A stretch of DNA of 64,000 nt from Hyphomicrobium sp. (GTDB lineage: Bacteria; Pseudomonadota; Alphaproteobacteria; Rhizobiales; Hyphomicrobiaceae), in the NCBI GenBank assembly GCA_002928955.1, contig PERT01000010.1:1-64000 (forward strand), in the 5' to 3' direction. The position numbers were made by a program, and so were the translations under genes. Below, piece by piece: positions 1-64,000 of this stretch. Below the pieces are notes generated by a model that did no database searches, was not told the origin of the DNA, and saw only the letters and a program-made list of their open reading frames with translations. Position 1 is the stretch's first letter. Every line of letters begins with the position of its first letter.

Positions 1-82
1 AGGTTTGCTAGTGTTCCTTAGGCGCCGACATTTGATCTGGAGCGCGTTGCAACGGGAATCAAATGTCGGCGCCGGAACACTA
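1..82. repeat. 82-bp palindromic repeat, copy 1 (family P1)
   Basis: This copy is identical over all 82 bases to positions 35573-35654. It folds as a long hairpin. TAGTGTTCC (9-17) pairs with GGAACACTA (74-82). After a 3-nt bulge, GGCGCCGACATTTGAT (21-36) pairs with ATCAAATGTCGGCGCC (58-73), leaving a loop of about 21 nt. The copy touches the window edge, so the companion palindrome that precedes it in the 35.5 kb array may lie outside. Confidence 0.9.
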
Positions 83-692
83 GCTCGTCAACTCGCGTTG
101 TGGCCGGGCTCGACCCGGCCATCCACTCTCGGAGCATCCAAAGGCTGGATGGCCGGATCAAGTCCGGCCATGGAGTTGAGTGGGCAAACGTCCAGTCTGC
201 AAACGCCTGCGGCGCGCCGGCCGGAAACGGCGAGCGCGTTGGAATGAGTGGGGTGCGGGGCGCGGCGGTGCCGCGGTCTTCCGCAATGAGAGTAAAGGCG
301 CCGCGACGCCCCGCATTGTGCGGCAGGGTTTCTGTCGGCCGGGCGTGGGTAATCACAACCGGCACGCTGACGGCTCGCCTCGCGCGGTCCCGCCGCCGTT
401 AGTGGCCGAACCGCCGGTGTCCGCATCCACGCTCCACGTGCGCGCCCATTACTGGATGCGTCGCCCGAGACTGACCACAGGCGCGAGACGGTCTCGCACC
501 CGTCCCTATGGCCGGGACGAGACAAAAATAGCGCATGGCGCTGAGGACGGGGATAAGTGGAGGCGGCAGGATGCGGTTTCCGCGGCCTCTTGATCGAGAA
601 CAATCGCTGACGCCTCGACATGACGCCACATCGCTGCGCCGTGAGGTGGGAACGGCTCAACGGCTCCAGGACGACAGCTCCAGGACCGCGGA
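83..692. other. Intergenic region downstream of hflX with a REP-like element
   Basis: I see no convincing gene here. The open frames overlap one another on both strands, are rich in Arg, Pro and Ala, and show no domain or ribosome site. Two G+C-rich palindromes lie at 101-121 (TGGCCGGG and CCCGGCCA arms) and 149-171 (ATGGCCGGA and TCCGGCCAT arms). A relative of the second is at 29651-29673. Such ATGGCCGG...CCGGCCAT units are common extragenic palindromes in this group of bacteria. Confidence 0.6.
101..171. repeat. Paired REP-like palindromes (GGCCGG type)
   Basis: There are two short inverted repeats 27 nt apart: 101-121 with a 5-nt loop and 149-171 with a 5-nt loop. The layout, two similar palindromes around a short spacer, is that of a REP doublet. 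A single related unit occurs upstream of queC at 29651-29673. Confidence 0.7.
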
Positions 693-2006
693 CTAACCGA
701 CCACCCCTGCCCGCTTCAACTGGGCGTCGAGCTGGTTGCGTTTTTCGGGGCTGATGCGGATTCTGGTTTCGGTGGCGCCGTCATCGGTGGTTTGGCGCGA
801 GACGATCTCGGCGTTCTCGTAGAGCCAGTGCAAGAGCTTGCCGGCGGACGCCGGAATGACGAGATCGAGGAGCACGTCGGCGGCGCCCAATCTCGCGTCG
901 ATGAGCGCGGACAGCTCGTCGAGCCCCTCACCCGTCACGGCCGAGACCACGGCCGGACGGCGCTCCCTGAAGCGGGCGGCGGAGAGCGCTTCCTGGCGCT
1001 GCTCTGCGCTCAGAAGATCGATCTTGTTCCAGACCTCGAGAATGTGGCTCTCCGCCGACAGCGTATCGATGCCGAGGTCGCGCAGAACCCCCTCGACGTC
1101 GCTCGCCTGCGCGTCGGTCTCGGCGTGGGCGATGTCGCGGACGTGGAGAATGAGATCGGCCTCGATCACTTCTTCGAGCGTGGCGCGGAAGGCGGCCACC
1201 AGCATCGTCGGCAGGTCGGAGATGAAGCCGACAGTGTCGGACAGGATGATGCGGCGGCCGGTCACGAGCTTCAACTCGCGCATGGTGGGATCGAGGGTCG
1301 CGAACACCTGGTCCTTGGCCAGCACGCTGGCGCCGGTGACACAGTTGAACAGCGTCGACTTGCCCGCGTTCGTGTAGCCGACAATGGCGACGATCGGATA
1401 TGGCACTTTGCGGCGTCCGGCGCGGTGCAATTCGCGCGTGCGGACGACCTCGACCAGCTCCTTCTTGATGGCGTCGATGCGGTCCTGCAGCATGCGGCGG
1501 TCGAGCTCGATCTGCGCCTCGCCGGGACCGCCGAGAAATCCCGCGCCACCGCGCTGGCGTTCCAAGTGGGTCCAGGCGCGGACGAGGCGTCCCTTTTGGT
1601 AGGTGAGATGCGCGAGCTCAACCTGCAGCACACCCTCTTTCGTTTTGGCGCGTGAGCCAAAGATCTCCAGAATGAGACCGGTACGGTCGAGCACCTTGCA
1701 CGTCCAGGCCTTCTCCAGGTTGCGCTGCTGCCCGGGCGTAATGGCGTGGTCAACGATGGCCAGGCCGATCTTTTCATCCGCGATGAACTTGCACAGCTCT
1801 TCGACCTTGCCGGAGCCGATCAACGTCGCCGGCCGCGGCTCGCCGATGGGTATGATCAGGCTCTGGATGACGTCGAGATCGATGGCCGCGGCGAGCCCGC
1901 TGGCTTCGGCCAGCCGGTCGGCGGGGGAGTGCGGGGTGCCCACGCCGGCGGGATTTTCCAGGCTGCCCGCCGGGCTGCGCGCTGGTCCGCGCTTGAATAC
2001 CGGCAC
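693..2006 (-). CDS. hflX: GTPase HflX
   Basis: HflX is a ribosome-associated GTPase that splits or rescues stalled 70S ribosomes, notably under heat stress. The product (437 aa from the first GTG) has an N-terminal HflX domain (LIGSGKVEEL, then ELAHLTYQKGRLVR and the glycine-rich GGAGFLGGPGE), a helical linker, and a TRAFAC GTPase domain with P-loop GYTNAGKST, the switch region TLDPT, DTVGF and NKID. It lies 128 bp downstream of hfq in the same direction, the usual arrangement. The start is uncertain. The frame stays open upstream to a TGA inside the end of hfq and encodes a plausible HflX lead (ETRALRERALVLVPV), but contains no ATG, GTG or TTG before the GTG used here. Confidence 0.93.
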   Translation of the reverse strand: MPVFKRGPARSPAGSLENPAGVGTPHSPADRLAEASGLAAAIDLDVIQSLIIPIGEPRPATLIGSGKVEELCKFIADEKIGLAIVDHAITPGQQRNLEKAWTCKVLDRTGLILEIFGSRAKTKEGVLQVELAHLTYQKGRLVRAWTHLERQRGGAGFLGGPGEAQIELDRRMLQDRIDAIKKELVEVVRTRELHRAGRRKVPYPIVAIVGYTNAGKSTLFNCVTGASVLAKDQVFATLDPTMRELKLVTGRRIILSDTVGFISDLPTMLVAAFRATLEEVIEADLILHVRDIAHAETDAQASDVEGVLRDLGIDTLSAESHILEVWNKIDLLSAEQRQEALSAARFRERRPAVVSAVTGEGLDELSALIDARLGAADVLLDLVIPASAGKLLHWLYENAEIVSRQTTDDGATETRIRISPEKRNQLDAQLKRAGVVG

Positions 2007-2134
2007 GAGAACGAGTGCGCGCTCTCGCAGGGCGCGGGTTTCGAGCGGCCTGCGGCGCGGACCCGAGCGAACTGACGGCGTTTCGGCTGGACCGTCGTCC
2101 AGCCCGGTATCGTCGATGTCTTCGATGGCAGCGG

Positions 2135-2389
2135 TTATCCTTGCGCGGGCTCGGCCGGGTCATTGTCCATCAGATGGACCGGCGTGCCGGGCATGATCGT
2201 CGAGATCGCATGCTTATAGACGAGTTGTGAGTGCCCGTCGCGCCTGAGGAGAACGCAGAAGTTGTCGAACCAGGTCACGATGCCCTGGAGCTTGACGCCG
2301 TTGATGAGAAAAATCGTGAGCGGCGTCTTGTTTTTGCGCACGTGGTTGAGAAATGTGTCCTGGAGGCTTTGCGGTTTTTCGACAGCCAT
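2135..2389 (-). CDS. hfq: RNA chaperone Hfq
   Basis: This 84-aa Sm-like protein forms a hexamer that pairs small RNAs with mRNAs. Residues 1-65 match the Hfq core: [19 protein letters not shown], then [14 protein letters not shown] (Sm1) and [10 protein letters not shown] (Sm2, with the YKHA signature). The C-terminal tail is short ([17 protein letters not shown]), as usual in alphaproteobacteria. The open frame extends far upstream, but the chosen ATG gives the family-standard MAVEKPQ start. HflX follows directly; in rhizobia hfq was first described as nrfA, a regulator of nifA expression. About 180 bp separate it from the upstream transaminase gene. Confidence 0.97.
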
Positions 2390-2567
2390 TGCAAATATCC
2401 GTCTTGGTGCGGGTTGGCGTTTTGTCGTTTTGCAGTTCGCGACAGGCTCACGCGAGACGGGCACGCTGCGATAGCAATCCGCGCAGTTTAAGCAGTCCTC
2501 GGTAAAACAGAAGACAAATGTGTTGCGCCGCGTCAAAAGACGCCGTGTACACACGATTTTCAACCGG

Positions 2568-3431
2568 TCAATGGGATGATCGCTCGGCGATGTGATGAAA
2601 AACCGCCCGCAGTCGGAGTGCAACCGGCCCCGGCCGACCATCTCCGATTGCAGCGCCGTCGATCCGCACAACTGGCATGACGATGTTCGAGGCCGCCGTG
2701 ATGAAGGCCTCCTTAGCTGCGAGCGCCTCGGTGAGTCGGAACGGCCGTTGAGCCAGCTGCATCCGCTCGTGCGCGAGAGCGTCGATGAGCGTCGCCCGCG
2801 TCACGCCGGACAGGATCGCCGAGCTGGCAGGCCGCGTCACCAGTTCGCCCTTGCCGGTGACGATCCACGCATTGCTCGACGCACCCTCGGTCACGAAGCC
2901 GTCGGCATCGATGAGCCAAGCCTCGCGGGCGCCGGAGTCGCGAGCTTCGGTTTTAGCGAGGCAGGCCGGCAGCAACATAACGGTCTTTATATCGCAGCGG
3001 CCCCACCGGATATCGGGAATTGAGACGACGGATATGCCTTCGGCAGCCCGCGCGTCGAGGACAGTCTGGGAGGAAGCGCGAGCGAGGCAGACCACAGTGG
3101 GTTGAAGGCCGGCGGTTGGAAACAGGAAGTCGCGTGGGGCTGCGCCGCGGGAAACCTGCAGGTAGACGGTGCCATGCCGCACGCGGTTGCGGCGGATCAC
3201 CTCGCGCAACACATGCGCCAGCGCAGGCCGCGACATCGGGGGCTGGACGGAGATGGCGGACAGCGACCGGGCAAGGCGATCCATGTGCCGGGTCTCGTCG
3301 ACGAGACGCCCATCGCGAACTTCGATGACTTCGTAGACGGCATCGGCGAATTGAAACCCGCGATCCTCGGCGTGGACCGCGGCTTCCCCGTAAGGACGGT
3401 AGTGACCATTGACGTAGACGATGCGGCTCAT
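2568..3431 (-). CDS. D-amino-acid transaminase (PLP fold type IV)
   Basis: This is a 287-aa class IV aminotransferase, most like D-alanine aminotransferase, which interconverts D-alanine and D-glutamate with 2-oxo acids for peptidoglycan precursor supply. Visible features are the N-terminal [20 protein letters not shown] block, the catalytic lysine in [19 protein letters not shown] for phosphate/cofactor binding, and [11 protein letters not shown] near the C terminus. I chose the ATG that gives MSRIVYVNG over an ATG 11 codons upstream. The next gene upstream on the same strand is ntrX, whose stop lies about 55 bp away. Branched-chain aminotransferase or ADC lyase of the same fold are alternatives, less likely given the spacing of motifs. 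Confidence 0.85.
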
Positions 3432-3485
3432 GGTGGCTCGTGAGTTGCAGCTCAGCCGAAGCAAGTTCGATCGATACCCGCTTCG

Positions 3486-4883
3486 TCAGACTTGGCGGGC
3501 GTCGCCGGTCCGCTGGTCCGATGACACGCCCAGCGCGCGCAGCTTGCGGTGCAGGGCGCTTCGCTCCATGCCGACGAACTCAGCCGTGCGCGAAATGTTG
3601 CCGCCGAAGCGGTTGATCTGGGCCAGCAGATATTCACGCTCGAAGATCTCGCGCGCCTCTCGGAGCGGCAGAGACATCAGGTGCTCGGATCCGCCGTTGA
3701 CCGGCAGCGGCACGTTCGAGCCGATTTCGTCGGGCAGCATGTCGGCGGTGATGACGGTGTTCGGGTCGCCGCCGGCGAGAATCATCAGGCGTTCGATGTT
3801 GTTGCGGAGTTCGCGCACGTTGCCCGGCCAGTCGTGGGCCTGCAGCACGGCGATGGCGTCCTCGCCGATCCGTCGCGGCGACAGGCCTGACGCCTGCGAC
3901 ACTTGGCCGACGAAGAACTGGACCAGGTCAGGAATGTCTTCGCGGCGCTCGGCCAGTCCGGGAACGCGCAGCGGCACCACGTTGAGGCGGTGAAACAGAT
4001 CCTCGCGAAAGCGGGCCTCGGCCATATCCCGCTCCAGGTCGCGGCTGGTCGAGGAGATGATGCGGACGTCCACGGCCACCTTCTGGCTCCCGCCGAGGCG
4101 CAAGAACTTTTGCTCGACCAGAACGCGCAGGACCTTGCCCTGGGTTTCCAGCGGCATGTCGGCCACTTCGTCGATATAGAGCGTCCCAGTATGGGCTTCC
4201 TCCAGCGCGCCGACCTTGCGCGGGCCGCCGGTGCGATCCTCGGTGCCGAACAATTCCTCTTCAACGCGATCGGGCGCCATGGCGGCGGCATTGAGCACGA
4301 CGAACGGCGAATCGGCCCGCGCGGATTTCTGGTGGATGACGCGGGCGGCCAGTTCCTTGCCGGCACCCGATGAGCCTCGGATCAGGATGCGGCTATTGGT
4401 TGGTGCGACGCGCTCGATCTGGGTCTTCAATTGATTGATGGCCGGCGACTTGCCGATCATCTCGGTCGAAACGGTCGAACGCTCGCGCAACTCGCGGACT
4501 TCACGCTTGAGTTGCGAGGCTTCGAGCGCGCGCAGCGTGACGAGCAACAGCCGGTCGGCCTTGAAAGGTTTTTCGATGTAGTCGTAGGCGCCGCGCTTGA
4601 TGGCCGTGACCGCGGTCTCGATGTTGCCGTGCCCTGAAATGATGACGACCGGCAGATCCGGATAGGTGCGCTTGATCACAGTCAGCACTTCGAGACCGTC
4701 GAGCCGGCTCCCCTGCAGCCAGATGTCGAGAATGACCAGATTCGGTCGCCGCTCCTCGATCAACTTCAAGGCCTCGTCGCTGTCACGGGCGAGACGCGTG
4801 CGGTGACCCTCGTCTTCCAGGATGCCGGAGACGAGCTCGCGGATATCGGCTTCGTCGTCGACGATCAGGATATCGGCTGCCAT
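3486..4883 (-). CDS. ntrX: Nitrogen response regulator NtrX
   Basis: NtrX (465 aa) is the response regulator partner of NtrY. It has a receiver domain (IVDDEAD, phospho-acceptor Asp53 in VILDIWL), an AAA+ domain with Walker A GSSGAGKE, and a Fis-type C-terminal helix-turn-helix (NISRTAEFVGMERSALHRKL). The sigma-54 contact loop GAFTGA of canonical bEBPs is replaced by a TEDRTGGPRKVGALE stretch, which is typical of alphaproteobacterial NtrX and argues against classical sigma-54 activation. The start chosen has GAGGAGTGAAGGT just upstream; a TTG nine codons earlier is possible. It follows ntrY with a 27-nt gap, so the two are likely cotranscribed. Confidence 0.96.
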   Translation of the reverse strand: MAADILIVDDEADIRELVSGILEDEGHRTRLARDSDEALKLIEERRPNLVILDIWLQGSRLDGLEVLTVIKRTYPDLPVVIISGHGNIETAVTAIKRGAYDYIEKPFKADRLLLVTLRALEASQLKREVRELRERSTVSTEMIGKSPAINQLKTQIERVAPTNSRILIRGSSGAGKELAARVIHQKSARADSPFVVLNAAAMAPDRVEEELFGTEDRTGGPRKVGALEEAHTGTLYIDEVADMPLETQGKVLRVLVEQKFLRLGGSQKVAVDVRIISSTSRDLERDMAEARFREDLFHRLNVVPLRVPGLAERREDIPDLVQFFVGQVSQASGLSPRRIGEDAIAVLQAHDWPGNVRELRNNIERLMILAGGDPNTVITADMLPDEIGSNVPLPVNGGSEHLMSLPLREAREIFEREYLLAQINRFGGNISRTAEFVGMERSALHRKLRALGVSSDQRTGDARQV

Positions 4884-4910
4884 ACCTTCACTCCTCGATT
4901 GCGTGTTCAA

Positions 4911-7214
4911 TCAACTGCGCGCTGCGACGGCTTTGACCGGCAGCTGGGAAGGGTCGATTTCGTCGGGGCGCTTCGATACTTTATCGGACCTAAGCACGGG
5001 CAGTGTGATGCGAACCAAGGCTCCACGCGTTCGGCCCGGCGCGAGCGGCGCATCTTCGAGCGTCAGCGTGCCGCCGTGCTGCTCGGTAATTTTCTGAACG
5101 ATGGCGAGTCCGAGGCCGGTGCCCTTGTGGCCCTTGGTCGTGACATAGGGCTCAAGAAGGCGCGAGCGATTTTGCTTCGGCAGCCCGACGCCGTTGTCGA
5201 TGACCTCGATGTCGTAGCGGTCCTCGGACACGCGCAGGATCGTTTCGACCTGTCCGCGCCAGGACGGCTCCATGCCGTCGGCGCCGCTCTCGACGGCCTC
5301 GGCGGCATTCTTGACGAGGTTGGTCACAGCCTGCGTGATGAGGCGCCGATCGAACATGCCGATGACCTGAGCCGGGGGCAGGCGCAGCAAGAACTCGATA
5401 TTGGGATGGCTCTCGCGGAACAAGATCACCGGTTCCTGGATGGCGGCCGTCAAGCTGTCACGCTCCATCACAGGCTTCGGCACGCGGGCAAAGGCGGCGA
5501 ACTCGTCGACCATCGTCTTGATATCGCCGACCCGGCGGCTGATGGTGTCGATCAACCCATCGAATTTGTCGCGGTCCTCGCTGATTTGTTTGCCGTATTT
5601 GGAGCGCAGGCGGTCGGTTGAAAGTTGTATGGGGGTCAGCGGATTCTTGATCTCGTGCGCAATGCGCTGGGCGACATCGGCCCAGGCCGAGGTGCGCTGT
5701 GCGCTGACCAGCTCCGTGATGTCGTCGAAGGTCAGGACCAGACCAACGTTGGCATCGTTGCCGCCCTCGTGCGTGAGGCGAACCGCAAACGTACGCTCAT
5801 CCTGGCCGACTATCACCTTGAGTTGACGGGTGCGGTTCCGCTTGAGGCCCCGTTCATCGGATTCCGACAGGATGGCGGCGAATTCGGGCACCGCTTGCGC
5901 CAGAGTTCTATCGATGAGGTCCGTCTCGTTCTTCCCGAGCAGCTGGGCAGCGGCGCGGCTGGCCAGCGTGATCCGACCGTCGCTCTCGATCCCCATCACG
6001 CCTGCCGAGACGCCGGCCAGCACCGCCTCCATGAACCGCCGCCGCTCGACCAGCTGATCGTTGGCGGTCAGAAGCGCGTCGCGCTGATGCTTGATCTCGC
6101 GGGTCATGGTGTTGAAGGTTTGCGAGAGGCGCCGGAGATCTCCCTCGCCGCGCTTTTCCGGAAGTTCGACGCTGAGATTGCCGCGCGACACATTCTGCGC
6201 ACCGGCGATGAGGCGGCGGATGGGGGCGACGAAGCGGCCGGCGAACCACATGCCGCTCCAGATGGCGGCCAGAAGCGCCGTCATCGAGATCATCAGATAC
6301 ATGACGCCATGAACGAGTTTCAAAGGACCGCGGCTGCGGCGCAGGCGATTGTACTCGTCGACGCTCTCTTCGGTGCGCTGCAGGTGGGCCAGGATGTTGG
6401 GGCTGACCGTTCGGGCGACGTAGAGGTATTGCCCGGCAAAACGCTCGAGTTTGGCGACAGCGGCAACGCGGTGCGTGCTGACCGACGTGAGGAATGGGAC
6501 GAGGCCGGCCTCTGCCTGGGCGATCGCCTCGGCGGGCGGGGACCGGAACGGCATCCTGACTTCGTCGGAGGCACTGACCACCGGCTTGCCATCACGGTCG
6601 ATGATGTGTGCGAACGGCAGGTCGCGGAGGCCCGCCTGGGCCAGGAAGAGTTGCTGGAATTCTTTGCCTTGGCCCGAGACCAGGTCGGCAGCGCGATCGA
6701 GATCGCGCGCCATGTTGACGATGTCGGTCCGGATCACCTGCCCGTGCTCGTCGACATAAGCTTGCGCCACCTGGAGCGAGTTCTCGATGATCGCCCGGGT
6801 GCGCGTGGAGAACCAGCCGTCGAGGGAGCGCGAAAAGGTGGTGGTTGCGGCAACCGCGAGCAGCATGGCCGGCAAGGTTGCGATGATCGAGAACATTGCG
6901 ACGATGCGGACGTGCAGCCGCGCGCCTGGTACCTTGTCGCGCCAGGATCGCCATAGCCCGGCGAACTGCCACGAGATGACGCCAATCATGGCTGCGATGA
7001 GGGCGATATTGATGGCGACGAGTGGCCAGACCAATTCGTTGCGGGGAACAATAGGCGTGAGGCCGGTCAGGATGAGATAAGTCGCGAGGGCGGCGACCAG
7101 CGACAGCAGCACAACCACCAGGCCGATCCAGAATGACCGGTCGGTCGGGTCAAGCGTCGGAGCGCCCGCGTTCACCGCAACAGCGTCGTCGGGACTGGGC
7201 ACCGGCTCGGTCAT
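4911..7214 (-). CDS. ntrY: Nitrogen regulation sensor histidine kinase NtrY
   Basis: NtrY (767 aa from this start) is a membrane sensor kinase. Hydrophobic segments are visible near FWIGLVVVLLSLVAALATYL, LVAINIALIAAMIGVI and VRIVAMFSIIATLPAMLLA. A periplasmic region and another membrane helix (LMISMTALLAAIWSGMWF) follow, then a HAMP domain, a PAS domain (RRRFMEAVLAGVSAGVMGI), the H box [14 protein letters not shown], the N box NLVKNAAEAV and the G box TGLGLAIVQKI. The open frame continues upstream to 7394. The ATG at 7214 is preceded by AGAGGACA, and one at 7235 is also possible. The gene precedes ntrX and lies downstream of ntrC with its own upstream space. Confidence 0.95.
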   Translation of the reverse strand: MTEPVPSPDDAVAVNAGAPTLDPTDRSFWIGLVVVLLSLVAALATYLILTGLTPIVPRNELVWPLVAINIALIAAMIGVISWQFAGLWRSWRDKVPGARLHVRIVAMFSIIATLPAMLLAVAATTTFSRSLDGWFSTRTRAIIENSLQVAQAYVDEHGQVIRTDIVNMARDLDRAADLVSGQGKEFQQLFLAQAGLRDLPFAHIIDRDGKPVVSASDEVRMPFRSPPAEAIAQAEAGLVPFLTSVSTHRVAAVAKLERFAGQYLYVARTVSPNILAHLQRTEESVDEYNRLRRSRGPLKLVHGVMYLMISMTALLAAIWSGMWFAGRFVAPIRRLIAGAQNVSRGNLSVELPEKRGEGDLRRLSQTFNTMTREIKHQRDALLTANDQLVERRRFMEAVLAGVSAGVMGIESDGRITLASRAAAQLLGKNETDLIDRTLAQAVPEFAAILSESDERGLKRNRTRQLKVIVGQDERTFAVRLTHEGGNDANVGLVLTFDDITELVSAQRTSAWADVAQRIAHEIKNPLTPIQLSTDRLRSKYGKQISEDRDKFDGLIDTISRRVGDIKTMVDEFAAFARVPKPVMERDSLTAAIQEPVILFRESHPNIEFLLRLPPAQVIGMFDRRLITQAVTNLVKNAAEAVESGADGMEPSWRGQVETILRVSEDRYDIEVIDNGVGLPKQNRSRLLEPYVTTKGHKGTGLGLAIVQKITEQHGGTLTLEDAPLAPGRTRGALVRITLPVLRSDKVSKRPDEIDPSQLPVKAVAARS

Positions 7215-7552
7215 TCCCTGTGTCCTCTGTCGCATCTCGTTGCCGACCCGGCTCTCACGTCGCGCGTTCGAACCGGTATCCAAGGGCACGCCGTTCGTCG
7301 AAATCGAAGCCGGCGATCGGTCCCGCGCGACTAATCGGCAACTCTGACTGGAATGCCTCACGCCCCGTGAATACCGGTGACGCACAGCGACCACAATGAA
7401 GTACTAAACTGTGACATTTTCGCGACAACATCCGTACGGATACGCCCCGATCCGTGACGCGTCAAGGTGGTGCGGAGGTGAAAAAGCCCGCTGGTCCGAG
7501 GGTCGACAGACCTCGATGGCCGTCGACGGACATCTTGCCGCGGCAGCCCCCA
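7215..7552 (-). other. ntrC-ntrY intergenic region
   Basis: About 340 bp separate ntrC from the chosen ntrY start (about 160 bp if ntrY begins at 7394). I see no separate gene. The region probably carries the ntrY promoter, and the hairpin at the ntrC stop codon could uncouple ntrBC from ntrYX transcription. Confidence 0.4.
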
Positions 7553-7564
7553 TCACAGATGGGG
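7547..7564 (-). terminator. Hairpin over the ntrC stop codon
   Basis: CCCCATC and GATGGGG form a 7-bp stem with a 3-nt loop spanning the last codons and stop of ntrC. There is no T-run behind it, so it is a weak candidate for an intrinsic terminator or an mRNA end stabiliser. Confidence 0.3.
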
Positions 7565-8998
7565 TGTGCGGAACACCCTGAGGTCCAGCGCCTTGATCCG
7601 CGACCGCAGGGTGTTGCGGTTGAGCCCAAGCAGTTCGGCGGCACGGATCTGGTTGCCGCGCGTGGCCGCGAGGGCAGCCGACAGCAGCGGAACCTCGACC
7701 TGCCGGATCACGTGGTCATAGAGGCCTGCCGGCGGCAAATTCTTGCCGAACCCGGCGAAGTACTCGGCAAGGTGACGCTCGATAAGTTCACTCAGGTCCT
7801 TGGCGTCTCCTGGCCGCTCGGCGGGCCGGGGGGCAGCCGTATCGGTCATCTCCTGCTCGACCATGGCGGCCGTGATGACCTCGGTCGTGTAAAGCGCCGA
7901 AAGGCGGCGCACGACGTTCTCCAGTTCGCGGACGTTCCCGGGCCAGGACTGTTGCTTCAGCCGCTCGATGGCCGCCACTTCAATCGATTTCTGGCCGAGA
8001 CCGTCGCGATGGGCTGCGCGCAGGAAGTGGCGCACCAGATCTCCGACGTCTTCCAGCCTTTCACGCAGCGGCGGAATGCGCATGGGCACGACATTGAGCC
8101 GGTAGTACAAGTCCTCGCGGAATAGTCCCTGCTGGATCTGCGATTTCAGATCCCGGTGGGTGGCGGCGACGATGCGGACGTTGGTTTTAATCGGTGTGCG
8201 GCCGCCAACCGTGGTGTACTCGCCCTGCTGCAGCACACGCAGAAGACGGGTCTGTGCCTCCAGCGGCATGTCGCCGATTTCGTCGAGAAAGAGCGTGCCG
8301 CCCTCGGCTTGCTCGAAGCGGCCCTGGGTGCGGACCTGAGCGCCGGTGAAGGCCCCCTTCTCATGGCCGAACAACTCGCTTTCGATGAGCTCGCGCGGGA
8401 TGGCCGCCATATTGAGAGCGACGAAGGGTCCGGCGCGGCGCTTGCCGTAATCGTGGAGCACCCGGGCGACGAGCTCTTTGCCCGTGCCGCTTTCGCCCGC
8501 GATCATCACCGTAAGATCGGTTTGGGTGAGGCGCGCGAGAACGCGGTAGATTTCCTGCATGGCCGTCGAGCGGCCGATCAGAGGCAGCTCTTCGCCCTCG
8601 ATCACCTCGGACGGCCGTTGCGGTTTGCGGCCCGGCTGCGCCAAGGCACGACCGACCACGGCCAAGAGCTCGTTGAGATCGAACGGTTTCGGCAAATATT
8701 CGTAGGCGCCCTTTTCGGCTGCCTGCAGTGCCGTCATCAGCGTGTTCTGGGCGCTCATTACGATGATGGGAAGCTCAGGTCGGAGCTTCTTGATGCGCGG
8801 TATCAAATCGAAAGCGTTCTCGTCGGGCATCACAACGTCGGTAATGACGACGTCGCCCTCACCCTGACTGACCCAGCGCCATAGCGTCGCCGCGTTACCG
8901 GTCGCTCGCGGCGCGTAGCCGGCACGCGCCAATGCCTGGTTCAGAACCGTGCGGATGGCGGTGTCATCGTCGGCGATCAAGATTGTGCCCCGGGCCAT
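7553..8998 (-). CDS. ntrC: Nitrogen regulation response regulator NtrC (NR(I))
   Basis: NtrC (481 aa) is the sigma-54-dependent activator of nitrogen-scavenging genes such as glnA and glnK. It has a receiver domain (IADDDTAIR, phospho-acceptor Asp54 in [10 protein letters not shown], Lys in YLPKPFD), an AAA+ domain with Walker A GESGTGKE (about 168-175), an intact GAFTGA loop (about 215-220) and Walker [11 protein letters not shown], and a Fis-type helix-turn-helix near the C terminus ([20 protein letters not shown]). It starts 15 nt after the ntrB stop and is surely in the dusB-ntrB-ntrC operon. The intact GAFTGA contrasts with NtrX in the same window. Confidence 0.97.
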
Positions 8999-9013
8999 GA
9001 TATGTCCTTCGGA

Positions 9014-10228
9014 TCAAGCTGATTTCGTAGTTGAGATGCGATCGTGCAATGGGAGCAACACGCGGAACACGGTGCGCTTGGGTTCGCTTTCGCACTCGAT
9101 GATGCCGCCGTGATCGCCGATGATCTTGGCGACGAGTGCCAGTCCGAGACCCGTGCCGGTGCGCTTGGTCGTGACGAATGGATCGAACATGTTCGGCTTC
9201 AAGTGATCGGGAATGCCGGGGCCGTTGTCCTCGACCTGAATCATCAGCGGCAGCGAGATGCGCACGCCAGAGCCCGGCAGTGTCAACCGAACGCCCGGCC
9301 GGAAGGCGGTCTGAAGCACGATGCGGCCCGGGTCCGTGCCATCGCCGATGGCTTCGGCGGCATTCTTGAAAAGGTTCAAGAACGCCTGCACCAGCTTATC
9401 TCGATTGCCCGGCAAGAGTGGCAGGGACGGGTCGTAGTCGGCGACAAAGCGGATGCCGCGGGCGAAGCCCGATTCCGAAAGCCGACGGACGTGATCGAGG
9501 ATGTCGTGGATGTTGACCGAAGTGCGTTCGAGCGGACGCTCGTCTCCGAACACCTCCATCCGATCCACCAGCGCCTTGATGCGGTCCGTCTCGGCGCAGA
9601 TAAGCTGCGCCAGTGGTCGGTCCTCGTCGGAAAGCGAGGGTTCGAGCAGCTGGGCCGCGCCCCGGATGCCGGACAACGGATTCTTGATTTCGTGGGCCAA
9701 GACGGCCGCCATTCCCGACACCGACCGGGCGGCGGCGCGATGGGTCAATTGACGCTCGATCATCTGTGCCATGGTACGCTGCTGAAGCATCAACAGCACG
9801 TGGGAGGGCTGATCGGGAAGCGGGCCACTGTAGACATCGACGAGTTTGGGCGCAGTGAACTTCGGCGTCACCATCTCGATGCCATATTCGTTGATGGTCT
9901 GCTGATTGGCGCGCACCTGCTCGACGAGTCCGTTCAACGGGCAGCCAAAGGCCACGACCTCCTCAAGCGTCATGCGCTTCAGCATCGGCGCGCTCGTCGA
10001 CAGAAACGATTCCGCTGCGGCGTTGGCATAGACAGCGCGGTTGTCTGGTCCAAGCACGAGGATGGGGTGAGGGATCGCCGCCAGCAGCAAATCGTGCTCG
10101 ACGGGTCTGCGCTGGACGGCCACGGGGGCGACCGCAGGCGCGGACGGAGCGGTGCGGGACCGCGAGGTGGCTGAAGGGCTCGTCGCCGCGCGCTTCGCAG
10201 GCTTGGGCTTTCCCGTGTGGTTGCTCAC
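9014..10228 (-). CDS. ntrB: Nitrogen regulation sensor kinase/phosphatase NtrB (NR(II))
   Basis: NtrB (404 aa) is the cytoplasmic kinase/phosphatase that controls NtrC under PII protein input. It has an N-terminal PAS region ([20 protein letters not shown]), the H box [20 protein letters not shown], an N box with [11 protein letters not shown], and the G1/G2 boxes DNGPGIP and [10 protein letters not shown]. No membrane segments are seen. I moved the start to a GTG whose GTGA overlaps the TGA stop of dusB, with AAGGAGG ideally placed upstream. That overlap shows translational coupling to dusB, the conserved nifR3-ntrB-ntrC order. The Ala/Pro/Arg-rich first 40 residues are a disordered leader. 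Confidence 0.96.
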
Positions 10229-11235
10229 GCCGCCTCCTTGCGGTCTGACGTGTAGAATTCGGCGAAGGTGGCAAGCGTGCGGTCGCAATCGTCGTCGGTG
10301 CAAAGCAACCGCCGCCAAGTCTTGACAGTGCTCTCGTCCGCGCCGCTCGACGCAAGATACCAGCCGATATGCTTGCGCGCGTTCTTGAGGCCGAGAGCCC
10401 GGCCGTAGAGGCCGAACATGGCTTCGACGTGCGCCGTAGCAATGCGGCCCTGTCGTTCGATTGCCGGAGGGCCCGGGTCGCACCCGGTTTCAAGGTAGGT
10501 GCCGATACGGCCAGGCAGCCACGGCGCGCCATAGGCTCCGCGTCCGATCATCACGCCGTGTGCGCAGGATTGACGAAGGGCTTCGGCCGCGAGGCCGACT
10601 GACGTGATGTCGCCGTTGACCAGGACCGGGATGGAAACGGCCTCGACGACGGGGCGCACGTGCGCCCAGTTCGCCGCCCCTTTGAAGAACTGGCAGCGGG
10701 TACGGCCATGCACGGTCAACATTTGGACGCCTGCCGCCTCGGCGCGGCGTGCAAGTTCGGGCGCGTTAAGGGAGCGTTCGTCCCAGCCCAACCGCATCTT
10801 GAGCGTCACGGGCACGCGCACGGCAGCGACGGTCGCATCGATCAACGTGAGCGCGTGATCCAGGTCGCGCATGAGGGCGCTTCCGGACAGCTTGCCGGTG
10901 ACCTCTTTGGCCGGACAGCCCATGTTGATGTCGATGATGTCAGCGCCAAGACCCTGGGCGATGCGCGCGCCCTCCGCCATCCATTGCGGCTCGCGGCCGG
11001 CCAGCTGCACGACGAAAGGCTTCTCGCCGTGCCCCCTGGCTCTGCGAAGAACGTCGGGCCGGGCGCGCACAAGCTCGTCGCTGGCGATCATCTCCGATAC
11101 CACAAGCCCGGCGCCAAGCTTGTGCGCCAAGGCGCGGAACGCCTCATCCGTGACGCCGGACATGGGGGCGAGCACCGCGCGATTGGCAAGGATGTGCGGA
11201 CCGATCGAAATGGCTCTTGAAACACATGCCGTCAT
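10225..11235 (-). CDS. dusB: tRNA-dihydrouridine synthase DusB (NifR3)
   Basis: DusB is an FMN-dependent enzyme that reduces uridines in the tRNA D-loop to dihydrouridine. The 336-aa product carries the N-terminal [16 protein letters not shown]-binding strand, the catalytic cysteine in [17 protein letters not shown], and the GRGAYGAPW phosphate-binding segment. It is the first gene of the dusB-ntrB-ntrC operon, as in Rhodobacter and Azospirillum, where it was named nifR3. It is transcribed divergently from ispDF. Its role in nitrogen control is not established; the linkage is positional. Confidence 0.95.
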
Positions 11236-11424
11236 GGTGCCGCGATGATCACGATCTATGAAATTGCCACAATAATGGGCAGTCAGTTATACTGCCTGTG
11301 ATTTGAGCAGTCTAGGATGGCACACGGCATTTCGCAAGTGCGAAATAGCTCCTCCGGTTGCCTCTGTCCCGCGCGACGGTTAAGGGTCCGTTGGAGCGCC
11401 AGAAACCTTGCGGGAGTTGCCCCA

Positions 11425-12621
11425 GTGCCGATTGCCGTCTTGATCGTCGCAGCCGGCCGCGGGACACGCGCGGGAACCGCTGACCGGGGACCCAAGCAAT
11501 ACGCGGCGTTGGGCCGCTCGACCGTTCTGGCGGAGGCCGTGCGGCCGTTCCTGGAGCACCATCGGGTCGACACGGTGCAGGTCGTCATCCACGCCGACGA
11601 CGGCGAACGCTACGAATCGGCCACCGCGGCTTTGGACAGCGCCCGGCTCGTGCGGCCGGTGACCGGGGGACCAACTCGACAGGCGTCGGTTCTGGCCGGC
11701 CTGGAAGCCATCGCCGAAAGGTCTCCACGATGCGTGCTGATCCATGATGCGGCACGACCTTTTGTCGATGCGGCCACGATCTCGCGGGTGATCGAAGCAC
11801 TCGACAGCCACCCAGCAGCACTCGCCGCCGTTCCGATCGCTGACACCGTGAAGCGAGCCACGGAAGCCTTGCTGGTCGCGGAAACCGTTGACCGTGCTGG
11901 ACTCTGGCAGGCACAGACACCCCAGGGGTTCCGGTTCGCCGAAATCCTCGCCGCCCACCGTGCGGCGGCGCACGCGGGCCGCATGGATTTTACCGATGAC
12001 GCGTCAATCGCCGAGTGGGCCGGACACTCGACGGCGTTGGTCACCGGATCACCCGACAATACGAAGATCACGACCGCCGAAGACTTGGTTCGCGCCCGGC
12101 GGATGACGGAGGGACAATTGCAACAGACACTCCCGATGATGGAGCCGCGGACCGGCACCGGCTTCGATGTGCACAGGTTCGCGCCCGGCGATAGCGTATG
12201 GCTGTGCGGTGTCGAAATCCCACATGTCGCCCGGCTCGACGGTCATTCGGACGCGGATGTGGGTCTGCACGCGCTAACCGACGCAATCCTTGGCGCGCTG
12301 GGTGACGGCGATATTGGCCAGCACTTCCCGCCAAGCGACATGCAGTGGAAGGGGGCCGCGTCGCGCGTGTTCCTGGCCGATGCCGCGCGACGGGTGGCCG
12401 AGCGGGGCGGCCGCATCGCCAATGTCGATGTGACGATACTTTGCGAGGCGCCGAAGATTTCGACGCATCGAGACGCCATGCGTGCGGCGATTGCCCGTGT
12501 TCTTGCGCTCGATATGTCGCGGGTCGGCGTGAAGGCAACGACCACGGAGGGCTTAGGTTTCACCGGCCGCCGCGAGGGCATTGCCGCAATGGCGAGCGCC
12601 ACCATCATGCTGCCGGCCTGA
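11425..12621 (+). CDS. ispDF: Bifunctional IspDF (MEP cytidylyltransferase / MECDP synthase)
   Basis: This fusion catalyses two non-consecutive steps of the methylerythritol phosphate route to isoprenoids: CTP + MEP to CDP-ME, and CDP-ME 2-phosphate to the cyclic 2,4-diphosphate. The N-terminal half shows the IspD nucleotide-binding segment (AAGRGTRAG...GPKQYAALG) and IHDAARPFV. The C-terminal half shows IspF metal-binding motifs ([38 protein letters not shown]). I chose the GTG preceded by GGGAG rather than the start of the longer open frame, because it begins right before the Rossmann strand ([12 protein letters not shown]). The fusion is common in alphaproteobacteria. Confidence 0.95.
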
Positions 12622-12787
12622 CCAGCGCCGGTCGCGAAGCCGTTGACCCTATTCACGACCCGCCGGACGGGCGAACCGACGTGAACGGGCCAGCGTCCCG
12701 TGCTCCGAACCGATTGACCCCCTCGCTCGAATCACGGCATCAAGGGGCGGTACTGGTTGTACACTCAAATCGGCGCGGGGGACCATA

Positions 12788-13276
12788 ATGAATATGATGA
12801 CCAACACACTCGAGCGCGGACCCACTGCTGCGGCAAGCATGGCCGACATCGCTGAAACGACTGCTGCCACCTGCCTCGCCACCCGCGTGCGGCAGCTGTC
12901 GCGGATCGTGACGCGCGTCTATGACGATGCCATGCGTCCGCTCGGCATCACGGCCAGCCAGTATACCTTGCTCGCTCAGTTGGCTTCGCGAGACGGCATC
13001 ACCGCCGTTGAGATCGGGCAAGGCCTCGATATCGAAAAGTCGACGCTGTCGCGCAACCTGAAGCGCCTCTTGGCACTCGGGCACATTGTGATGGACCCGC
13101 CCGCTGGCCGCCGTGGGCGCGGGCTGCACCTGACACCGAAAGGACAGGCGGTGCTCAAGGCCGCTTTTCCGATCTGGCAGGACGCCCAGCGCAAGACGAC
13201 AGCGATCATGGGTCATGAAAGCCGCGCAATGCTCGACGGTCTGCTCGGTCAAGCCGAGAAGCTGTTCGCCGCCTGA
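12788..13276 (+). CDS. MarR-family transcriptional regulator
   Basis: This 162-aa protein has a winged-helix core, from RVRQLSRIVTRVYDDAMRP through the recognition region EIGQGLDIEKSTLSRNLKRL to the beta-wing around GRRGRGLHLTPKGQAVL. MarR proteins act as dimeric repressors relieved by small ligands or oxidation. It stands alone between ispDF and cinA, all three on the plus strand, with 160-odd bp upstream that may hold its own operator. The ligand and targets cannot be told from sequence. Confidence 0.88.
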   Translation: MNMMTNTLERGPTAAASMADIAETTAATCLATRVRQLSRIVTRVYDDAMRPLGITASQYTLLAQLASRDGITAVEIGQGLDIEKSTLSRNLKRLLALGHIVMDPPAGRRGRGLHLTPKGQAVLKAAFPIWQDAQRKTTAIMGHESRAMLDGLLGQAEKLFAA

Positions 13277-13359
13277 CCGGCTACCCGAGCAGCTTCGTTT
13301 CGAAAAGTGCTTGCGGCGCACCCTCGGGAGCGCCGTTTCTGTTCAAGACGGAGGTTCGA

Positions 13360-13854
13360 GTGCTGTTTCCAGAGGATCTCGCAGAATCCGCGGAGCGACT
13401 GCTGGCCGATCTGCGCCGGAAGCGACTGACTTTGGCCACGGCAGAGAGCTGCACGGGTGGATTGCTGTCGGGGTTGCTAACGGAGATTGCTGGGTCATCC
13501 ATGGTGGTCGAGCGCGGGTTTGTGACTTACTCCAACGCCGCAAAGATCGATCTGCTTGGCGTAGCGCAATCGCTGCTCGACCTACATGGTGCGGTAAGTG
13601 CCGAAACAGCGGAGGCGATGGCGCGGGGCGCCTTGGGAAAGTCGCCTGCCGGTGTTGCCGTGTCGGTCACCGGAATCGCCGGTCCTGGCGGGGGTTCGGC
13701 GGAAAAGCCGGTTGGACTGGTATACATTTCCGCAGCGGTCCGGGGTGGTGCGATGGGGACGGCTGAGTGCAGGTTCGGCGACATTGGCCGGTCGCATGTC
13801 CGTATTGCGACGCTCAGGGCAGCCTGCGCCTTGATCGGCAAGACGATTGCATGA
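13360..13854 (+). CDS. CinA-family protein, nicotinamide mononucleotide deamidase domain
   Basis: This 164-aa stand-alone CinA C-terminal domain (PncC type) probably hydrolyses NMN to nicotinate mononucleotide and ammonia in NAD recycling. Visible motifs are LATAESCTGGLLSGLLTEI, VVERGFVTYSNAAKIDLLGV, AEAMARGAL and VTGIAGPGGGSAEKPVGLV. The GTG start has GGAGG seven bases upstream. It sits close to ispDF and convergently meets the glycine-rich protein gene. The N-terminal molybdopterin-binding-like domain of long CinA proteins is absent, which is normal for this class. Confidence 0.92.
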   Translation: MLFPEDLAESAERLLADLRRKRLTLATAESCTGGLLSGLLTEIAGSSMVVERGFVTYSNAAKIDLLGVAQSLLDLHGAVSAETAEAMARGALGKSPAGVAVSVTGIAGPGGGSAEKPVGLVYISAAVRGGAMGTAECRFGDIGRSHVRIATLRAACALIGKTIA

Positions 13855-13887
13855 AAAGTCCAGGCTCGCGACGGTAAGCCGACAAGT

Positions 13888-14562
13888 TCAGTCGCCGCCG
13901 CAGCCGCCACCACCGTCACCATCTCCTGAGCCACCATCGCCATCCCCGAGGCCGGCGGTGCCGCCATCGAACGTCATGCTGCAGAAATCTCCGCCGCATT
14001 GGCTGCCCGCGACGCCACGCTTCCTGAGGTCTGCACAGTCCGGCGTATAATGATATCCGCCCTTGATTTTGAGGTCGGCGTCGAGTGCGAACAGCAGGGG
14101 CAGCGCCTTCGGTGCCGTGACGTCGATGCCTTCCTCCTTGCACGTCTGCCACCAGACCCGGCGCAGGCCTTCATTGTCCTGCTTCTGGCTCTGCCGCAAT
14201 ACAATGGCTGGAGTGTGGTGCAGGAAACGGCCGAAGGCCTTGGAGCAGAACCGCTCGTAGTCGCGGGTGTAGAGGATGAACTCGTGCCAGAGGTCGTCCG
14301 CGACCTGCGACGGCATGGCGACGTAGCGGCGCCCGCTCTTCAAGTAGGCGCGGAAGTACTGCTTCAGGCCCCGTGTGACCTGGATGATCTCGGTGTGAGT
14401 CAGGTGGGGGTGTGCCGCCTTGAGTTTGGCCAGAAGGCCTGGCGGCAATTGGTAGTCTTCAATGAATTGCAGCCGGCGCTGGTGCCGGTCAAAAGCGAAG
14501 GCCGCATATACGACACCGCTCACGGCGGTGGCAGTCAAGATGTATGTAAACGCACTACTCAA
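13888..14562 (-). CDS. Membrane-anchored protein with glycine-rich Cys-containing tail
   Basis: This 224-aa protein has an N-terminal hydrophobic anchor (FTYILTATAVSGVVYAAFAF), a helical domain (about 30-180) with DDLWHEFILYTRDYERFC and FGRFLHHTP, and a C-terminal low-complexity tail of G, D and S ending GGGGCGGD. The WHEFILYTRDY-type block and Gly/Cys-rich end recall glycine-rich domain-containing (GRDP-like) proteins, whose function is unclear. The start is a TTG with GAGGAC upstream. It has no obvious operon partner, being convergent with cinA and about 125 bp from the COQ10-like gene. Confidence 0.75.
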   Translation of the reverse strand: MSSAFTYILTATAVSGVVYAAFAFDRHQRRLQFIEDYQLPPGLLAKLKAAHPHLTHTEIIQVTRGLKQYFRAYLKSGRRYVAMPSQVADDLWHEFILYTRDYERFCSKAFGRFLHHTPAIVLRQSQKQDNEGLRRVWWQTCKEEGIDVTAPKALPLLFALDADLKIKGGYHYTPDCADLRKRGVAGSQCGGDFCSMTFDGGTAGLGDGDGGSGDGDGGGGCGGD

Positions 14563-14603
14563 TAAGTCCTCATTCCGTTGTTTCCACTGCCCTGGAGATC
14601 ATT

Positions 14604-14699
14604 ATGCCACTCAATGATTTCAAGCCCGTCAAAAGCCGGCAATTGAAATACCGCCGGGCGATGGTTAATGCCGGATGGACGCGAGGTTCATACCGGTAA
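14604..14699 (+). CDS. Possible 31-aa small protein
   Basis: A short open frame starts at an ATG seven bases after GGAG and encodes a basic peptide (MPLNDFKPVKSRQLKYRRAM, then VNAGWTRGSYR). It lies in the gap between two minus-strand genes and slightly overlaps the 3' end of the COQ10-like gene. No family is recognised. It is listed only because the ribosome site and spacing are good; it may well be noise. Confidence 0.25.
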   Translation: MPLNDFKPVKSRQLKYRRAMVNAGWTRGSYR

Positions 14700-15161
14700 A
14701 GCGGGGCCCTTGGCGCCATAGACGACGCGGGCGCGGGCCTCGAACGCTTCCGCGAAGCGGCGGAACGCGGCGTCGAACAGCGCACCCATCAACAGCCCGA
14801 GTGCAATCGAGCGGAATTCATAGTCGATGTAAAAATCCACGTCCGAGCCGCCGGGCGCCGGCAGAAATCGCCAGCGGTTCTCAAGCCGCTTGAACGGACC
14901 ATCGAGGTATTCGACCAGGATCGCCGGCTCGCCCGCACGCAGCGTAACCCGTGTCGTGAAGCGCTCATGGATCGCCCTGTAGCCGATACCCATCGTGGCG
15001 ACGAGCACGGTTTCCGGCCCCTTTTGCTCACAGGAGATCACCGACAGGCTATCGCACAGCGGCAGGAACTGCGGATACTGTTCGACGTCGGCCACGAGGT
15101 CAAACATCTGTTGGGCTGAGAATGGTACCCGGCGTCGGGTGGAGAACTGCGGCAAGATCAC
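14688..15161 (-). CDS. COQ10/RatA-like START-domain protein
   Basis: This 157-aa protein is of the polyketide cyclase/START family that includes the ubiquinone-binding Coq10 and ribosome-associated RatA. Signature segments are RRVPFSAQQMFDLVADVEQYPQFLPLC, GPFKRLENRWRF and DVDFYIDYEFRS. In alphaproteobacteria this gene usually follows lipA and is best viewed as a Coq10-type lipid or quinone-binding chaperone. The GTG start lies 10 nt after the lipA stop with GGAG between them, so it is cotranscribed and probably coupled with lipA. Confidence 0.87.
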   Translation of the reverse strand: MILPQFSTRRRVPFSAQQMFDLVADVEQYPQFLPLCDSLSVISCEQKGPETVLVATMGIGYRAIHERFTTRVTLRAGEPAILVEYLDGPFKRLENRWRFLPAPGGSDVDFYIDYEFRSIALGLLMGALFDAAFRRFAEAFEARARVVYGAKGPALPV

Positions 15162-15171
15162 GGCTCCAGGA

Positions 15172-16149
15172 TCAGACGCGGGTGTTTACTCTGGCGGCCC
15201 GGAGGCGATCGAAATCCTCCCCCGCATGGTAGCTCGATCGGGTCAGCGGAGAGGCTGACACCATCAGGAAGCCCTTGGCCCGAGCAGTCCTTTCCAGCGC
15301 CTTGAATTCCTCCGGCGCCAAGTAGCGCTTCACCTCGGCGTGTTTCAGGGTGGGCTGCAGGTACTGGCCTATGGTGAGGAAATCGACGTCGGCGCTGCGC
15401 AGATCGTCCATCAATTGCAGAACCTGCTCGCGCGTCTCGCCGAGCCCGACCATGATGCCGGATTTGGTGAACATCCGCGGATCGAGTTCCTTGACCCGTT
15501 GCAAGAGCCGGAGCGAGTGGAAATAGCGCGCACCAGGCCGGATCCTGAGGTAGAGGCCTGGCACCGTTTCGAGATTGTGATTGAACACGTCCGGGCGCGC
15601 GGAAACGACCTGTTCCAGAGCCCCATCCTTGCGCAGGAAATCAGGGGTTAAAACCTCAATGGTGGTTCTGGGGGTGCGGCCACGGATCGCGCCGATGACC
15701 GCCGCGAAATGCGCCGCACCGCCATCTGCGAGGTCATCGCGATCCACAGACGTGATGACGACGTGCTCAAGGCCAAGCTCGGCGACGGCGTCCGCGACTT
15801 GAGTGGGCTCGTGGCCGTCGAGAGCCTTCGGCAGGCCGGTCGCCACGTTGCAGAAGGCGCAGGCGCGGGTGCAGATCGCCCCCATGATCATCATCGTTGC
15901 GTGGCGCTTCGACCAGCACTCGCCCACGTTGGGACAGCCCGCCTCCTCGCATACCGTTACCAGGCCATGCTGACGAACGATGTCACGGGTGCGCTGATAT
16001 TCGGGCGAATTCGGCGCACGGACACGAATCCAATCGGGTTTCGGAAGGCGCACCGTGTCCGGGTTGTTCGCCTTTTCAGGGTGCCTCAGTGGGGACTTTG
16101 GGCCCGGCTGCTCATGGCAACCCGCGCGCGTGTCGACAACCGTAACCAT
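15172..16149 (-). CDS. lipA: Lipoyl synthase LipA
   Basis: LipA is a radical SAM enzyme that inserts two sulfurs into octanoyl groups on lipoyl domains, here likely those of PdhB and PdhC encoded nearby. The 325-aa product has the auxiliary-cluster cysteines [12 protein letters not shown] (Cys67, 72, 78) and the radical SAM triad CTRACAFC (Cys93, 97, 100), plus a C-terminal RSSYHAGE with the conserved Ser. I chose the ATG preceded by GGGAGCTTC over an ATG 68 codons upstream, because this gives the normal family length. Confidence 0.96.
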
Positions 16150-16259
16150 GAAGCTCCCGGATCCGTTCGTGGCGCAGCGGCTGCCGCACAGATCGAATCT
16201 ATGGCGTACAGCACGAGCCAGCAAGGGGCCGTCAGGTCGCGGGAGCGCCAACACCCGGT

Positions 16260-16553
16260 TCAAACCGCGAACCGGATCAAAGCCGCAGCAGCCACCGAGG
16301 TCGCGGCAGTGCGGCCCACGTTGAGCGCCATGCACCCCAACGGGGACAACCACAGGCGGCTCGATAACCGGACGGCAGCCGCTTTGCGAGCAACGGCTCG
16401 ATCGAGCGTGCCGCGAACCACGAACCCCAGGGCGAGATCCAGCAGCGTGGCGGGCCCCACTATGACGTAGAATATGCCACCGACCGAAGCGGCGACAGCA
16501 CCGCTGATCAGCACGTTTTCAAACTTGGCCTTGATGATATCGCAGGCGAACAT
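16260..16553 (-). CDS. Small hydrophobic hypothetical protein
   Basis: This 97-aa protein has no recognised family. It contains alternating hydrophobic stretches ([32 protein letters not shown], a C-terminal [15 protein letters not shown]), suggesting two to three membrane segments. The ATG has GGAG eight bases upstream. It lies between a YeaQ/GlsB-type gene and lipA. The reading frame is plausible but lacks homology evidence. Confidence 0.45.
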
Positions 16554-16641
16554 GGCGGCACTCCGTTGAAGGAATGCCGGCACGTTAGGGGCGGTCGCGC
16601 CAGCGCACTGTTACCAGCGATACAGCGATGCGCATGTCGTC

Positions 16642-16920
16642 TCAGCGCCCGATGATGCGTGCCAGGATGATGACCAGCAGCGCACCGATGGTGGACACGG
16701 CGATCTGATTGCCGAAAGCAGGAATGATCGTATTGAAGTCGTACGGCAGCTTGAGAAGGCCGGCCTGGACCAAGGCGCCACCGATGAATGCACCGATAAT
16801 ACCGACTATGAGGTTGCGGATGAGACCGCCGCCGCCGAGCAGCAGGCCGGCGAGCCAGCCGGCGATAAGGCCGTTTACGGCCATAATGATCCAAGGCATG
16901 TACGGCTGAAGTTGCGCCAT
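16642..16920 (-). CDS. GlsB/YeaQ/YmgE family membrane protein, copy 1
   Basis: This 92-aa protein is of the transglycosylase-associated (GlsB/YeaQ) family: three membrane helices with glycine zippers (GLIAGWLAGLLLGGGGLIRN, IVGIIGAFIGGALV, TIGALLVIILARIIG). Such proteins are often stress-induced; the biochemical role is unknown. A second paralogue follows upstream, 42 bp away, on the same strand. AGGGGA precedes the ATG. Confidence 0.88.
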   Translation of the reverse strand: MAQLQPYMPWIIMAVNGLIAGWLAGLLLGGGGLIRNLIVGIIGAFIGGALVQAGLLKLPYDFNTIIPAFGNQIAVSTIGALLVIILARIIGR

Positions 16921-16962
16921 GATGTCAGTCCCCTTGTCTGCTGAGCCCCCGGAGACGCAGTC

Positions 16963-17220
16963 TTACGCGATCAATCGTGCCAACAGTACGACAACGATGG
17001 CCCCGATTGTCGCAGTCGCGATCTGCGAAACCAGCGGATTGCGAATGCCAAGATTGACGCCCAAAGTATTCAGCAGGTAGCCGCCGACAAATGCGCCGAC
17101 GACGCCCGTGACGAGATAGCGGATCAGGCCGCCTCCGCCGACCAGGATTGACGCGAGAAAACCCGCGACGATACCAATCACAGCGAACACGATCAGAGAC
17201 TGTATTTGGGAATTGCTCAT
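16963..17220 (-). CDS. GlsB/YeaQ/YmgE family membrane protein, copy 2
   Basis: This 85-aa paralogue of the neighbouring gene has the same three-helix glycine-rich pattern (GIVAGFLASILVGGGGLIRY, VVGAFVGGYLLN, TIGAIVVVLLARLIA). CAGGAG precedes the start. The pair is likely a tandem duplication that diverged. It lies just downstream of lpdA. Confidence 0.88.
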   Translation of the reverse strand: MSNSQIQSLIVFAVIGIVAGFLASILVGGGGLIRYLVTGVVGAFVGGYLLNTLGVNLGIRNPLVSQIATATIGAIVVVLLARLIA

Positions 17221-17309
17221 GGTGAGGCTCCTGATGATTCGGTGACCTAACCGAGTTGAACCTACTCTGCCCCGGCCGTCGAGGTTCGTGACGCGGATAA
17301 GTGGCGAAC

Positions 17310-18773
17310 TCAGGCGTGGATGACGCGGTGGAAGGCGTCGAGAACACTCTCGTGCATCATCTCGCTGAGGGTCGGATGCGGGAATACGGCGTGCATCAGG
17401 TCTTCCTCGGTGGTCTCAAGACCCATGGCGACCACATAACCCTGGATCAGCTCGGTGACCTCGGCGCCGATCATATGCGCGCCCAGCAACTGGCCCGTCT
17501 CGGCGTCAAAGATCGTTTTGACCAGTCCCTCGGGCTCACCCAGCGCCATGGCCTTGCCGTTAGCACGGAACGGGAAGCGGCCAACCTTCAGGGTGTGACC
17601 GGCCTGCCTGGCTTTGGCTTCGGTCAAGCCCACGGACGCAATCTGTGGATGACAATAGGTACAGCCGGGGATCTTCGCTTTGTCCATGGCGTGGGGATGG
17701 AGTCCCTTGATGCCCTCGACGCAGATGACGCCCTCGTGCTCGGCCTTGTGGGCCAGCATGGGAGGCCCAGCGACGTCGCCGATGGCATAGATGCCAGGGA
17801 CGCTGGTGCGACCCATGCCGTCGACCACTATGCACCCGCGCTCGGTCTTCACGCCCAACGCATCGAGCCCGAGACCCTCGACGTTACCTCGCACGCCGAC
17901 AGCCGAGATCAGCCGGTCTGCTGTAATCTGCCCGGTTTTTCCGCCACCCAAATCGACGGTGGCGATGACCGCGTTGGGCACCTTGGTCACGGACTTCACA
18001 GCAGCGCCGCACAAGATGCGCATGCCCTGCTTTTCGAACTGCTTGCGGGCGAGCGCAGCTATTTCCGCGTCCTCGACCGGAAGTATCTGGGGCATCATTT
18101 CGATGAGCGTGACATCGGACCCCATCGTTCGATAGAAGCTCGCGAACTCGATGCCGATCGCGCCCGTACCCATGATGATCAGCGATTTCGGCATGGCGTC
18201 GGGAACCATGGCCTCAAAATAGCTCCAGATCAGCTGGCCATCGGGCTCGACGCCAGGGAGCACGCGCGGACGGGCGCCGGTGGCAACGATGATGTGGCGG
18301 GCGAAGTATGTCCCGGTCGGCAGCACCCCCTTGGGTCGCGGATGCTGGGGCTCGACCGCTTTCTTGGTCGGCACGGATACGACAACACGGCCGGGATCGG
18401 CGCCGCGTGGCGCGCTCGTTATGTTTGCCTCACCCCAGAGGACGTCGACCTTGTTCTTCTTCAACAGGAAGCCGACACCGGCATTGAGCTGGCCCGAGAC
18501 ACCGCGCGACCGATTGACGACGGCAGCGGCGTCGAAGCCCACGGCGCCATCGATCTTCAAGCCAAAATCGGCAGCATTCCTGGCATAGCGATAGATCTCC
18601 GCCGATCGCAGGAGAGCCTTGGTCGGGATACAGCCCCAATTGAGGCAGATGCCGCCCAGATGCTCACGCTCGACAATCGCGGTTCGAAGCCCGAGCTGGG
18701 CCGCGCGGATTGCCGTGACATAGCCACCGGGCCCTGCTCCGATGATGATCAGGTCGTAGACGTCGGCGCTCAT
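17310..18773 (-). CDS. lpdA: Dihydrolipoyl dehydrogenase (E3)
   Basis: This FAD-dependent E3 subunit (487 aa) reoxidises dihydrolipoyl groups of 2-oxo acid dehydrogenases with NAD+. It shows the N-terminal FAD fold IIIGAGPGGYVTAIRAAQLG, the redox-active disulfide GGICLNWGCIPTKAL, the NAD-binding GTGAIGIEFASFY, the second FAD motif YAIGDVAGPPMLAHKAEHEG, and the active-site HPHPTLSEMM near the C terminus. It lies downstream of pdhC and two lipoprotein genes on the same strand, so it most likely serves the PDH complex encoded here. Confidence 0.96.
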   Translation of the reverse strand: MSADVYDLIIIGAGPGGYVTAIRAAQLGLRTAIVEREHLGGICLNWGCIPTKALLRSAEIYRYARNAADFGLKIDGAVGFDAAAVVNRSRGVSGQLNAGVGFLLKKNKVDVLWGEANITSAPRGADPGRVVVSVPTKKAVEPQHPRPKGVLPTGTYFARHIIVATGARPRVLPGVEPDGQLIWSYFEAMVPDAMPKSLIIMGTGAIGIEFASFYRTMGSDVTLIEMMPQILPVEDAEIAALARKQFEKQGMRILCGAAVKSVTKVPNAVIATVDLGGGKTGQITADRLISAVGVRGNVEGLGLDALGVKTERGCIVVDGMGRTSVPGIYAIGDVAGPPMLAHKAEHEGVICVEGIKGLHPHAMDKAKIPGCTYCHPQIASVGLTEAKARQAGHTLKVGRFPFRANGKAMALGEPEGLVKTIFDAETGQLLGAHMIGAEVTELIQGYVVAMGLETTEEDLMHAVFPHPTLSEMMHESVLDAFHRVIHA

Positions 18774-18925
18774 GGCAGCCTCGATGGTGTGGACTGGGTG
18801 AGGTTAGCGGCTGACCGGCGATCGGGAGCACGAACAGTCCACGTGATCCTGGCTCGTGCTGACCGGAACCCCATTCAATCCAATCCCAGCGCTGCACGCC
18901 ATTTAAACCGAGCGGAAAACGCGCG

Positions 18926-19243
18926 CTATTGGTGGCACCGCGCGCCCAGATACTGGGCCAGCAAACGGTTGAACTGGTCGACCTCGGCCTGATGCTGCGG
19001 AGACAGTTTCTTGCCGGCCTGAGCCGCCTCTACACGAGACTGCACGCCGCGCGCCAGCAGCTTGTCCATCTCCTGCCGCACAGTCTGACAACTTGACCCC
19101 TGGGGAAGCTGGCGCGCGCCAGGATCGCCGCCCGTCGAGCCGCCGCTGCCGCATCCCGCCGCCAGAACGGCAACCGCGCCGACCGCAAACATGACGGCCA
19201 CGCGATGAGTGACGAGCGCTCTGACTGGTTTCCGTGCGGCCAT
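18926..19243 (-). CDS. Small putative lipoprotein
   Basis: This 105-aa product has a signal peptide ending in a lipobox (VLAAGC), a Ser/Gly-rich linker and a helical tail with two further cysteines (SSCQTVRQEM and GARCHQ at the end). No family is recognised. GGAGGG precedes the ATG. It lies between pdhC and lpdA along with another lipoprotein gene, in the same orientation. Confidence 0.65.
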   Translation of the reverse strand: MAARKPVRALVTHRVAVMFAVGAVAVLAAGCGSGGSTGGDPGARQLPQGSSCQTVRQEMDKLLARGVQSRVEAAQAGKKLSPQHQAEVDQFNRLLAQYLGARCHQ

Positions 19244-19410
19244 AGTCCCTCCACCAAAAATCTGCGCTCAATCAGATCCGTCATTCACCATATCGAGCAT
19301 CGCGGCACAACCCCAGTGGGCTCAACCGCCGCGATGCCGAAGTGCAGCATATCGCGAAAAGGTTGCACAGGCCCGCGCCAGCGCCTGATCACGAAGTGGT
19401 TGGTTGACAG

Positions 19411-19436
19411 CAAAACGGGCGGCCCGAGCCGCCCGT
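19411..19436 (-). terminator. Intrinsic terminator after the Ala-rich lipoprotein gene
   Basis: Read on the minus strand, ACGGGCGGC and GCCGCCCGT form a 9-bp G+C stem with a 4-nt loop, followed by TTTTGCT. It lies about 40 bp after the stop of the lipoprotein gene and would separate it from the downstream genes. Confidence 0.75.
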
Positions 19437-19473
19437 CGAGGCCAACCAACTCTCTGTTGGGAGCCGCGCCCGA

Positions 19474-20097
19474 CTACTGCTTCGGCGGTGGTACCGTCGT
19501 CACGACCACGTCGGAAGCGCGGTTGGGAACGATCGCGGTCGGCACCACGACCGGAGCGGCAACTGCAGTGGCGGCGCTGGGTGCGACCGCGTTCGTCACC
19601 GCGTTGACCGGAGCCGCAACCTTCTTGACCACCTTCTTCGCCGCTTGTGCGGCGGGCGCAGCCAGCGCCGCAGTCTGGCCTGCCGCAGCCGGAGCGGCGG
19701 CCACGGCAGCGCCTGCTGCAGCGGCGGCTTCCTTGGCGACTGGCGCCGGAGCGGCGGCCGAGGCGGGCTTTGGCGTTATGGTCGCGCACTTGGCCTGGAA
19801 GTCGGCGTTGGCCTTATTCAGTTCGGCCTGCTTTGCGATGGCCGTGCGCTTGACCTGCACAGTGGTGGTCTTGCCCTGCGAAGCCTGCTGAAGGCGATCA
19901 ATCGTGCCTTCCTTGCGGAGCGTCTCGATCTGGGCCGCCAGCGTGACGCAGGCCGGATCGACCTTCGATGCTGGCGCAGGCGTCACCGCGGCGGTGGTGA
20001 GATTGTTCGAACCCCCGGCAAAGTTGTCGCCGGCGCAGCCCGTCAGCAGTCCCAGTCCGAGCAGAAGCGCAGCCGGGGCGGTCAATGTTCTGGTCAT
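19474..20097 (-). CDS. Ala/Pro-rich lipoprotein
   Basis: This 207-aa product has a signal peptide with lipobox (LLTGC), a helical central part (about 45-105, two Cys: DPACVTL and QAKCATI) and a long C-terminal region dominated by A, P, V and K. No function is recognised. The repetitive C terminus suggests an extended envelope segment. A strong terminator lies just downstream. It sits within the stretch between pdhC and lpdA but probably forms its own transcription unit. Confidence 0.65.
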   Translation of the reverse strand: MTRTLTAPAALLLGLGLLTGCAGDNFAGGSNNLTTAAVTPAPASKVDPACVTLAAQIETLRKEGTIDRLQQASQGKTTTVQVKRTAIAKQAELNKANADFQAKCATITPKPASAAAPAPVAKEAAAAAGAAVAAAPAAAGQTAALAAPAAQAAKKVVKKVAAPVNAVTNAVAPSAATAVAAPVVVPTAIVPNRASDVVVTTVPPPKQ

Positions 20098-20330
20098 AGG
20101 TAATCCCCCACAATACTAAGGTGGTTGAACGCGCACGCCCTTTTCCAGCCTTGTTCTAAGCCTCTGGACAGTCTGGCAGCAAGCATCGAGCGCCATAAAC
20201 AAGCAGATCGTGACCGAAGACTAGCGTGAACTCTGTGGAAACAGTCACGTCGTAGCACAATTACCACACAACTTTAAGTTCGCCTATCCTGATCCAGGCC
20301 TCGGAAGCGGCATTGGTCGCGGCAACAGGG

Positions 20331-21710
20331 TCAGACCAACATCCGGACCGGATCCTCGATGTACGAACGGAATGCGCCGAGAAGGTCAGCGCCGATGGCC
20401 CCGTCGACGACCCGGTGATCGCACGAGAGCGTGCAGCTCATCACAGTCGAGATCTCGATCCTGTCGCCGGTCACGACGGGCCGCTTTTCTCCAGCACCGA
20501 CGGCCAGAATGGTGGCGTGGGGTGGATTGATGACCGCATCGAAGCTCTTGATGCCGAACATGCCGAGGTTGGAGATCGAGGTGGTGCCACCCTGATACTC
20601 GTGCGGGGCCAACCGCCGCTTCCGGGCACGCTCGGCCAGATCCTTCATCTCGTTGGAGATTTCCGAGAGTGACTTCAATTCCGCGTGGCGAATGACGGGC
20701 GTGAAAAGGCCACCCTCAACGGCGACGGCGACCCCCACATCCGACGACTTGTGCCGCAGCATTCCGCCGTTCATCCAAGTCGCATTGGCCGCGGGCACCT
20801 GTTGCAAAGCGAGCGCCAACGCCTTGACGATAAAGTCGTTGACCGACAACTTGAAGACACGGGAGCCGCTTTTGGGCGAGGTGGCGTTCATCCGCTCGCG
20901 TGCCCGCAACATTTCGTCGAGGCGGCAATCGACCGTCAGGTAGAAATGCGGAATGGTCTGCTTCGATTGGGTCAGCCGCTCGGCGATGATCCGGCGCATT
21001 CCGTCATGCGGAACGATGTCGTAGGAGCCCTGCTGGTAGAGCGCGAGTACCTTGTCGTCGGGGATCGGAGCCTGGATCCCGGCCATTGGCGGGCTCCCAG
21101 CGTGCGTCGCGACATGCTGCCCTGGCCCTGCGGTAATCTGTGCAGCCTCCTTCGCAGCCTCCTTCGGCACAGCATGATCAACGTCGCGCTTGACGATGCG
21201 GCCGTGCGGGCCGCTGCCATCGAGCGTCGCAAGATCGAGCCCGCGCTCCTTGGCGATCCGTTTGGCCAAGGGCGATGCTTTTATGCGCCCCGCAGCCGGG
21301 CCGTTCACATGAAGAGCGGTCGGCTGCGGCACCGCGGACACCATAGCGTCAACCGGACGTGAGGCGGACGCGGCGAGAGGCGCGAAGGTCTGAACGCCAC
21401 CAGGAGCGACCTGAGTTATTGGTGTTGATTGTCCCGATGAAGGAATCATTGGGAAGCCGGCGCTTTCGCCGTCAAGCAGCAGGATCGCGATCGGCGCGTT
21501 AACGCGGACTTTGCCAGTGCCGGCCGGGATCAGAATACGGCCGACGACGCCCTCGTCGACAGCTTCCACTTCCATGGTCGCCTTGTCGGTCTCGATTTCG
21601 GCGATGATCATGCCCGATTTGACCGTGTCGCCCTCCTTCACCAGCCACTTGGCAAGCGTCCCCTCCTCCATCGTCGGCGACAGCGCGGGCATCAAGATCT
21701 GGATCGGCAT
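20331..21710 (-). CDS. pdhC: Pyruvate dehydrogenase E2, dihydrolipoamide acetyltransferase
   Basis: This 459-aa E2 subunit forms the core of the PDH complex and transfers acetyl groups to CoA. It has one N-terminal lipoyl domain ([15 protein letters not shown], Lys to be lipoylated), a Pro/Ala-rich linker, the E3-binding domain ([19 protein letters not shown]), and a C-terminal catalytic domain with the active-site [11 protein letters not shown]. The order pdhA-pdhB-(small genes)-pdhC on one strand supports the assignment over other 2-oxo acid dehydrogenases. Confidence 0.95.
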
Positions 21711-21728
21711 CGGTCTGTCTCCTGCGCG

Positions 21729-22154
21729 CTATTTTCCGTCATCCGGCCAGCGATAGATGAACGTCATGTACGCGAGCACGGCATAGGCGGACATGGCGAC
21801 GCTCCAGCCGACGAAGACGCCCAGTTCTTGCTGCGATAGACCCGTCTGGTCGAAGCCTGGAATCAACAGTGGATTGCGCAGGTCGGCAACGTTCATGAGC
21901 GGCGAGCCGAGCTTGCCCCACGCGGTGAACAACCCCTCTTGCATCCGCCCCACGACCGCCGCGGTGCCACCCAAGAACACGAGCCCGATGGTCAGCAGCG
22001 CAAAGGCAACAAGGCGCAGCGCGAACGGCGCGCGCGCCAGGAACAGATAAAGCGCGACGACGTAACCGGACACGATCGCAAAGAACATCGAAAAGATATT
22101 CAGGACGCTCTGGATGGCCGTGAACAGCCCTTGCAGAATTTCGGATTCGCTCAT
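21729..22154 (-). CDS. Hypothetical membrane protein inside the pdh cluster
   Basis: This 141-aa product has three predicted membrane helices (SMFFAIVSGYVVALYLFL, LRLVAFALLTIGLVFLGGTA, WSVAMSAYAVLAYMTFIY). No family or function is recognised. Its stop lies 18 bp before pdhC and it starts about 60 bp after the DUF5076 gene, so it is very probably in the pdh operon. Confidence 0.7.
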   Translation of the reverse strand: MSESEILQGLFTAIQSVLNIFSMFFAIVSGYVVALYLFLARAPFALRLVAFALLTIGLVFLGGTAAVVGRMQEGLFTAWGKLGSPLMNVADLRNPLLIPGFDQTGLSQQELGVFVGWSVAMSAYAVLAYMTFIYRWPDDGK

Positions 22155-22215
22155 TCAGCACCCGTTTGCGGTTGTGCGGGAACCTGCGCCGCCGAGGGTG
22201 CACCGCAAGTGTCCG

Positions 22216-22533
22216 TCAATGCTTCACCCGTCCCTTGATCTTTCCAGTCGTGGCGACCGGACTGTCGCCTACACCGCGGTTGAAGGCGTCACGGACTTGG
22301 GTCAATGCCTCGTTGCTTTCCATCTGCCCATCAAGAGCCACGGCCTTGGCGATGTGATGGGCGATGTCCGACAACAGCCGTCCCCATTCCGTTACGTCGT
22401 GGCGAAACGTTTCCGGATCGAAGATCACATGCAGCGCACCATCGCCAATGAAGGCGCGGAGCACCTCAACGGCCTCCTTGGCGTCGCGCGCGCCATCGGG
22501 GATTTCCAGTTCGTGGATCGTTTCGTCAGCCAT
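22216..22533 (-). CDS. DUF5076 domain-containing protein
   Basis: This 105-aa soluble protein begins [20 protein letters not shown] and contains AVEVLRAFIGDGALHVIFDP and a following helical segment; I recognise it as DUF5076, of unknown function. Its ATG overlaps the stop codon of the upstream membrane protein gene (ATGGCTGA), and GAGGAAAGG lies upstream, so translation is coupled. Persistent placement inside a PDH operon hints at a role tied to the complex, but that is inference. Confidence 0.75.
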   Translation of the reverse strand: MADETIHELEIPDGARDAKEAVEVLRAFIGDGALHVIFDPETFRHDVTEWGRLLSDIAHHIAKAVALDGQMESNEALTQVRDAFNRGVGDSPVATTGKIKGRVKH

Positions 22534-22921
22534 CCGAAGCGCCTTTCCTCCGCGCGCGCCAAAGTCTGCGCTGCTTTTCGAACGTGCCCACGACAAAATG
22601 AAAGAGTGCTATGGCCATGAGAAGCGGGCTTAGCACCAAGATCAATAGACAAAGCGGAATTGCCCCCGGATGCCGCCAGTTAATTCGACCACGCGACGTG
22701 GACTTGCTGCGGGCGCGGCGGCCGGGCTCGGGTGGATCGGGCAGAAACAGCCCAACGGGGCTGGAAAATAGCCACCTCAAAAAGATCAATAAATAGAAGA
22801 ATGGCAAGACGAGGTACATCCACCACGCGAGCCGGCCCGGAACCATCGCAACCGTGGCGCTGACGATCCGTTCGGGCTTGTCGTCCCGGTGTGGGCCGCG
22901 GAATCCGGAACCGTCAGGCAT
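22526..22921 (-). CDS. Hypothetical membrane protein coupled to pdhB
   Basis: This 131-aa product has a first hydrophobic hairpin ([20 protein letters not shown]), a basic loop ([12 protein letters not shown]) and a second membrane helix ([20 protein letters not shown]). The family is unknown. Its ATG overlaps the pdhB stop (ATGCCTGA) and its own stop overlaps the start of the DUF5076 gene, giving a chain of three coupled genes. The longer open frame upstream runs inside pdhB and is a shadow. Confidence 0.7.
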
Positions 22922-24299
22922 AGAGCACCGCCTTTGCGGCCGCGACGACGTGGCCGGCATTCGGAAGCGCGAGTTTTTCGAGGTTGGCGGCATAGGGCAT
23001 CGGCACGTCCACGCCCGTGACCTTGGCCGGCGGCGCGTCGAGGTAGTCGAAGGCATGGATGGCGACCTGCGCGCAGATCTCCGAACCAACCGAGCACACC
23101 GGCCACGCCTCCTCCACGGTTACGATGCGGTTGGTCTTGCGCACGGAGGCGAGTACCGTCTCGATATCGAGCGGCCGCAGCGATCGGAGATCAATGACCT
23201 CCGCTTCGATGCCGTCCTCTGCCAGACGTTCGGCGGCTTCGAGCGCATAGAGCAGCGCCCGTGAGAACGAAACCAGCGTCACGTGGCGGCCTTCGCGCAC
23301 CACTTTGGCCTTGCCGATGGGAACAAGCCAGTCGTCGATCTTCGGCACCAGGCCGGCGATCCCATAGAGGAGCTCGTTTTCAAGCACGAGTACCGGGTTC
23401 GGGTCGCGAATTGCCGATTTCATCAGTCCCTTCGCATCGGCGGGGTTCGCAGGTGCGACGACCTTGAGCCCGGGGCAGTGGGCATACCAGGCAGAGAAAC
23501 ACTGCGAATGCTGCGCGCCGACGCGGGCGGCGGCCCCGTTCGGTCCGCGGAACACGATCGGGCTGCCCATCTGGCCACCCGACATGTAGAGCGTCTTGGC
23601 GGCCGAGTTGATGATCTGGTCGATGGCCTGCATGGCGAAGTTCCAGGTCATGAATTCGACGATGGGCTTCAGGCCGCTCATCGCCGCACCGACGCCGATG
23701 CCGGCAAAGCCCTGCTCGGTGATCGGGGTGTCGATGACGCGTTTCGGCCCGAACTCGTCGAGCAATCCCTGGCTGATCTTGTAGGCGCCCTGGTACTGGC
23801 CGACTTCCTCGCCCATCAGAAAGACGTCGCCGTCCCGCCGCATCTCCTCGGCCATGGCGTCGCGCAACGCCTCGCGCATGGTGGTCTGGACCATTTCGGT
23901 TCCAGCTGGGAGTTGCATGTCGGCTGCTGCGACCGGAGGCAGGGCGACGGCTGCAACTTCGAAAGTGCCAACCGGCTGGGCCGGGGAGGAAACCAATGCG
24001 GCACCAGCCTTACGGGTGGGGGCAGGTTGCGGGTGCGTGACAGCGGCGGCCCCTTCACCGTCTTTCAGCAGCACGGCGATCGGCGTGTTGACCTTGACGT
24101 TCTCGGTGCCGGCCAGAACCAGGATCTGATGGATTAACCCCTCGTCCACGGCCTCGACCTCCATCGTTGCCTTGTCGGTTTCGATCTCGGCGATGACGCT
24201 GCCGCTCGTCACGGTGTCGCCCTCGCGAATGAACCACTTGGCGAGTTTTCCCTCCTCCATGGTCGGCGACAAGGCGGGCATAAGAATGTGCGTGGGCAT
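22914..24299 (-). CDS. pdhB: Pyruvate dehydrogenase E1 beta with N-terminal lipoyl domain
   Basis: This 461-aa protein joins a lipoyl domain (residues 1-80, [20 protein letters not shown], Lys in [15 protein letters not shown]) to the E1 beta transketolase-like domain ([49 protein letters not shown]). With PdhA it decarboxylates pyruvate and acetylates E2. A lipoylated E1 beta is characteristic of alphaproteobacteria. The start MPTHILMP fits the lipoyl domain; an ATG 20 codons upstream would add a basic leader and is less likely. Confidence 0.96.
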
Positions 24300-24445
24300 C
24301 GGTGGCGCTCTTTGGGACAACCGTCTTTGCGATCGAGAGTTGCGAAGGACCAGGTTCAATCAATCTTCAGGGTTCCGCCGGGGATTTCTGAATGTCGATT
24401 GAACCTCGGGGGCTGGATCCGGGTCCAGGACCAGGATGAATGCGG

Positions 24446-25459
24446 CTATAACAAAATGTCGGTCGTCAGCTCGCTGGAGTCCGGCTCGGGATCGTTCTGC
24501 GCGAATTCGGCGGCTCTGTTGACGATCTCGCGAACCTCCTTATCCATGACCTTGAGCTCTTCCTCCGTGGCGATGTTGGCGTTGATCATGCGGGCTTTGA
24601 CCTGTTCGATGGGGTCGTGCTGCTCACGCATCGCCTGGACCTCCTCCTTGGAGCGATACTTCGCCGGGTCCGACATCGAATGGCCGCGATAGCGATAGGT
24701 CAGCATTTCCAGGATAAATGGACCATTGCCCTCGCGGGCCCACTTGGCGACCCGGTCACCGGCGGCTTTCACAGCGCGCACGTCCATGCCATCGACCTGC
24801 TCGCCCGGAATGTCGAACGAGCTGCCGCGCGCCGAAAGGTTCGTGGTCGACGATGCGCGCTCGATCGACGTACCCATGGCGTAGCGGTTGTTCTCGATGA
24901 CGAACACGATCGGGAGTTTCCACAACTCCGCCATGTTGAAGGTCTCGTAGACTTGGCCCTGGTTGGCCGCACCGTCACCGAAATAGCACCAGCATAAATT
25001 GTTGTTGCCGCGGTACTTGTTGGCGAATGCGAGGCCGGCACCCAAGGGCACCGATGCACCGACGATGCCGTGACCGCCGTAGAAATGCTTCTCCTTGGAG
25101 AACATGTGCATCGAGCCGCCCTTACCCTTCGAGAGCCCTCCGCGGCGCCCTGTCAGCTCAGCCATGACGCCGCTGGCCGACATGCCGCAGGCCAGCATGT
25201 GGCCATGGTCGCGATAGGTGGTGATGACCTGGTCGCCAGGGATTGCCGCCATCTGAAGACCGACGACAACCGCCTCCTGCCCGATGTAGAGATGGCAAAA
25301 GCCGCCGATGAACCCCATACCGTAAAGCTGGCCCGCCTTCTCCTCAAACCGGCGGATCAAAAGCATTTCGCGGTAGGCCGACCGCTCCTCTTCGCGTGTG
25401 AATACCGGAACGGGTCCCGCTGCCGGAATGGATCTGGCCAGGCTATCGGCTGCCGTCAT
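24446..25459 (-). CDS. pdhA: Pyruvate dehydrogenase E1 alpha
   Basis: This 337-aa thiamine-diphosphate-binding alpha subunit shows the TPP motif FGDGAANQGQVYETFNMA, the E1 signature HLYIGQEAVVVG, the loop RYRGHSMSDPAKYRSKEEV, and YRDHGHMLACGM. GGGAGG sits just before the ATG. It is the first catalytic gene of the operon and precedes pdhB by about 145 bp. FtsB lies upstream in the same orientation, the standard rhizobial order. Confidence 0.97.
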   Translation of the reverse strand: MTAADSLARSIPAAGPVPVFTREEERSAYREMLLIRRFEEKAGQLYGMGFIGGFCHLYIGQEAVVVGLQMAAIPGDQVITTYRDHGHMLACGMSASGVMAELTGRRGGLSKGKGGSMHMFSKEKHFYGGHGIVGASVPLGAGLAFANKYRGNNNLCWCYFGDGAANQGQVYETFNMAELWKLPIVFVIENNRYAMGTSIERASSTTNLSARGSSFDIPGEQVDGMDVRAVKAAGDRVAKWAREGNGPFILEMLTYRYRGHSMSDPAKYRSKEEVQAMREQHDPIEQVKARMINANIATEEELKVMDKEVREIVNRAAEFAQNDPEPDSSELTTDILL

Positions 25460-25702
25460 GGAACCTCCCGGAGGGGACTGCGGCCCGCGATGGAGCGCGG
25501 GTCTCCGCCCAAGTTTTCATCGTACACGAGCGGTCAATAGCGCGCCAGCACGCACGGCCGCGCTTGGATATCTGCGGTCGCCAAAGGCTGCGCCACCGGC
25601 AAGGTTGCAGCGACCATCATGCTCAGCCGCGAAGGCGGGGGTGTGGTTAACGGCCCGGGATGCGCTAAAATAGGCGCTTCCTCGGCCCTCCGTATGCGCC
25701 GC

Positions 25703-26071
25703 TCAGGGGCGTTGCGAAACGATGCGATCGGCTGGGTGGGCGAACCCCAACACGTCACGGGCAATTTCCTCGACCAGATCGGCATGCGGGAGTTCGGGCC
25801 CGAGCAGCGCGACATCTCGCTGAAGCTTTGACCGGGCGGTTTCGAGGCTTTTGAGCTCGAACTCGAGGAGACTTATCCGCTCGACGAGTCGGGAACGTGC
25901 CTCGAAACCGTGGCGGCCAGAGTAGGTATGGTGGGCAAAATAGACCGTCAAGCCGAGGCAGGTGAGCACAACCGAAGCCTGCCGGGCGAGACGTCCAAGT
26001 CCATTCTGCCGATGATAGTCCGGATGACGCAACACGGGGCCAACGTTTTGAACGCACAAAACCTTGTTCAA
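25703..26071 (-). CDS. ftsB: FtsB/DivIC family septum formation initiator
   Basis: This is a small bitopic membrane protein of the division complex that links FtsQ and FtsL. It has a hydrophobic segment (ASVVLTCLGLTVYFAHHTYS), then a coiled coil (RLVERISLLEFELKSLETAR, KLQRDVALL) and a C-terminal EIARDVLGFAHPAD. Position between eno and pdhA fits the family. The start is unsure: the TTG used has no clear ribosome site, and a GTG 12 codons in (giving about 110 aa) is possible. The C terminus ends just past the conserved domain. Confidence 0.8.
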   Translation of the reverse strand: MNKVLCVQNVGPVLRHPDYHRQNGLGRLARQASVVLTCLGLTVYFAHHTYSGRHGFEARSRLVERISLLEFELKSLETARSKLQRDVALLGPELPHADLVEEIARDVLGFAHPADRIVSQRP

Positions 26072-26283
26072 TCGAACGATAGGACGCTACGCCGACAGCC
26101 TTAAGGGCTGGTAAAGTGAAGGACATTTTTTGAGCGGGTGTTCAGTGCGCGCGGGCGTGGGGGTGGTTCAGCGGCCGGCGTACCATATGCTCAGCCACGG
26201 TCCAGCTCTGCGGCTGGACACCCGGCAGCGTAACCCACTAGATGATCGCCATCGGTGGTCATCCGATGTTCCTGGAGTGACAC

Positions 26284-28026
26284 ATGCGGCAGTTTTCGTG
26301 GCTCTTTAGTCGGCCCGCGTTGGTCTACGTGATGCTGATTGCGTTCTGGCCAGGCTTCGCGGCCGCCGCCGAAAAGCGCGTCGCTCTGGTGATCGGCAAC
26401 AGCGCCTACGCGCACACCACGCCGCTGACCAACCCCTTGAATGACGCACGCGACATGGTTGCCGCGCTGAAGAGCACGGGTTTCGACGTGGTGGAAGCCC
26501 TCGACGCCGACAAGCGCAGGCTGGACGGCGCGCTGCGCAGCTTCACCGACAAGCTGACCAACGCGGACGTGGCACTGTTCTTCTATGCGGGTCACGGGCT
26601 GCAGGTAGGAGCCCAGAACTATCTGGTCCCGGTCGATGCGAAACTCGACCGCGAGCGCGATCTGGAATTCGAGGCCGTGAGGCTCGATTTCGTTCTGCGG
26701 CAAATGGAGATCGACCGTGAAGGCAAGACCACGATCGTCATTCTCGACGCCTGCCGCGACAATCCGTTGTCCCGCAATCTCGCCCGCTCCATGGGTACGC
26801 GATCGGCCGGCATTGGACGCGGCCTTGCAGCAGCTTCGACGGGCCTCGGCACGTTCATCGCCTACTCGACCCAACCGGGCAACGTGGCGCTCGACGGCGA
26901 CGGGCGGAACTCGCCGTTCACCGCGGCACTCACCAAGCACATTGCGGTGAAAGGTCGAAATCTGCCTTCAACCATGATCGAGGTGCGCAAGGAAGTCGTT
27001 GCGGCAACGGCCGGCCGGCAGGTGCCTTGGGATCATTCGGCTCTGACGGGGGATTTCTATTTCGTGGCCGGCGACGCCCGACCGTCCCAGGGCACGGTTT
27101 CTGCGGCTCCCGCGGGTTCGAGTACCGACGTCGCAGCGCTGCAGGAACGTCTCGCCAAGCTCGAGGCGGAGGCCAAGGCACGCGAACAGGCGACGGCAAC
27201 GCGCGGCCCGGCTGCCGGACCCTTGTCGCAGGCCGATGCCATGAAAATTGCGGAGTTGCGGGCTCGCGCCGCGAGCGTGGAGGAATTGACCAAGGACCTC
27301 CAGCGCAAGCTGTTCGATGCACGTCGCGCCGAGGGGCAGGCGGCCAACCAGACCGAGCGTATGAAGCTGCAGCGCGATTCGATCAACATTCAGATGGAGT
27401 GGACCCGGCGCGGGCTCGACCTGAAGAAGTTGAAGGACGAGCTCGCGGCGCTCGAGGGCGGTGCCAAGGATGCGGTGCCGACCCCGGCGGCGCCAGCCGG
27501 CGCGCCTCCGGCAATCCCGCCCGTGATCCCGAAGACGAAAAGCGAGAAGGTGTCGCCGAATTTCGACGAAGCCGACAACGTCGCGCTGACCGGCGAGCAG
27601 ATCCGCGCGTTCAAGGCGCCGAGCCCGATCGCCTGTCGCGAGGCGTGCGAGGCGGAGGCGTCGTGCGCTGGCTACCAACACGGCAAGAAGGCTCAGAACA
27701 TGGGCCAGTGTCAGTTGTTTTCGACCGTGACCGCGCGGCAGGAAGATCAGAGCTGGCGGAGTGGGGCCAGGAAGGCTGGGGCAGTGCAAGGCCAAGATTT
27801 CGAAATCCTGCGGGGAAAGACGGTGCTCGGCACCGAAATCAAATCGGCACGCACCGATTCGCCAAACGGATGCCTCATCGTTTGCCGGAACACACCGAAC
27901 TGCAGCGCGGCCACGTATATGGGCCCGAACACGGTCGTCGACAACTGTGTTGCCTTGTCGACTGTCGGCTCGATCATCGACAGTCGTAACGAAGCCGCCG
28001 CAATCGTCCGTAAGTCAGAACCCTGA
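26284..28026 (+). CDS. Exported caspase-family protein with two PAN/apple-like domains
   Basis: This 580-aa peptidase of family C14 has a signal peptide (1-29, ending FAAAA), a caspase p20-like domain (31-265) with catalytic His104 in YAGHG and Cys157 in ILDACRDNP, a coiled-coil region (about 280-395, KLEAEAKAREQ and SVEELTKDLQRKLFDARRAE), a Pro/Ala linker and two Cys-rich PAN/apple-like modules (about 420-490 and 500-575; ACREACEAEASCAGYQ and GCLIVCRNTPNCSAATYM). PAN domains bind proteins or carbohydrates. It sits between ftsB and eno on the opposite strand, interrupting an otherwise conserved minus-strand block. Physiological substrate unknown. Confidence 0.88.
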   Translation: MRQFSWLFSRPALVYVMLIAFWPGFAAAAEKRVALVIGNSAYAHTTPLTNPLNDARDMVAALKSTGFDVVEALDADKRRLDGALRSFTDKLTNADVALFFYAGHGLQVGAQNYLVPVDAKLDRERDLEFEAVRLDFVLRQMEIDREGKTTIVILDACRDNPLSRNLARSMGTRSAGIGRGLAAASTGLGTFIAYSTQPGNVALDGDGRNSPFTAALTKHIAVKGRNLPSTMIEVRKEVVAATAGRQVPWDHSALTGDFYFVAGDARPSQGTVSAAPAGSSTDVAALQERLAKLEAEAKAREQATATRGPAAGPLSQADAMKIAELRARAASVEELTKDLQRKLFDARRAEGQAANQTERMKLQRDSINIQMEWTRRGLDLKKLKDELAALEGGAKDAVPTPAAPAGAPPAIPPVIPKTKSEKVSPNFDEADNVALTGEQIRAFKAPSPIACREACEAEASCAGYQHGKKAQNMGQCQLFSTVTARQEDQSWRSGARKAGAVQGQDFEILRGKTVLGTEIKSARTDSPNGCLIVCRNTPNCSAATYMGPNTVVDNCVALSTVGSIIDSRNEAAAIVRKSEP

Positions 28027-28081
28027 CAGATGAGGATGGGTGGCCCGCCCATAACGTGGGTGTGGGGCCGAGCCTCGCCTC

Positions 28082-29725
<1,644 letters not shown>

Positions 29726-30454
29726 TTGCACGGTAGCAACGCAGCTCTCGTTCTCTTTTCAGGCGGTCAGGATTCGGCCGTTTGCCTCGCGTCGGCGCTC
29801 AAGCGCTACAGCCGCGTCGAAACGGTGGGGTTTGCCTATGGCCAGCGGCACGACATCGAGATGACGACGCGGCAGGAGCTGCTGAGGCGGCTCAGGATCG
29901 CCTTTCCGGGGTGGGGCGCGCGCCTCGGCGACGACCATGTGCTCGAGCTGCCCACGCTCGGGCGCATCAGCGAAACGAGCCTGACGCGCGATGTCGCCAT
30001 CGAGATGAGCGGGGCCGGCCTGCCGAATACGTTCGTGCCGGGACGCAACCTGCTGTTCTTTACCTACGCCGCGGCGCTGGCCTATCGCCGCGGCATCCGC
30101 ACCCTGGTCGGCGGCATGTGCGAGACCGACTATTCGGGCTACCCCGACTGCCGCAACGAAACCTTGCAGACGCTGGGCCAGGCGCTCTCGCTCGGCATGG
30201 ATGCGCCGTTCCAGATCGAGACCCCACTCATGTACGTGGATAAGGCCGGGACGTGGGATAGGGCGCATGACCTCGGCGGAGACGTGCTCATCGAGCTGAT
30301 CGTCGAGCACACGCACACCTGCTACCTCGGCGACCGCACGCATCGGCACCCATGGGGCTATGGCTGTGACAGTTGCCCAGCCTGCGAATTGAGGGCGAAG
30401 GGGTGGGAGCGGTGGCGCGACCGTGCGGGCAGGCGTGGCGGTCGGCCGGCTTGA
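29726..30454 (+). CDS. queC: 7-cyano-7-deazaguanine (preQ0) synthase QueC
   Basis: QueC converts 7-carboxy-7-deazaguanine to preQ0 with ATP and ammonia, on the way to queuosine or related deazapurines. The 242-aa product has the PP-loop [46 protein letters not shown] and a C-terminal Zn site ([20 protein letters not shown]). The TTG start is supported by TAGGAGT seven bases upstream. The 3' end overlaps the convergent Uma2 gene by 97 bp. The other que genes lie 1.7-4 kb downstream on the same strand. Confidence 0.95.
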
Positions 30455-31017
30455 TCGTCGAGGTCTGCGAACATCTCGGCGACGGGCACGATCAATCCAG
30501 GAGGATCGAGAAGCAGATCGCCGTCGCGGCGGATATCGGTCGCAATCGCTTCGCCATGCGCGGATTGCCGCCGATGATGCACGACGAGGCGCTGGTCGGC
30601 ATCGACCATCAGATAATGCTGAATGCTGGGCACGGAGAAATAACCGGCGAGCTTGCCGCCGCTGTCGTAAGCGCGCGTGCCCGGCGACAGCACCTCGACC
30701 ACGATCACCACGCGCGGCACCTCGATGTCCTTTGGCCCCATGCGCGGTCCCAGATAGACGAGCGCGTCTGGCTCATAGGCTGTCTTGCCGGTGATGCGCA
30801 CGGTCATGCCGTCCGGCATCGCGAACAGCGGCAGACCGGAACGCTTGATCGCGGATTTCAGAGCCACGCAGATCACGTGTTTCGTTTCGGCGTGCGACGC
30901 CCGTTCCGGTGAAATCTGGTAGACGACCCCATCGACAAGCTCGTAGCGCCCGGGGCGGTCTTCGGCCCACGCCAGGAACTCGTCCACCGTCATCCGTTTC
31001 GGCAGCATGACATTCAT
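30358..31017 (-). CDS. Uma2-family (DUF820) putative endonuclease-like protein
   Basis: This 219-aa protein is of the Uma2/DUF820 family with a PD-(D/E)XK-like core: [38 protein letters not shown], the acidic YEPDALVYL and [12 protein letters not shown]. The function of these proteins is unknown; they often expand in cyanobacteria and some proteobacteria. The C-terminal part beyond LDDQAGR is Arg/His/Ser-rich and lies in the segment overlapping queC, so the original stop may have been lost. Two start codons (31017, 31008) are possible. Confidence 0.8.
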
Positions 31018-31082
31018 GAGGAGACTATAGCCCAAGCGGTTCGCCTGGCCAACGGGGCGGGACCGGACCTAAAGATTCAATT

Positions 31083-31790
31083 CTAAGGCTTCAACGCGAA
31101 CGGGTTGAAATCGGTGTCGCGGTCGAAGTGGTCGACGCCCTCGGCGCGTTTCAGAAACGCGACGATGCGCGTCGTCAGCGGCAGGAAGCAGATCTCGACG
31201 GCTGTCTTGGTTACGAACTGGCTGACGGTCAGCACCCAGACCAGCTCGTTCGGCATGATGCCCGAGTTGTAGAAGGCAAGAGGGTAGAATATCGAGCTGT
31301 CCACCGCCTCCCCCGCCATGGTGGATGCGACGAACCGCGTCCGCTGGTAGCGGCCCTCGCTCCAAACCTTCATCTTGGCGAGCACGAACGAATTGACGAA
31401 TTCGCCGCAGAAGTAGGCGACCATGGATGCCAGCACGACGCGCCAAGCATTGCCGAAGGCGACCTCGTAGGCCTGCTGGTTCGGCCAGTTGGGCGCGGGC
31501 GGCAAAGCCACGACCAATGACGCCATGACGGCTGCGAACACCAGCGCCGCGAACCCGGTCCAGATTACCCGCCGCGTGCGGTCGTAGCCGTAGACCTCGG
31601 TCAGGATGTCGCCGAAAATGTAGGACATCGGAATGAATACGATGCCGGCGCTGAAGGTGACGACGCCAAGCAGCGGCAGATCGAGTTGCGCCGCCTTGGC
31701 TGGACCTACGAGGTTCGCGCAGACCAGAACCACCACGAACGCAACCATGACGAGATCGAGGTATTTGTAGCGTGGTGCGGCCTCGATCAC
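31083..31790 (-). CDS. Queuosine precursor transporter (YhhQ/QPTR family)
   Basis: This 235-aa inner-membrane protein with about six helices belongs to the family that imports queuosine precursors (preQ0, preQ1 or queuine). Family segments are VCANLVGPAKAAQL, GIVFIPMSYIFGDILTEVYG, FCGEFVNSFVLAKMKV and DSSIFYPLAFY. The GTG start has GGGGGAG just upstream. Its position between queC and queE strengthens the assignment. Presence of both salvage and synthesis genes suggests the cell can use either source. Confidence 0.88.
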   Translation of the reverse strand: MIEAAPRYKYLDLVMVAFVVVLVCANLVGPAKAAQLDLPLLGVVTFSAGIVFIPMSYIFGDILTEVYGYDRTRRVIWTGFAALVFAAVMASLVVALPPAPNWPNQQAYEVAFGNAWRVVLASMVAYFCGEFVNSFVLAKMKVWSEGRYQRTRFVASTMAGEAVDSSIFYPLAFYNSGIMPNELVWVLTVSQFVTKTAVEICFLPLTTRIVAFLKRAEGVDHFDRDTDFNPFALKP

Positions 31791-32186
31791 GGCGTCACTC
31801 CCCCTCCGAAGACAATAAGCGAAGACGCGCCGCCTTGACACAAGCGCATGCCGAACGAGTGGCCTGTCGCCGACATTTGATTTCCATTGCAACGCGCTTT
31901 AGATCAATTGCCGGCGCCGCATGGAACACTGGCAACCCTATGATTGTAGGGTTGCTTTTTCATCTGACGTTTGGTTTTGAGGCAGCCCCGAGTGGGGACC
32001 AAACGTCAGATGCGCTACACTAATGTTCCGGTCGCAAAGATCGCGTCATTCTGCGGCAGGCGTTGAGCGAACGTCACGGCCCAGTGGACACTAGCAAACT
32101 ATTGATTTTAGTGTGATTCAAATCGCGGAGTCCGACTCCGGGCTCGCCGCAAAAATGAAACGAACCTCGCGATCATCATACTGGGC
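31791..32186. other. yhhQ-queE divergent intergenic region, filled by repeats
   Basis: This nearly 400-bp stretch is mostly the composite palindromic array described separately (31855-32115). The remainder near queE has no clear promoter or riboswitch that I can identify. Confidence 0.5.
31855..32115 (-). repeat. Composite palindromic repeat array, inverted orientation
   Basis: In reverse orientation this contains a diverged P1 palindrome (about 31855-31930), the linker (GGAACACT...CCTATGATT), and a P2 palindrome (31961-32024, arms CATCTGACGTTTGGT and ACCAAACGTCAGATG). A second unit follows, with P1-like ends (CTAATGTTCCGG and GGACACTAG) around an unrelated core, and another linker copy (32086-32115). 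Parts match the 35488-35819 array as reverse complement. The linker here also carries a 9-bp hairpin, GCAACCCTA with TAGGGTTGC (31932-31955). Confidence 0.8.
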
Positions 32187-32822
32187 ATGTTACGCATGTA
32201 TGCCGTCAAGGAGATCTTTTACACGCTGCAAGGCGAAGGCGCGAAGGCCGGGACCCCCGCCGTGTTTTGCCGATTCGCCGGCTGCAACCTGTGGTCCGGT
32301 CGCGAGGAGGATCGCGCCACCGCCCAGTGCCGGTTCTGCGATACCGATTTTGTCGGCACCGACGGATTTGGCGGCGGCAAGTTCGCGACCGCCGGGGCCC
32401 TGGCTGCCAAGTGCCGTGAGGCGGCGGGAGAGAGCGGCGCGGCACTGGTGGTGCTGACCGGCGGCGAACCCATGCTTCAAGTCGACGCGGCGCTGATCGA
32501 CGCGTTGCACGGCACCAGCTTCGAGATCGCCATCGAGACCAACGGTACGTTGCCGGTGCCGGACGCCATCGATTGGATCTGCGTCAGCCCGAAGGCCGGA
32601 ACGACTTTGGCTCAGCGCACCGGCGATGAACTGAAGCTCGTCTTCCCGCAGGATGGCCTCGATCCTGAGACCCTTCGCGGGCTTGCCTTCACGCACCTGT
32701 TCTTGCAACCCATGGACGGGCCGACCCAGCGCGACAACACGGCGGCGGCCGTCGCCTTCTGCAAATCGCATCCGGAATGGCGGCTGTCTCTGCAGGCCCA
32801 CAAGTTGCTGGGCATACCATGA
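32187..32822 (+). CDS. queE: 7-carboxy-7-deazaguanine synthase QueE
   Basis: QueE is a radical SAM enzyme that contracts 6-carboxytetrahydropterin to 7-carboxy-7-deazaguanine. The 211-aa product has the substrate loop EIFYTLQGEGAKAGTPAVFC, the cluster cysteines as C-x14-C-x2-C (CNLW...QCRFC), TGGEPMLQVD, and QPMDGP near the C terminus. The expanded C-x14-C spacing marks a QueE subclass found in many proteobacteria. Start at this ATG or at one three codons later. The stop codon forms the base of the queE-queD inverted repeat. Confidence 0.95.
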   Translation: MLRMYAVKEIFYTLQGEGAKAGTPAVFCRFAGCNLWSGREEDRATAQCRFCDTDFVGTDGFGGGKFATAGALAAKCREAAGESGAALVVLTGGEPMLQVDAALIDALHGTSFEIAIETNGTLPVPDAIDWICVSPKAGTTLAQRTGDELKLVFPQDGLDPETLRGLAFTHLFLQPMDGPTQRDNTAAAVAFCKSHPEWRLSLQAHKLLGIP

Positions 32823-32914
32823 GGCAAGGGAACAGGTTACAGGGGACGGGTTACAGGGTATGAGGGCAGCCGACACCCCTCCCCCGCAACCTGTCCCCTG
32901 TAACCTAGCCTCAT
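32819..32914 (+). repeat. Inverted repeat filling the queE-queD junction
   Basis: The arms 32819-32852 and 32881-32914 pair as ATGAGGC with GCCTCAT and AGGTTACAGGGGAC with GTCCCCTGTAACCT, plus a further GGTT/AACC-type block after one mismatch. The outer base includes the queE stop codon on one side and the queD start codon on the other. No Shine-Dalgarno sequence precedes queD, so this structure may affect its translation or act as an mRNA processing or pausing site. Confidence 0.8.
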
Positions 32915-33299
32915 GCGCATCTATCGAGACTTCCAGTTCGAGGCGGCTCACTACCTGCCCACCGCACCGCCGGGGAATCCGAACTCCCGCATCCACGGGC
33001 ATTCGTTCCGGGCGCGCGTGATCATCGACGGCGAGCCCGATCCCTCAACCGGGGTCGTGTTCCATTTCGACGATCTGTCCGCAGCAATCGAGGACAGCCG
33101 GGACGCACTCGACCATCGGCTGCTGAACGAGGTCGAAGGGCTGGCGACGCCCACACTCGAGCGGATCGCGATCTGGCTGTGGTCGCGGCTCGCGAACAAA
33201 GTGCCGGGGCTGACCCAGATCGAGATCCATCGGGACACGTGTCACGAAGGCTGTATTTATAAAGGCCCGCGCGCGGGATCGCACCGGGCTGCGGAGTAA
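32913..33299 (+). CDS. queD: 6-carboxy-5,6,7,8-tetrahydropterin synthase QueD
   Basis: QueD (128 aa) converts 7,8-dihydroneopterin triphosphate to 6-carboxytetrahydropterin. It shows Zn-binding histidines in FEAAHYLP and [18 protein letters not shown], and the C-terminal [15 protein letters not shown] with Cys and Glu. The ATG lies in the right arm of an inverted repeat and lacks a recognisable ribosome site. It precedes queF by four bases. Confidence 0.95.
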
Positions 33300-33303
33300 G
33301 ACC

Positions 33304-33765
33304 ATGGCTACGAAGAAGCCCACCGTCACCCAGCTCGGCCAGCAGACGGCGATGCCGGAGAGCCCGGAGCAAGCAAGCCTGGACCGCGTGCCGAACCCGC
33401 ATCCGGATACCCTCTATCTTGCGCGGTTCACGGCGCCCGAGTTCACCTCGATCTGCCCGGTGACGGGTCAACCCGACTTCGCCCACATCGTCATCGACTA
33501 TGTGCCGAAGGACTGGCTGGTCGAGTCCAAGTCGCTCAAGCTCTACCTGTCCTCGTTCCGCAATCACGGCGCGTTCCACGAGGATTGCACCGTGGCCATC
33601 GGCAAGCGGCTCGTGGGACTGTTGAGCCCGCACTTCTTCCGCATTGGTGGTTACTGGTACCCGCGCGGCGGCATCCCGATCGACGTGTTCTGGCAGACGG
33701 GAGAATGCCCCAAGGGCGTCTGGCTACCGGACCAGGGCGTGGCGCCGTACCGCGGGCGCGGATAG
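33304..33765 (+). CDS. queF: NADPH-dependent preQ0 reductase QueF
   Basis: QueF (153 aa, short unimodular form) reduces the nitrile of preQ0 to preQ1, committing it to tRNA queuosine. It shows the [20 protein letters not shown] signature, the catalytic Cys in [16 protein letters not shown], and a C-terminal [12 protein letters not shown]. The start follows the queD stop by four bases, so the two are coupled. Its presence shows that the pathway here leads to preQ1/queuosine rather than stopping at preQ0. Confidence 0.96.
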
Positions 33766-33784
33766 CCATCCGGCAGACGATCGA

Positions 33785-34663
33785 TCAATCTTCTTTTCCG
33801 CCAAGCCAGTCGGGCAGATCGTCCTGGTTCGGGAGTACCTTGCCGGATTGACGGTGCACCAGCTCGTACAGTTCGCCGACGAGCGCCTTGCGGTCGGCCT
33901 TGTGCTTCAGTGCCTCGAACGGCATCGGCGGCCCGATGCGCGCGGTCAGTTTGGAGCCGACGTTGCGGCGGAACTCGCGGATCAGCATCGAGAGCCTCAG
34001 CGTCAAGCTCACGCGCGAGGCCAAGTGGAACATCGGGCTGCACTGGCCCTCGAAATAAACCGGGATCACAGTCGCCTTCGCCGACTGCACGAGGCGCGCG
34101 ACGAACCCCTTCCACGGCAGATCGACAGCGACGCCGAGGGGATTTGGCGCGGTCGCAACCCCTCCGGCCGGAAACACGACAAGGGTTGTGCCCAGCGCGA
34201 GCAATCGCAGCGCTTCCTTGCGGGTGGCCAGATTGGTCTCCTGGGCCACGCGCGTCGGATCGAAATCAATTGGCAGCGAAAACGGCCGGATCTCGGGCAC
34301 CTTCATGAGGTCCTTGTTGATCAAGATCTTGAACGGCCGCCCCAGGTCTTCAGCCAGCGTGAGCGCGCCGATACCATCGAGGATGCCGAACGGATGATTG
34401 GCAATCAGAACCACTGGCTGGTTCTCCGCCAGTTCGGGCGGCCAGGTCCGCGCCACGACTTCGAGTTCGACGTCGATGAGCTTCAGCATGGGCGAAATCA
34501 CGCGCCCCCCCCTCGGCACGATCTCGCTCTTCCAGCGCGCGTACTGCGGCGCAAAGGCATTCCGGCCAGACAGGCGCTCGAGCGACCGGATCAGCCAGCG
34601 CTTAGCGGGCGGGTCATCGGGATTGGCGTAGGACAGCTCGGGAAAGTCCACTCGGCTCACCAT
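33785..34663 (-). CDS. Lysophospholipid acyltransferase-like protein
   Basis: This 292-aa protein of the PlsC-like acyltransferase fold has the HX4D-type motif in IANHPFGILDGIGAL and the second motif VVFPAGGVATAPNP, with hydrophobic strands around VIPVYFEGQ. It probably acylates a lysophospholipid or ornithine-type lipid at the inner membrane; NHPFGILD is close to hemolysin-like OlsA-type acyltransferases. The ATG follows the DCC gene stop by six bases, and the two minus-strand genes are surely coupled. It is convergent with queF. Confidence 0.85.
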   Translation of the reverse strand: MVSRVDFPELSYANPDDPPAKRWLIRSLERLSGRNAFAPQYARWKSEIVPRGGRVISPMLKLIDVELEVVARTWPPELAENQPVVLIANHPFGILDGIGALTLAEDLGRPFKILINKDLMKVPEIRPFSLPIDFDPTRVAQETNLATRKEALRLLALGTTLVVFPAGGVATAPNPLGVAVDLPWKGFVARLVQSAKATVIPVYFEGQCSPMFHLASRVSLTLRLSMLIREFRRNVGSKLTARIGPPMPFEALKHKADRKALVGELYELVHRQSGKVLPNQDDLPDWLGGKED

Positions 34664-34669
34664 TAGGGT

Positions 34670-35131
34670 TCACAGAAATCGCGTGCGTTGGCCCACATCT
34701 GGCAACAGACAGCTCGCGCGGCTTCCAAACCAGCTCATTCGGTTGCGCTGCACCCAGTCATAGATCACGTCGCCGGCGACATCAGGAACGACGCGGCCAA
34801 GGTGGCCGAGCCATGACCAGGGCGCCGGCAGCGACCGCGCTGCGGCCAGCACGCCGGCCCATTTGGTGTAGGGGACGCCGCCTGACAGGACCATGAACGT
34901 ATCGAAGCGGTCGGCATCGAGGCCGTAGTGCGCGTAGAGGGCGCGCGGCAACGGCTGCTGTACCGCCGCAAACCGCGTGCGACCGGCTGGATCGCGGCGC
35001 AGCATCCATTGGACACCTGTGGAGCACAAAACGCAGAGACCGTCGAATATCAGCAGCGGCAGGTCGTCGTCGAAATCGGGAACCGACGAGTCCGAGCGGT
35101 AGCTGAATGGTACATAGTGAATGTGGTTCAT
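34670..35131 (-). CDS. DCC/DUF393 family thiol-disulfide oxidoreductase-like protein
   Basis: This 153-aa protein of the DUF393 (DCC) family carries the signature FDGLCVLCSTGVQWMLRRDP (D, C, C), then RFAAVQQP and FDTFMVLSGGVPYTKWAGVL. A thiol redox role is proposed for the family but not proven. The ATG at 35131 is chosen; a GTG five codons upstream is possible. It is coupled to the acyltransferase gene downstream. Confidence 0.83.
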   Translation of the reverse strand: MNHIHYVPFSYRSDSSVPDFDDDLPLLIFDGLCVLCSTGVQWMLRRDPAGRTRFAAVQQPLPRALYAHYGLDADRFDTFMVLSGGVPYTKWAGVLAAARSLPAPWSWLGHLGRVVPDVAGDVIYDWVQRNRMSWFGSRASCLLPDVGQRTRFL

Positions 35132-35146
35132 GTCATCGATCTTCAC

Positions 35147-35854
35147 AAAAGCGGTGCGAGCCGATGCTCCGAAGCGGCTGGGGCCGGGCCGACTTCACGC
35201 ATCTTTGAACCGCAGAGGCAGGGCAGCCACCCGAGCACCTGAGACGGCGTGGCACCGCCATGGAACCATCTGCGCCCCTCCGAGTTGGGTGGTTCGTGGC
35301 TCGAACGAACAAACAGGAGAAACGACACGAGATCAATGATGGCAAGGTTTGTTGCCGCAGCGGGTACCGTGCCGGCCGCATCACGCGCGCGATCGCCGCT
35401 GGAACGCGTGTAGCGGAACGACCACATGGAATGGAGCCCGGTTCACAAGGGGCCAGGCTTTGTCGTGCGGCGATAGCCGGAGATATGCTAATGTAGCGCA
35501 TCTGACGTTTGGTCCCCACTCGGGGCTAGACTCGAAACCAAACGCCAGATGCAAAAGCTACATTAGAATCATAGGTTTGCTAGTGTTCCTTAGGCGCCGA
35601 CATTTGATCTGGAGCGCGTTGCAACGGGAATCAAATGTCGGCGCCGGAACACTAATGTCGCTCAACTGACGTTTGCCCTCTGCTGGGGCTGGGCTTGAAA
35701 CCCAACGTCAGATGCAAAAGCTACACTTGGAATTATAGAGTTGCTCGTGTTCCTTATGCCGCCGGCATTTGATCCGGAGCGGTTGCAAAGGGAACCAAAT
35801 GCCGGCGCCGGAAAACGAGTGGCAGGGCATCCGTGATCAATCGAGGCTACGTCC
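35147..35854. other. Intergenic region dominated by palindromic repeats
   Basis: About 700 bp contain no gene that I can support. The first 340 bp (35147-35487) are ordinary unassigned sequence, possibly the DCC gene promoter. The rest is the composite repeat array at 35488-35819, followed directly by the LprI-like gene. Confidence 0.5.
35488..35819 (+). repeat. Tandem composite palindromic repeat (P2-linker-P1, twice)
   Basis: There are two head-to-tail units of about 166 bp. Unit 1 has palindrome P2 (35488-35566, arms CTAATGTAGC and GCTACATTAG around GCATCTGACGTTTGGT with ACCAAACG), a short linker and palindrome P1 (35573-35654, identical to window positions 1-82). Unit 2 repeats this in diverged form: P2 at about 35653-35730, P1 at 35744-35819. 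The adjoining palindromes share a border (CACTAATG). No transposase is linked, so it resembles a BIME- or MITE-like element. Confidence 0.9.
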
Positions 35855-36277
35855 ATGCCAAAACGACCAAAGCTTGTCGCCTGCCTGGCATTAGCAGCGA
35901 TCGCGGCCAGTGTTCCGTTGGCAGCTCCCGCGCAGAACAAGCTCGATTGCAGCACCGCGTTGGCAACGCCTGATCTCAACGCCTGCGCGGAGATCGAACT
36001 CGAGCAGGCGGACGCCCTGATGAACGCCATCTACAAGAAGCTGCTGGCCAAGATAGCGGCCAGCACGGGCGACAAGCCTTACGACGCCAAGAGCTGGGAA
36101 GCGGCACTGCGCGCGAGCCAGCGGGCGTGGGTCGCCTTCCGCGACGCCGACTGCAAAGGGCTGGTGCCCTTGGCGTGGGGCGGCGGCACAGGCGCGACCG
36201 GCGAAATGCTTGGCTGCATGACCGAGAAGACCATCCGGCGAACCGACGAGCTGACCGCGTATTTCGAAGCAGAGTGA
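35855..36277 (+). CDS. LprI-like (DUF1311) exported protein
   Basis: This 140-aa protein has a signal peptide (1-27, ending AAPAQ) and one LprI/DUF1311 domain: LDCSTALATPDLNACAEIEL, a helical part, QRAWVAFRDADCKGLV and the final CMTEKTIRRTDEL. Some family members are lysozyme inhibitors; most are uncharacterised periplasmic proteins. Two such domains also form the N terminus of the giant caspase at 56.3-60.3 kb. It starts 35 bp after the composite repeat array. Confidence 0.85.
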   Translation: MPKRPKLVACLALAAIAASVPLAAPAQNKLDCSTALATPDLNACAEIELEQADALMNAIYKKLLAKIAASTGDKPYDAKSWEAALRASQRAWVAFRDADCKGLVPLAWGGGTGATGEMLGCMTEKTIRRTDELTAYFEAE

Positions 36278-36451
36278 AGGGTGCCGTGAGGACGGCGTGA
36301 TTGCAACGCCGGTCGCAGTCCATTCCTCTTGCCGTTCCATCCCGCAGTGACCAATTGCATGGAGAGCAGCGAACGCTCTAAGCTCGGGCGCACCGACGGC
36401 GTCGCCAGTCGTAGCCGATCGGCGCCCAATCGAATGATGGAGACAACGACC

Positions 36452-36937
36452 ATGCCGACCCACTTCAACGCGATGGCCGCAGCTTTGACCGTGCCGCTTT
36501 GCCTTCTCTCCGCGATGCCGGCCACCGCTCAGCAGTCCAAGCTCGAAGCCGGCACGCTCACCTGCAAGGGCGAGGGAAGCATCGGACTGATCCTCGGCTC
36601 GAAGCAGACGCTGTCCTGCTCGTACACGCCGGCCGGAACCGGCGCAAACCAATCCTACACCGCGACGATCACCAAGCTCGGCATCGACGTGGGTGTGACG
36701 GGGCCGACGACGCTGGTCTGGACGGTACTCACCTCGACCACCGCTCTGCCGACGGGCGCCCTGGAAGGAAGCTACGCTGGTGTCGCCGCAGACGCTTCGG
36801 TCGGCATTGGTGGCGGCGCGAACGCGCTGGTCGGTGGAAACAAGAACTCGGTCACGCTGCAACCATTGAGCGTGCAGGGCCAGACCGGCTTGAACATCGC
36901 AGTCGGCGTCGCGGGACTGACGCTGAGCCGGATCTGA
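36452..36937 (+). CDS. DUF992 domain-containing exported protein
   Basis: This 161-aa protein has a signal peptide (to TAQQ) and a DUF992 beta-rich domain: GTLTCKGEGSIGLILGSKQT, LSCSYTPAGTGANQSYTATI, and VGIGGGANALVGGNKNSVTL followed by a closing LNIAVGVAGLTLSRI. The function is unknown; the family is common in rhizobia and probably acts in the envelope. I chose the ATG with GGAG ten bases upstream over earlier ATGs that add a non-hydrophobic leader. It lies between the LprI and dps genes, all plus strand. Confidence 0.87.
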   Translation: MPTHFNAMAAALTVPLCLLSAMPATAQQSKLEAGTLTCKGEGSIGLILGSKQTLSCSYTPAGTGANQSYTATITKLGIDVGVTGPTTLVWTVLTSTTALPTGALEGSYAGVAADASVGIGGGANALVGGNKNSVTLQPLSVQGQTGLNIAVGVAGLTLSRI

Positions 36938-37005
36938 GTTCGGGCTGCCCGATCACCCAGGCCGGCGACCACCGACGTCTTCCAGGAGAATTCAGGAGTG
37001 CGCTC

Positions 37006-37473
37006 GTGACCGACAAGAGGAAAGGCAGCAACGCCACCACCGCCATCGCCGGGAAGCTCGGCGTGGTCCTGGCTTCGGCCTATGTGCTGCAATTGAAAAC
37101 CCAGAACTTCCATTGGAACGTGACCGGTCCGAGCTTCGGCCCGCTGCATGAGTTGTTCGGCGCGCAGTACACTGAAATGGCCGCGGCCATCGACGAGATT
37201 GCGGAGCGCATTCGCGCGCTGGGCGAGACGACCCCCGGCAGCTTCGCCCAGTTCGGCAAACTGTCCATCGTCGCAGATGCCCCAGCCGCGCCGCCCGGTT
37301 ACGAAGCGATGATAGCGGCGCTGGCAAAGGACCACGAGACGTTGTCACGCGTCTGCCGCGAGACCGGCAGTTTCGCCGATGATGCCGCCGATCCAGCGAC
37401 GGGCGATCTCATGAACGGCCGCATTGCCGCGCATGACAAGGCGGCGTGGATGCTGCGGTCGCATTTGGGGTGA
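37006..37473 (+). CDS. dps: Dps/ferritin-like DNA-protecting protein
   Basis: This 155-aa Dps-type miniferritin shows the ferroxidase signature NFHWNVTGPSFGPLHELF, then YTEMAAAIDEIAERIRALGE and a C-terminal HDKAAWMLRSHLG. Dps dodecamers oxidise and store iron and protect DNA during starvation and oxidative stress. The GTG start is preceded by CAGGAG and comes 68 bp after the DUF992 gene; the longer open frame upstream is a shadow of that gene. Confidence 0.93.
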   Translation: MTDKRKGSNATTAIAGKLGVVLASAYVLQLKTQNFHWNVTGPSFGPLHELFGAQYTEMAAAIDEIAERIRALGETTPGSFAQFGKLSIVADAPAAPPGYEAMIAALAKDHETLSRVCRETGSFADDAADPATGDLMNGRIAAHDKAAWMLRSHLG

Positions 37474-37541
37474 CGCTAACCGGGTGCGATCGACGGCCGG
37501 CGGACGTGGGTCTTCGGAACCTTTTGCATGCCACGCCCCCC

Positions 37542-39392
37542 CTACTTCCCGTCCTCGATCCACCAGGTATCGAGCGAGAAGCCGCTGATCGGCGTTCGCG
37601 GGGGGCCGTTCAAGTGCCGCCAGTGCGCAACCCACTGTTTCGGCACATGGAACAATGGGATCACATAATCCCCCGACAGCAACACGCGGTCGAGGGCGCG
37701 GACGGCTGACACAAAGCTTTCCGCCGTGGTCGCCTGCAGCATCGCCGAGATCATTGCGTCCGCGGCCGCCGTCTTAACGCCCGCGAAATTATAGGTCCCC
37801 TCGACCCCGGCCGAGCGTTCCGACCAGCGGAACAGCTGCTCGTTCCCCGGCGACAGCGACGAGGTCCACGTGACCTGGATCATGTCGTAGTCGTAAGTGG
37901 TCAGCCGCGCCTGATACTGCGCGCTATCGACTACGCGCACCCGCGCCTCGATGCCGAGCCGTTCGAGATCGGACGTGAAGTTCAGCAGCATCCGTTGATG
38001 CGCCGTGGTGTTGGCCAGGATCTCAAAGGCCAGCGGCTGGCCGGTCTTCGATTGCACGAGCTTCGACCCGCGCTGCTCGTAGCCCGCGTCTTTCAACAGC
38101 GCCAGCGCCTGCCGCCAGTTGTCGCGGTTCTGCCCCGAGCCGTCGGTCTCTGGCAGGCGGTAGGTTCCAGCCAGTACCTCGGGTTTCAGGCTGGCGGCAT
38201 AGGGTTTGAGCAGCCGCGACTCTTCCAAATCCAATGGCCGCCGCGCAGCCGACAGCACGGAGCGCTCGAAGTAGCTCTCCGTGCGCTTGAATAGCCCGAA
38301 ATAAAGGCTCTTGTTGAGAAACTCGAAATTGAACAGCCGGATCAGCGCCTGCCGCACGCGAGTGTCCTGGAAATGCGACCGCCGTGTGTTGAAGGCGAGC
38401 GCCGTCATGCCGGCCGGCACCGTCGTCTCAAGCTCGCGCTTGACGATGCGGCCATCGGTGTAGGCCGCCACCTTGTAACCCTCGGCCCACCGGGCCGGGT
38501 CTTCCTCTACGCGCAGATCGATGTCGCCCGTCTTGAAGGCTTCGAGCATCGTCGTCGCATCCCGAAAGTAGTCGTAGCGGATCTCGGCGAAGTTGAACCG
38601 GCCGCGGTTGACCGGCAGATCGCGGCCCCAGTAGTTCGGGTTTCGATCGTAGGTGACGGTGCGGCCGGCCTCGATCTTGCCGAACGTGTACGGCCCCGAG
38701 GCGACGAACGGCAGCAGCGTCGTGCGATCGAACGTCTCGGCCGTGAACGCGTGCTTCGCCATCACTGGCATCAGGCCCATGATCAGCGGCATCTCGCGGT
38801 CGAAGCGGGCGGGCGCGCCAGGTGCAACCTCCTGCGCGTCCTCGGGTTTGAACGTAAACCGCACCACGCGGTCGGAGATCTTCTCGGCCTTGTCCACCTT
38901 CTTGTAGTATGTGCGGAAGTTGGGCCGGCCCTTTTCCTTGAGAAGGTCGAACGAGAACAACACGTCGTCGGTGGTCACCGGTTTGCCGTCTGAAAACGTC
39001 GCCATCGGATGCAGGTGGAAGGTGATCGCGCTGCGGTCGTCGGGCACTTCGATGGCCGTGGCCAGTAGTCCATAGAGCGAGAACGGTTCGTCCTGGCCGC
39101 GCGTCAGCAGGCTCTCGATGACATGGTCGCGCACCCCATTGGGCGCCACGCCCTTGACAATCAACGGATTTAAGCTGTCGAATGTGCCGTTGACGCCGAG
39201 GGTGACACGGCCACCCTTCGGCGCGCCCGGGTTCACATAACCGAAGTGGGGGAAGCCTGCAGGTTCCTTCACCACGCCATGCATCGCGATGCCGTGCAGA
39301 GGCGGAGCGGAAACGCGCGGCTCTGCTACGGCCGCGGTCTGGTACGCGGCGAGCAGGATCGTGGCGAGGGTGAATGCAACAGGGCGCGACAT
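37542..39392 (-). CDS. ABC transporter peptide/oligopeptide-type substrate-binding protein
   Basis: This 616-aa periplasmic solute-binding protein of family 5 has a signal peptide (MSRPVAFTLATILLAAYQTA), FGYVNPGAPKGGRVTLGVNG, a TFDSLNPLIVKG block, FHLHPMATFSDGKPVTTDDV (family signature), the YDRNPNYWG segment, and a C-terminal YVIPLFHVPKQWVAHW. The pattern FPHFGYVNPGAPKGG resembles YejA/oligopeptide binders that work with YejBEF importers, but no permease or ATPase gene is adjacent. The ATG is taken at the signal peptide; the open frame extends much further upstream without meaning. Confidence 0.9.
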   Translation of the reverse strand: MSRPVAFTLATILLAAYQTAAVAEPRVSAPPLHGIAMHGVVKEPAGFPHFGYVNPGAPKGGRVTLGVNGTFDSLNPLIVKGVAPNGVRDHVIESLLTRGQDEPFSLYGLLATAIEVPDDRSAITFHLHPMATFSDGKPVTTDDVLFSFDLLKEKGRPNFRTYYKKVDKAEKISDRVVRFTFKPEDAQEVAPGAPARFDREMPLIMGLMPVMAKHAFTAETFDRTTLLPFVASGPYTFGKIEAGRTVTYDRNPNYWGRDLPVNRGRFNFAEIRYDYFRDATTMLEAFKTGDIDLRVEEDPARWAEGYKVAAYTDGRIVKRELETTVPAGMTALAFNTRRSHFQDTRVRQALIRLFNFEFLNKSLYFGLFKRTESYFERSVLSAARRPLDLEESRLLKPYAASLKPEVLAGTYRLPETDGSGQNRDNWRQALALLKDAGYEQRGSKLVQSKTGQPLAFEILANTTAHQRMLLNFTSDLERLGIEARVRVVDSAQYQARLTTYDYDMIQVTWTSSLSPGNEQLFRWSERSAGVEGTYNFAGVKTAAADAMISAMLQATTAESFVSAVRALDRVLLSGDYVIPLFHVPKQWVAHWRHLNGPPRTPISGFSLDTWWIEDGK

Positions 39393-39724
39393 CTGATCCG
39401 TGAGTTGTCGAAGTGCGTCATGATACGGAACTACCGCGGTACGAAAGCACACCATCCGGGCATCCTTTAGCACAACTGCGGCACGATCTGGGTGCGGCCC
39501 CGGGCGACGACCATAGCCAGCGTGCGTGGCGGGTTTGCAACGGCACCACAGGCACTGTACCGGCAACGGCCAGAGGCGCAAAACTCGGCCACGGGATTGC
39601 CGCAATCCGAGCTTTAGTCCCCGCCAGTAGGCAATCATCGTGTCGCTGGCTGCGCGGAGTATCGAGCGCGCCGGTATCGGAGCTGAGCTGGCGGGACCGG
39701 CTCTCAAGGAGAGGCAAAATCTAC
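39393..39724. other. Divergent intergenic region between the SBP gene and the IalB-like gene
   Basis: About 330 bp between two divergent genes, expected to contain both promoters. I do not see a hairpin, repeat or small gene that stands out. AAGGAGAGG just before 39725 is the ribosome site of the plus-strand gene. Confidence 0.4.
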
Positions 39725-40582
39725 ATGAAAATGATTGGTGTAACCACCCGCTTGGCAGCTTTGACTGCGGTTCTGGCGTTCGGAGTCTCGGCGTCGGCCC
39801 CGGCTTTTGCTCAGGAAAAGAAGAAAGAGCCGGCCAAGCCCGCCGCGGCGCCAGCCGCCAAGGAAGCCGCTCCGGCCAAGGATGCCGCGGCGGCGGCCTC
39901 AAAGAGTGCCTGGGTCAAGCTTTGTGAAAAGGCGGCGTTGGCCAGGAAGGACAAGGACGGCAAGGCCGTCACGGAAGAGAAGAGCATCTGCCTCACGCAC
40001 CATGAGCGCCTCGACGGCAACACAGGCATGGTGCTCGTCTCCGCCGCGATCCGCCAGGTCGAGGGTTCGGACAAGCAGCACCTCATGATCATGGTCCCGA
40101 TCGGTATGGCCATTCCCGCCGGCGTCCGCGCCGCGATCTACTCGAAAGAGCAGTGGGAGAAGGCGGCCAAGAACGAGAAGATCGACGAAAAGACTTTGAA
40201 GCCCATCGATCTCAAGTACTCGCTCTGCCACCCGGCGGGGTGCACCGCCGAGGTCGAGGCCAGCGCCGACGTCATAACCCAGTTGAAAGGTGGCGCCGGT
40301 CTGATGGTTCTCGCAATCAATGCCGCGGCCCAGCCGATCGGCTTCCCGGTGCCGCTCGACGGCTTCGGTGAGGCATTCACTGGAAAGCCGGTCGACAATG
40401 CCGAGTACGGAAAGGCCCGCGCCCAGCTGATGAACTCGATCAAGCAGCGCCAGGCCGAACTCATCGAACAGTACAAGAAGGAACAGGCCGACAAAGGTGC
40501 AGCTGGTGGTCCGCCCGCCGCTGCAGCCGCGGCTCCGGCCGCCAAGCCGGCCGCTGCGGCACCGGCCGAGAAGAAGAAATAA
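39725..40582 (+). CDS. Invasion-associated locus B (IalB) family protein
   Basis: This 285-aa protein has a signal peptide (1-30, ending APAFAQ), a Lys/Ala/Pro-rich linker, and an IalB-like domain (about 60-230) with WVKLCEKAAL, CLTHHERLDGNTGMVLVSAA, IMVPIGMAIPAGVRAAI and LKYSLCHPAGCTAEVEAS (disulfide pair). The C terminus is again low complexity (A, P, K). IalB of Bartonella is linked to erythrocyte invasion, but free-living alphaproteobacteria carry homologues of unknown role. A strong terminator follows. Confidence 0.9.
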   Translation: MKMIGVTTRLAALTAVLAFGVSASAPAFAQEKKKEPAKPAAAPAAKEAAPAKDAAAAASKSAWVKLCEKAALARKDKDGKAVTEEKSICLTHHERLDGNTGMVLVSAAIRQVEGSDKQHLMIMVPIGMAIPAGVRAAIYSKEQWEKAAKNEKIDEKTLKPIDLKYSLCHPAGCTAEVEASADVITQLKGGAGLMVLAINAAAQPIGFPVPLDGFGEAFTGKPVDNAEYGKARAQLMNSIKQRQAELIEQYKKEQADKGAAGGPPAAAAAAPAAKPAAAAPAEKKK

Positions 40583-40606
40583 GCGTCACGGCACAACGCC
40601 AAAAAT

Positions 40607-40640
40607 GAACCGCTCGGGGTCCCTCCCGGGCGGTTCTTTT
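40607..40640 (+). terminator. Intrinsic terminator after the IalB-like gene
   Basis: GAACCGCTCGGG and CCCGGGCGGTTC pair into a 12-bp stem (one G-T pair) with a 6-nt loop, followed directly by TTTTAT. It starts 25 bp after the stop codon. Confidence 0.92.
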
Positions 40641-40663
40641 ATGCGTGTTTACAAGAAACGCTT

Positions 40664-40683
40664 CGGGTGCCGGCACGCACCCG
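40664..40683 (-). terminator. Possible weak terminator after hspQ
   Basis: Read on the minus strand, CGGGTGC and GCACCCG form a 7-bp stem with a 6-nt loop four bases after the hspQ stop. The following sequence has only scattered T residues, so termination efficiency is doubtful. Confidence 0.35.
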
Positions 40684-40687
40684 CGCC

Positions 40688-41098
40688 TCAGTGCGCCTGG
40701 AGGAAAATCGCCCGGTAGTTGCCGCGATCGTCTTCCCTGAACAGTTCCGCGACCTGCGGATGGCGCACCGGCACGCCCGTCTTGTCAGCCAGCAGGTTCT
40801 GCTCCGATACGTAGGCGATGTATTCGGTATCTTCGTTTTCGGCGAGCAGGTGGTAGTACGGTTGGTCCTTTCTCGGCCGGATCTCCTCGGGGATCGACAG
40901 CCACCACTCTTCGGTGTTGTTGAACACCGGGTCGATATCGAACACCACGCCGCGGAACGGATAAACGCGGTGACGCACGACATTGCCGACCGCGAACTTC
41001 GCAATCTTCATTTTGCCAGCGGTCCTGGTCTTCGCTTTGGCCTTGGTCTTCGGTTTGGAAGTCGCGGCCCGCGGACTGATGATCTTTGGTTTCTCCAT
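40688..41098 (-). CDS. hspQ: Heat shock protein HspQ (YccV-like)
   Basis: The HspQ domain spans about residues 30-130: AKFAVGNVVRHRVYPFRGVV, FDIDPVFNNTEEWWLSIPEE, RPRKDQPYYHLLAENEDTEY. HspQ is a small heat-shock protein that is both a Lon substrate and a specificity-enhancing factor for Lon; the fold also binds hemimethylated DNA in E. coli. The 29-residue Lys/Ala/Thr-rich leader (KPKTKAKAKTRTAGK) may be real or may mean that translation starts at the ATG giving MKIAKFAVG. It stands alone, convergent with the IalB-like gene. Confidence 0.9.
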   Translation of the reverse strand: MEKPKIISPRAATSKPKTKAKAKTRTAGKMKIAKFAVGNVVRHRVYPFRGVVFDIDPVFNNTEEWWLSIPEEIRPRKDQPYYHLLAENEDTEYIAYVSEQNLLADKTGVPVRHPQVAELFREDDRGNYRAIFLQAH

Positions 41099-42020
41099 AC
41101 CCCTATTCCACGCGAGGCGAGCCCGCCTGTCAATCGCCGTCGGCGTGGACGGTTCATATCCCGTTGCCGCGGTGCTTCACTGCCGCAATTCCCTCTCCCC
41201 GATGTTCCCTGGAGAGAGCCGGGAGAAGGGCAACATGGTTTGTGGGAGCGCATGTTCGACACACCGGCCCCGTGGCCGGCCGGCGAGACATCCGTCCGTC
41301 GAGTTGCGGCCCGTCCTGGGTCCCCCCAGTCGATCGCTTCAATGCCGGCAATGATTGCGCAACGCGTGGTGTCTTGCTCCAATTCACTCGTCGAACGGGG
41401 AGAACACGTATCGCGATGATGCAACAGGCGAAGCATCGGTCATGCCGACCGAACGCCGCGGAGCTCCCCGATCACTGCCCGCACCGTCGTCTCCTATAGA
41501 TCCGGCGGATTACTGTGCGTTCGGAGTATGCACTTCACGGCCGAACGCAAACGGGCGCGGACGGTGTCGCGGTGGTCGCGATCGACCGTTACTTTGGTCT
41601 TGAGGGCATTCAGCACGACGGCTGCAATTTGCGCAGGTTCTCGTCGCCCCTGTGTCAGCAACGGCGCTCTGGCTGTTGGCAAGCGCTTCGCAGTCCGAAC
41701 ACCTCGCGTGCGAGGATCCTCGCGCCCGTGCCGGATGATGTGCTGAATACGGACGCAACAAATTTAGCCAGAATAGTGAGATCGCCGTCGCTCTTGCAAA
41801 GCGATTGCCGCGCTGTCCTTGCTGCACGCGTGAGCGAGGCACGAGGAACGTTTGAGTTTAGTGACACGGTAAGATTAGCTGGCTGTTGTACTTGGCTCTG
41901 AGGTAAAATTGTATCTTCAAACGAGGTGCCGCCCCGTCCGCTCACGCCATCGCCAATAATCTCGCAATCTTTGGCCAAGTCTAGGCCTCAACTCATCGGA
42001 TGAGGAGCATTCGAAAAAGA
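41099..42020. other. Long gene-poor stretch before the caspase/CHAT cluster
   Basis: About 920 bp without a supportable gene. Short frames on both strands overlap without domain or ribosome-site support. The second half (from about 41.7 kb) is visibly richer in A+T than the housekeeping region and continues into the low-GC end of the first caspase gene. It may be decayed sequence at the edge of an acquired segment. Confidence 0.4.
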
Positions 42021-43586
42021 TCAGTCGAGTTCCATTGAAACAGGGAATGGCACGTAACCGACATACCCCGCCTGCTTCAGGCAACTCGCCTCTCCTTGAA
42101 GTATTCGCCCCTGGAGTTTCAAATTAAAGCTGCACTGAGATCTCGTACCTACCGCCAACTTCGACGTAATCACGATGCCACGTGCGCCAATTCTAATGTC
42201 TCCAGTATGGTGTTCGCTACGATCGCCACGTATCGACCAGATCGTACCTTTGGCCTGAGACAAATCGTTGACGTTGTGCTGAAACGTCAGTACTCCACCC
42301 GTGTCGTCGTACATCTTGCGAAGCCCTCCCCCCTGCAAACTGCGAAGCGCGTTATTTCTATCTCGCTGTTGCGTAATCTGCTGGGCTTCCTTTACCTGCG
42401 ACCAAAGCCACGGAGGTAGATCAAATCGAATCAAGAATTGCTTGTTATTTATGAACCAAGCTCCTAGCGCGAATATCCGATCATCGTCCCGTGCAGACGA
42501 AAGTCCTTCCTTTATAAGCTCGCGAACTTGAAGGTCATTGTTGGCTTCTACAGCCTTCTTAAGACGCTCCCTGAACTCGTCTTTCGCTATTCTTCCGAGT
42601 TCCACTTCCGGAATGACCTTGTTGCTATCGTTTACCCGCGCTGTCTCCGATGCGCCAGATCCGGCCACTGCTTTTACCGGCGGTGGCAACCGCAACTGTC
42701 CCGCCTCGAACACGAAGTCGCCCCGGTCATAGCCGAGTGCGTTCAGCTTGCCGTAGCGCGGCGTCTGCTTGTTGCCCGTCAGGTTGGTCAACTTGTCGTG
42801 CAGGAAGAGGCCGAGCTCGGACCCTGTGATATAGCCGTCGCCATTTGCGTCGGCTTGCGGTTCCCTGCCGGCAAGCGCATCAAGGAACAGCTGGCGAAAC
42901 GTGCCGTCGTCGGCGACGAGTTGCTCGGCCTCGCCCGACGACACGAACTGGCGGACCGGCTCGGCCGTCGCCAGTGTGATCGCCGCGGGTGGCGTGGCGC
43001 GGGCCACGTTGAACACACTGCCGGAGAAGCAGGAATCGAAGATCGCCAGCACGTGCTTGGCCTTCGCCTCGCGCATGTACTCGCCAAAGCGGCGCACCGA
43101 TATCGCCCGGCGACGGAACGCCGTGGCGTTGTCTGGCCCCACCGCGTCGGCGGGCACGATATAGCCCTCACCATCGATGGTATGGCCGTGCCCGGCGAAC
43201 CACAGCAGTAGCCGCGCCTCCGGATCGGCGCCCTCGACGACGAAGAAATCCTTCAGCGCCCGGTCGAGATCATCGGACTTGAGATCCTTGAGTAGCGTCA
43301 CCACGAAGCCCTGGGCCTTCAGCGCGTCGGCTACTCCCAGAGCATCCTTGACGGCGCCCGATAGCTTCGGCCAACCCCTCTCGGTGTAACTGTCGATACC
43401 GATGACGAGGGCCTTGGACTTCGCGTAAAGCCGCACCTTCCCGGCTTCCGGCGCATCGGTGCGAGGCGCGGCGCGCAGCGTGACATCGAGTGCGCCGGAT
43501 TGTGCGAGCGCGGGCACGGGGCCCAACGCGATCAGTGCGAACAGCACGAACGCCAAGCGTGCGATGACGTGTGCGTCCCCGCCCAT
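42021..43586 (-). CDS. Exported caspase-family protein with EF-hand loop (caspase A)
   Basis: This 521-aa C14 peptidase has a signal peptide (to ALAQ), a caspase domain (about 50-300) with catalytic His133 in WFAGHG and Cys186 in IFDSCFSG, and a canonical EF-hand loop (DANGDGYITGSE, residues 246-257) inside that domain. The C-terminal 200 residues form an unidentified domain (RLKKAVEANNDLQVRELIKE, GTIWSIRGDRSEHHTGDIRI). It lacks the propeller chassis of its three larger neighbours. The ATG is chosen at MGGDAHVI; a TTG eight codons upstream is possible. It is the last gene of the cluster, with a 580-bp gap before it, so it may have its own promoter. The 3' half has lower G+C. Confidence 0.87.
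   Translation of the reverse strand: MGGDAHVIARLAFVLFALIALGPVPALAQSGALDVTLRAAPRTDAPEAGKVRLYAKSKALVIGIDSYTERGWPKLSGAVKDALGVADALKAQGFVVTLLKDLKSDDLDRALKDFFVVEGADPEARLLLWFAGHGHTIDGEGYIVPADAVGPDNATAFRRRAISVRRFGEYMREAKAKHVLAIFDSCFSGSVFNVARATPPAAITLATAEPVRQFVSSGEAEQLVADDGTFRQLFLDALAGREPQADANGDGYITGSELGLFLHDKLTNLTGNKQTPRYGKLNALGYDRGDFVFEAGQLRLPPPVKAVAGSGASETARVNDSNKVIPEVELGRIAKDEFRERLKKAVEANNDLQVRELIKEGLSSARDDDRIFALGAWFINNKQFLIRFDLPPWLWSQVKEAQQITQQRDRNNALRSLQGGGLRKMYDDTGGVLTFQHNVNDLSQAKGTIWSIRGDRSEHHTGDIRIGARGIVITSKLAVGTRSQCSFNLKLQGRILQGEASCLKQAGYVGYVPFPVSMELD
42816..42851 (-). other. EF-hand calcium-binding loop in caspase A
   Basis: The 12-residue loop D-A-N-G-D-G-Y-I-T-G-S-E has acidic or oxygen ligands at positions 1, 3, 5, 9 and 12, Gly at 6 and Ile at 8, the complete EF-hand consensus. 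Confidence 0.8.
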
Positions 43587-44170
43587 TGTGATGCCGATCC
43601 CGCCAATCAAAGACTCGCCCCCTCGCCCGAGGAGGATAACGGGGAGTTTAGCACGACTATGGTCATGCCTGCCAACTAGCCGACTTAGGCTTCCACGATC
43701 CCAATCCGGATTTTCAGGCCGAGTTGCCGGTTGGTTTCAAATGGGTCAATGAAGACTGCGAAGCAGCATTCGATCAATCTATATCGATAGCCGATTTCTA
43801 TTTGCCAAGCGCGTAGTTTGCCAGAGGCGCAGGGTGTGTGATCGGACCTCCACCGGTTCGGTGGAGAGCCGAAGGGTAAAAACATTTTTTTACACGTCTT
43901 AGCAATTAGTTATATGGCGGTGGAGGCAGTCATGGGCGAGGCTGTCTCAGGCCGGAATTGCGCAGGATCAGGGAATTTTGTCAGATTCAGGGGATTTTTC
44001 GAGGCTAAGAACGACGAATTACAACGAGATTTCCGCCACTTAGCTGGAAAATTCCCTGCAGACCTAACAGGGAATTTTGCAGGTGGAACAGGGAATTTTT
44101 TCAAGGGTGCAGGGAACGACCGCGGAACATCAGGGAACGATCCCGATCTGGTCCGAGTTGCCCGCACCCC
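43587..44170. other. Intergenic region with degenerate CAGGGAATTTT repeats
   Basis: About 580 bp between two minus-strand caspase genes. The part from about 43965 to 44140 holds repeated copies of (A/C)AGGGAATTTT-like words in both orientations. No gene is supported; a 123-aa plus-strand frame here is a product of the repeats. A promoter for caspase A should lie near 43590-43700. Confidence 0.5.
43967..44142. repeat. Dispersed CAGGGAATTTT-type short repeats
   Basis: At least five copies of CAGGGAA(T/C) are seen (around 43970, 43990 in variant form, 44068, 44089, 44120 and 44139), and one inverse copy AAAATTCCCTG (about 44049-44059). Spacing is irregular, so this is not a CRISPR or a tandem array. 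Confidence 0.6.
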
Positions 44171-47100
44171 TCAAAACAGCGAGAAGTCGCCGACCATCAG
44201 GTTCCGTGCGATCCACGGTGTCTGCGTACCGACCTCACTCGCGCCCTTCTGGGCTGCAACACCTTCTCTTGCCGGGCGCCCGTAGACAATCACCTTTTGC
44301 TTCACTCCGCGCAACAGTTCGCTGATCTCGATCATACCGTTCTTGTCGAGATCGTGTTCCGCGCGGCGCCCTGCGATTACATCCGCGACAGCAAGGCTGA
44401 ACAACCCGCCGCCCACGCTCGGACTCTCGTAGGAGAACTCGCGGCCCTTAGAGGCCGCAAACAAGACCACGTTCGATGGCATCGCAGCCAAAGCCTGTGC
44501 CGCAATGTCATCGTTGCTTGCAAAGAATTGCGTCCCCGCCATGCCGCTGTGGCACGCATCGAGCAACACCACGACTCGTCCCTTGAAATTTCGGAAGCTC
44601 TCGGCGAGGTCCGGCCACGAGATCGCTGTGTTTTTGAGGTCGGTGAGAACCGTATCGTGCATTGCTAGGTAGAATTGTCCCTTGGCGTCGCCGACGCCGT
44701 GGCCGGAGAACGACAAGACTAGCGTCTCACCCGGCTCAGCGCTGCTTGTCACTTCTTCGACTGCAGCGAGAACCGAAGCTCTCGTGACGAGATTATTCAC
44801 GAGCGGTTTGACCTTGCCGACGGCACGTCCGGCGGCACTGGCCGACGTCCTGACCGCATCCACGAGCCGACCGGCATCCGCAGCCGCGACATGCAGGGGC
44901 GGGAGGCCGGAGCCGGTGTAGGTATCGACGCCAATCGCGACTATCGAAATACGGCCTAGTGAGGGTGGCGCACCCAGGTCGCGTCCCATCGGCTGGCTTG
45001 CCATACCCGCGCCGTCGATAGCAAGTAGCGTGGCCCATCGCGCACCTGGAAGCCGCGCAACATCGAGTGGAGCGTTGCGCGGATCGGCAATGGGCTCTAT
45101 GCGGTCGGTCAGCACTCCATCTTGATACACATGCACTGCACGCACGCCATTCGGCGCATCCACAATCGCTTTCCCGACGATGCGTCCGGCCTCAGCTGTC
45201 TCCAGCCTGCCGTCGAGTACCGGTGGCGTCTGGACCGCCGGCTTCGGCAACAGCTCACCCCCCAGGACTTTCCGCGCCAAGCCGGGCACGCGAAGCGTGC
45301 GCTCGAACTGGTGGAAGGCGTAGCTGCCGGACCGACCGGGAAGGCGGACGTTGACGAGTTGGGCGCCCTCGACAGAGGCGTCATAGAGCGCGTCATCGGT
45401 CCAGACGACGATCTCGTCATCCACAATGCGACCACGCAAGCGAACCGTGCCATCGGAGACGCGATGGATGAAGAACGAGCCGTCGGCGTCGATCTGAAGT
45501 AACAGTTTGGCAGTTGGATCAATCATCACCTCAGCGAGGCGCGCGGTGCCCGGCCACTGCGGCCACGAACGCACAGTCCGCTTCGCGGACCACTGGACGA
45601 GTTCGGCGGTCCGGGTGACCTTGTTTACCGCAAGCATCAGGCCGTCGCCGAACCACCAGACACCGACGTCACCCGACGACAGACGTTCGAGCCTCTCCTG
45701 CGCGAACGTCTTGAAGATCGGATTGCCGTAGACGGGTCCGAAGTTTGCAATACCGCCTGCGCTGATCACATGGATGTTGTCGTAGAAGACTACCGACTCT
45801 GTGCCGATGTTCGGGCATAGCTTCCAAAGCAGCCATTCTGCCCCGGTTGCCTTCCCGATCTCGAAAGCGCCGACCACCCCCTTGCCCAACGAGATCGGGT
45901 CGCCGACGCGCTCGTAGTGGCTCATCTCGCCCATTCCGCAGGATTCGTCACCCAGTTCCGGTCGACCGAGCGTCAAGGAGAAGCGGTCCGCCGCCCGAGG
46001 CCAACGGCTTGATATGGCGGCTAGCAATTCCGCTGGGTTGTTGAAAGATAACGACTTGGTCCTGCCCGTGCTCCAGGTGACGCCTGTCACTTCGCGCAAC
46101 TGCGAGGTTGCCGATTGATCCACTTGGCCACTCGACCTTGCTAAGGCGGAAGTCACTGATCCGAAGCTGCGCAGCTTCGGCAAGCTGGCGATACGCGCGT
46201 CAGAAACAGACAGATACTTCGGTTCGCGCACGCGCCCGATTACGTGCTCATGCTCCTGCCAGTTTCGGACGACATTGAAGAGAGCGTCTCCATCGTCCAG
46301 CTCATAGGACGCGACGGGGGCCTTTGTTGTGTTCTCGAAGCTCGAGATCAGAGCACGGAGTCGCCCTTCTTGACCGGCCGTGTTCCAACTTCCTTTCGGA
46401 CATCTGACGAGTGGCAACTGATCAATTCTTGCGTCTCCGTTGATCAGATCCAATACCTGAAATAGTGAGTTTTCGAGATCGAAACGGGCACCGCCACCCG
46501 GCTCGGTGAGCGGCTGAACGCCTGCGCCCCCTCCTGTGTCACACGGTCTGTGGCCACTCATGATCGAGCTGTGAACGTGGAAGCGACCGAGAAAAGTTCG
46601 GTCTGTCAGGAGGTAGCTGTCCTTCAAGTCCCAAAGGACAGCGTGCCCTTGAACATGATTTAGGACTTTCCCATCGACGGTGTCGGCGTAGCCAAAGACG
46701 GACCACACGGCATTTTGATGTTCTTGTGGAACCTTGGTCGCCTCGAAAGCCACGAAACGTCCAGTGGGTGAGAAGCGCGGCTCCTTGCCTTCAATACGGG
46801 CGATCTCGGTCTCGCCGGGCATCTCGATCAACTGGAACCACGTCGGATGAACGCGAAGCAGGCGCGCCCCGTCACTCGACAGGATGCGCTTCGGTTCCGT
46901 TGAAATATCGGCGTCCGGCAATGCGAGGACGGACGGGCGGCCAGCTTGGACATCGAGCGCGACTTCTCCGCGCGAACCCCGGCGGGTTTCGCGGCACGGC
47001 TGCGCATGGCCGATCCCGATCGCACGGACCTGTTGTGGCCCCGCCGTCAGCAGCTCGATCGACAATTTTCCGGTGCGTGGAACGCCGCCGTAGAGCGGCA

Positions 47101-47878
47101 CGACGATGCGCGTGCTCTGCTCCTCGACGTTGAGGCCGAACGGGAACCGCGCCTTGGGCAGCAGAACAATTGCGTGTTCGGTCGGGTCGACACGAACAGC
47201 GCCCGTGGCGGTCACGACCAGATAGACCGGCGCGGGTCGCTGCGCCGCTTCCGTCGACCAGGACACCGTCACCCGATCGCCAACCGTTGCGCCGCCAGAG
47301 CGAGGAGTAGTGATTTCGACCCGCGTATTTGACAAGACGCGATCGATCAAGGGAAGCTGCTGATCGCAGCTCGCCGTCTCGGCCCACGGCCGACTTGACT
47401 GCGCGGTCTTTGTCTCAGTCCGTCTGAACTCGAGGCGCGAATGCACTCCGTTCTGTCGATAACCGACGACCTGGCAACCGCGCCAAACAGGCGTTGGTCC
47501 CGTGAGTGCGATGGCCTCACCTCCTTCGCCACCCGTGGTGCCTTCGACGGGATAGGCGGCAGGTGCGCAACCCAGCTTGAATACGTAGGCCGTACCCTTA
47601 ATGCGACCGCCTGAGATCCGGGCGTCAATAAGCTTCGTGCCCGGCGCGATTGTCTGCTTGAGCCCGTCTCTCGGCTCCTCGTAGTAGATGAACAGCTCGC
47701 CGCTCGTAGACTGCTCCACTTTCATTCGGGAGCCGTTGTGGTTCCATGTGCCGCTGAGGCCGGGTGAGGTCGTAGTCTGCGCGTGGACATTGCCCACCTG
47801 CACGACAGACATTGCTGCCAGAGCCATCAGCCATGGCAGTCGGTATAACTGGCGGTACGACTGGTTCCAGTCAGACAT
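44171..47878 (-). CDS. Giant exported caspase, propeller chassis (caspase B)
   Basis: This 1235-aa protein has a signal peptide (to NVHAQ), then a unique beta-rich cap (about 35-160, GTWNHNGSRMKVEQSTSGEL), a beta-sandwich (TVGDRVTVSWSTEAA), a propeller-like middle (RFSPTGRFVAFEATK), a pre-caspase module (GRIVDDEIVVWTDDALYDAS), an Ig-like segment, and a C-terminal caspase domain from about 985 with His1060 in FSGHG and Cys1109 in LLDACHSG. An EF-hand loop (DLDKNGMIEISE, about 1176-1187) follows. It ends TPWIARNLMVGDFSLF, a tail shared with two paralogues. GAGAG precedes the ATG. It starts 27 bp after the stop of caspase C and is surely cotranscribed. Confidence 0.88.
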   Translation of the reverse strand: MSDWNQSYRQLYRLPWLMALAAMSVVQVGNVHAQTTTSPGLSGTWNHNGSRMKVEQSTSGELFIYYEEPRDGLKQTIAPGTKLIDARISGGRIKGTAYVFKLGCAPAAYPVEGTTGGEGGEAIALTGPTPVWRGCQVVGYRQNGVHSRLEFRRTETKTAQSSRPWAETASCDQQLPLIDRVLSNTRVEITTPRSGGATVGDRVTVSWSTEAAQRPAPVYLVVTATGAVRVDPTEHAIVLLPKARFPFGLNVEEQSTRIVVPLYGGVPRTGKLSIELLTAGPQQVRAIGIGHAQPCRETRRGSRGEVALDVQAGRPSVLALPDADISTEPKRILSSDGARLLRVHPTWFQLIEMPGETEIARIEGKEPRFSPTGRFVAFEATKVPQEHQNAVWSVFGYADTVDGKVLNHVQGHAVLWDLKDSYLLTDRTFLGRFHVHSSIMSGHRPCDTGGGAGVQPLTEPGGGARFDLENSLFQVLDLINGDARIDQLPLVRCPKGSWNTAGQEGRLRALISSFENTTKAPVASYELDDGDALFNVVRNWQEHEHVIGRVREPKYLSVSDARIASLPKLRSFGSVTSALARSSGQVDQSATSQLREVTGVTWSTGRTKSLSFNNPAELLAAISSRWPRAADRFSLTLGRPELGDESCGMGEMSHYERVGDPISLGKGVVGAFEIGKATGAEWLLWKLCPNIGTESVVFYDNIHVISAGGIANFGPVYGNPIFKTFAQERLERLSSGDVGVWWFGDGLMLAVNKVTRTAELVQWSAKRTVRSWPQWPGTARLAEVMIDPTAKLLLQIDADGSFFIHRVSDGTVRLRGRIVDDEIVVWTDDALYDASVEGAQLVNVRLPGRSGSYAFHQFERTLRVPGLARKVLGGELLPKPAVQTPPVLDGRLETAEAGRIVGKAIVDAPNGVRAVHVYQDGVLTDRIEPIADPRNAPLDVARLPGARWATLLAIDGAGMASQPMGRDLGAPPSLGRISIVAIGVDTYTGSGLPPLHVAAADAGRLVDAVRTSASAAGRAVGKVKPLVNNLVTRASVLAAVEEVTSSAEPGETLVLSFSGHGVGDAKGQFYLAMHDTVLTDLKNTAISWPDLAESFRNFKGRVVVLLDACHSGMAGTQFFASNDDIAAQALAAMPSNVVLFAASKGREFSYESPSVGGGLFSLAVADVIAGRRAEHDLDKNGMIEISELLRGVKQKVIVYGRPAREGVAAQKGASEVGTQTPWIARNLMVGDFSLF
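44318..44353 (-). other. EF-hand calcium-binding loop in caspase B
   Basis: D-L-D-K-N-G-M-I-E-I-S-E fits the 12-residue EF-hand loop at positions 1, 3, 5, 6, 8, 9 and 12. It lies 67 residues after the catalytic Cys. Confidence 0.75.
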
Positions 47879-47905
47879 CAGGGCTCTCTATCTTGCTCGA
47901 GATGC

Positions 47906-50900
47906 TCAAAACAACGGCACTTCGCCGACCATCTGGTTCCTGGCGATCCACGGCGTCTGCCGGCCACCAGTTACCTGCAAGACCTCGCGCTTCACCGCGC
48001 CGTAGAGTTCCGCCAGCTCGATCGCGCCGTTGCCGTTCGTGTCAGTCGCCGCGCGGCCCGAGGTGATCGCGCGCAGGATGGCGTTGGTGAAGCGACCGCC
48101 CTCGCCGCCTGCTCCTTCCTCGCTGTCCTGCCGGCCCTTCGACGCGGCGATCACCGTGATCGGTGTCTTCCGCGCGATCAGCGACGAAACCACGTCGTCG
48201 TTGGTCGAGGCTCCACCGGCCGAGCCGGATCGACACGCATCGAGGAAGATCACAACGCGCGCCTTGGTGCCGTCGAGTGCGCGGCCGATCTCATCCCAGG
48301 CGAGGCCGGTGGCTTCGATGTCCTCCGGCGTCGAATTGCGTGCCATGAGATAGAACTTGCCATCCTTGCCCTGCGATCCGTGGCCGGCGGCGAAGATCAT
48401 GATGGTATCCTCCAGGGCCGCGGCCTTCACCGCCTCGCGAATGCGCGCGGTCAGCCTCGACCGTAGATCGACATCGTCGGCCAGCACCTGCGGGATGATC
48501 TCCTTGTAGACCTCACCCCCCAGCGCCTTCGATGCCTCCTCGAACGTTCGGGCGTCGCGGACGGCGCCGGACAACTGGTACTTTGGCCCCATGTTGTCGT
48601 ACCGATCGGTACCGACCGCGATCAGGTGGAGCCGCCCGGCCGGCCTCCCAGCACCGGACAGCGGCTCGGTTTGCGGAATACTCTCATAACCCTTGGAATC
48701 GATCGCGACCGCCGTGATCCACCGCGCCTCTGGCGGCAGTGGAAGGTCGAGGCTGGTGTCGACGCTCAACCCGGTCACCTCCAGTTCCCGCGACGGTCGC
48801 CCGTCCACGTAGACGTTGAGTCTGGCCAAGCCCACGTCCGATCTTGCCTCGAGGCGGATTTGGGCCGAACGAGACTTATCGGTCTTCGACAGCGACGCGG
48901 ACATCCGAATTGTTGGCGGCGGCGTCAGGTCAGGACGTTTCGGTGCGGGCTTTCCTTGAAGGATGGCGCGGATCGCGTCGGGGCGATCCAGTATCCGCGC
49001 GAACTGATGCACGGTACTGTAGCCCGCACCGCCGGGAAATCTGACATGGACGAAGTGCGCTCCTTCGGGTGTCGAAAGAAAATAGCCGTCTTCGTTGTTC
49101 AGGATCAGCTCGTCGTCGATGAAGTAGCCGCCGAGCAATCGGGCACCCGACTTGACGTTGAAAATCCCGATCCTGCCTCCCTCTGTGAGCATGACCAGCC
49201 GCGAGCGATCGCTGGCGAGGCGGATGTCCGCCGCGAACTCCGCGCCCTCGACATCTCGCATCAGTCCAAGGCGCTTGCCGGTCTTGATATCGTACAGGAC
49301 AATTTTTTGGTTGGGCATGGCGACGATCAGGACTTCGTCATCGGTGATCCAGCCGCGCGCGAGCTTGGCGCTGTTCAGCCCGAATTGCTCGACGTGGTCC
49401 TGACGGCCTTCGGTCAGAGGGACCAACCGAGGTGTTGAACCTGCGCGCTTGGTCAGTAGGCCCAATTGGACGCTTCGCCAGCCGCTGCCGCCCCAACAGT
49501 CCTGCTGTATGAGCCAGTGTCGGTCATCTCCGCGCTGCCAGCCGGTGCGTCCCATGATCCTACGCGGCGAAACGTAGATCCCATGGGAACCATCAGGCGA
49601 ATAGTACTGACATGCGAATTCAGCCGGAACATCCAACAGGGACATAGGCTTGGTGGGCTTATCGTCGCCGATGAGCTTGAGCAATTCGGCGACAGAGCGC
49701 TGGTATGCGGAGCTATTGACATGCTCACGCAACACGTCTGCCAAATCCTGGTCCCAACTTGTATCGCCTTGTAACGGAACCACATAGCGTTCGTTATAGA
49801 GCGGTCCGCGTAACGGCGACCTGGGGAGGTTCTGCTTGAACGTTAACCCAGAAAGTCGAGATAGACGGTCGGCGAACTGCCCGAAGAAGTCGGTGCTCGC
49901 CGGGCTTTTGCTCCGAACGGCCGCTCTCACCTGATCAAGGCGAGCCGCCGCGACCACGATGCTTGCTGGCTTCGTGTCTTTCGGCCGCGCGTGCGTGGCG
50001 CGCCTAGCGGACAGGTACTCGTAGTCCCTCAGATCGCTGGCGTGCTGCTCGCGGACTTGGCGGATCGAATCCGCCTTCGCTTCCGCCGTCGCAAACTTGA
50101 TGCGCTCTTCCTCCCTCAATCTCTCGTTCAAGTCGGGCGGGCTGTTAGGAACGTGCGTGAATGTTACGTCTCCTCCCAACTGCCACGCAAAACTTCTATT
50201 GCCGGCGGGCCGCTCCGGGAGTGGAAACGCATACCTGGGTGAGATAGACCGAGGATTGACTAGCGAAACCCACTTCGGTTTCGGCGGATTGTCGATATAG
50301 CTCTCTCTGTAGGCTACGCCCAAGCTATCGAACTCGGCACTTATGGTCGTATCACTAATCGTTGCATGTTTGCCGCCCTCCACCACCAGGACCACGGGCT
50401 TCCGGTCGACAAGGGTATTGTAGATCTGTCCGTCGCCCTTCCGTGGACCCGTCAGCACGACGCTGTCACTTGGCCCCCACGCCACTGGGAGCACGCCCCG
50501 CCCGATATAACTGCCGATCTCCTCGCTGCGAAATCCGCCGATAGACGTCCGCGAAACAAGGTCGACGATTTCGATCGAGTGCTTATCCTCGAGAAGGGCG
50601 GACACGAACCGCGCCGTTGGTGAGAATTCGGGATCGGTGCCGACGCGCTGGACGATCAGCTCGCCGCTCTGGAGATCAAGGACACGGTAGTAGTTCGAGA
50701 ACTCCTGCAGCATGTAGCGACCGTTCGCTGAATGGATCGTTCGAGATGGAGCCTCGAGCGTGAACTGATCCTGCACCACGATATGCGGCCGGCTCGGCCG
50801 GACGTCGAAGGACAGGTCGGTGCTGTCGAGTGTCGCGATGACAGCCCTGTCGCCGGCAAGGTCTGCGACGCTCCGTGGCTCGGACGACCACGTCGGAACC

Positions 50901-51793
50901 TCGATGAGGGCGGCACGGATCTTCCAAGGCCCCTCCACGAACGGCTTCAAGGTTAGCTTGCCACGGCGCTCGGAGCGATTGTCGTGGAGAGGCACGTAAA
51001 CCCGCACCTGATCGATGTCGTGCGCGATGCCGAAGGGGGCGGCTGCGCCCGGCATGAGCGCCAGGAATCCTTCACCCGCGAAGCGAACATCTCCCGGAAC
51101 TGACAGGACCAGGAATAGAGGTGTGTTGCACGTCGTCTGCAATGACGAGGCGAGGGACCATGACAATTCGAGGGGGTCGCCAGCTGCGACTTTTCTATCG
51201 CCAGATGCCGAGGCCTGTACCTTGATGCCGGCCGCCACGGACTCGGCGCGGCCGGACGAGAGGTGGCACGGCCGCGGATTGTCGAAGCGCTGCGCAGCCG
51301 GTCTGGCAACGGCGGGCCCACCTGCAAACGTCATCGAGTTGACTATGGACCGCGCGGCAGTTGCAAGCGTTGCTGGTCCGGATGTCGGGTAGACGACGGA
51401 CACGCCCTTCTTCGTGCCGTCACCCTGCGCCTCTACTCTGATGATGAAGTTGGCCTTGCCGCCGTCCGTGCCCTCGAGCGCAAGAACTCGCGGCGTAAAC
51501 TCTTCCCGGGTGATCTGCCGCCCGGGAATCGAATTGAGCTTGTCCCGGATGCTATCGAGCGAGCGCTCGGGCGGGAAGCGCAGCGTATCGACATTGAGGC
51601 GGCCGTCGCCACTCCGCCAATTCATCCCGTGTGTCGCCTGCGTCGACTTGCCCAATAACTCGGAGGGAACCAGCAGCTCGACGCCAGTTACCGGATCGCG
51701 CAATTGCGTCGTGTCGGCCGCACGAACCTCCAGAATCGCGGCACCGAGAGCGCAGGCAAGGACGAAAGCAAGCAGCATTCGACGCGACAACAT
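47906..51793 (-). CDS. Giant exported caspase, propeller chassis (caspase C)
   Basis: This 1295-aa protein has a signal peptide (MLSRRMLLAFVLACALGAAI, ending VRAA), a cap domain (about 30-155, GVELLVPSELLG, NWRSGDGRLNVDTLRF, VSVVYPTSGPATLATAARSI) seen in other rhizobial caspase proteins, a beta-sandwich (DPLELSWSLASSLQTTC), the propeller-like region (NGRYMLQEFSNYYRVLDL, EFSPTARFVSALL), a pre-caspase module (GYFIDDELILNNEDGYFLST), an Ig-like segment and a caspase domain with His1138 in FAAGHG and Cys1187 in FLDACRSG. An EF-hand loop (DTNGNGAIELAE) lies at about 1251-1262. The ATG has GGAGA upstream. It begins 70 bp after the CHAT1 stop. Confidence 0.88.
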   Translation of the reverse strand: MLSRRMLLAFVLACALGAAILEVRAADTTQLRDPVTGVELLVPSELLGKSTQATHGMNWRSGDGRLNVDTLRFPPERSLDSIRDKLNSIPGRQITREEFTPRVLALEGTDGGKANFIIRVEAQGDGTKKGVSVVYPTSGPATLATAARSIVNSMTFAGGPAVARPAAQRFDNPRPCHLSSGRAESVAAGIKVQASASGDRKVAAGDPLELSWSLASSLQTTCNTPLFLVLSVPGDVRFAGEGFLALMPGAAAPFGIAHDIDQVRVYVPLHDNRSERRGKLTLKPFVEGPWKIRAALIEVPTWSSEPRSVADLAGDRAVIATLDSTDLSFDVRPSRPHIVVQDQFTLEAPSRTIHSANGRYMLQEFSNYYRVLDLQSGELIVQRVGTDPEFSPTARFVSALLEDKHSIEIVDLVSRTSIGGFRSEEIGSYIGRGVLPVAWGPSDSVVLTGPRKGDGQIYNTLVDRKPVVLVVEGGKHATISDTTISAEFDSLGVAYRESYIDNPPKPKWVSLVNPRSISPRYAFPLPERPAGNRSFAWQLGGDVTFTHVPNSPPDLNERLREEERIKFATAEAKADSIRQVREQHASDLRDYEYLSARRATHARPKDTKPASIVVAAARLDQVRAAVRSKSPASTDFFGQFADRLSRLSGLTFKQNLPRSPLRGPLYNERYVVPLQGDTSWDQDLADVLREHVNSSAYQRSVAELLKLIGDDKPTKPMSLLDVPAEFACQYYSPDGSHGIYVSPRRIMGRTGWQRGDDRHWLIQQDCWGGSGWRSVQLGLLTKRAGSTPRLVPLTEGRQDHVEQFGLNSAKLARGWITDDEVLIVAMPNQKIVLYDIKTGKRLGLMRDVEGAEFAADIRLASDRSRLVMLTEGGRIGIFNVKSGARLLGGYFIDDELILNNEDGYFLSTPEGAHFVHVRFPGGAGYSTVHQFARILDRPDAIRAILQGKPAPKRPDLTPPPTIRMSASLSKTDKSRSAQIRLEARSDVGLARLNVYVDGRPSRELEVTGLSVDTSLDLPLPPEARWITAVAIDSKGYESIPQTEPLSGAGRPAGRLHLIAVGTDRYDNMGPKYQLSGAVRDARTFEEASKALGGEVYKEIIPQVLADDVDLRSRLTARIREAVKAAALEDTIMIFAAGHGSQGKDGKFYLMARNSTPEDIEATGLAWDEIGRALDGTKARVVIFLDACRSGSAGGASTNDDVVSSLIARKTPITVIAASKGRQDSEEGAGGEGGRFTNAILRAITSGRAATDTNGNGAIELAELYGAVKREVLQVTGGRQTPWIARNQMVGEVPLF
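48008..48043 (-). other. EF-hand calcium-binding loop in caspase C
   Basis: D-T-N-G-N-G-A-I-E-L-A-E matches the EF-hand loop consensus at 1, 3, 5, 6, 8, 9 and 12, in the same place relative to the catalytic Cys as in caspases B and D. Confidence 0.75.
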
Positions 51794-51863
51794 CGACAGG
51801 TCTCCGGAAATTCCGGCTCCTCTTCTATTGTGTACGGCGTCGTGGACCGCGAAGTGAGCACAT

Positions 51864-54800
51864 CTAGTGACCAACTGCCTCCCACCCCTTGCCTACTGCA
51901 CTGAAGGCGGCCCAACTCGCGGGGTGGGCTGATCGCTTGTCGGCGGATCCCGCGATCTCCCTCATCGCCAAACGAAGCATCTCGGCTCGCGCAACGCCTG
52001 CATTCTCAGCGCCACGCCTGAACATTGAACTGAGCAGCCGCACAGTTGCCTCAGAGAAAACCTCCCAATGTGAGACCAGTAGAGTCCGCGCACCGGCGTA
52101 GAAGAAACTCCGAGCTAGCCCAGACAACGCCTCTCCACCCTTGCTAATGGCCGCGGAAGTGTTGCAGGCAGACAGAATGACCCAGTCTGCATCCAGTTCC
52201 AGCGTGGCGATTTCCGAGGCCGAGAGAAAGCCGTCATTGCGGGCATCAACTTCGGCACCCGGTGATGGCGGCGTGAGTAGAAGACCGGGCTCCAAGGAGC
52301 CACCCACATCGCCGGGCAATGCTCCATGAGTCGCAAAATGCAACACCCGGTACTGAACCAGCTTTCTATCCAGAGATGCCTTGTGCAGGTGACCCTCGTT
52401 GGCGGTATCCGCAAGCCAAATGTCGGCATCACCCGCCCCGAGCAGCGATCCGACCGCGCACAGCTCCCCGACCGTCTCCGGCAAAGGTGTCCACCGGCGC
52501 AACCCCTTCGGGTCGAGCGCTCTGTCGCCCGATGCCGCACGCAACATCGACGAAGGCAGGCGCGGATCCACGGCCCGCGCCGCTTCAGTCTTCGAATTCG
52601 CACCGCTTCCGAGCTTGCATGTCGTCCAGTGCCGCGCGAGTTTGGCCCTGTCTGCAAAACTCGAGTCGGGACCATCCAAGAGTGGATTTCCGACGCCGAG
52701 ATACGCAGTGCCACCGCCGCTAGACTTGGCGATCGCCTGAAGGGCGCGCAGGGACGACAGCGTGGGCAGGATCGTGATGGGCTGACGGAGTCCAAGCCAC
52801 GCCCTAGACTTCGCGTCGTTGACCGGATGCCCCGTCGGCTTCTCGAACATTAGGGCATTGAACGCCAAGTTGTGCAGCGCTCCATCCGGGACGATGATAA
52901 GATGCTTGTCTCGGATCTGCGCTTCGAAAGGCGAGAAGATCTGTTCGTAGAGGCGGTGGGCAATATGCTGGGGGAAGCTCGGAAGTCGCGTGAGTGTGCC
53001 GCTGGCGGTCCATGTGGGCCCAGCTTCGGCACCGAGCAGTGCAATGCACCGCTCGCGCCGTGACCGCTGGTCCTCTCGCGCGAGGCGATGTTCTGGCGTA
53101 TCCGCAAGCCAATTCGATGGGTCGCGCCACTGTCCGATGTCCAGGCCGCACTGCAGCGCCTCGACGTCTTGCGCGACCGATTCTGCCGCGTAATCCCCCA
53201 TCGCGGCATCGAACTTGTCTGCGGTCGCAACCCAAACGACGTGGCCAGCTGTGGTCGAGTGTACGAGCACGATCGCGTGCTTGCAAAACTCGGCCGTCGC
53301 CCCCGCACGTGCACGACATTTTGCGTCCATTTCGCGCAACAGGCGGACCGCTTCATTGACGCCCAATGGCGCAGCCCTGACGAACTCGTCCAATTTCGGG
53401 TTCTGGCGCTTGATCTCGGTCCTCTTTGCCTCGACTAGCTGGTCGAGTTCGACGACACGCGCCTGCAATTGCTTGAGACTGTCCACCGCCAGGGCCGCCG
53501 GCTTGTTGGCTACAGCATGAAGATCGCGGCGTGCGGCCTCGAGCTTGGCCACGACATCCTGTCCTTCCCGGATCAGACGCGCCGCCGGCGTGGCACCTTC
53601 CGACAGGCGGGCAGCCATCTGGTAGATCGAGCCTGCGGCAAGCGTCGTGGTGGTCATCTGGGTGACCCAGAAGGCCCGCTGCAACGGATCCCCGAAGCTG
53701 GCCGGTGTGATCACGTGGATTTCCCGGCCGTCGGGCAGCTTCTCGGCCTTAGGCGTTTCGTCAAACATGCGCCTCCGCAGCGCTGCCGCAGTCGCAGTGA
53801 GAAGCTGGTCGGCAACCTTGCGGACCTCCTTGCGATCGATGCTCGCCGCGCGGCCGAAGCCGGCGGACCGCGTCGCAACCTCGTAGTAGGCGTCCAGCGC
53901 CTGCGCCGAGAACGTATAACCGAAACCAACGTCGTCGGTCTTGAGCGAGTAATACCCGAGTTTTGCGAGATGCCTCGCGTGCTCGATACTGACGGAGCCG
54001 TAGAGCTCGGCGCTTGGACCAACGTACTTGAGATAGAGGTCCCAAGCCTTTTCGGGTTGCTTGAGCCGATTGTGTATCTCGGCTAGCCGCTTCATCGCAT
54101 CCATCGAGATGTGATGGGACCGGCCGAACTTGCGCTCGGCCTCGTCGAGGCTCGTCTGCTGTTGAGCCAGCGCCGCGCGGCTGTTGCCCTCGACCTCGGC
54201 CAGTTCGGCCTCGGCCTCCCGAAGCCAGATGTAGTCCGGATGGTCCATCGTGTAGTTGCCTGCCCACTGCTTCTTGATCTCCGCGATCTCTCGCGCCGCC
54301 CGCGCCAGATACTGCTGACGCGCAGCTCGATCGGTCGTCTCCCTGGCCAGCCAGATCAGATTGAGGGCAAGCGATCGCCTGATGTTGCCGACAGTACCGG
54401 CGTCGGTTTTTCCGGCGAGCGCGGCCTCGAGATCCACGATCGCACCGGCAAAGTCGCCATCGACATACTTGAAGCTTCCCAACCTGATGTTGATCGTGGT
54501 TTCGATGCCGTGCCCTTCGATCCGGTTATGCTCGAGGACCCGGCGAGCGTCGGCAATCAGGGCGAAGGTCCGCTCGCGATCGTGGTGGACCGCATGTATC
54601 AGTGCGATCTCGTAGTACTCGAGCCAGGCGGGGTCGTCGGGTCTGACCAGTGCCGAGAGCATGTCGCGCGCCTCGTTGAGCAGCTTGAGCGCGTCCTCCG
54701 CCTTGCTCTGCTCGTAGTTCAGGTTCGCGAGCTCGATCGTGTCCCGGATCGCGGCCAATCTGCTTCGAAAGCTTGCCGTCCCCCTGGCAGGACGCTCTTC

Positions 54801-56135
54801 CGCATGTGCCGGCGGCAGAATCACCGCTGCCAGCTTCTGTCCGAGGCCCGCGAGCCTGCCTGCGCCAGTTCCACGTCCGCGATCCGGGTCGTAGTTCGTG
54901 CCCCGACAACCCTTGGAGGCACTGGCAATCTTGGCGAGCAGGTCTTTGGCAGCGTCATACTGAGCGCGTCCGCGCAGGTTTTCCACCCAGCCGCGTCCCT
55001 GCGTGAAAGCCTCCTGGTCGCATTTCCGCAGGTCGACGTCGATGGCCTCCAGCGCGTCACGCTGCACGCGGGCATATCTCGCATCGTCGCGGGACTTGGT
55101 GAAGGTCTTCCCGCAGTCTCTCGCCGTTCGATGGAAATAGAGGCGGCCAACCTTGTCGCGCGCGGGCGTCAGAATGCGCAGGGCAGCATCGCAATGCTCG
55201 GTCGCCTTGTCGAGTTGCCCGAGATCGTCATAGAGCTGTGAGATGTTGCTGTGTGCTCCGCCCAACTTGACGTCCATTGGTCCGAGGAGCTTCTTGGCCA
55301 GCCCGAGCGCTTGCTCGAGACTGCTCGCCGCCTCTGGCAGCTTATTCAGCATGCGATGGTAGACAATCCCAAGGTCGGTGAGTAGAGCGCGAAGTCTCTC
55401 AGGATCGGGCGTCGCGGTTCCCTTGACCAGTGCCACCGCGCGCACAAGATGCTTTTCGGCCGCTTCCGCAGCCTGCCTGTGTGGGATTCGGTCGACGTCG
55501 CGCTGCTGTCCGGCGAGCCTCAAATAGGTGTTGCCGATCGACCCGAGCAGCTGCGCCACGTTTGCTTCTATCTGCGCTCGATCCGCATGGCTTGGCCGCA
55601 GCGCTGTGAACATTCCGACGAAATTATCCGTGGCCTGGAGTGCAATCTCGAACTTTTTCGTTGCCGTTTCATAATCACCGGTGTCAGCGGCTTGCATTGC
55701 GGCAATCGACGATTCGATATCGACGAAGAATGGCTGGAACCGAGTGCCCAGCCGAATTGCGTCCCGCGCAAACTGCTCTGCTGCCCGGTCATCCTTGAGC
55801 CCCTTCGCGATAGCATGTGCATTGATGCGCATGCCGATCGGTGTCGTGTGTTCGATCGGGAATGAGCGATCCGCCAGTGCGATAGCCTGCCGCATGAGCG
55901 ACATTGCCTCGGCCTCACTACCCTGTCGTGCCTTCTGCATCGCCTCGTTGTTGAGCCGGATCGCCTCGTCCATTCCGGAGCGATCGCTGGCTGCCTGAGC
56001 ACGGACTTTGAACGACGGTGAGGACAGCGCCAATTCTAGGATCATTAAACTGATCAAGAGGCCGACGGCCGGCATTCTAAACACGAACCACTTGATCAGT
56101 TGCTTCAAACTTCTGCGCACAGGTGCATCTCCCAT
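51864..56135 (-). CDS. TPR-CHAT protease, exported or membrane-anchored (CHAT1)
   Basis: This 1423-aa protein has an N-terminal hydrophobic segment (PAVGLLISLMILELALSS, then KVRAQA) that could be a signal peptide or an anchor, a long helical tetratricopeptide-type region (about 60-850, for example AIRLNNEAMQKARQGSEAEA and LEQALGLAKKLLGP), and a C-terminal CHAT domain with catalytic His1270 in HFATHG and Cys1324 in LSACNTS, followed by GEALSGLARSFFYAGARTLL. CHAT is a caspase relative (clan CD). TPR-CHAT proteins act as regulated proteases in several bacterial systems, mostly cytoplasmic; export here is unusual. The start MGDAPVRR is chosen; the longer frame adds a Cys-rich leader. Confidence 0.88.
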   Translation of the reverse strand: MGDAPVRRSLKQLIKWFVFRMPAVGLLISLMILELALSSPSFKVRAQAASDRSGMDEAIRLNNEAMQKARQGSEAEAMSLMRQAIALADRSFPIEHTTPIGMRINAHAIAKGLKDDRAAEQFARDAIRLGTRFQPFFVDIESSIAAMQAADTGDYETATKKFEIALQATDNFVGMFTALRPSHADRAQIEANVAQLLGSIGNTYLRLAGQQRDVDRIPHRQAAEAAEKHLVRAVALVKGTATPDPERLRALLTDLGIVYHRMLNKLPEAASSLEQALGLAKKLLGPMDVKLGGAHSNISQLYDDLGQLDKATEHCDAALRILTPARDKVGRLYFHRTARDCGKTFTKSRDDARYARVQRDALEAIDVDLRKCDQEAFTQGRGWVENLRGRAQYDAAKDLLAKIASASKGCRGTNYDPDRGRGTGAGRLAGLGQKLAAVILPPAHAEERPARGTASFRSRLAAIRDTIELANLNYEQSKAEDALKLLNEARDMLSALVRPDDPAWLEYYEIALIHAVHHDRERTFALIADARRVLEHNRIEGHGIETTINIRLGSFKYVDGDFAGAIVDLEAALAGKTDAGTVGNIRRSLALNLIWLARETTDRAARQQYLARAAREIAEIKKQWAGNYTMDHPDYIWLREAEAELAEVEGNSRAALAQQQTSLDEAERKFGRSHHISMDAMKRLAEIHNRLKQPEKAWDLYLKYVGPSAELYGSVSIEHARHLAKLGYYSLKTDDVGFGYTFSAQALDAYYEVATRSAGFGRAASIDRKEVRKVADQLLTATAAALRRRMFDETPKAEKLPDGREIHVITPASFGDPLQRAFWVTQMTTTTLAAGSIYQMAARLSEGATPAARLIREGQDVVAKLEAARRDLHAVANKPAALAVDSLKQLQARVVELDQLVEAKRTEIKRQNPKLDEFVRAAPLGVNEAVRLLREMDAKCRARAGATAEFCKHAIVLVHSTTAGHVVWVATADKFDAAMGDYAAESVAQDVEALQCGLDIGQWRDPSNWLADTPEHRLAREDQRSRRERCIALLGAEAGPTWTASGTLTRLPSFPQHIAHRLYEQIFSPFEAQIRDKHLIIVPDGALHNLAFNALMFEKPTGHPVNDAKSRAWLGLRQPITILPTLSSLRALQAIAKSSGGGTAYLGVGNPLLDGPDSSFADRAKLARHWTTCKLGSGANSKTEAARAVDPRLPSSMLRAASGDRALDPKGLRRWTPLPETVGELCAVGSLLGAGDADIWLADTANEGHLHKASLDRKLVQYRVLHFATHGALPGDVGGSLEPGLLLTPPSPGAEVDARNDGFLSASEIATLELDADWVILSACNTSAAISKGGEALSGLARSFFYAGARTLLVSHWEVFSEATVRLLSSMFRRGAENAGVARAEMLRLAMREIAGSADKRSAHPASWAAFSAVGKGWEAVGH

Positions 56136-56289
56136 TGAAAACACTTCACAGCAGAACGCATATTTTCGACAGCAACAGGCCGGTGTCCAAACTCCAATGT
56201 TAGAATTCAATTTTGCCCCGTAGGCCACCTCAAGACGGCTTGTCAGTTTCGTCACTTCGGGATGCGTGTCGTCCAAAGGTGCCGGCTCG
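56136..56289. other. Gap between caspase D and CHAT1
   Basis: This 154-bp stretch separates the stop of caspase D from the start of CHAT1. It is the longest gap among the five upstream cluster genes and could hold an internal promoter. No gene is seen. Confidence 0.4.
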
Positions 56290-59200
56290 TCAGAACACCG
56301 CGAAATCCCCAACCATCTCCTGGCGCACGAGCCACGGTGTCTGGCTGCCGTTGGTCACTCTCGTCACGACGTCCTTCAGTCCGCGAAAGATCTCGCTCAC
56401 CTCGAGCACGCCGTTCCGGTTGAGGTCCTGCTCGTCTCGACCCTGCGTTATGAGCTTTGCCAGACCCTGCGTGAAGACACCGCCGCCCGCTCCGGGCAGT
56501 TCCTTGCTGAATTGACGCCCCTTGGAGGCTGCGATGATCAGCATGGGGGTGCGTGATGATTCCGAAATAGCCGCTACTGCATCATCGTTGGTGGCTTGCA
56601 ACTGGGCACCGGTCTGGCCGGAATGGCACGCATCGAGAAGCACGATGACGCGAGCATTGGCACGCCCGAGCACCGTTGCAAGGCGCGACCATTCGAGCGC
56701 TGTCCCATCCAGGTCATCTGCACGCGTCGTCGAAGTCGTCATGAAGAAGCGGCCATCAGGGGACCTGGCGCCATGTCCCGCAAAGAACAACATGAGTGTA
56801 TCGCCAGCCCCCGCTTCAGCCACTTTGGCTTCGAGAACCTGGAGTATCCGGTCCCCCGTCGCTTCGCGATCGCGCAGCAGCGAAGCCTGGACCTTCGCGT
56901 AGTAGCCGCCTTTGATGTTGTTCGATGCGCCGACAAGCGCTTCGGCATCTGTCCTGGCGAAACCGAGCCTGCTGAGGTGATCATACTCATCTACGCCGAC
57001 AGCGAGCAGATGCAGGGTGTTGACCTTGCGGGGCGGAGCGTCGAGGGGGGCGGTGACGGGAACGCTTGTCAGACCTGAGGCGTCGACCGCCACGAGCGTC
57101 AACCAGCGCGCCTGAGGCTGTCGATGAATCGCGATTGTCGACTCGAAGCTGGCCCCCGAGACAGGCACTGTGTCTGTCGGCCGACCGTCGTGATAGACGC
57201 GCAACTCCTTCAGTCCTGCGGCGGAGCTTGCTTTCACTGCGAGCTCGATCTTCGCGTCGGTCGATTGGCTCATTGCGATGTCGAGTGACGGCGGAGCGCG
57301 CAGGTTAGGCTCGGGTCGGGTTGCCGAACCACCGGCAATCGCCGCCTTGACCAGATCCGGTCTGTCCAAAACGCGCGCGAACTGCTGCAGACTGTGCAAG
57401 CCGTCGCGCCCGGCGAACTTCAGGTGGACGTAATGCGCTCCCTCGTAGCTCGACCAGAAATAGCCTTCCGGCGTGAAGAGGATGATCTCGTCGTCGATGT
57501 AGCGGCCGGACACGACGGTCTTGCCCGACGGGATTTCGTAGACGTGGAAGCGCCCATCGGTATTGAGCTGGACCAGCTGCCGACCGTCGTGCGTTCGCAG
57601 CAGGTAGCGGGTATCATGCACATCCTTGAGGCCGTACATGAATGTCGGCGGCTCGGGACGCTCGAGGTCGACAACGGCTGCGGAGCTACCGGCAGGTGCA
57701 GCAACAAGGAGCCAGCGGTCGGCATAGAGAAATGGGCGCACGCGCACGAGCTGATCCGACCTCCAGCCCAAGAACGTCTTGTGAAGGCCGTCTGCATCAT
57801 AGCTCGCGCGATCCGCCGCGGACAGATTGACGATCTTTCCCCTGCCTTTCAGGTCGCCCAGATACATCACGACCGATGACGCGTTGAGGCCTCCACGCCA
57901 CCCATATACTTGCTGCGTCACCCAGCTGATCTGGCCCTTGAAGGACCAGCGCCAAAGTCCGTTGGCACCACCTTGGTGCACGGGCTCTTCCGTGAGCCGA
58001 AAGCGGACGAGCCGATTGCTGCGGTCGCTGTCGTCTGGCCACTCATGATAGGTGGTGTCCTCCTCAGGCGCCGCGATCGCGGTGAGTGCTATCGGCACTT
58101 CGCGCGCAAGGGCCACTTGAAGCTCAGACGCCGGTCTGGTGAATTTCGCAACATGGTCCCAACTGACAAAGTTCGCTTGCCTGTTGAACGTGCTCGACGC
58201 GACAAAGTTCTCGATTGGGATTTGCCCGGTGACACCTCTGCAATTCTGGTCCACGCATATGCCAAACTCGCTCAACCGCTCGGCAAAGCGGGACAACTCA
58301 GTGTCGCCCATGAGAGGAAGCGATGCCGAAGCGGTCCGGGAGCGCCAATCGGCGGAAGCCAAAGCCATTCTCTGCGATTCGTCGAAACCAGCGACCGGAG
58401 GAGTGGTGCCGCCATGACGCACCAAGCGTGAACTCGGCAGTATGGCGCCCTTAAACCGACTCTCTGCGCCGGCGACGCCAAACTCGATGTCCTCATCGAT
58501 ATGGCTGAGGCGGATAGGGCCGTCCGCGTGCCATCCCTTGAAGCCGTCGAAATTAGATATGCCGAGCGCCAATAATGCACGCCGCACATCATAGGCCTGG
58601 GGCCACTTCCCCTCACCGAGCCGGATAGAGTCAGCCTGCGGTCTTTTCCCTGAGGCAAGATCGAAAATCTTGAAACCGCCAATTGTATTGTAGACCAGCA
58701 CCAAAGCTTGGCTCGGAAATATGCTGATCGGGTGGTGCGCCCAAGGATATCCTTTGACAATGGACGTAGTGATCCGTCCGGCTTGCCATGTTGTCTCCGC
58801 GTCCGCGGTCACTGATGGCATTGGATCAACCAATGTCGTAGCGACGGAAACATTGTCTGATGTGGCTCCAGTGATCAATACGCCATCGTGCATTGCCCAG
58901 CCAATAGAAGACCCAGTGGCTCCCGAGAGGTCAACCTGGGTTCGACACAAGACATCGAATATTTCTAGCGCGGAGGTACTGTACGCGCCAACGAACCTCG
59001 CCTCGGGCGAAAAGTTCGGCTCGACACCCACGCGATCCGCGATCTTGACGCCGGTCGCGATATCGAACACGCGGTAGCTGCCCGGGAATACCTCGAGACG
59101 GTAGCGCCCGTTGTTCGAGATGATCGTGCGCTCCGGTTTCTCCAGCGTATAGAAATCCTGCATCACGATCTCGGGGGCGCCGGCCTCGACGGAGACCTCC

Positions 59201-60264
59201 GGAAGCTGACCAGACGTCACCACGGTCTCGCCGCACGACGACTTCGCGATCAGTGCGTGCGCGATGCGGAAGGGGCCGGCCTGGTACACCTTGACCGCCA
59301 ACTCGTCGGACCGGGGCGCCGTCTCCGAGGTCAACGGAAGCACGACGCGCAACTTGTCCAGGCCGTACGTGAGGCCGGCTGGTGCTGGCGCTCTGGGCGG
59401 GAGGGGCAGGAGATACTTGCCGCTGAAACGAACCCATTCTGGCATCGTCAGCACGAGATGCAGCGATGTATCCCTCGGGAGGTTCCAGTCGCCCCTGCGC
59501 CAGGCAATCGGGATCGGCTGTCCGGCCTTTGCGGCTCCCTGATGTCGGAGCGTGACTGAAACCGCGCGCGCCGCGCGCGCCAGTATCGCAGCGTCCGAGC
59601 TGCATTCGGCCGCGGATTTGACCGCCGGGGTAGGCATGATCGGGGCGGGCCCGAGTGTATTCTCCAGCTCGGCAATCCGATCCTTCATCGCGGTCGAAAT
59701 GCAGTCGCCGTCGGAGCCGCAACCGTTGCGCTTGGCGACCCAGGCGCGCTGCGCAGTCTTGAGTTCGTCGGCGCCCTGCGCGCCGACGCGCTTGAGAGCG
59801 TCAGCGTACGCAGCCACCAACTCCAGATCGTACTCTGCGAGCCTCTTGTCGCCGCAGATGGCCTTCTCGACATCCTTGCTGCGCTCCGTGCAGGTGAAGC
59901 TGGGCTTGAACAGCGACCATGAAGGCATCCGCGGGCGCATCTCGCCGTGCTTGCGGCCGAGTGCCAGTCGGCGCTCGGACATGACCGTGAGCAGGCAGCC
60001 GATGTCATCTCTGCACGCGTTTCTCCTCTGCAGCCACGCGCGCTGCTCGCTGCGCAGCTGGCTCTTCTCCGCTTCGGATGCGACGCTCAGAATCTCGCCG
60101 AAATCCTTCGCGATCGCCGCATCTGCGTCCCCGAGATTGACGACGCGGCAGATTGTCAGCTCGGCGGGCAGACGGGCCGTGCCGCAATCGAAGCTGGGAT
60201 TGGCACCGGCCGGCGCAGCAACGGCGAGCGCGAGCATCCATGCCAGGGGCCACATCAACCGCAT
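56290..60264 (-). CDS. Giant exported caspase with two LprI-like domains (caspase D)
   Basis: This 1324-aa protein has a signal peptide (to PAGAN), then two LprI/DUF1311-like repeats (about 22-105: FDCGTARLPAELTICRVVNL and QRAWLQRRNACRDDIGC; about 118-205: FTCTERSKDVEKAICGD and QRAWVAKRNGCGSDGDC). The shared chassis follows: beta-sandwich, propeller (NGRYRLEVFPGSYRVFDI, NFSPEARFVGAYS), pre-caspase module (GRYIDDEIILFTPEGYFWSS), Ig-like segment, and caspase domain with His1164 in FFAGHG and Cys1213 in LLDACHSG. The EF-hand loop DLNRNGVLEVSE lies at about 1280-1291, and the tail is TPWLVRQEMVGDFAVF. AGGAG lies eight bases before the chosen ATG. It starts 82 bp after the CHAT2 stop. Confidence 0.9.
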   Translation of the reverse strand: MRLMWPLAWMLALAVAAPAGANPSFDCGTARLPAELTICRVVNLGDADAAIAKDFGEILSVASEAEKSQLRSEQRAWLQRRNACRDDIGCLLTVMSERRLALGRKHGEMRPRMPSWSLFKPSFTCTERSKDVEKAICGDKRLAEYDLELVAAYADALKRVGAQGADELKTAQRAWVAKRNGCGSDGDCISTAMKDRIAELENTLGPAPIMPTPAVKSAAECSSDAAILARAARAVSVTLRHQGAAKAGQPIPIAWRRGDWNLPRDTSLHLVLTMPEWVRFSGKYLLPLPPRAPAPAGLTYGLDKLRVVLPLTSETAPRSDELAVKVYQAGPFRIAHALIAKSSCGETVVTSGQLPEVSVEAGAPEIVMQDFYTLEKPERTIISNNGRYRLEVFPGSYRVFDIATGVKIADRVGVEPNFSPEARFVGAYSTSALEIFDVLCRTQVDLSGATGSSIGWAMHDGVLITGATSDNVSVATTLVDPMPSVTADAETTWQAGRITTSIVKGYPWAHHPISIFPSQALVLVYNTIGGFKIFDLASGKRPQADSIRLGEGKWPQAYDVRRALLALGISNFDGFKGWHADGPIRLSHIDEDIEFGVAGAESRFKGAILPSSRLVRHGGTTPPVAGFDESQRMALASADWRSRTASASLPLMGDTELSRFAERLSEFGICVDQNCRGVTGQIPIENFVASSTFNRQANFVSWDHVAKFTRPASELQVALAREVPIALTAIAAPEEDTTYHEWPDDSDRSNRLVRFRLTEEPVHQGGANGLWRWSFKGQISWVTQQVYGWRGGLNASSVVMYLGDLKGRGKIVNLSAADRASYDADGLHKTFLGWRSDQLVRVRPFLYADRWLLVAAPAGSSAAVVDLERPEPPTFMYGLKDVHDTRYLLRTHDGRQLVQLNTDGRFHVYEIPSGKTVVSGRYIDDEIILFTPEGYFWSSYEGAHYVHLKFAGRDGLHSLQQFARVLDRPDLVKAAIAGGSATRPEPNLRAPPSLDIAMSQSTDAKIELAVKASSAAGLKELRVYHDGRPTDTVPVSGASFESTIAIHRQPQARWLTLVAVDASGLTSVPVTAPLDAPPRKVNTLHLLAVGVDEYDHLSRLGFARTDAEALVGASNNIKGGYYAKVQASLLRDREATGDRILQVLEAKVAEAGAGDTLMLFFAGHGARSPDGRFFMTTSTTRADDLDGTALEWSRLATVLGRANARVIVLLDACHSGQTGAQLQATNDDAVAAISESSRTPMLIIAASKGRQFSKELPGAGGGVFTQGLAKLITQGRDEQDLNRNGVLEVSEIFRGLKDVVTRVTNGSQTPWLVRQEMVGDFAVF
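56392..56427 (-). other. EF-hand calcium-binding loop in caspase D
   Basis: D-L-N-R-N-G-V-L-E-V-S-E matches the EF-hand loop, with Leu in place of Ile at position 8. The position within the caspase domain is the same as in B and C. Confidence 0.72.
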
Positions 60265-60346
60265 TGAGGAACTCCTAACGGTCACAGCTCAATGTCTACT
60301 CGAAGCTCGCTCGATCAATCCCCCGAGCGGCAGTCAGCGCCTCGGA

Positions 60347-63300
60347 TCAGCCAGCCCCTCCCTCCCCCACCACCACGAATGGCGCCCATACAGAAGGGTG
60401 CGCGGCCCAGGGGCGATCCTTGTTGTTGATCAGCGCCACCATCGCGCGGCGGAAGGCCTCCGCGCGGCCGATCTTGGGCTCGCGCTTCAGCTCCACGAAG
60501 GTCGTGCTGGTCAGCATTGTCGCCGCGTACGAGTTGACCGGCCAGTGGGAAACGAGCAGCGCCCGCGCTCCAGCATAGAAGAACGCCTTAGCGAGACCCG
60601 AAAGAGCTTCCGCGCCGGGCTTGTCCGCGCCTGCTGTATTGCACGCGCTCATCACCACCCAGTCGGCATCGAGCTTCAGGCCCGCCACCTCAGATGCGGT
60701 GAGCAATCCATCATCAGTCTCGCTCGCCGTCTGAGGCGGCGTCATGACGAGCGCGGGCTCGGCGCGACCGTTGGCAAGCTGTTCCGTCTCGCCAGCAAGC
60801 AGCCCGTGCGTTGCGAAGTGGACAATGCGGTAATTCTGGAGTTTCAAACTCTTGATGGTGGTTTCTGTCATCGCGGGGCCGAGCACGATACTGTCAGACT
60901 TCGCGCCGAGGCTTCGGGCCACACACTTGAGCTCATGGGCCGTGTCAGGCAGCGGACAAAGCGTACGGACGGCGGTAACATCAGCCTGCCCATCGCGGAA
61001 CAGTCCCTGCAAGCTGGCCAACACCGTGTTGACGCGGTCACCAAAACTCGGAGCCGTTGAAACCTTGGTCTCTTGTTCCGGACATTTGTCTGGAACGACG
61101 ATTTTGCCACAACCTGGGTGCCCGTCGAGCACCGGATTCCCAAAGCCGATGAATGGCTCCCCTGCCATTGAAGTCTTGGCGTTGCGGCGAAGCGCGGCCA
61201 GACTCGATACGGAAGGCAGCACCGTAATCGCATGCCTGCTCGCGAGCCACTGCGCGCCAGCACCGCCGGCGTCTCCTGCGGGATCGGCAGTCACCAACAC
61301 CTGGAATGGCAAGATGTTCAGAGCTCGAGTTGGGACGATTAACAGCTGCTTATTGCGAACGAGGTCCTCGATACTACCGAACAACGCCTTGTAGAGATCG
61401 TATGACGCGCCGACATCAAAGGGGAGCGGCTCGTTCTGAGCTAACCCATCAGGGCGCAAGCTGACACATGAAGGTTTGCGGCCCTTCCAGCGCTGAGTTT
61501 CGTCGGACCAGTGCCACCCGGTCTGGCGATCAAGACCGCATCTAAGACTATCTACTTTCTCATCGAGCGCCCCGCCGCCGATTTCCAGCTTCACGAGGCG
61601 ACTTTCACTGTGCGTGATGACCCATAGCAGCGATGCCTCCCGCTGGCCTAGTTCGCTTCCAGCGTCGGCGATCACGACCATAGCTTCATTACTTCCCAAT
61701 AGCTCACCAACTTCTGCTATTGAGAGCGCCTTGGTCGAGGCCGCTTCGACATACGATGGATATTCGGTCGCAATACGTCCATTGAGTTGAAGTAGCTTAG
61801 CAATTAAATTAGAACTTGGATTATCTTGCAGACTGGCCTCCTTCAAGAGCGACTCTCGCGAACGGACGAGGCTTTCCAGAGTCGCATCTGCTGATGACAT
61901 GCGAGCGACCATCTTTTGGATCGCACGCTGCGCCTCAGTGTTGGCCATGAATTGAGCGAAGCGGAATGCCTGTTCACTATGAAGGCCCGCTTTATCCGGC
62001 TCACTGATAGCCATCTGAAATTGGGATAGCATGGCCAAACGCAGCAATTGCGAACTTGCACCACGGCCCTCAAAGAGCGATTGCTTCAGATCAGCTTCGT
62101 TTCGGTGGAGTGCTCCAGTCAAGGGTGACACCGCTCGATCGAGAAGTTCGGCAGCCTCGCGCGCATTGCCAGACTGCAAGGAGGCACGCGAAAAACCGCT
62201 AACTAGTTCAATATATCTTTCATATTCTTCCCGAAAACCGCGTGATCGAATAGATTCCACTTGTGCTAGCCCGGCACGATACTGGCTGAGGGCGACTTCA
62301 GGGTGCCCCATGTCCAATTTAAGGTTGGCTTCTTCGATGTTAACAGGATCTATCTGACTGGCTCTCTGAAATCTCTCTGAATTTTCTTGCCAACACTTGG
62401 CTGCTGCTTTAGCCGCCTGAAGCATCAGCTCTGCCTCTTCGAATTTGCGCCCACTTCTAAGCCATTTGACTTCGACGAGACTCAAAGCCATCTCAGCATG
62501 GCAGTATGCACGCCTATCGAAAGGGTTTGGGGCCGGGCGAAACGCGGCTACAGTTCTTCTTGTAGCAACTAAGAACTCTTGCACGGCCTTGTCCTCACCC
62601 TTCCGCAGGAGTTCATCGCCTAAGAACTCGATGAACTCGTAGAAAGGCGTGCGGGTTCCCAGCGTAACGAAGCGCCCCAAATCCAATAGCTCCTTCAACG
62701 CCTCGTCGTGACGTCCAACCGTTCTGAGAAGCTTTGCACGAACTAGTCTAACATGCGCCTCCCATTCCCGTGTTAGTTGCCTCTCGTCTAGCAGGCCCTT
62801 TAGTAGTAGCTCAGCCCCGGCGTAATCTCCGGACCGGACATATGCCTGCGCGCGGGCGGTCTGCCAGTAAACAAATGATCTAAGTTCAAATTTACCGGTG
62901 TGACCGTCGGTACTGCGCAACCTGCCTAGCTCTGTCAGGTTCGCCTTAGTGCGTTCACTCTCGGCATATTTTCCTTGGGCCTCTTGGACTTCCGAAAGAA
63001 GTTGAAGGCGACCTGCAGTCTTGTCGAGTTTGTCCCAGTCGACCTTGCGAGCACCGACCGCTCGAAGCTCATCAATTGAAATATTTAAAGCAGACAGTGC
63101 TTGCTCTGCCTCGCCAAAATTGCCTAGAGCAGCCTGCGCTTCAGCAATACCAAACTTCGCAATTTGATATTCGAAATTCTTGGCACCGTCTCCGGTGGGC
63201 GGCAGCCCTGAAAAGTATATTGTCCTAACTAGTTCCTCCAAGCGCTGAGCCTTTGCGAGCGCGAGAGAAGGATCAGGATATGCCTTGTGAACGATATCCC

Positions 63301-63925
63301 ACGCGCGATTTGCAGGAGAGCTGTCACGGACGGCAATTCTTAACTCGCGAATTTCGCGAAGGCCATCCTGAAACGCAACCTCTGACATAGCCGCAAGTGC
63401 GTTGTTGGTCTGCCCCGTTAAGATCTGGTGTAATCTTCTCAGGCAGCCGAGATAGTCGTATATAGAGTTCTGATGCCACCTCGGCAGTTCACCAAAATTT
63501 TGCCTTGTTAGCGGATGAGCGTCGCGGCTTAGACTGGCCGCAATTATAGGCTGAATAATTTTGGCGTATTCAACAGTCGTTACGTTCGGCGGCAGTGCGT
63601 CACCACTGAGACCAGCGCAAAGTCCGATTGTAGAGGTGGCTATTACCTCGGATTCAAGCAGCCCCGGAGCTGCGAAAACAAGCTTTGCTCTCAAACGGCC
63701 CGCCGTCTGGATAAGCTTGTACCGTGGAATGTCTGCCTGCAATATACTTGGCCGGGATAGCGCAGAATCGGCTTCTGAGAGGAGTATTTCTAGTTTCCGA
63801 CTCTCCTCGTCCGCTTGAGCAGAATCGATCGAGGGCAGAAACAAAAGGGCGCATGCAAGCAGTTGCGTTCCAACATGCATATCCGAAAGGATCCAACGGA
63901 TGAAAGCCACAGTTCGACTTGCCAT
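60347..63925 (-). CDS. TPR-CHAT protease, exported (CHAT2)
   Basis: This 1192-aa protein has a signal peptide (either from the first ATG or from MHVGTQLLACALLFLP, ending SAQA), a helical TPR-type region (about 45-780, for example AEQALSALNISIDELRAVGA and AGAELLLKGLLDERQ), and a C-terminal CHAT domain with catalytic His1040 in HFATHG and Cys1095 in MSACNTA, then GAEALSGLAKAFFYAGARAL. It is most upstream in the cluster and probably heads the operon; GAGG precedes the ATG. The segment coding the N-terminal two thirds (about 61.6-63.9 kb) is clearly richer in A+T than the CHAT-coding 3' end, suggesting a mosaic or recent origin. CHAT1 shares the same layout. Confidence 0.88.
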   Translation of the reverse strand: MASRTVAFIRWILSDMHVGTQLLACALLFLPSIDSAQADEESRKLEILLSEADSALSRPSILQADIPRYKLIQTAGRLRAKLVFAAPGLLESEVIATSTIGLCAGLSGDALPPNVTTVEYAKIIQPIIAASLSRDAHPLTRQNFGELPRWHQNSIYDYLGCLRRLHQILTGQTNNALAAMSEVAFQDGLREIRELRIAVRDSSPANRAWDIVHKAYPDPSLALAKAQRLEELVRTIYFSGLPPTGDGAKNFEYQIAKFGIAEAQAALGNFGEAEQALSALNISIDELRAVGARKVDWDKLDKTAGRLQLLSEVQEAQGKYAESERTKANLTELGRLRSTDGHTGKFELRSFVYWQTARAQAYVRSGDYAGAELLLKGLLDERQLTREWEAHVRLVRAKLLRTVGRHDEALKELLDLGRFVTLGTRTPFYEFIEFLGDELLRKGEDKAVQEFLVATRRTVAAFRPAPNPFDRRAYCHAEMALSLVEVKWLRSGRKFEEAELMLQAAKAAAKCWQENSERFQRASQIDPVNIEEANLKLDMGHPEVALSQYRAGLAQVESIRSRGFREEYERYIELVSGFSRASLQSGNAREAAELLDRAVSPLTGALHRNEADLKQSLFEGRGASSQLLRLAMLSQFQMAISEPDKAGLHSEQAFRFAQFMANTEAQRAIQKMVARMSSADATLESLVRSRESLLKEASLQDNPSSNLIAKLLQLNGRIATEYPSYVEAASTKALSIAEVGELLGSNEAMVVIADAGSELGQREASLLWVITHSESRLVKLEIGGGALDEKVDSLRCGLDRQTGWHWSDETQRWKGRKPSCVSLRPDGLAQNEPLPFDVGASYDLYKALFGSIEDLVRNKQLLIVPTRALNILPFQVLVTADPAGDAGGAGAQWLASRHAITVLPSVSSLAALRRNAKTSMAGEPFIGFGNPVLDGHPGCGKIVVPDKCPEQETKVSTAPSFGDRVNTVLASLQGLFRDGQADVTAVRTLCPLPDTAHELKCVARSLGAKSDSIVLGPAMTETTIKSLKLQNYRIVHFATHGLLAGETEQLANGRAEPALVMTPPQTASETDDGLLTASEVAGLKLDADWVVMSACNTAGADKPGAEALSGLAKAFFYAGARALLVSHWPVNSYAATMLTSTTFVELKREPKIGRAEAFRRAMVALINNKDRPWAAHPSVWAPFVVVGEGGAG

Positions 63926-64000
63926 GATTGCCTCAGCTTTCTTTCCCTCAGCGAAATGCCGGGACAGATATTTGCCTCCCCAATGCTATACAGCGCGAGC
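63926..64000 (-). promoter_or_regulatory. Upstream region of the caspase/CHAT cluster (partial)
   Basis: Only 75 bp upstream of CHAT2 are in the window. A ribosome site (GAGG) is visible before the ATG; a promoter cannot be assigned with confidence because the region is cut by the window edge. Confidence 0.25.

What the first reader, a model, noticed from the sequence alone, without database searches (positions are those of the whole stretch)
42021..63925. Six-gene cluster of exported clan CD proteases (CHAT, caspase, CHAT, caspase, caspase, caspase)
Six consecutive minus-strand genes covering 22 kb all encode caspase-fold cysteine proteases with intact His/Cys dyads: caspase motifs GHG and DSC/DACxSG, CHAT motifs HFATHG and SACNT. 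The upstream five are separated by only 27-154 bp and probably form one operon. Single caspase or CHAT genes are common in bacteria, but alternation of two subfamilies in one run suggests zymogen-activator pairs, that is, a proteolytic cascade. The cascade is inference; the array and the active sites are read directly.
Basis: partly seen in the sequence, partly recalled or inferred. Interest (0 to 1): 0.85.

Follow-up and report, generated by a model that had tools for sequence, protein, structure and literature searches.

The report
Exported caspase operon with conserved partner
A bacterium carries a run of probably exported caspase-like proteases, and next to it sits a small protein, found beside such proteases in many other bacteria, with an unvarying arginine that looks like a place for them to cut.

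Summary
The array is real: six minus-strand genes at 42021-63925, all over Pfam cut-offs for CHAT (2) or caspase (4), with dyad motifs; a model of caspase 1 has the caspase fold (Z 23.1 to 3bij). In the one locus with 70-80% identical caspases (L133) the operon is CHASE2, small exported protein, CHAT, caspase, caspase, caspase: CHAT2 and caspase 4 are missing there, so the alternation is not conserved. The unit runs past the window end: upstream of CHAT1 lie that small protein (contig 64175-64582) and CHASE2 (64598-65935). Relatives of the small protein, found by sequence alone, lie at 54 loci of 44 other genomes; 32 of 54 stretches hold a CHAT or caspase gene (about 0.02 expected), 35 of 54 a CHASE2 gene. 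It carries a motif, L-G-x-x-R then S/G/A, with Arg in 48 of the 48 non-redundant sequences that have a residue there. I propose an envelope signalling module in which CHAT or caspase cuts the partner after this Arg. Association is shown; cutting is inferred. Against it: 22 of 54 partner loci show no nearby protease, and most CHAT and large-caspase loci examined lack the partner.

The parts
60347..63925 (-). CHAT1, 1192 aa, TPR-CHAT, probably exported (first gene of the run inside the window; next upstream on the contig, outside the window, are the small LGR protein at 64175-64582 and CHASE2a at 64598-65935, both minus strand)
   Evidence: Pfam PF12770 7.2e-54 (its TPR match is below the cut-off); HFATHG and SACNT; GC 55.5%, lower than neighbours; upstream genes in L014
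56290..60285 (-). caspase 1, up to 1331 aa: LprI-like N-terminal part, unknown domain, beta-rich middle, C-terminal caspase domain
   Evidence: Pfam PF00656 1.1e-14 and PF07007 1e-10; model of residues 215-1331, pLDDT 76; VIA Z 23.1 to 3bij, 22.7 to metacaspase 4, 21.4 to MALT1; 69-70% identical orthologue in L133
51864..56135 (-). CHAT2, 1423 aa from the likely ATG; extra gene that the syntenic locus L133 lacks
   Evidence: Pfam PF12770 1.8e-47 and TPR over the cut-off; absence from L133
47906..51793 (-). caspase 2, C-terminal caspase domain, same architecture as caspase 1
   Evidence: Pfam PF00656 9.2e-13; 76% identical orthologue in L133
44171..47878 (-). caspase 3, C-terminal caspase domain
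   Evidence: Pfam PF00656 4.4e-11; 80% identical orthologue in L133, there too 27 bp after caspase 2
42021..43586 (-). caspase 4, short, N-terminal caspase domain; 584 bp away, probably not part of the conserved unit
   Evidence: Pfam PF00656 5.8e-18; no caspase in the 3.3 kb between caspase 3 and the contig end in L133/G299

Best explanation
The run is the protease arm of an envelope signalling module. Its parts are a CHASE2 membrane protein, a small exported partner (called LGR here for its L-G-x-x-R motif) and one or more clan CD proteases, either CHAT or caspase. The protease cuts LGR after the invariant Arg when the CHASE2 protein, or the TPR or beta-rich part of the protease, senses an envelope signal. 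In this genome one unit holds both protease classes and several caspase copies. Shown: the anatomy, the recurrence of LGR beside CHASE2 and clan CD proteases, the motif. Inferred: shared compartment, cutting, what starts it and what follows.
For: Conserved operon CHASE2-LGR-CHAT-caspase-caspase-caspase in L133, dN below dS for each gene (LGR 0.205/0.568, caspase 3 0.127/0.505; CHAT 0.631/2.08 with dS saturated). LGR relatives found by sequence alone: 54 loci of 44 other genomes. Of these stretches 32 of 54 (17 of 27 genera) hold a CHAT or caspase (9 CHAT only, 22 caspase only, 1 both), 35 of 54 hold CHASE2, 21 of 54 both. Background in the same 44 genomes: 112 PF00656 and 111 PF12770 places in 184.5 Mb, about 0.02 expected per stretch. 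In 8 of the 11 genomes with only one such protease it lies in the LGR stretch (my tally). Motif: Arg in 48 of 48 sequences with a residue there (49 non-redundant, one gap), next residue S/G/A in 38 of 48 against 30% background, variable residues around it. C14 proteases other than animal caspases prefer Arg or Lys at P1 (PMC5756287, passages); the Asp two before the catalytic Cys is given as part of the pocket in a Nostoc orthocaspase (PMC8283722, passages), the window caspases have it, and a D-x-C string is in 28 of 28 caspase domains at the LGR loci surveyed, the 3 of L133 included (a loose test).
Against: No cutting was or could be tested. 22 of 54 LGR stretches show no CHAT or caspase, yet LGR there keeps the motif; only some lie on short contigs. 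Of the CHAT stretches 39 of 40, and of the large-caspase loci 23 of 24, have no LGR. At LGR loci only 10 of 15 CHAT and 12 of 28 caspase ORFs show a hydrophobic stretch near the N-terminus (mechanical starts, some ORFs cut), so a shared envelope location is not shown in general. Two LGR sequences have Pro after the Arg in the non-redundant set. In the window's LGR the Arg is 4 residues from the C-terminus, so a cut would free only a tetrapeptide. The studied Craspase TPR-CHAT proteases cut non-conserved sites (PMC11106740, abstract and start of text). Aligned homologues are not independent, so the probability for small residues is only a guide.
Confidence: 0.42

Rival explanations
1. Proteolytic cascade: CHAT is the activator and cuts the exported caspases between their beta-rich part and caspase domain; LGR and CHASE2 serve other ends.
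For: One CHAT sits just upstream of the caspases in both syntenic loci. CHAT-caspase neighbours recur in 5 of 40 CHAT stretches, one of them doubtful, and in L129; L116 has CHAT and caspase 1 bp apart. Caspase 3 has two matches to the motif pattern, one of which (residue 776) is kept in L133. A SAVED-CHAT protease starting a cascade of cleavages is cited for type III CRISPR (PMC11229360, passages).
Against: CHAT2 and alternation are not conserved. Beside LGR, CHAT and caspase mostly replace each other: 9 CHAT only, 22 caspase only, 1 both. No match to the motif pattern in caspases 1, 2 and 4 of the window. 23 of 24 large-caspase loci have no CHAT gene in the stretch.
Confidence: 0.25
2. The LGxxR segment is not cut. 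It is a docking or pseudo-substrate segment: LGR binds CHASE2, or plugs the protease active site as an inhibitor.
For: CHASE2 is the slightly more frequent neighbour (35 against 32 of 54). The motif persists where no protease is near. In the window's LGR the motif is at the C-terminal tail. FecR-domain proteins with a predicted signal peptide next to CHASE2 kinases are described in Burkholderia and relatives; the passages read name no such protease in that operon (PMC5192318).
Against: The motif has the look of a P1-Arg site with a small following residue, and clan CD proteases are far more frequent near LGR than expected.
Confidence: 0.23
3. The cluster is a loose accumulation of secreted proteases with separate substrates; closeness reflects gain of similar genes in one variable region.
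For: Large caspases look accessory: three same-genus genomes gave at most weak matches to the caspase domain, though two of them are only 76% and 54% complete, and these caspases occur without CHAT elsewhere. CHAT1 has foreign-looking composition.
Against: Gene order and short gaps kept between two species whose proteins differ by 20-30%, with dN below dS.
Confidence: 0.1

Closest known systems
Prokaryotic caspase homologues (metacaspases, orthocaspases; Pfam PF00656)
   Same: Fold, His/Cys motifs, C14 family; operons with up to three metacaspases and a metacaspase-CHASE2 fusion in Trichodesmium are on record (PMC3501461, passages; PMC2853523, passages)
   Different: Here three large C-terminal-caspase genes in one conserved operon with a TPR-CHAT gene, a separate CHASE2 protein and LGR
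Craspase (Csx29 TPR-CHAT with Csx30)
   Same: TPR-CHAT protease beside a candidate dedicated substrate
   Different: Probably extracytoplasmic rather than RNA-guided; conserved motif in the partner, whereas Csx30 is cut at non-conserved sites (PMC11106740, abstract and start of text); a sequence link between LGR and Csx30 was not tested
Type III-B CRISPR SAVED-CHAT cascade
   Same: A CHAT protease in a multi-protease setting (known to me from PMC11229360, passages, and from recall)
   Different: No SAVED domain in CHAT1 or CHAT2 by Pfam
Burkholderia biofilm operon (LysM-FecR protein plus CHASE2 histidine kinase)
   Same: Protein with predicted signal peptide beside a CHASE2 membrane protein (PMC5192318, passages)
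   Different: No clan CD protease in the passages read; the seven LGR proteins scanned do not match Pfam FecR
Sinorhizobium CHASE2 adenylate cyclases (CyaD1, CyaD2, CyaK)
   Same: CHASE2 proteins that respond to an outside cue (PMC13001267, passages); the CHASE2 protein of L186 bears a cyclase domain
   Different: CHASE2a and CHASE2b here show no cyclase domain; the words caspase and CHAT do not occur in that paper's held text

Membership tests
Caspase / Peptidase C14 (PF00656) | Profile match over the curated cut-off | tested here: met
   4 of 4 caspases of the run
Caspase / Peptidase C14 (PF00656) | Caspase fold | tested here: met
   Caspase 1 only: model residues 875-1117, Z 23.1, rmsd 2.4, 206 aligned to 3bij; the other three were not modelled
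Caspase / Peptidase C14 (PF00656) | His/Cys dyad present | tested here: met
   GHG and D[AS]CxSG in all four; geometry was not measured
Caspase / Peptidase C14 (PF00656) | Protease activity and P1 preference | not testable with these tools
   Only the Asp of D-x-C was checked
CHAT (PF12770) | Profile match and HFATHG / SACNT motifs | tested here: met
   2 of 2
EACC1-associated caspase (NF047832) | Score over the NCBIfam cut-off of 140 bits | tested here: not met
   58.6 to 92.9 bits for the four caspases
Type III-B SAVED-CHAT system | SAVED domain fused to CHAT | tested here: not met
   Pfam shows CHAT and TPR families only at E 0.001
Craspase (Csx29) | TPR-CHAT architecture | tested here: met
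   CHAT2: TPR over the cut-off; CHAT1: TPR match below the cut-off
Craspase (Csx29) | Encoded with a Cas7-11 effector | not tested
   No search for cas genes was made; PADLOC gave the generic caspase model for the caspases and nothing for the CHATs
FecR (Pfam), for the small LGR protein | Match to the FecR profile | tested here: not met
   No FecR match in the seven LGR proteins scanned; 'FecR-like' was my working name from the look of the sequence
LGR-CHASE2-clan CD protease module (defined here) | LGR and CHASE2 next to a CHAT or caspase gene | tested here: met
   Contig 64175-65935 and CHAT1; L133

The most novel reading that the evidence does not exclude
LGR is a hitherto unnamed family of dedicated substrates of bacterial envelope caspases and CHAT proteases: one conserved Arg site serves two protease classes that replace each other, and cleavage passes an outside signal to a CHASE2 membrane protein. 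That would be an extracytoplasmic protease-substrate switch on the lines of Craspase or gasdermin activation, spread over many Pseudomonadota.
Probability: 0.35. Interest if true: 0.85.

Novelty: new variant of a known kind. Interest (0 to 1): 0.68.

Why it matters
To my knowledge (recalled) natural substrates are known for few bacterial caspases, and what exported ones do is open. A small partner found beside them in many genomes, with one unvarying Arg that can be mutated, makes the substrate question directly testable. If right, it would link CHASE2, whose environmental cues were called unknown in PMC5192318 (passage), to proteolysis in the envelope.

Tried and rejected
Motif absent where the protease is absent: my first pattern suggested this, but the alignment showed the pattern was too narrow; the motif is there too, so the argument was dropped.

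CHAT1/CHAT2 as a recent tandem pair: rejected, about 31% identity.

Known defence system: PADLOC gave only the generic caspase model.

LGR fold: the single-sequence model is poor (pLDDT 48) and there is no solved relative by sequence at E 1; not used.

LGR motif pattern in caspases, CHATs and CHASE2 of the window and L133: no copy shared by all; matches in caspase 3 (two), CHAT2 (one inside, one in the stretch before the likely start), and in L133 in CHASE2a, caspase 1 and caspase 3 (one each).

Promoter and terminator scan of 44100-64000: 7 promoter-like sites against 4.0 expected and 10 terminator-like against 15.2; uninformative.

Middle of caspase 1: low-TM matches to chains that I recall as beta-propellers; in L015 Pfam gives sub-cut-off propeller matches. 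Called beta-rich, no family claimed.

Split gene: contig C10 ends in the N-terminal part of a further large caspase (L014:7421-8836) and contig C1 in a C-terminal part (L015:14410-16932) that is followed by a CHAT gene; 472 and 840 aa could be halves of one gene. Not joined and not used in counts.

The 223 protease places were summed by hand; a few places are in both lists. LGR hits under 40 bits were left out of the 65-sequence alignment. Plasmid loci L267-L270 and L014, L078, L132, L133 are not among the 54 but are in the alignment; only 4 of the 12 plasmid hits were opened, and the Niveispirillum record (L267) has the length of contig G473:C3, so it is most likely the same record as L189. 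Five CHAT places (G144, G172, G183, G194 and G247:C18) were not fetched. L134-L156 overlap the genomes. Pfam was run on 7 LGR proteins and NCBIfam on 5.

Not in print: searches (CHASE2 with CHAT domain: no paper) and the listings of 75, 91, 115 (10 of 35 papers shown) and 116 showed no paper on this partner; CHASE2-metacaspase fusions are in print. Only open-licence PMC was searched.

Full report
Check of the finding. Pfam gives CHAT for 60347-63925 and 51864-56312 and caspase for the other four, all over the cut-offs; the motifs of both dyads are present. Likely starts give gaps of 61-82, 154, 70 and 27 bp among the first five genes and 560-584 bp before the sixth. N-termini look like signal peptides by inspection only; a crude hydropathy test passed 3 of 6. 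A model of caspase 1 (residues 215-1331, 29 aligned sequences, mean pLDDT 76) has its best match in GSU0716 of Geobacter (3bij, Z 23.1, rmsd 2.4, 206 residues), then metacaspase 4 and, a little lower, caspase-7 and MALT1. The genome (3.48 Mb, 114 contigs) has 9 caspase and 5 CHAT places.

Beyond the window. On the same contig, upstream of CHAT1 and on the same strand, lie a 120-135 aa protein without a Pfam match and a CHASE2 membrane protein for which Pfam shows no other domain; divergent to them are a second CHASE2 gene and the start of another large caspase that runs off the contig. Two of the three CHASE2 genes of the genome are here.

Synteny. A pattern-based scan of the species genomes for the large caspases gave 24 loci. 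One, L133 (uncultured Hyphomicrobiaceae), holds CHASE2, LGR, CHAT, caspase 1, caspase 2, caspase 3 in the same order, with the divergent CHASE2. Identities: LGR 72%, CHASE2a 80%, CHASE2b 79%, caspases 70, 76 and 80%, CHAT only 42% (48% over the C-terminal 648 aa); dN is below dS in each, with dS saturated for CHAT. CHAT2 is not in this locus; that genome has one other CHAT, on another contig, 36% identical to CHAT2. Caspase 4 is not found in the 3.3 kb before the contig end. None of the other 23 loci has CHAT in the fetched stretch. In the window's family, 60 genomes gave few large relatives: G292, G281, G257 and a frame-split one in G293; the last, L129, follows a CHAT gene. Of three same-genus genomes two gave weak caspase-domain matches only and one none; two are incomplete (76% and 54%). 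So the unit looks accessory.

CHAT loci. I fetched 40 stretches around CHAT relatives from 24 of the 28 other genomes that matched. Five hold a caspase (L080, L091, L111, L116 and L117, where the ORFs overlap and the caspase is doubtful), with both orders among them; this is more than the roughly 1% that the density would give, though those are other genomes. One of the 40, L078, has LGR and CHASE2.

The LGR family. A three-sequence profile of the small protein, searched in 385 genomes of the class, hit 16 including the own genome; an 18-sequence profile in 398 genomes of the phylum hit 30 including the own. All 54 stretches around the hits outside the own genome were read. CHASE2 is present in 35 of 54, CHAT or caspase in 32 of 54, both in 21 of 54, neither in 8; by genus 21, 17 and 14 of 27. 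The same 44 genomes hold 112 PF00656 and 111 PF12770 places in 184.5 Mb, about 0.02 per stretch. Eleven genomes have just one such protease; in eight (G041, G302, G378, G473, G535, G644, G925, G1010) it is in the LGR stretch, in three (G025, G410, G623) it is not. Twelve plasmid records also match LGR, ten of them Sphingobium. Of the four opened, two Sphingobium records have CHAT-CHASE2-LGR, Azospirillum has LGR, a CHASE2-cyclase and a caspase, and Niveispirillum has CHAT-LGR-CHASE2 but is most likely the same record as L189. No Pfam or NCBIfam model matched the LGR part of the proteins scanned, 7 and 5 respectively; two long forms have a C-terminal DUF4384.

The motif. In 49 sequences under 70% identity one column is Arg in 48 of 48 with a residue (one gap), most often preceded by L, G, A, T/V and followed by S, G or A in 38 of 48 (background 30%); columns on both sides vary. 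At 40% identity it is 35 of 35 and 26 of 35. Other columns just as constant are two Gly, a Cys and nearly a Gln and a second Cys, outside the linker. C14 proteases other than animal caspases prefer Arg or Lys at P1 (PMC5756287, passages). In a Nostoc orthocaspase the Asp two before the catalytic Cys is named as part of the Arg pocket (PMC8283722, passages); the window caspases have it, and a D-x-C string is in 28 of 28 caspase domains at the LGR loci. A P1-Arg site is thus the simplest reading, but an inference.

Against it. The motif stays where no protease is near. In two of the non-redundant sequences Pro follows the Arg. In this genome, in L133 and in L078 the protein ends 4-7 residues after the Arg, so a cut would remove only a tail. 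Most CHATs and large caspases examined have no LGR. Only 10 of 15 CHAT and 12 of 28 caspase ORFs at LGR loci show an N-terminal hydrophobic stretch. CHAT specificity is unknown here, and the Craspase CHATs cut non-conserved sites (PMC11106740).

Judgement. The cascade from alternation is weakened by L133 and by the way CHAT and caspase replace each other beside LGR, though CHAT and caspase do meet elsewhere. A CHASE2-LGR-clan CD protease module is the better frame; its mechanism awaits one simple cutting assay.

Noticed in passing
window 26284-28026 (+): A further caspase gene in the window: N-terminal caspase plus PAN domain, 580 aa.
   Followed up: no
L014:7421-8836 and L015:14410-16932: Two contigs of the genome end inside large-caspase ORFs whose lengths would add up to one gene; the second is followed by a CHAT gene. 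Could be a divergent CHASE2-caspase-CHAT arm.
   Followed up: partly
window 60347-63925: CHAT1 has GC 55.5% and GC3 57%, against 60-68% and 70-84% in its neighbours: probably acquired or exchanged.
   Followed up: partly
L179 and L180:2-1777: Around the syntenic operon in G299: a TIR-AAA ORF past caspase 3; on the divergent side CHASE2, a C92 amidase, a trypsin-like protease and a 2057-aa Sel1 repeat protein.
   Followed up: no
L230, L234, L238, L239, L243, L244: Caspases at these LGR loci (three genera) are the C-terminal ends of ORFs of about 1,500-2,400 aa with an LExR...D motif (such as LEPRILFD) near the N-terminus.
   Followed up: no
L269, L270: In Sphingobium plasmids CHAT-CHASE2-LGR is followed by a gene that is annotated ShlB/FhaC in L270 and a very large ORF.
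   Followed up: no
L132:12303-12740: LGR in another genome of the window's family (G264) with two GGxR copies, between a caspase gene and CHASE2.
   Followed up: no
L116, L111, L091, L129: CHAT and caspase genes side by side without LGR, in both orders: a possible second kind of pairing.
   Followed up: no
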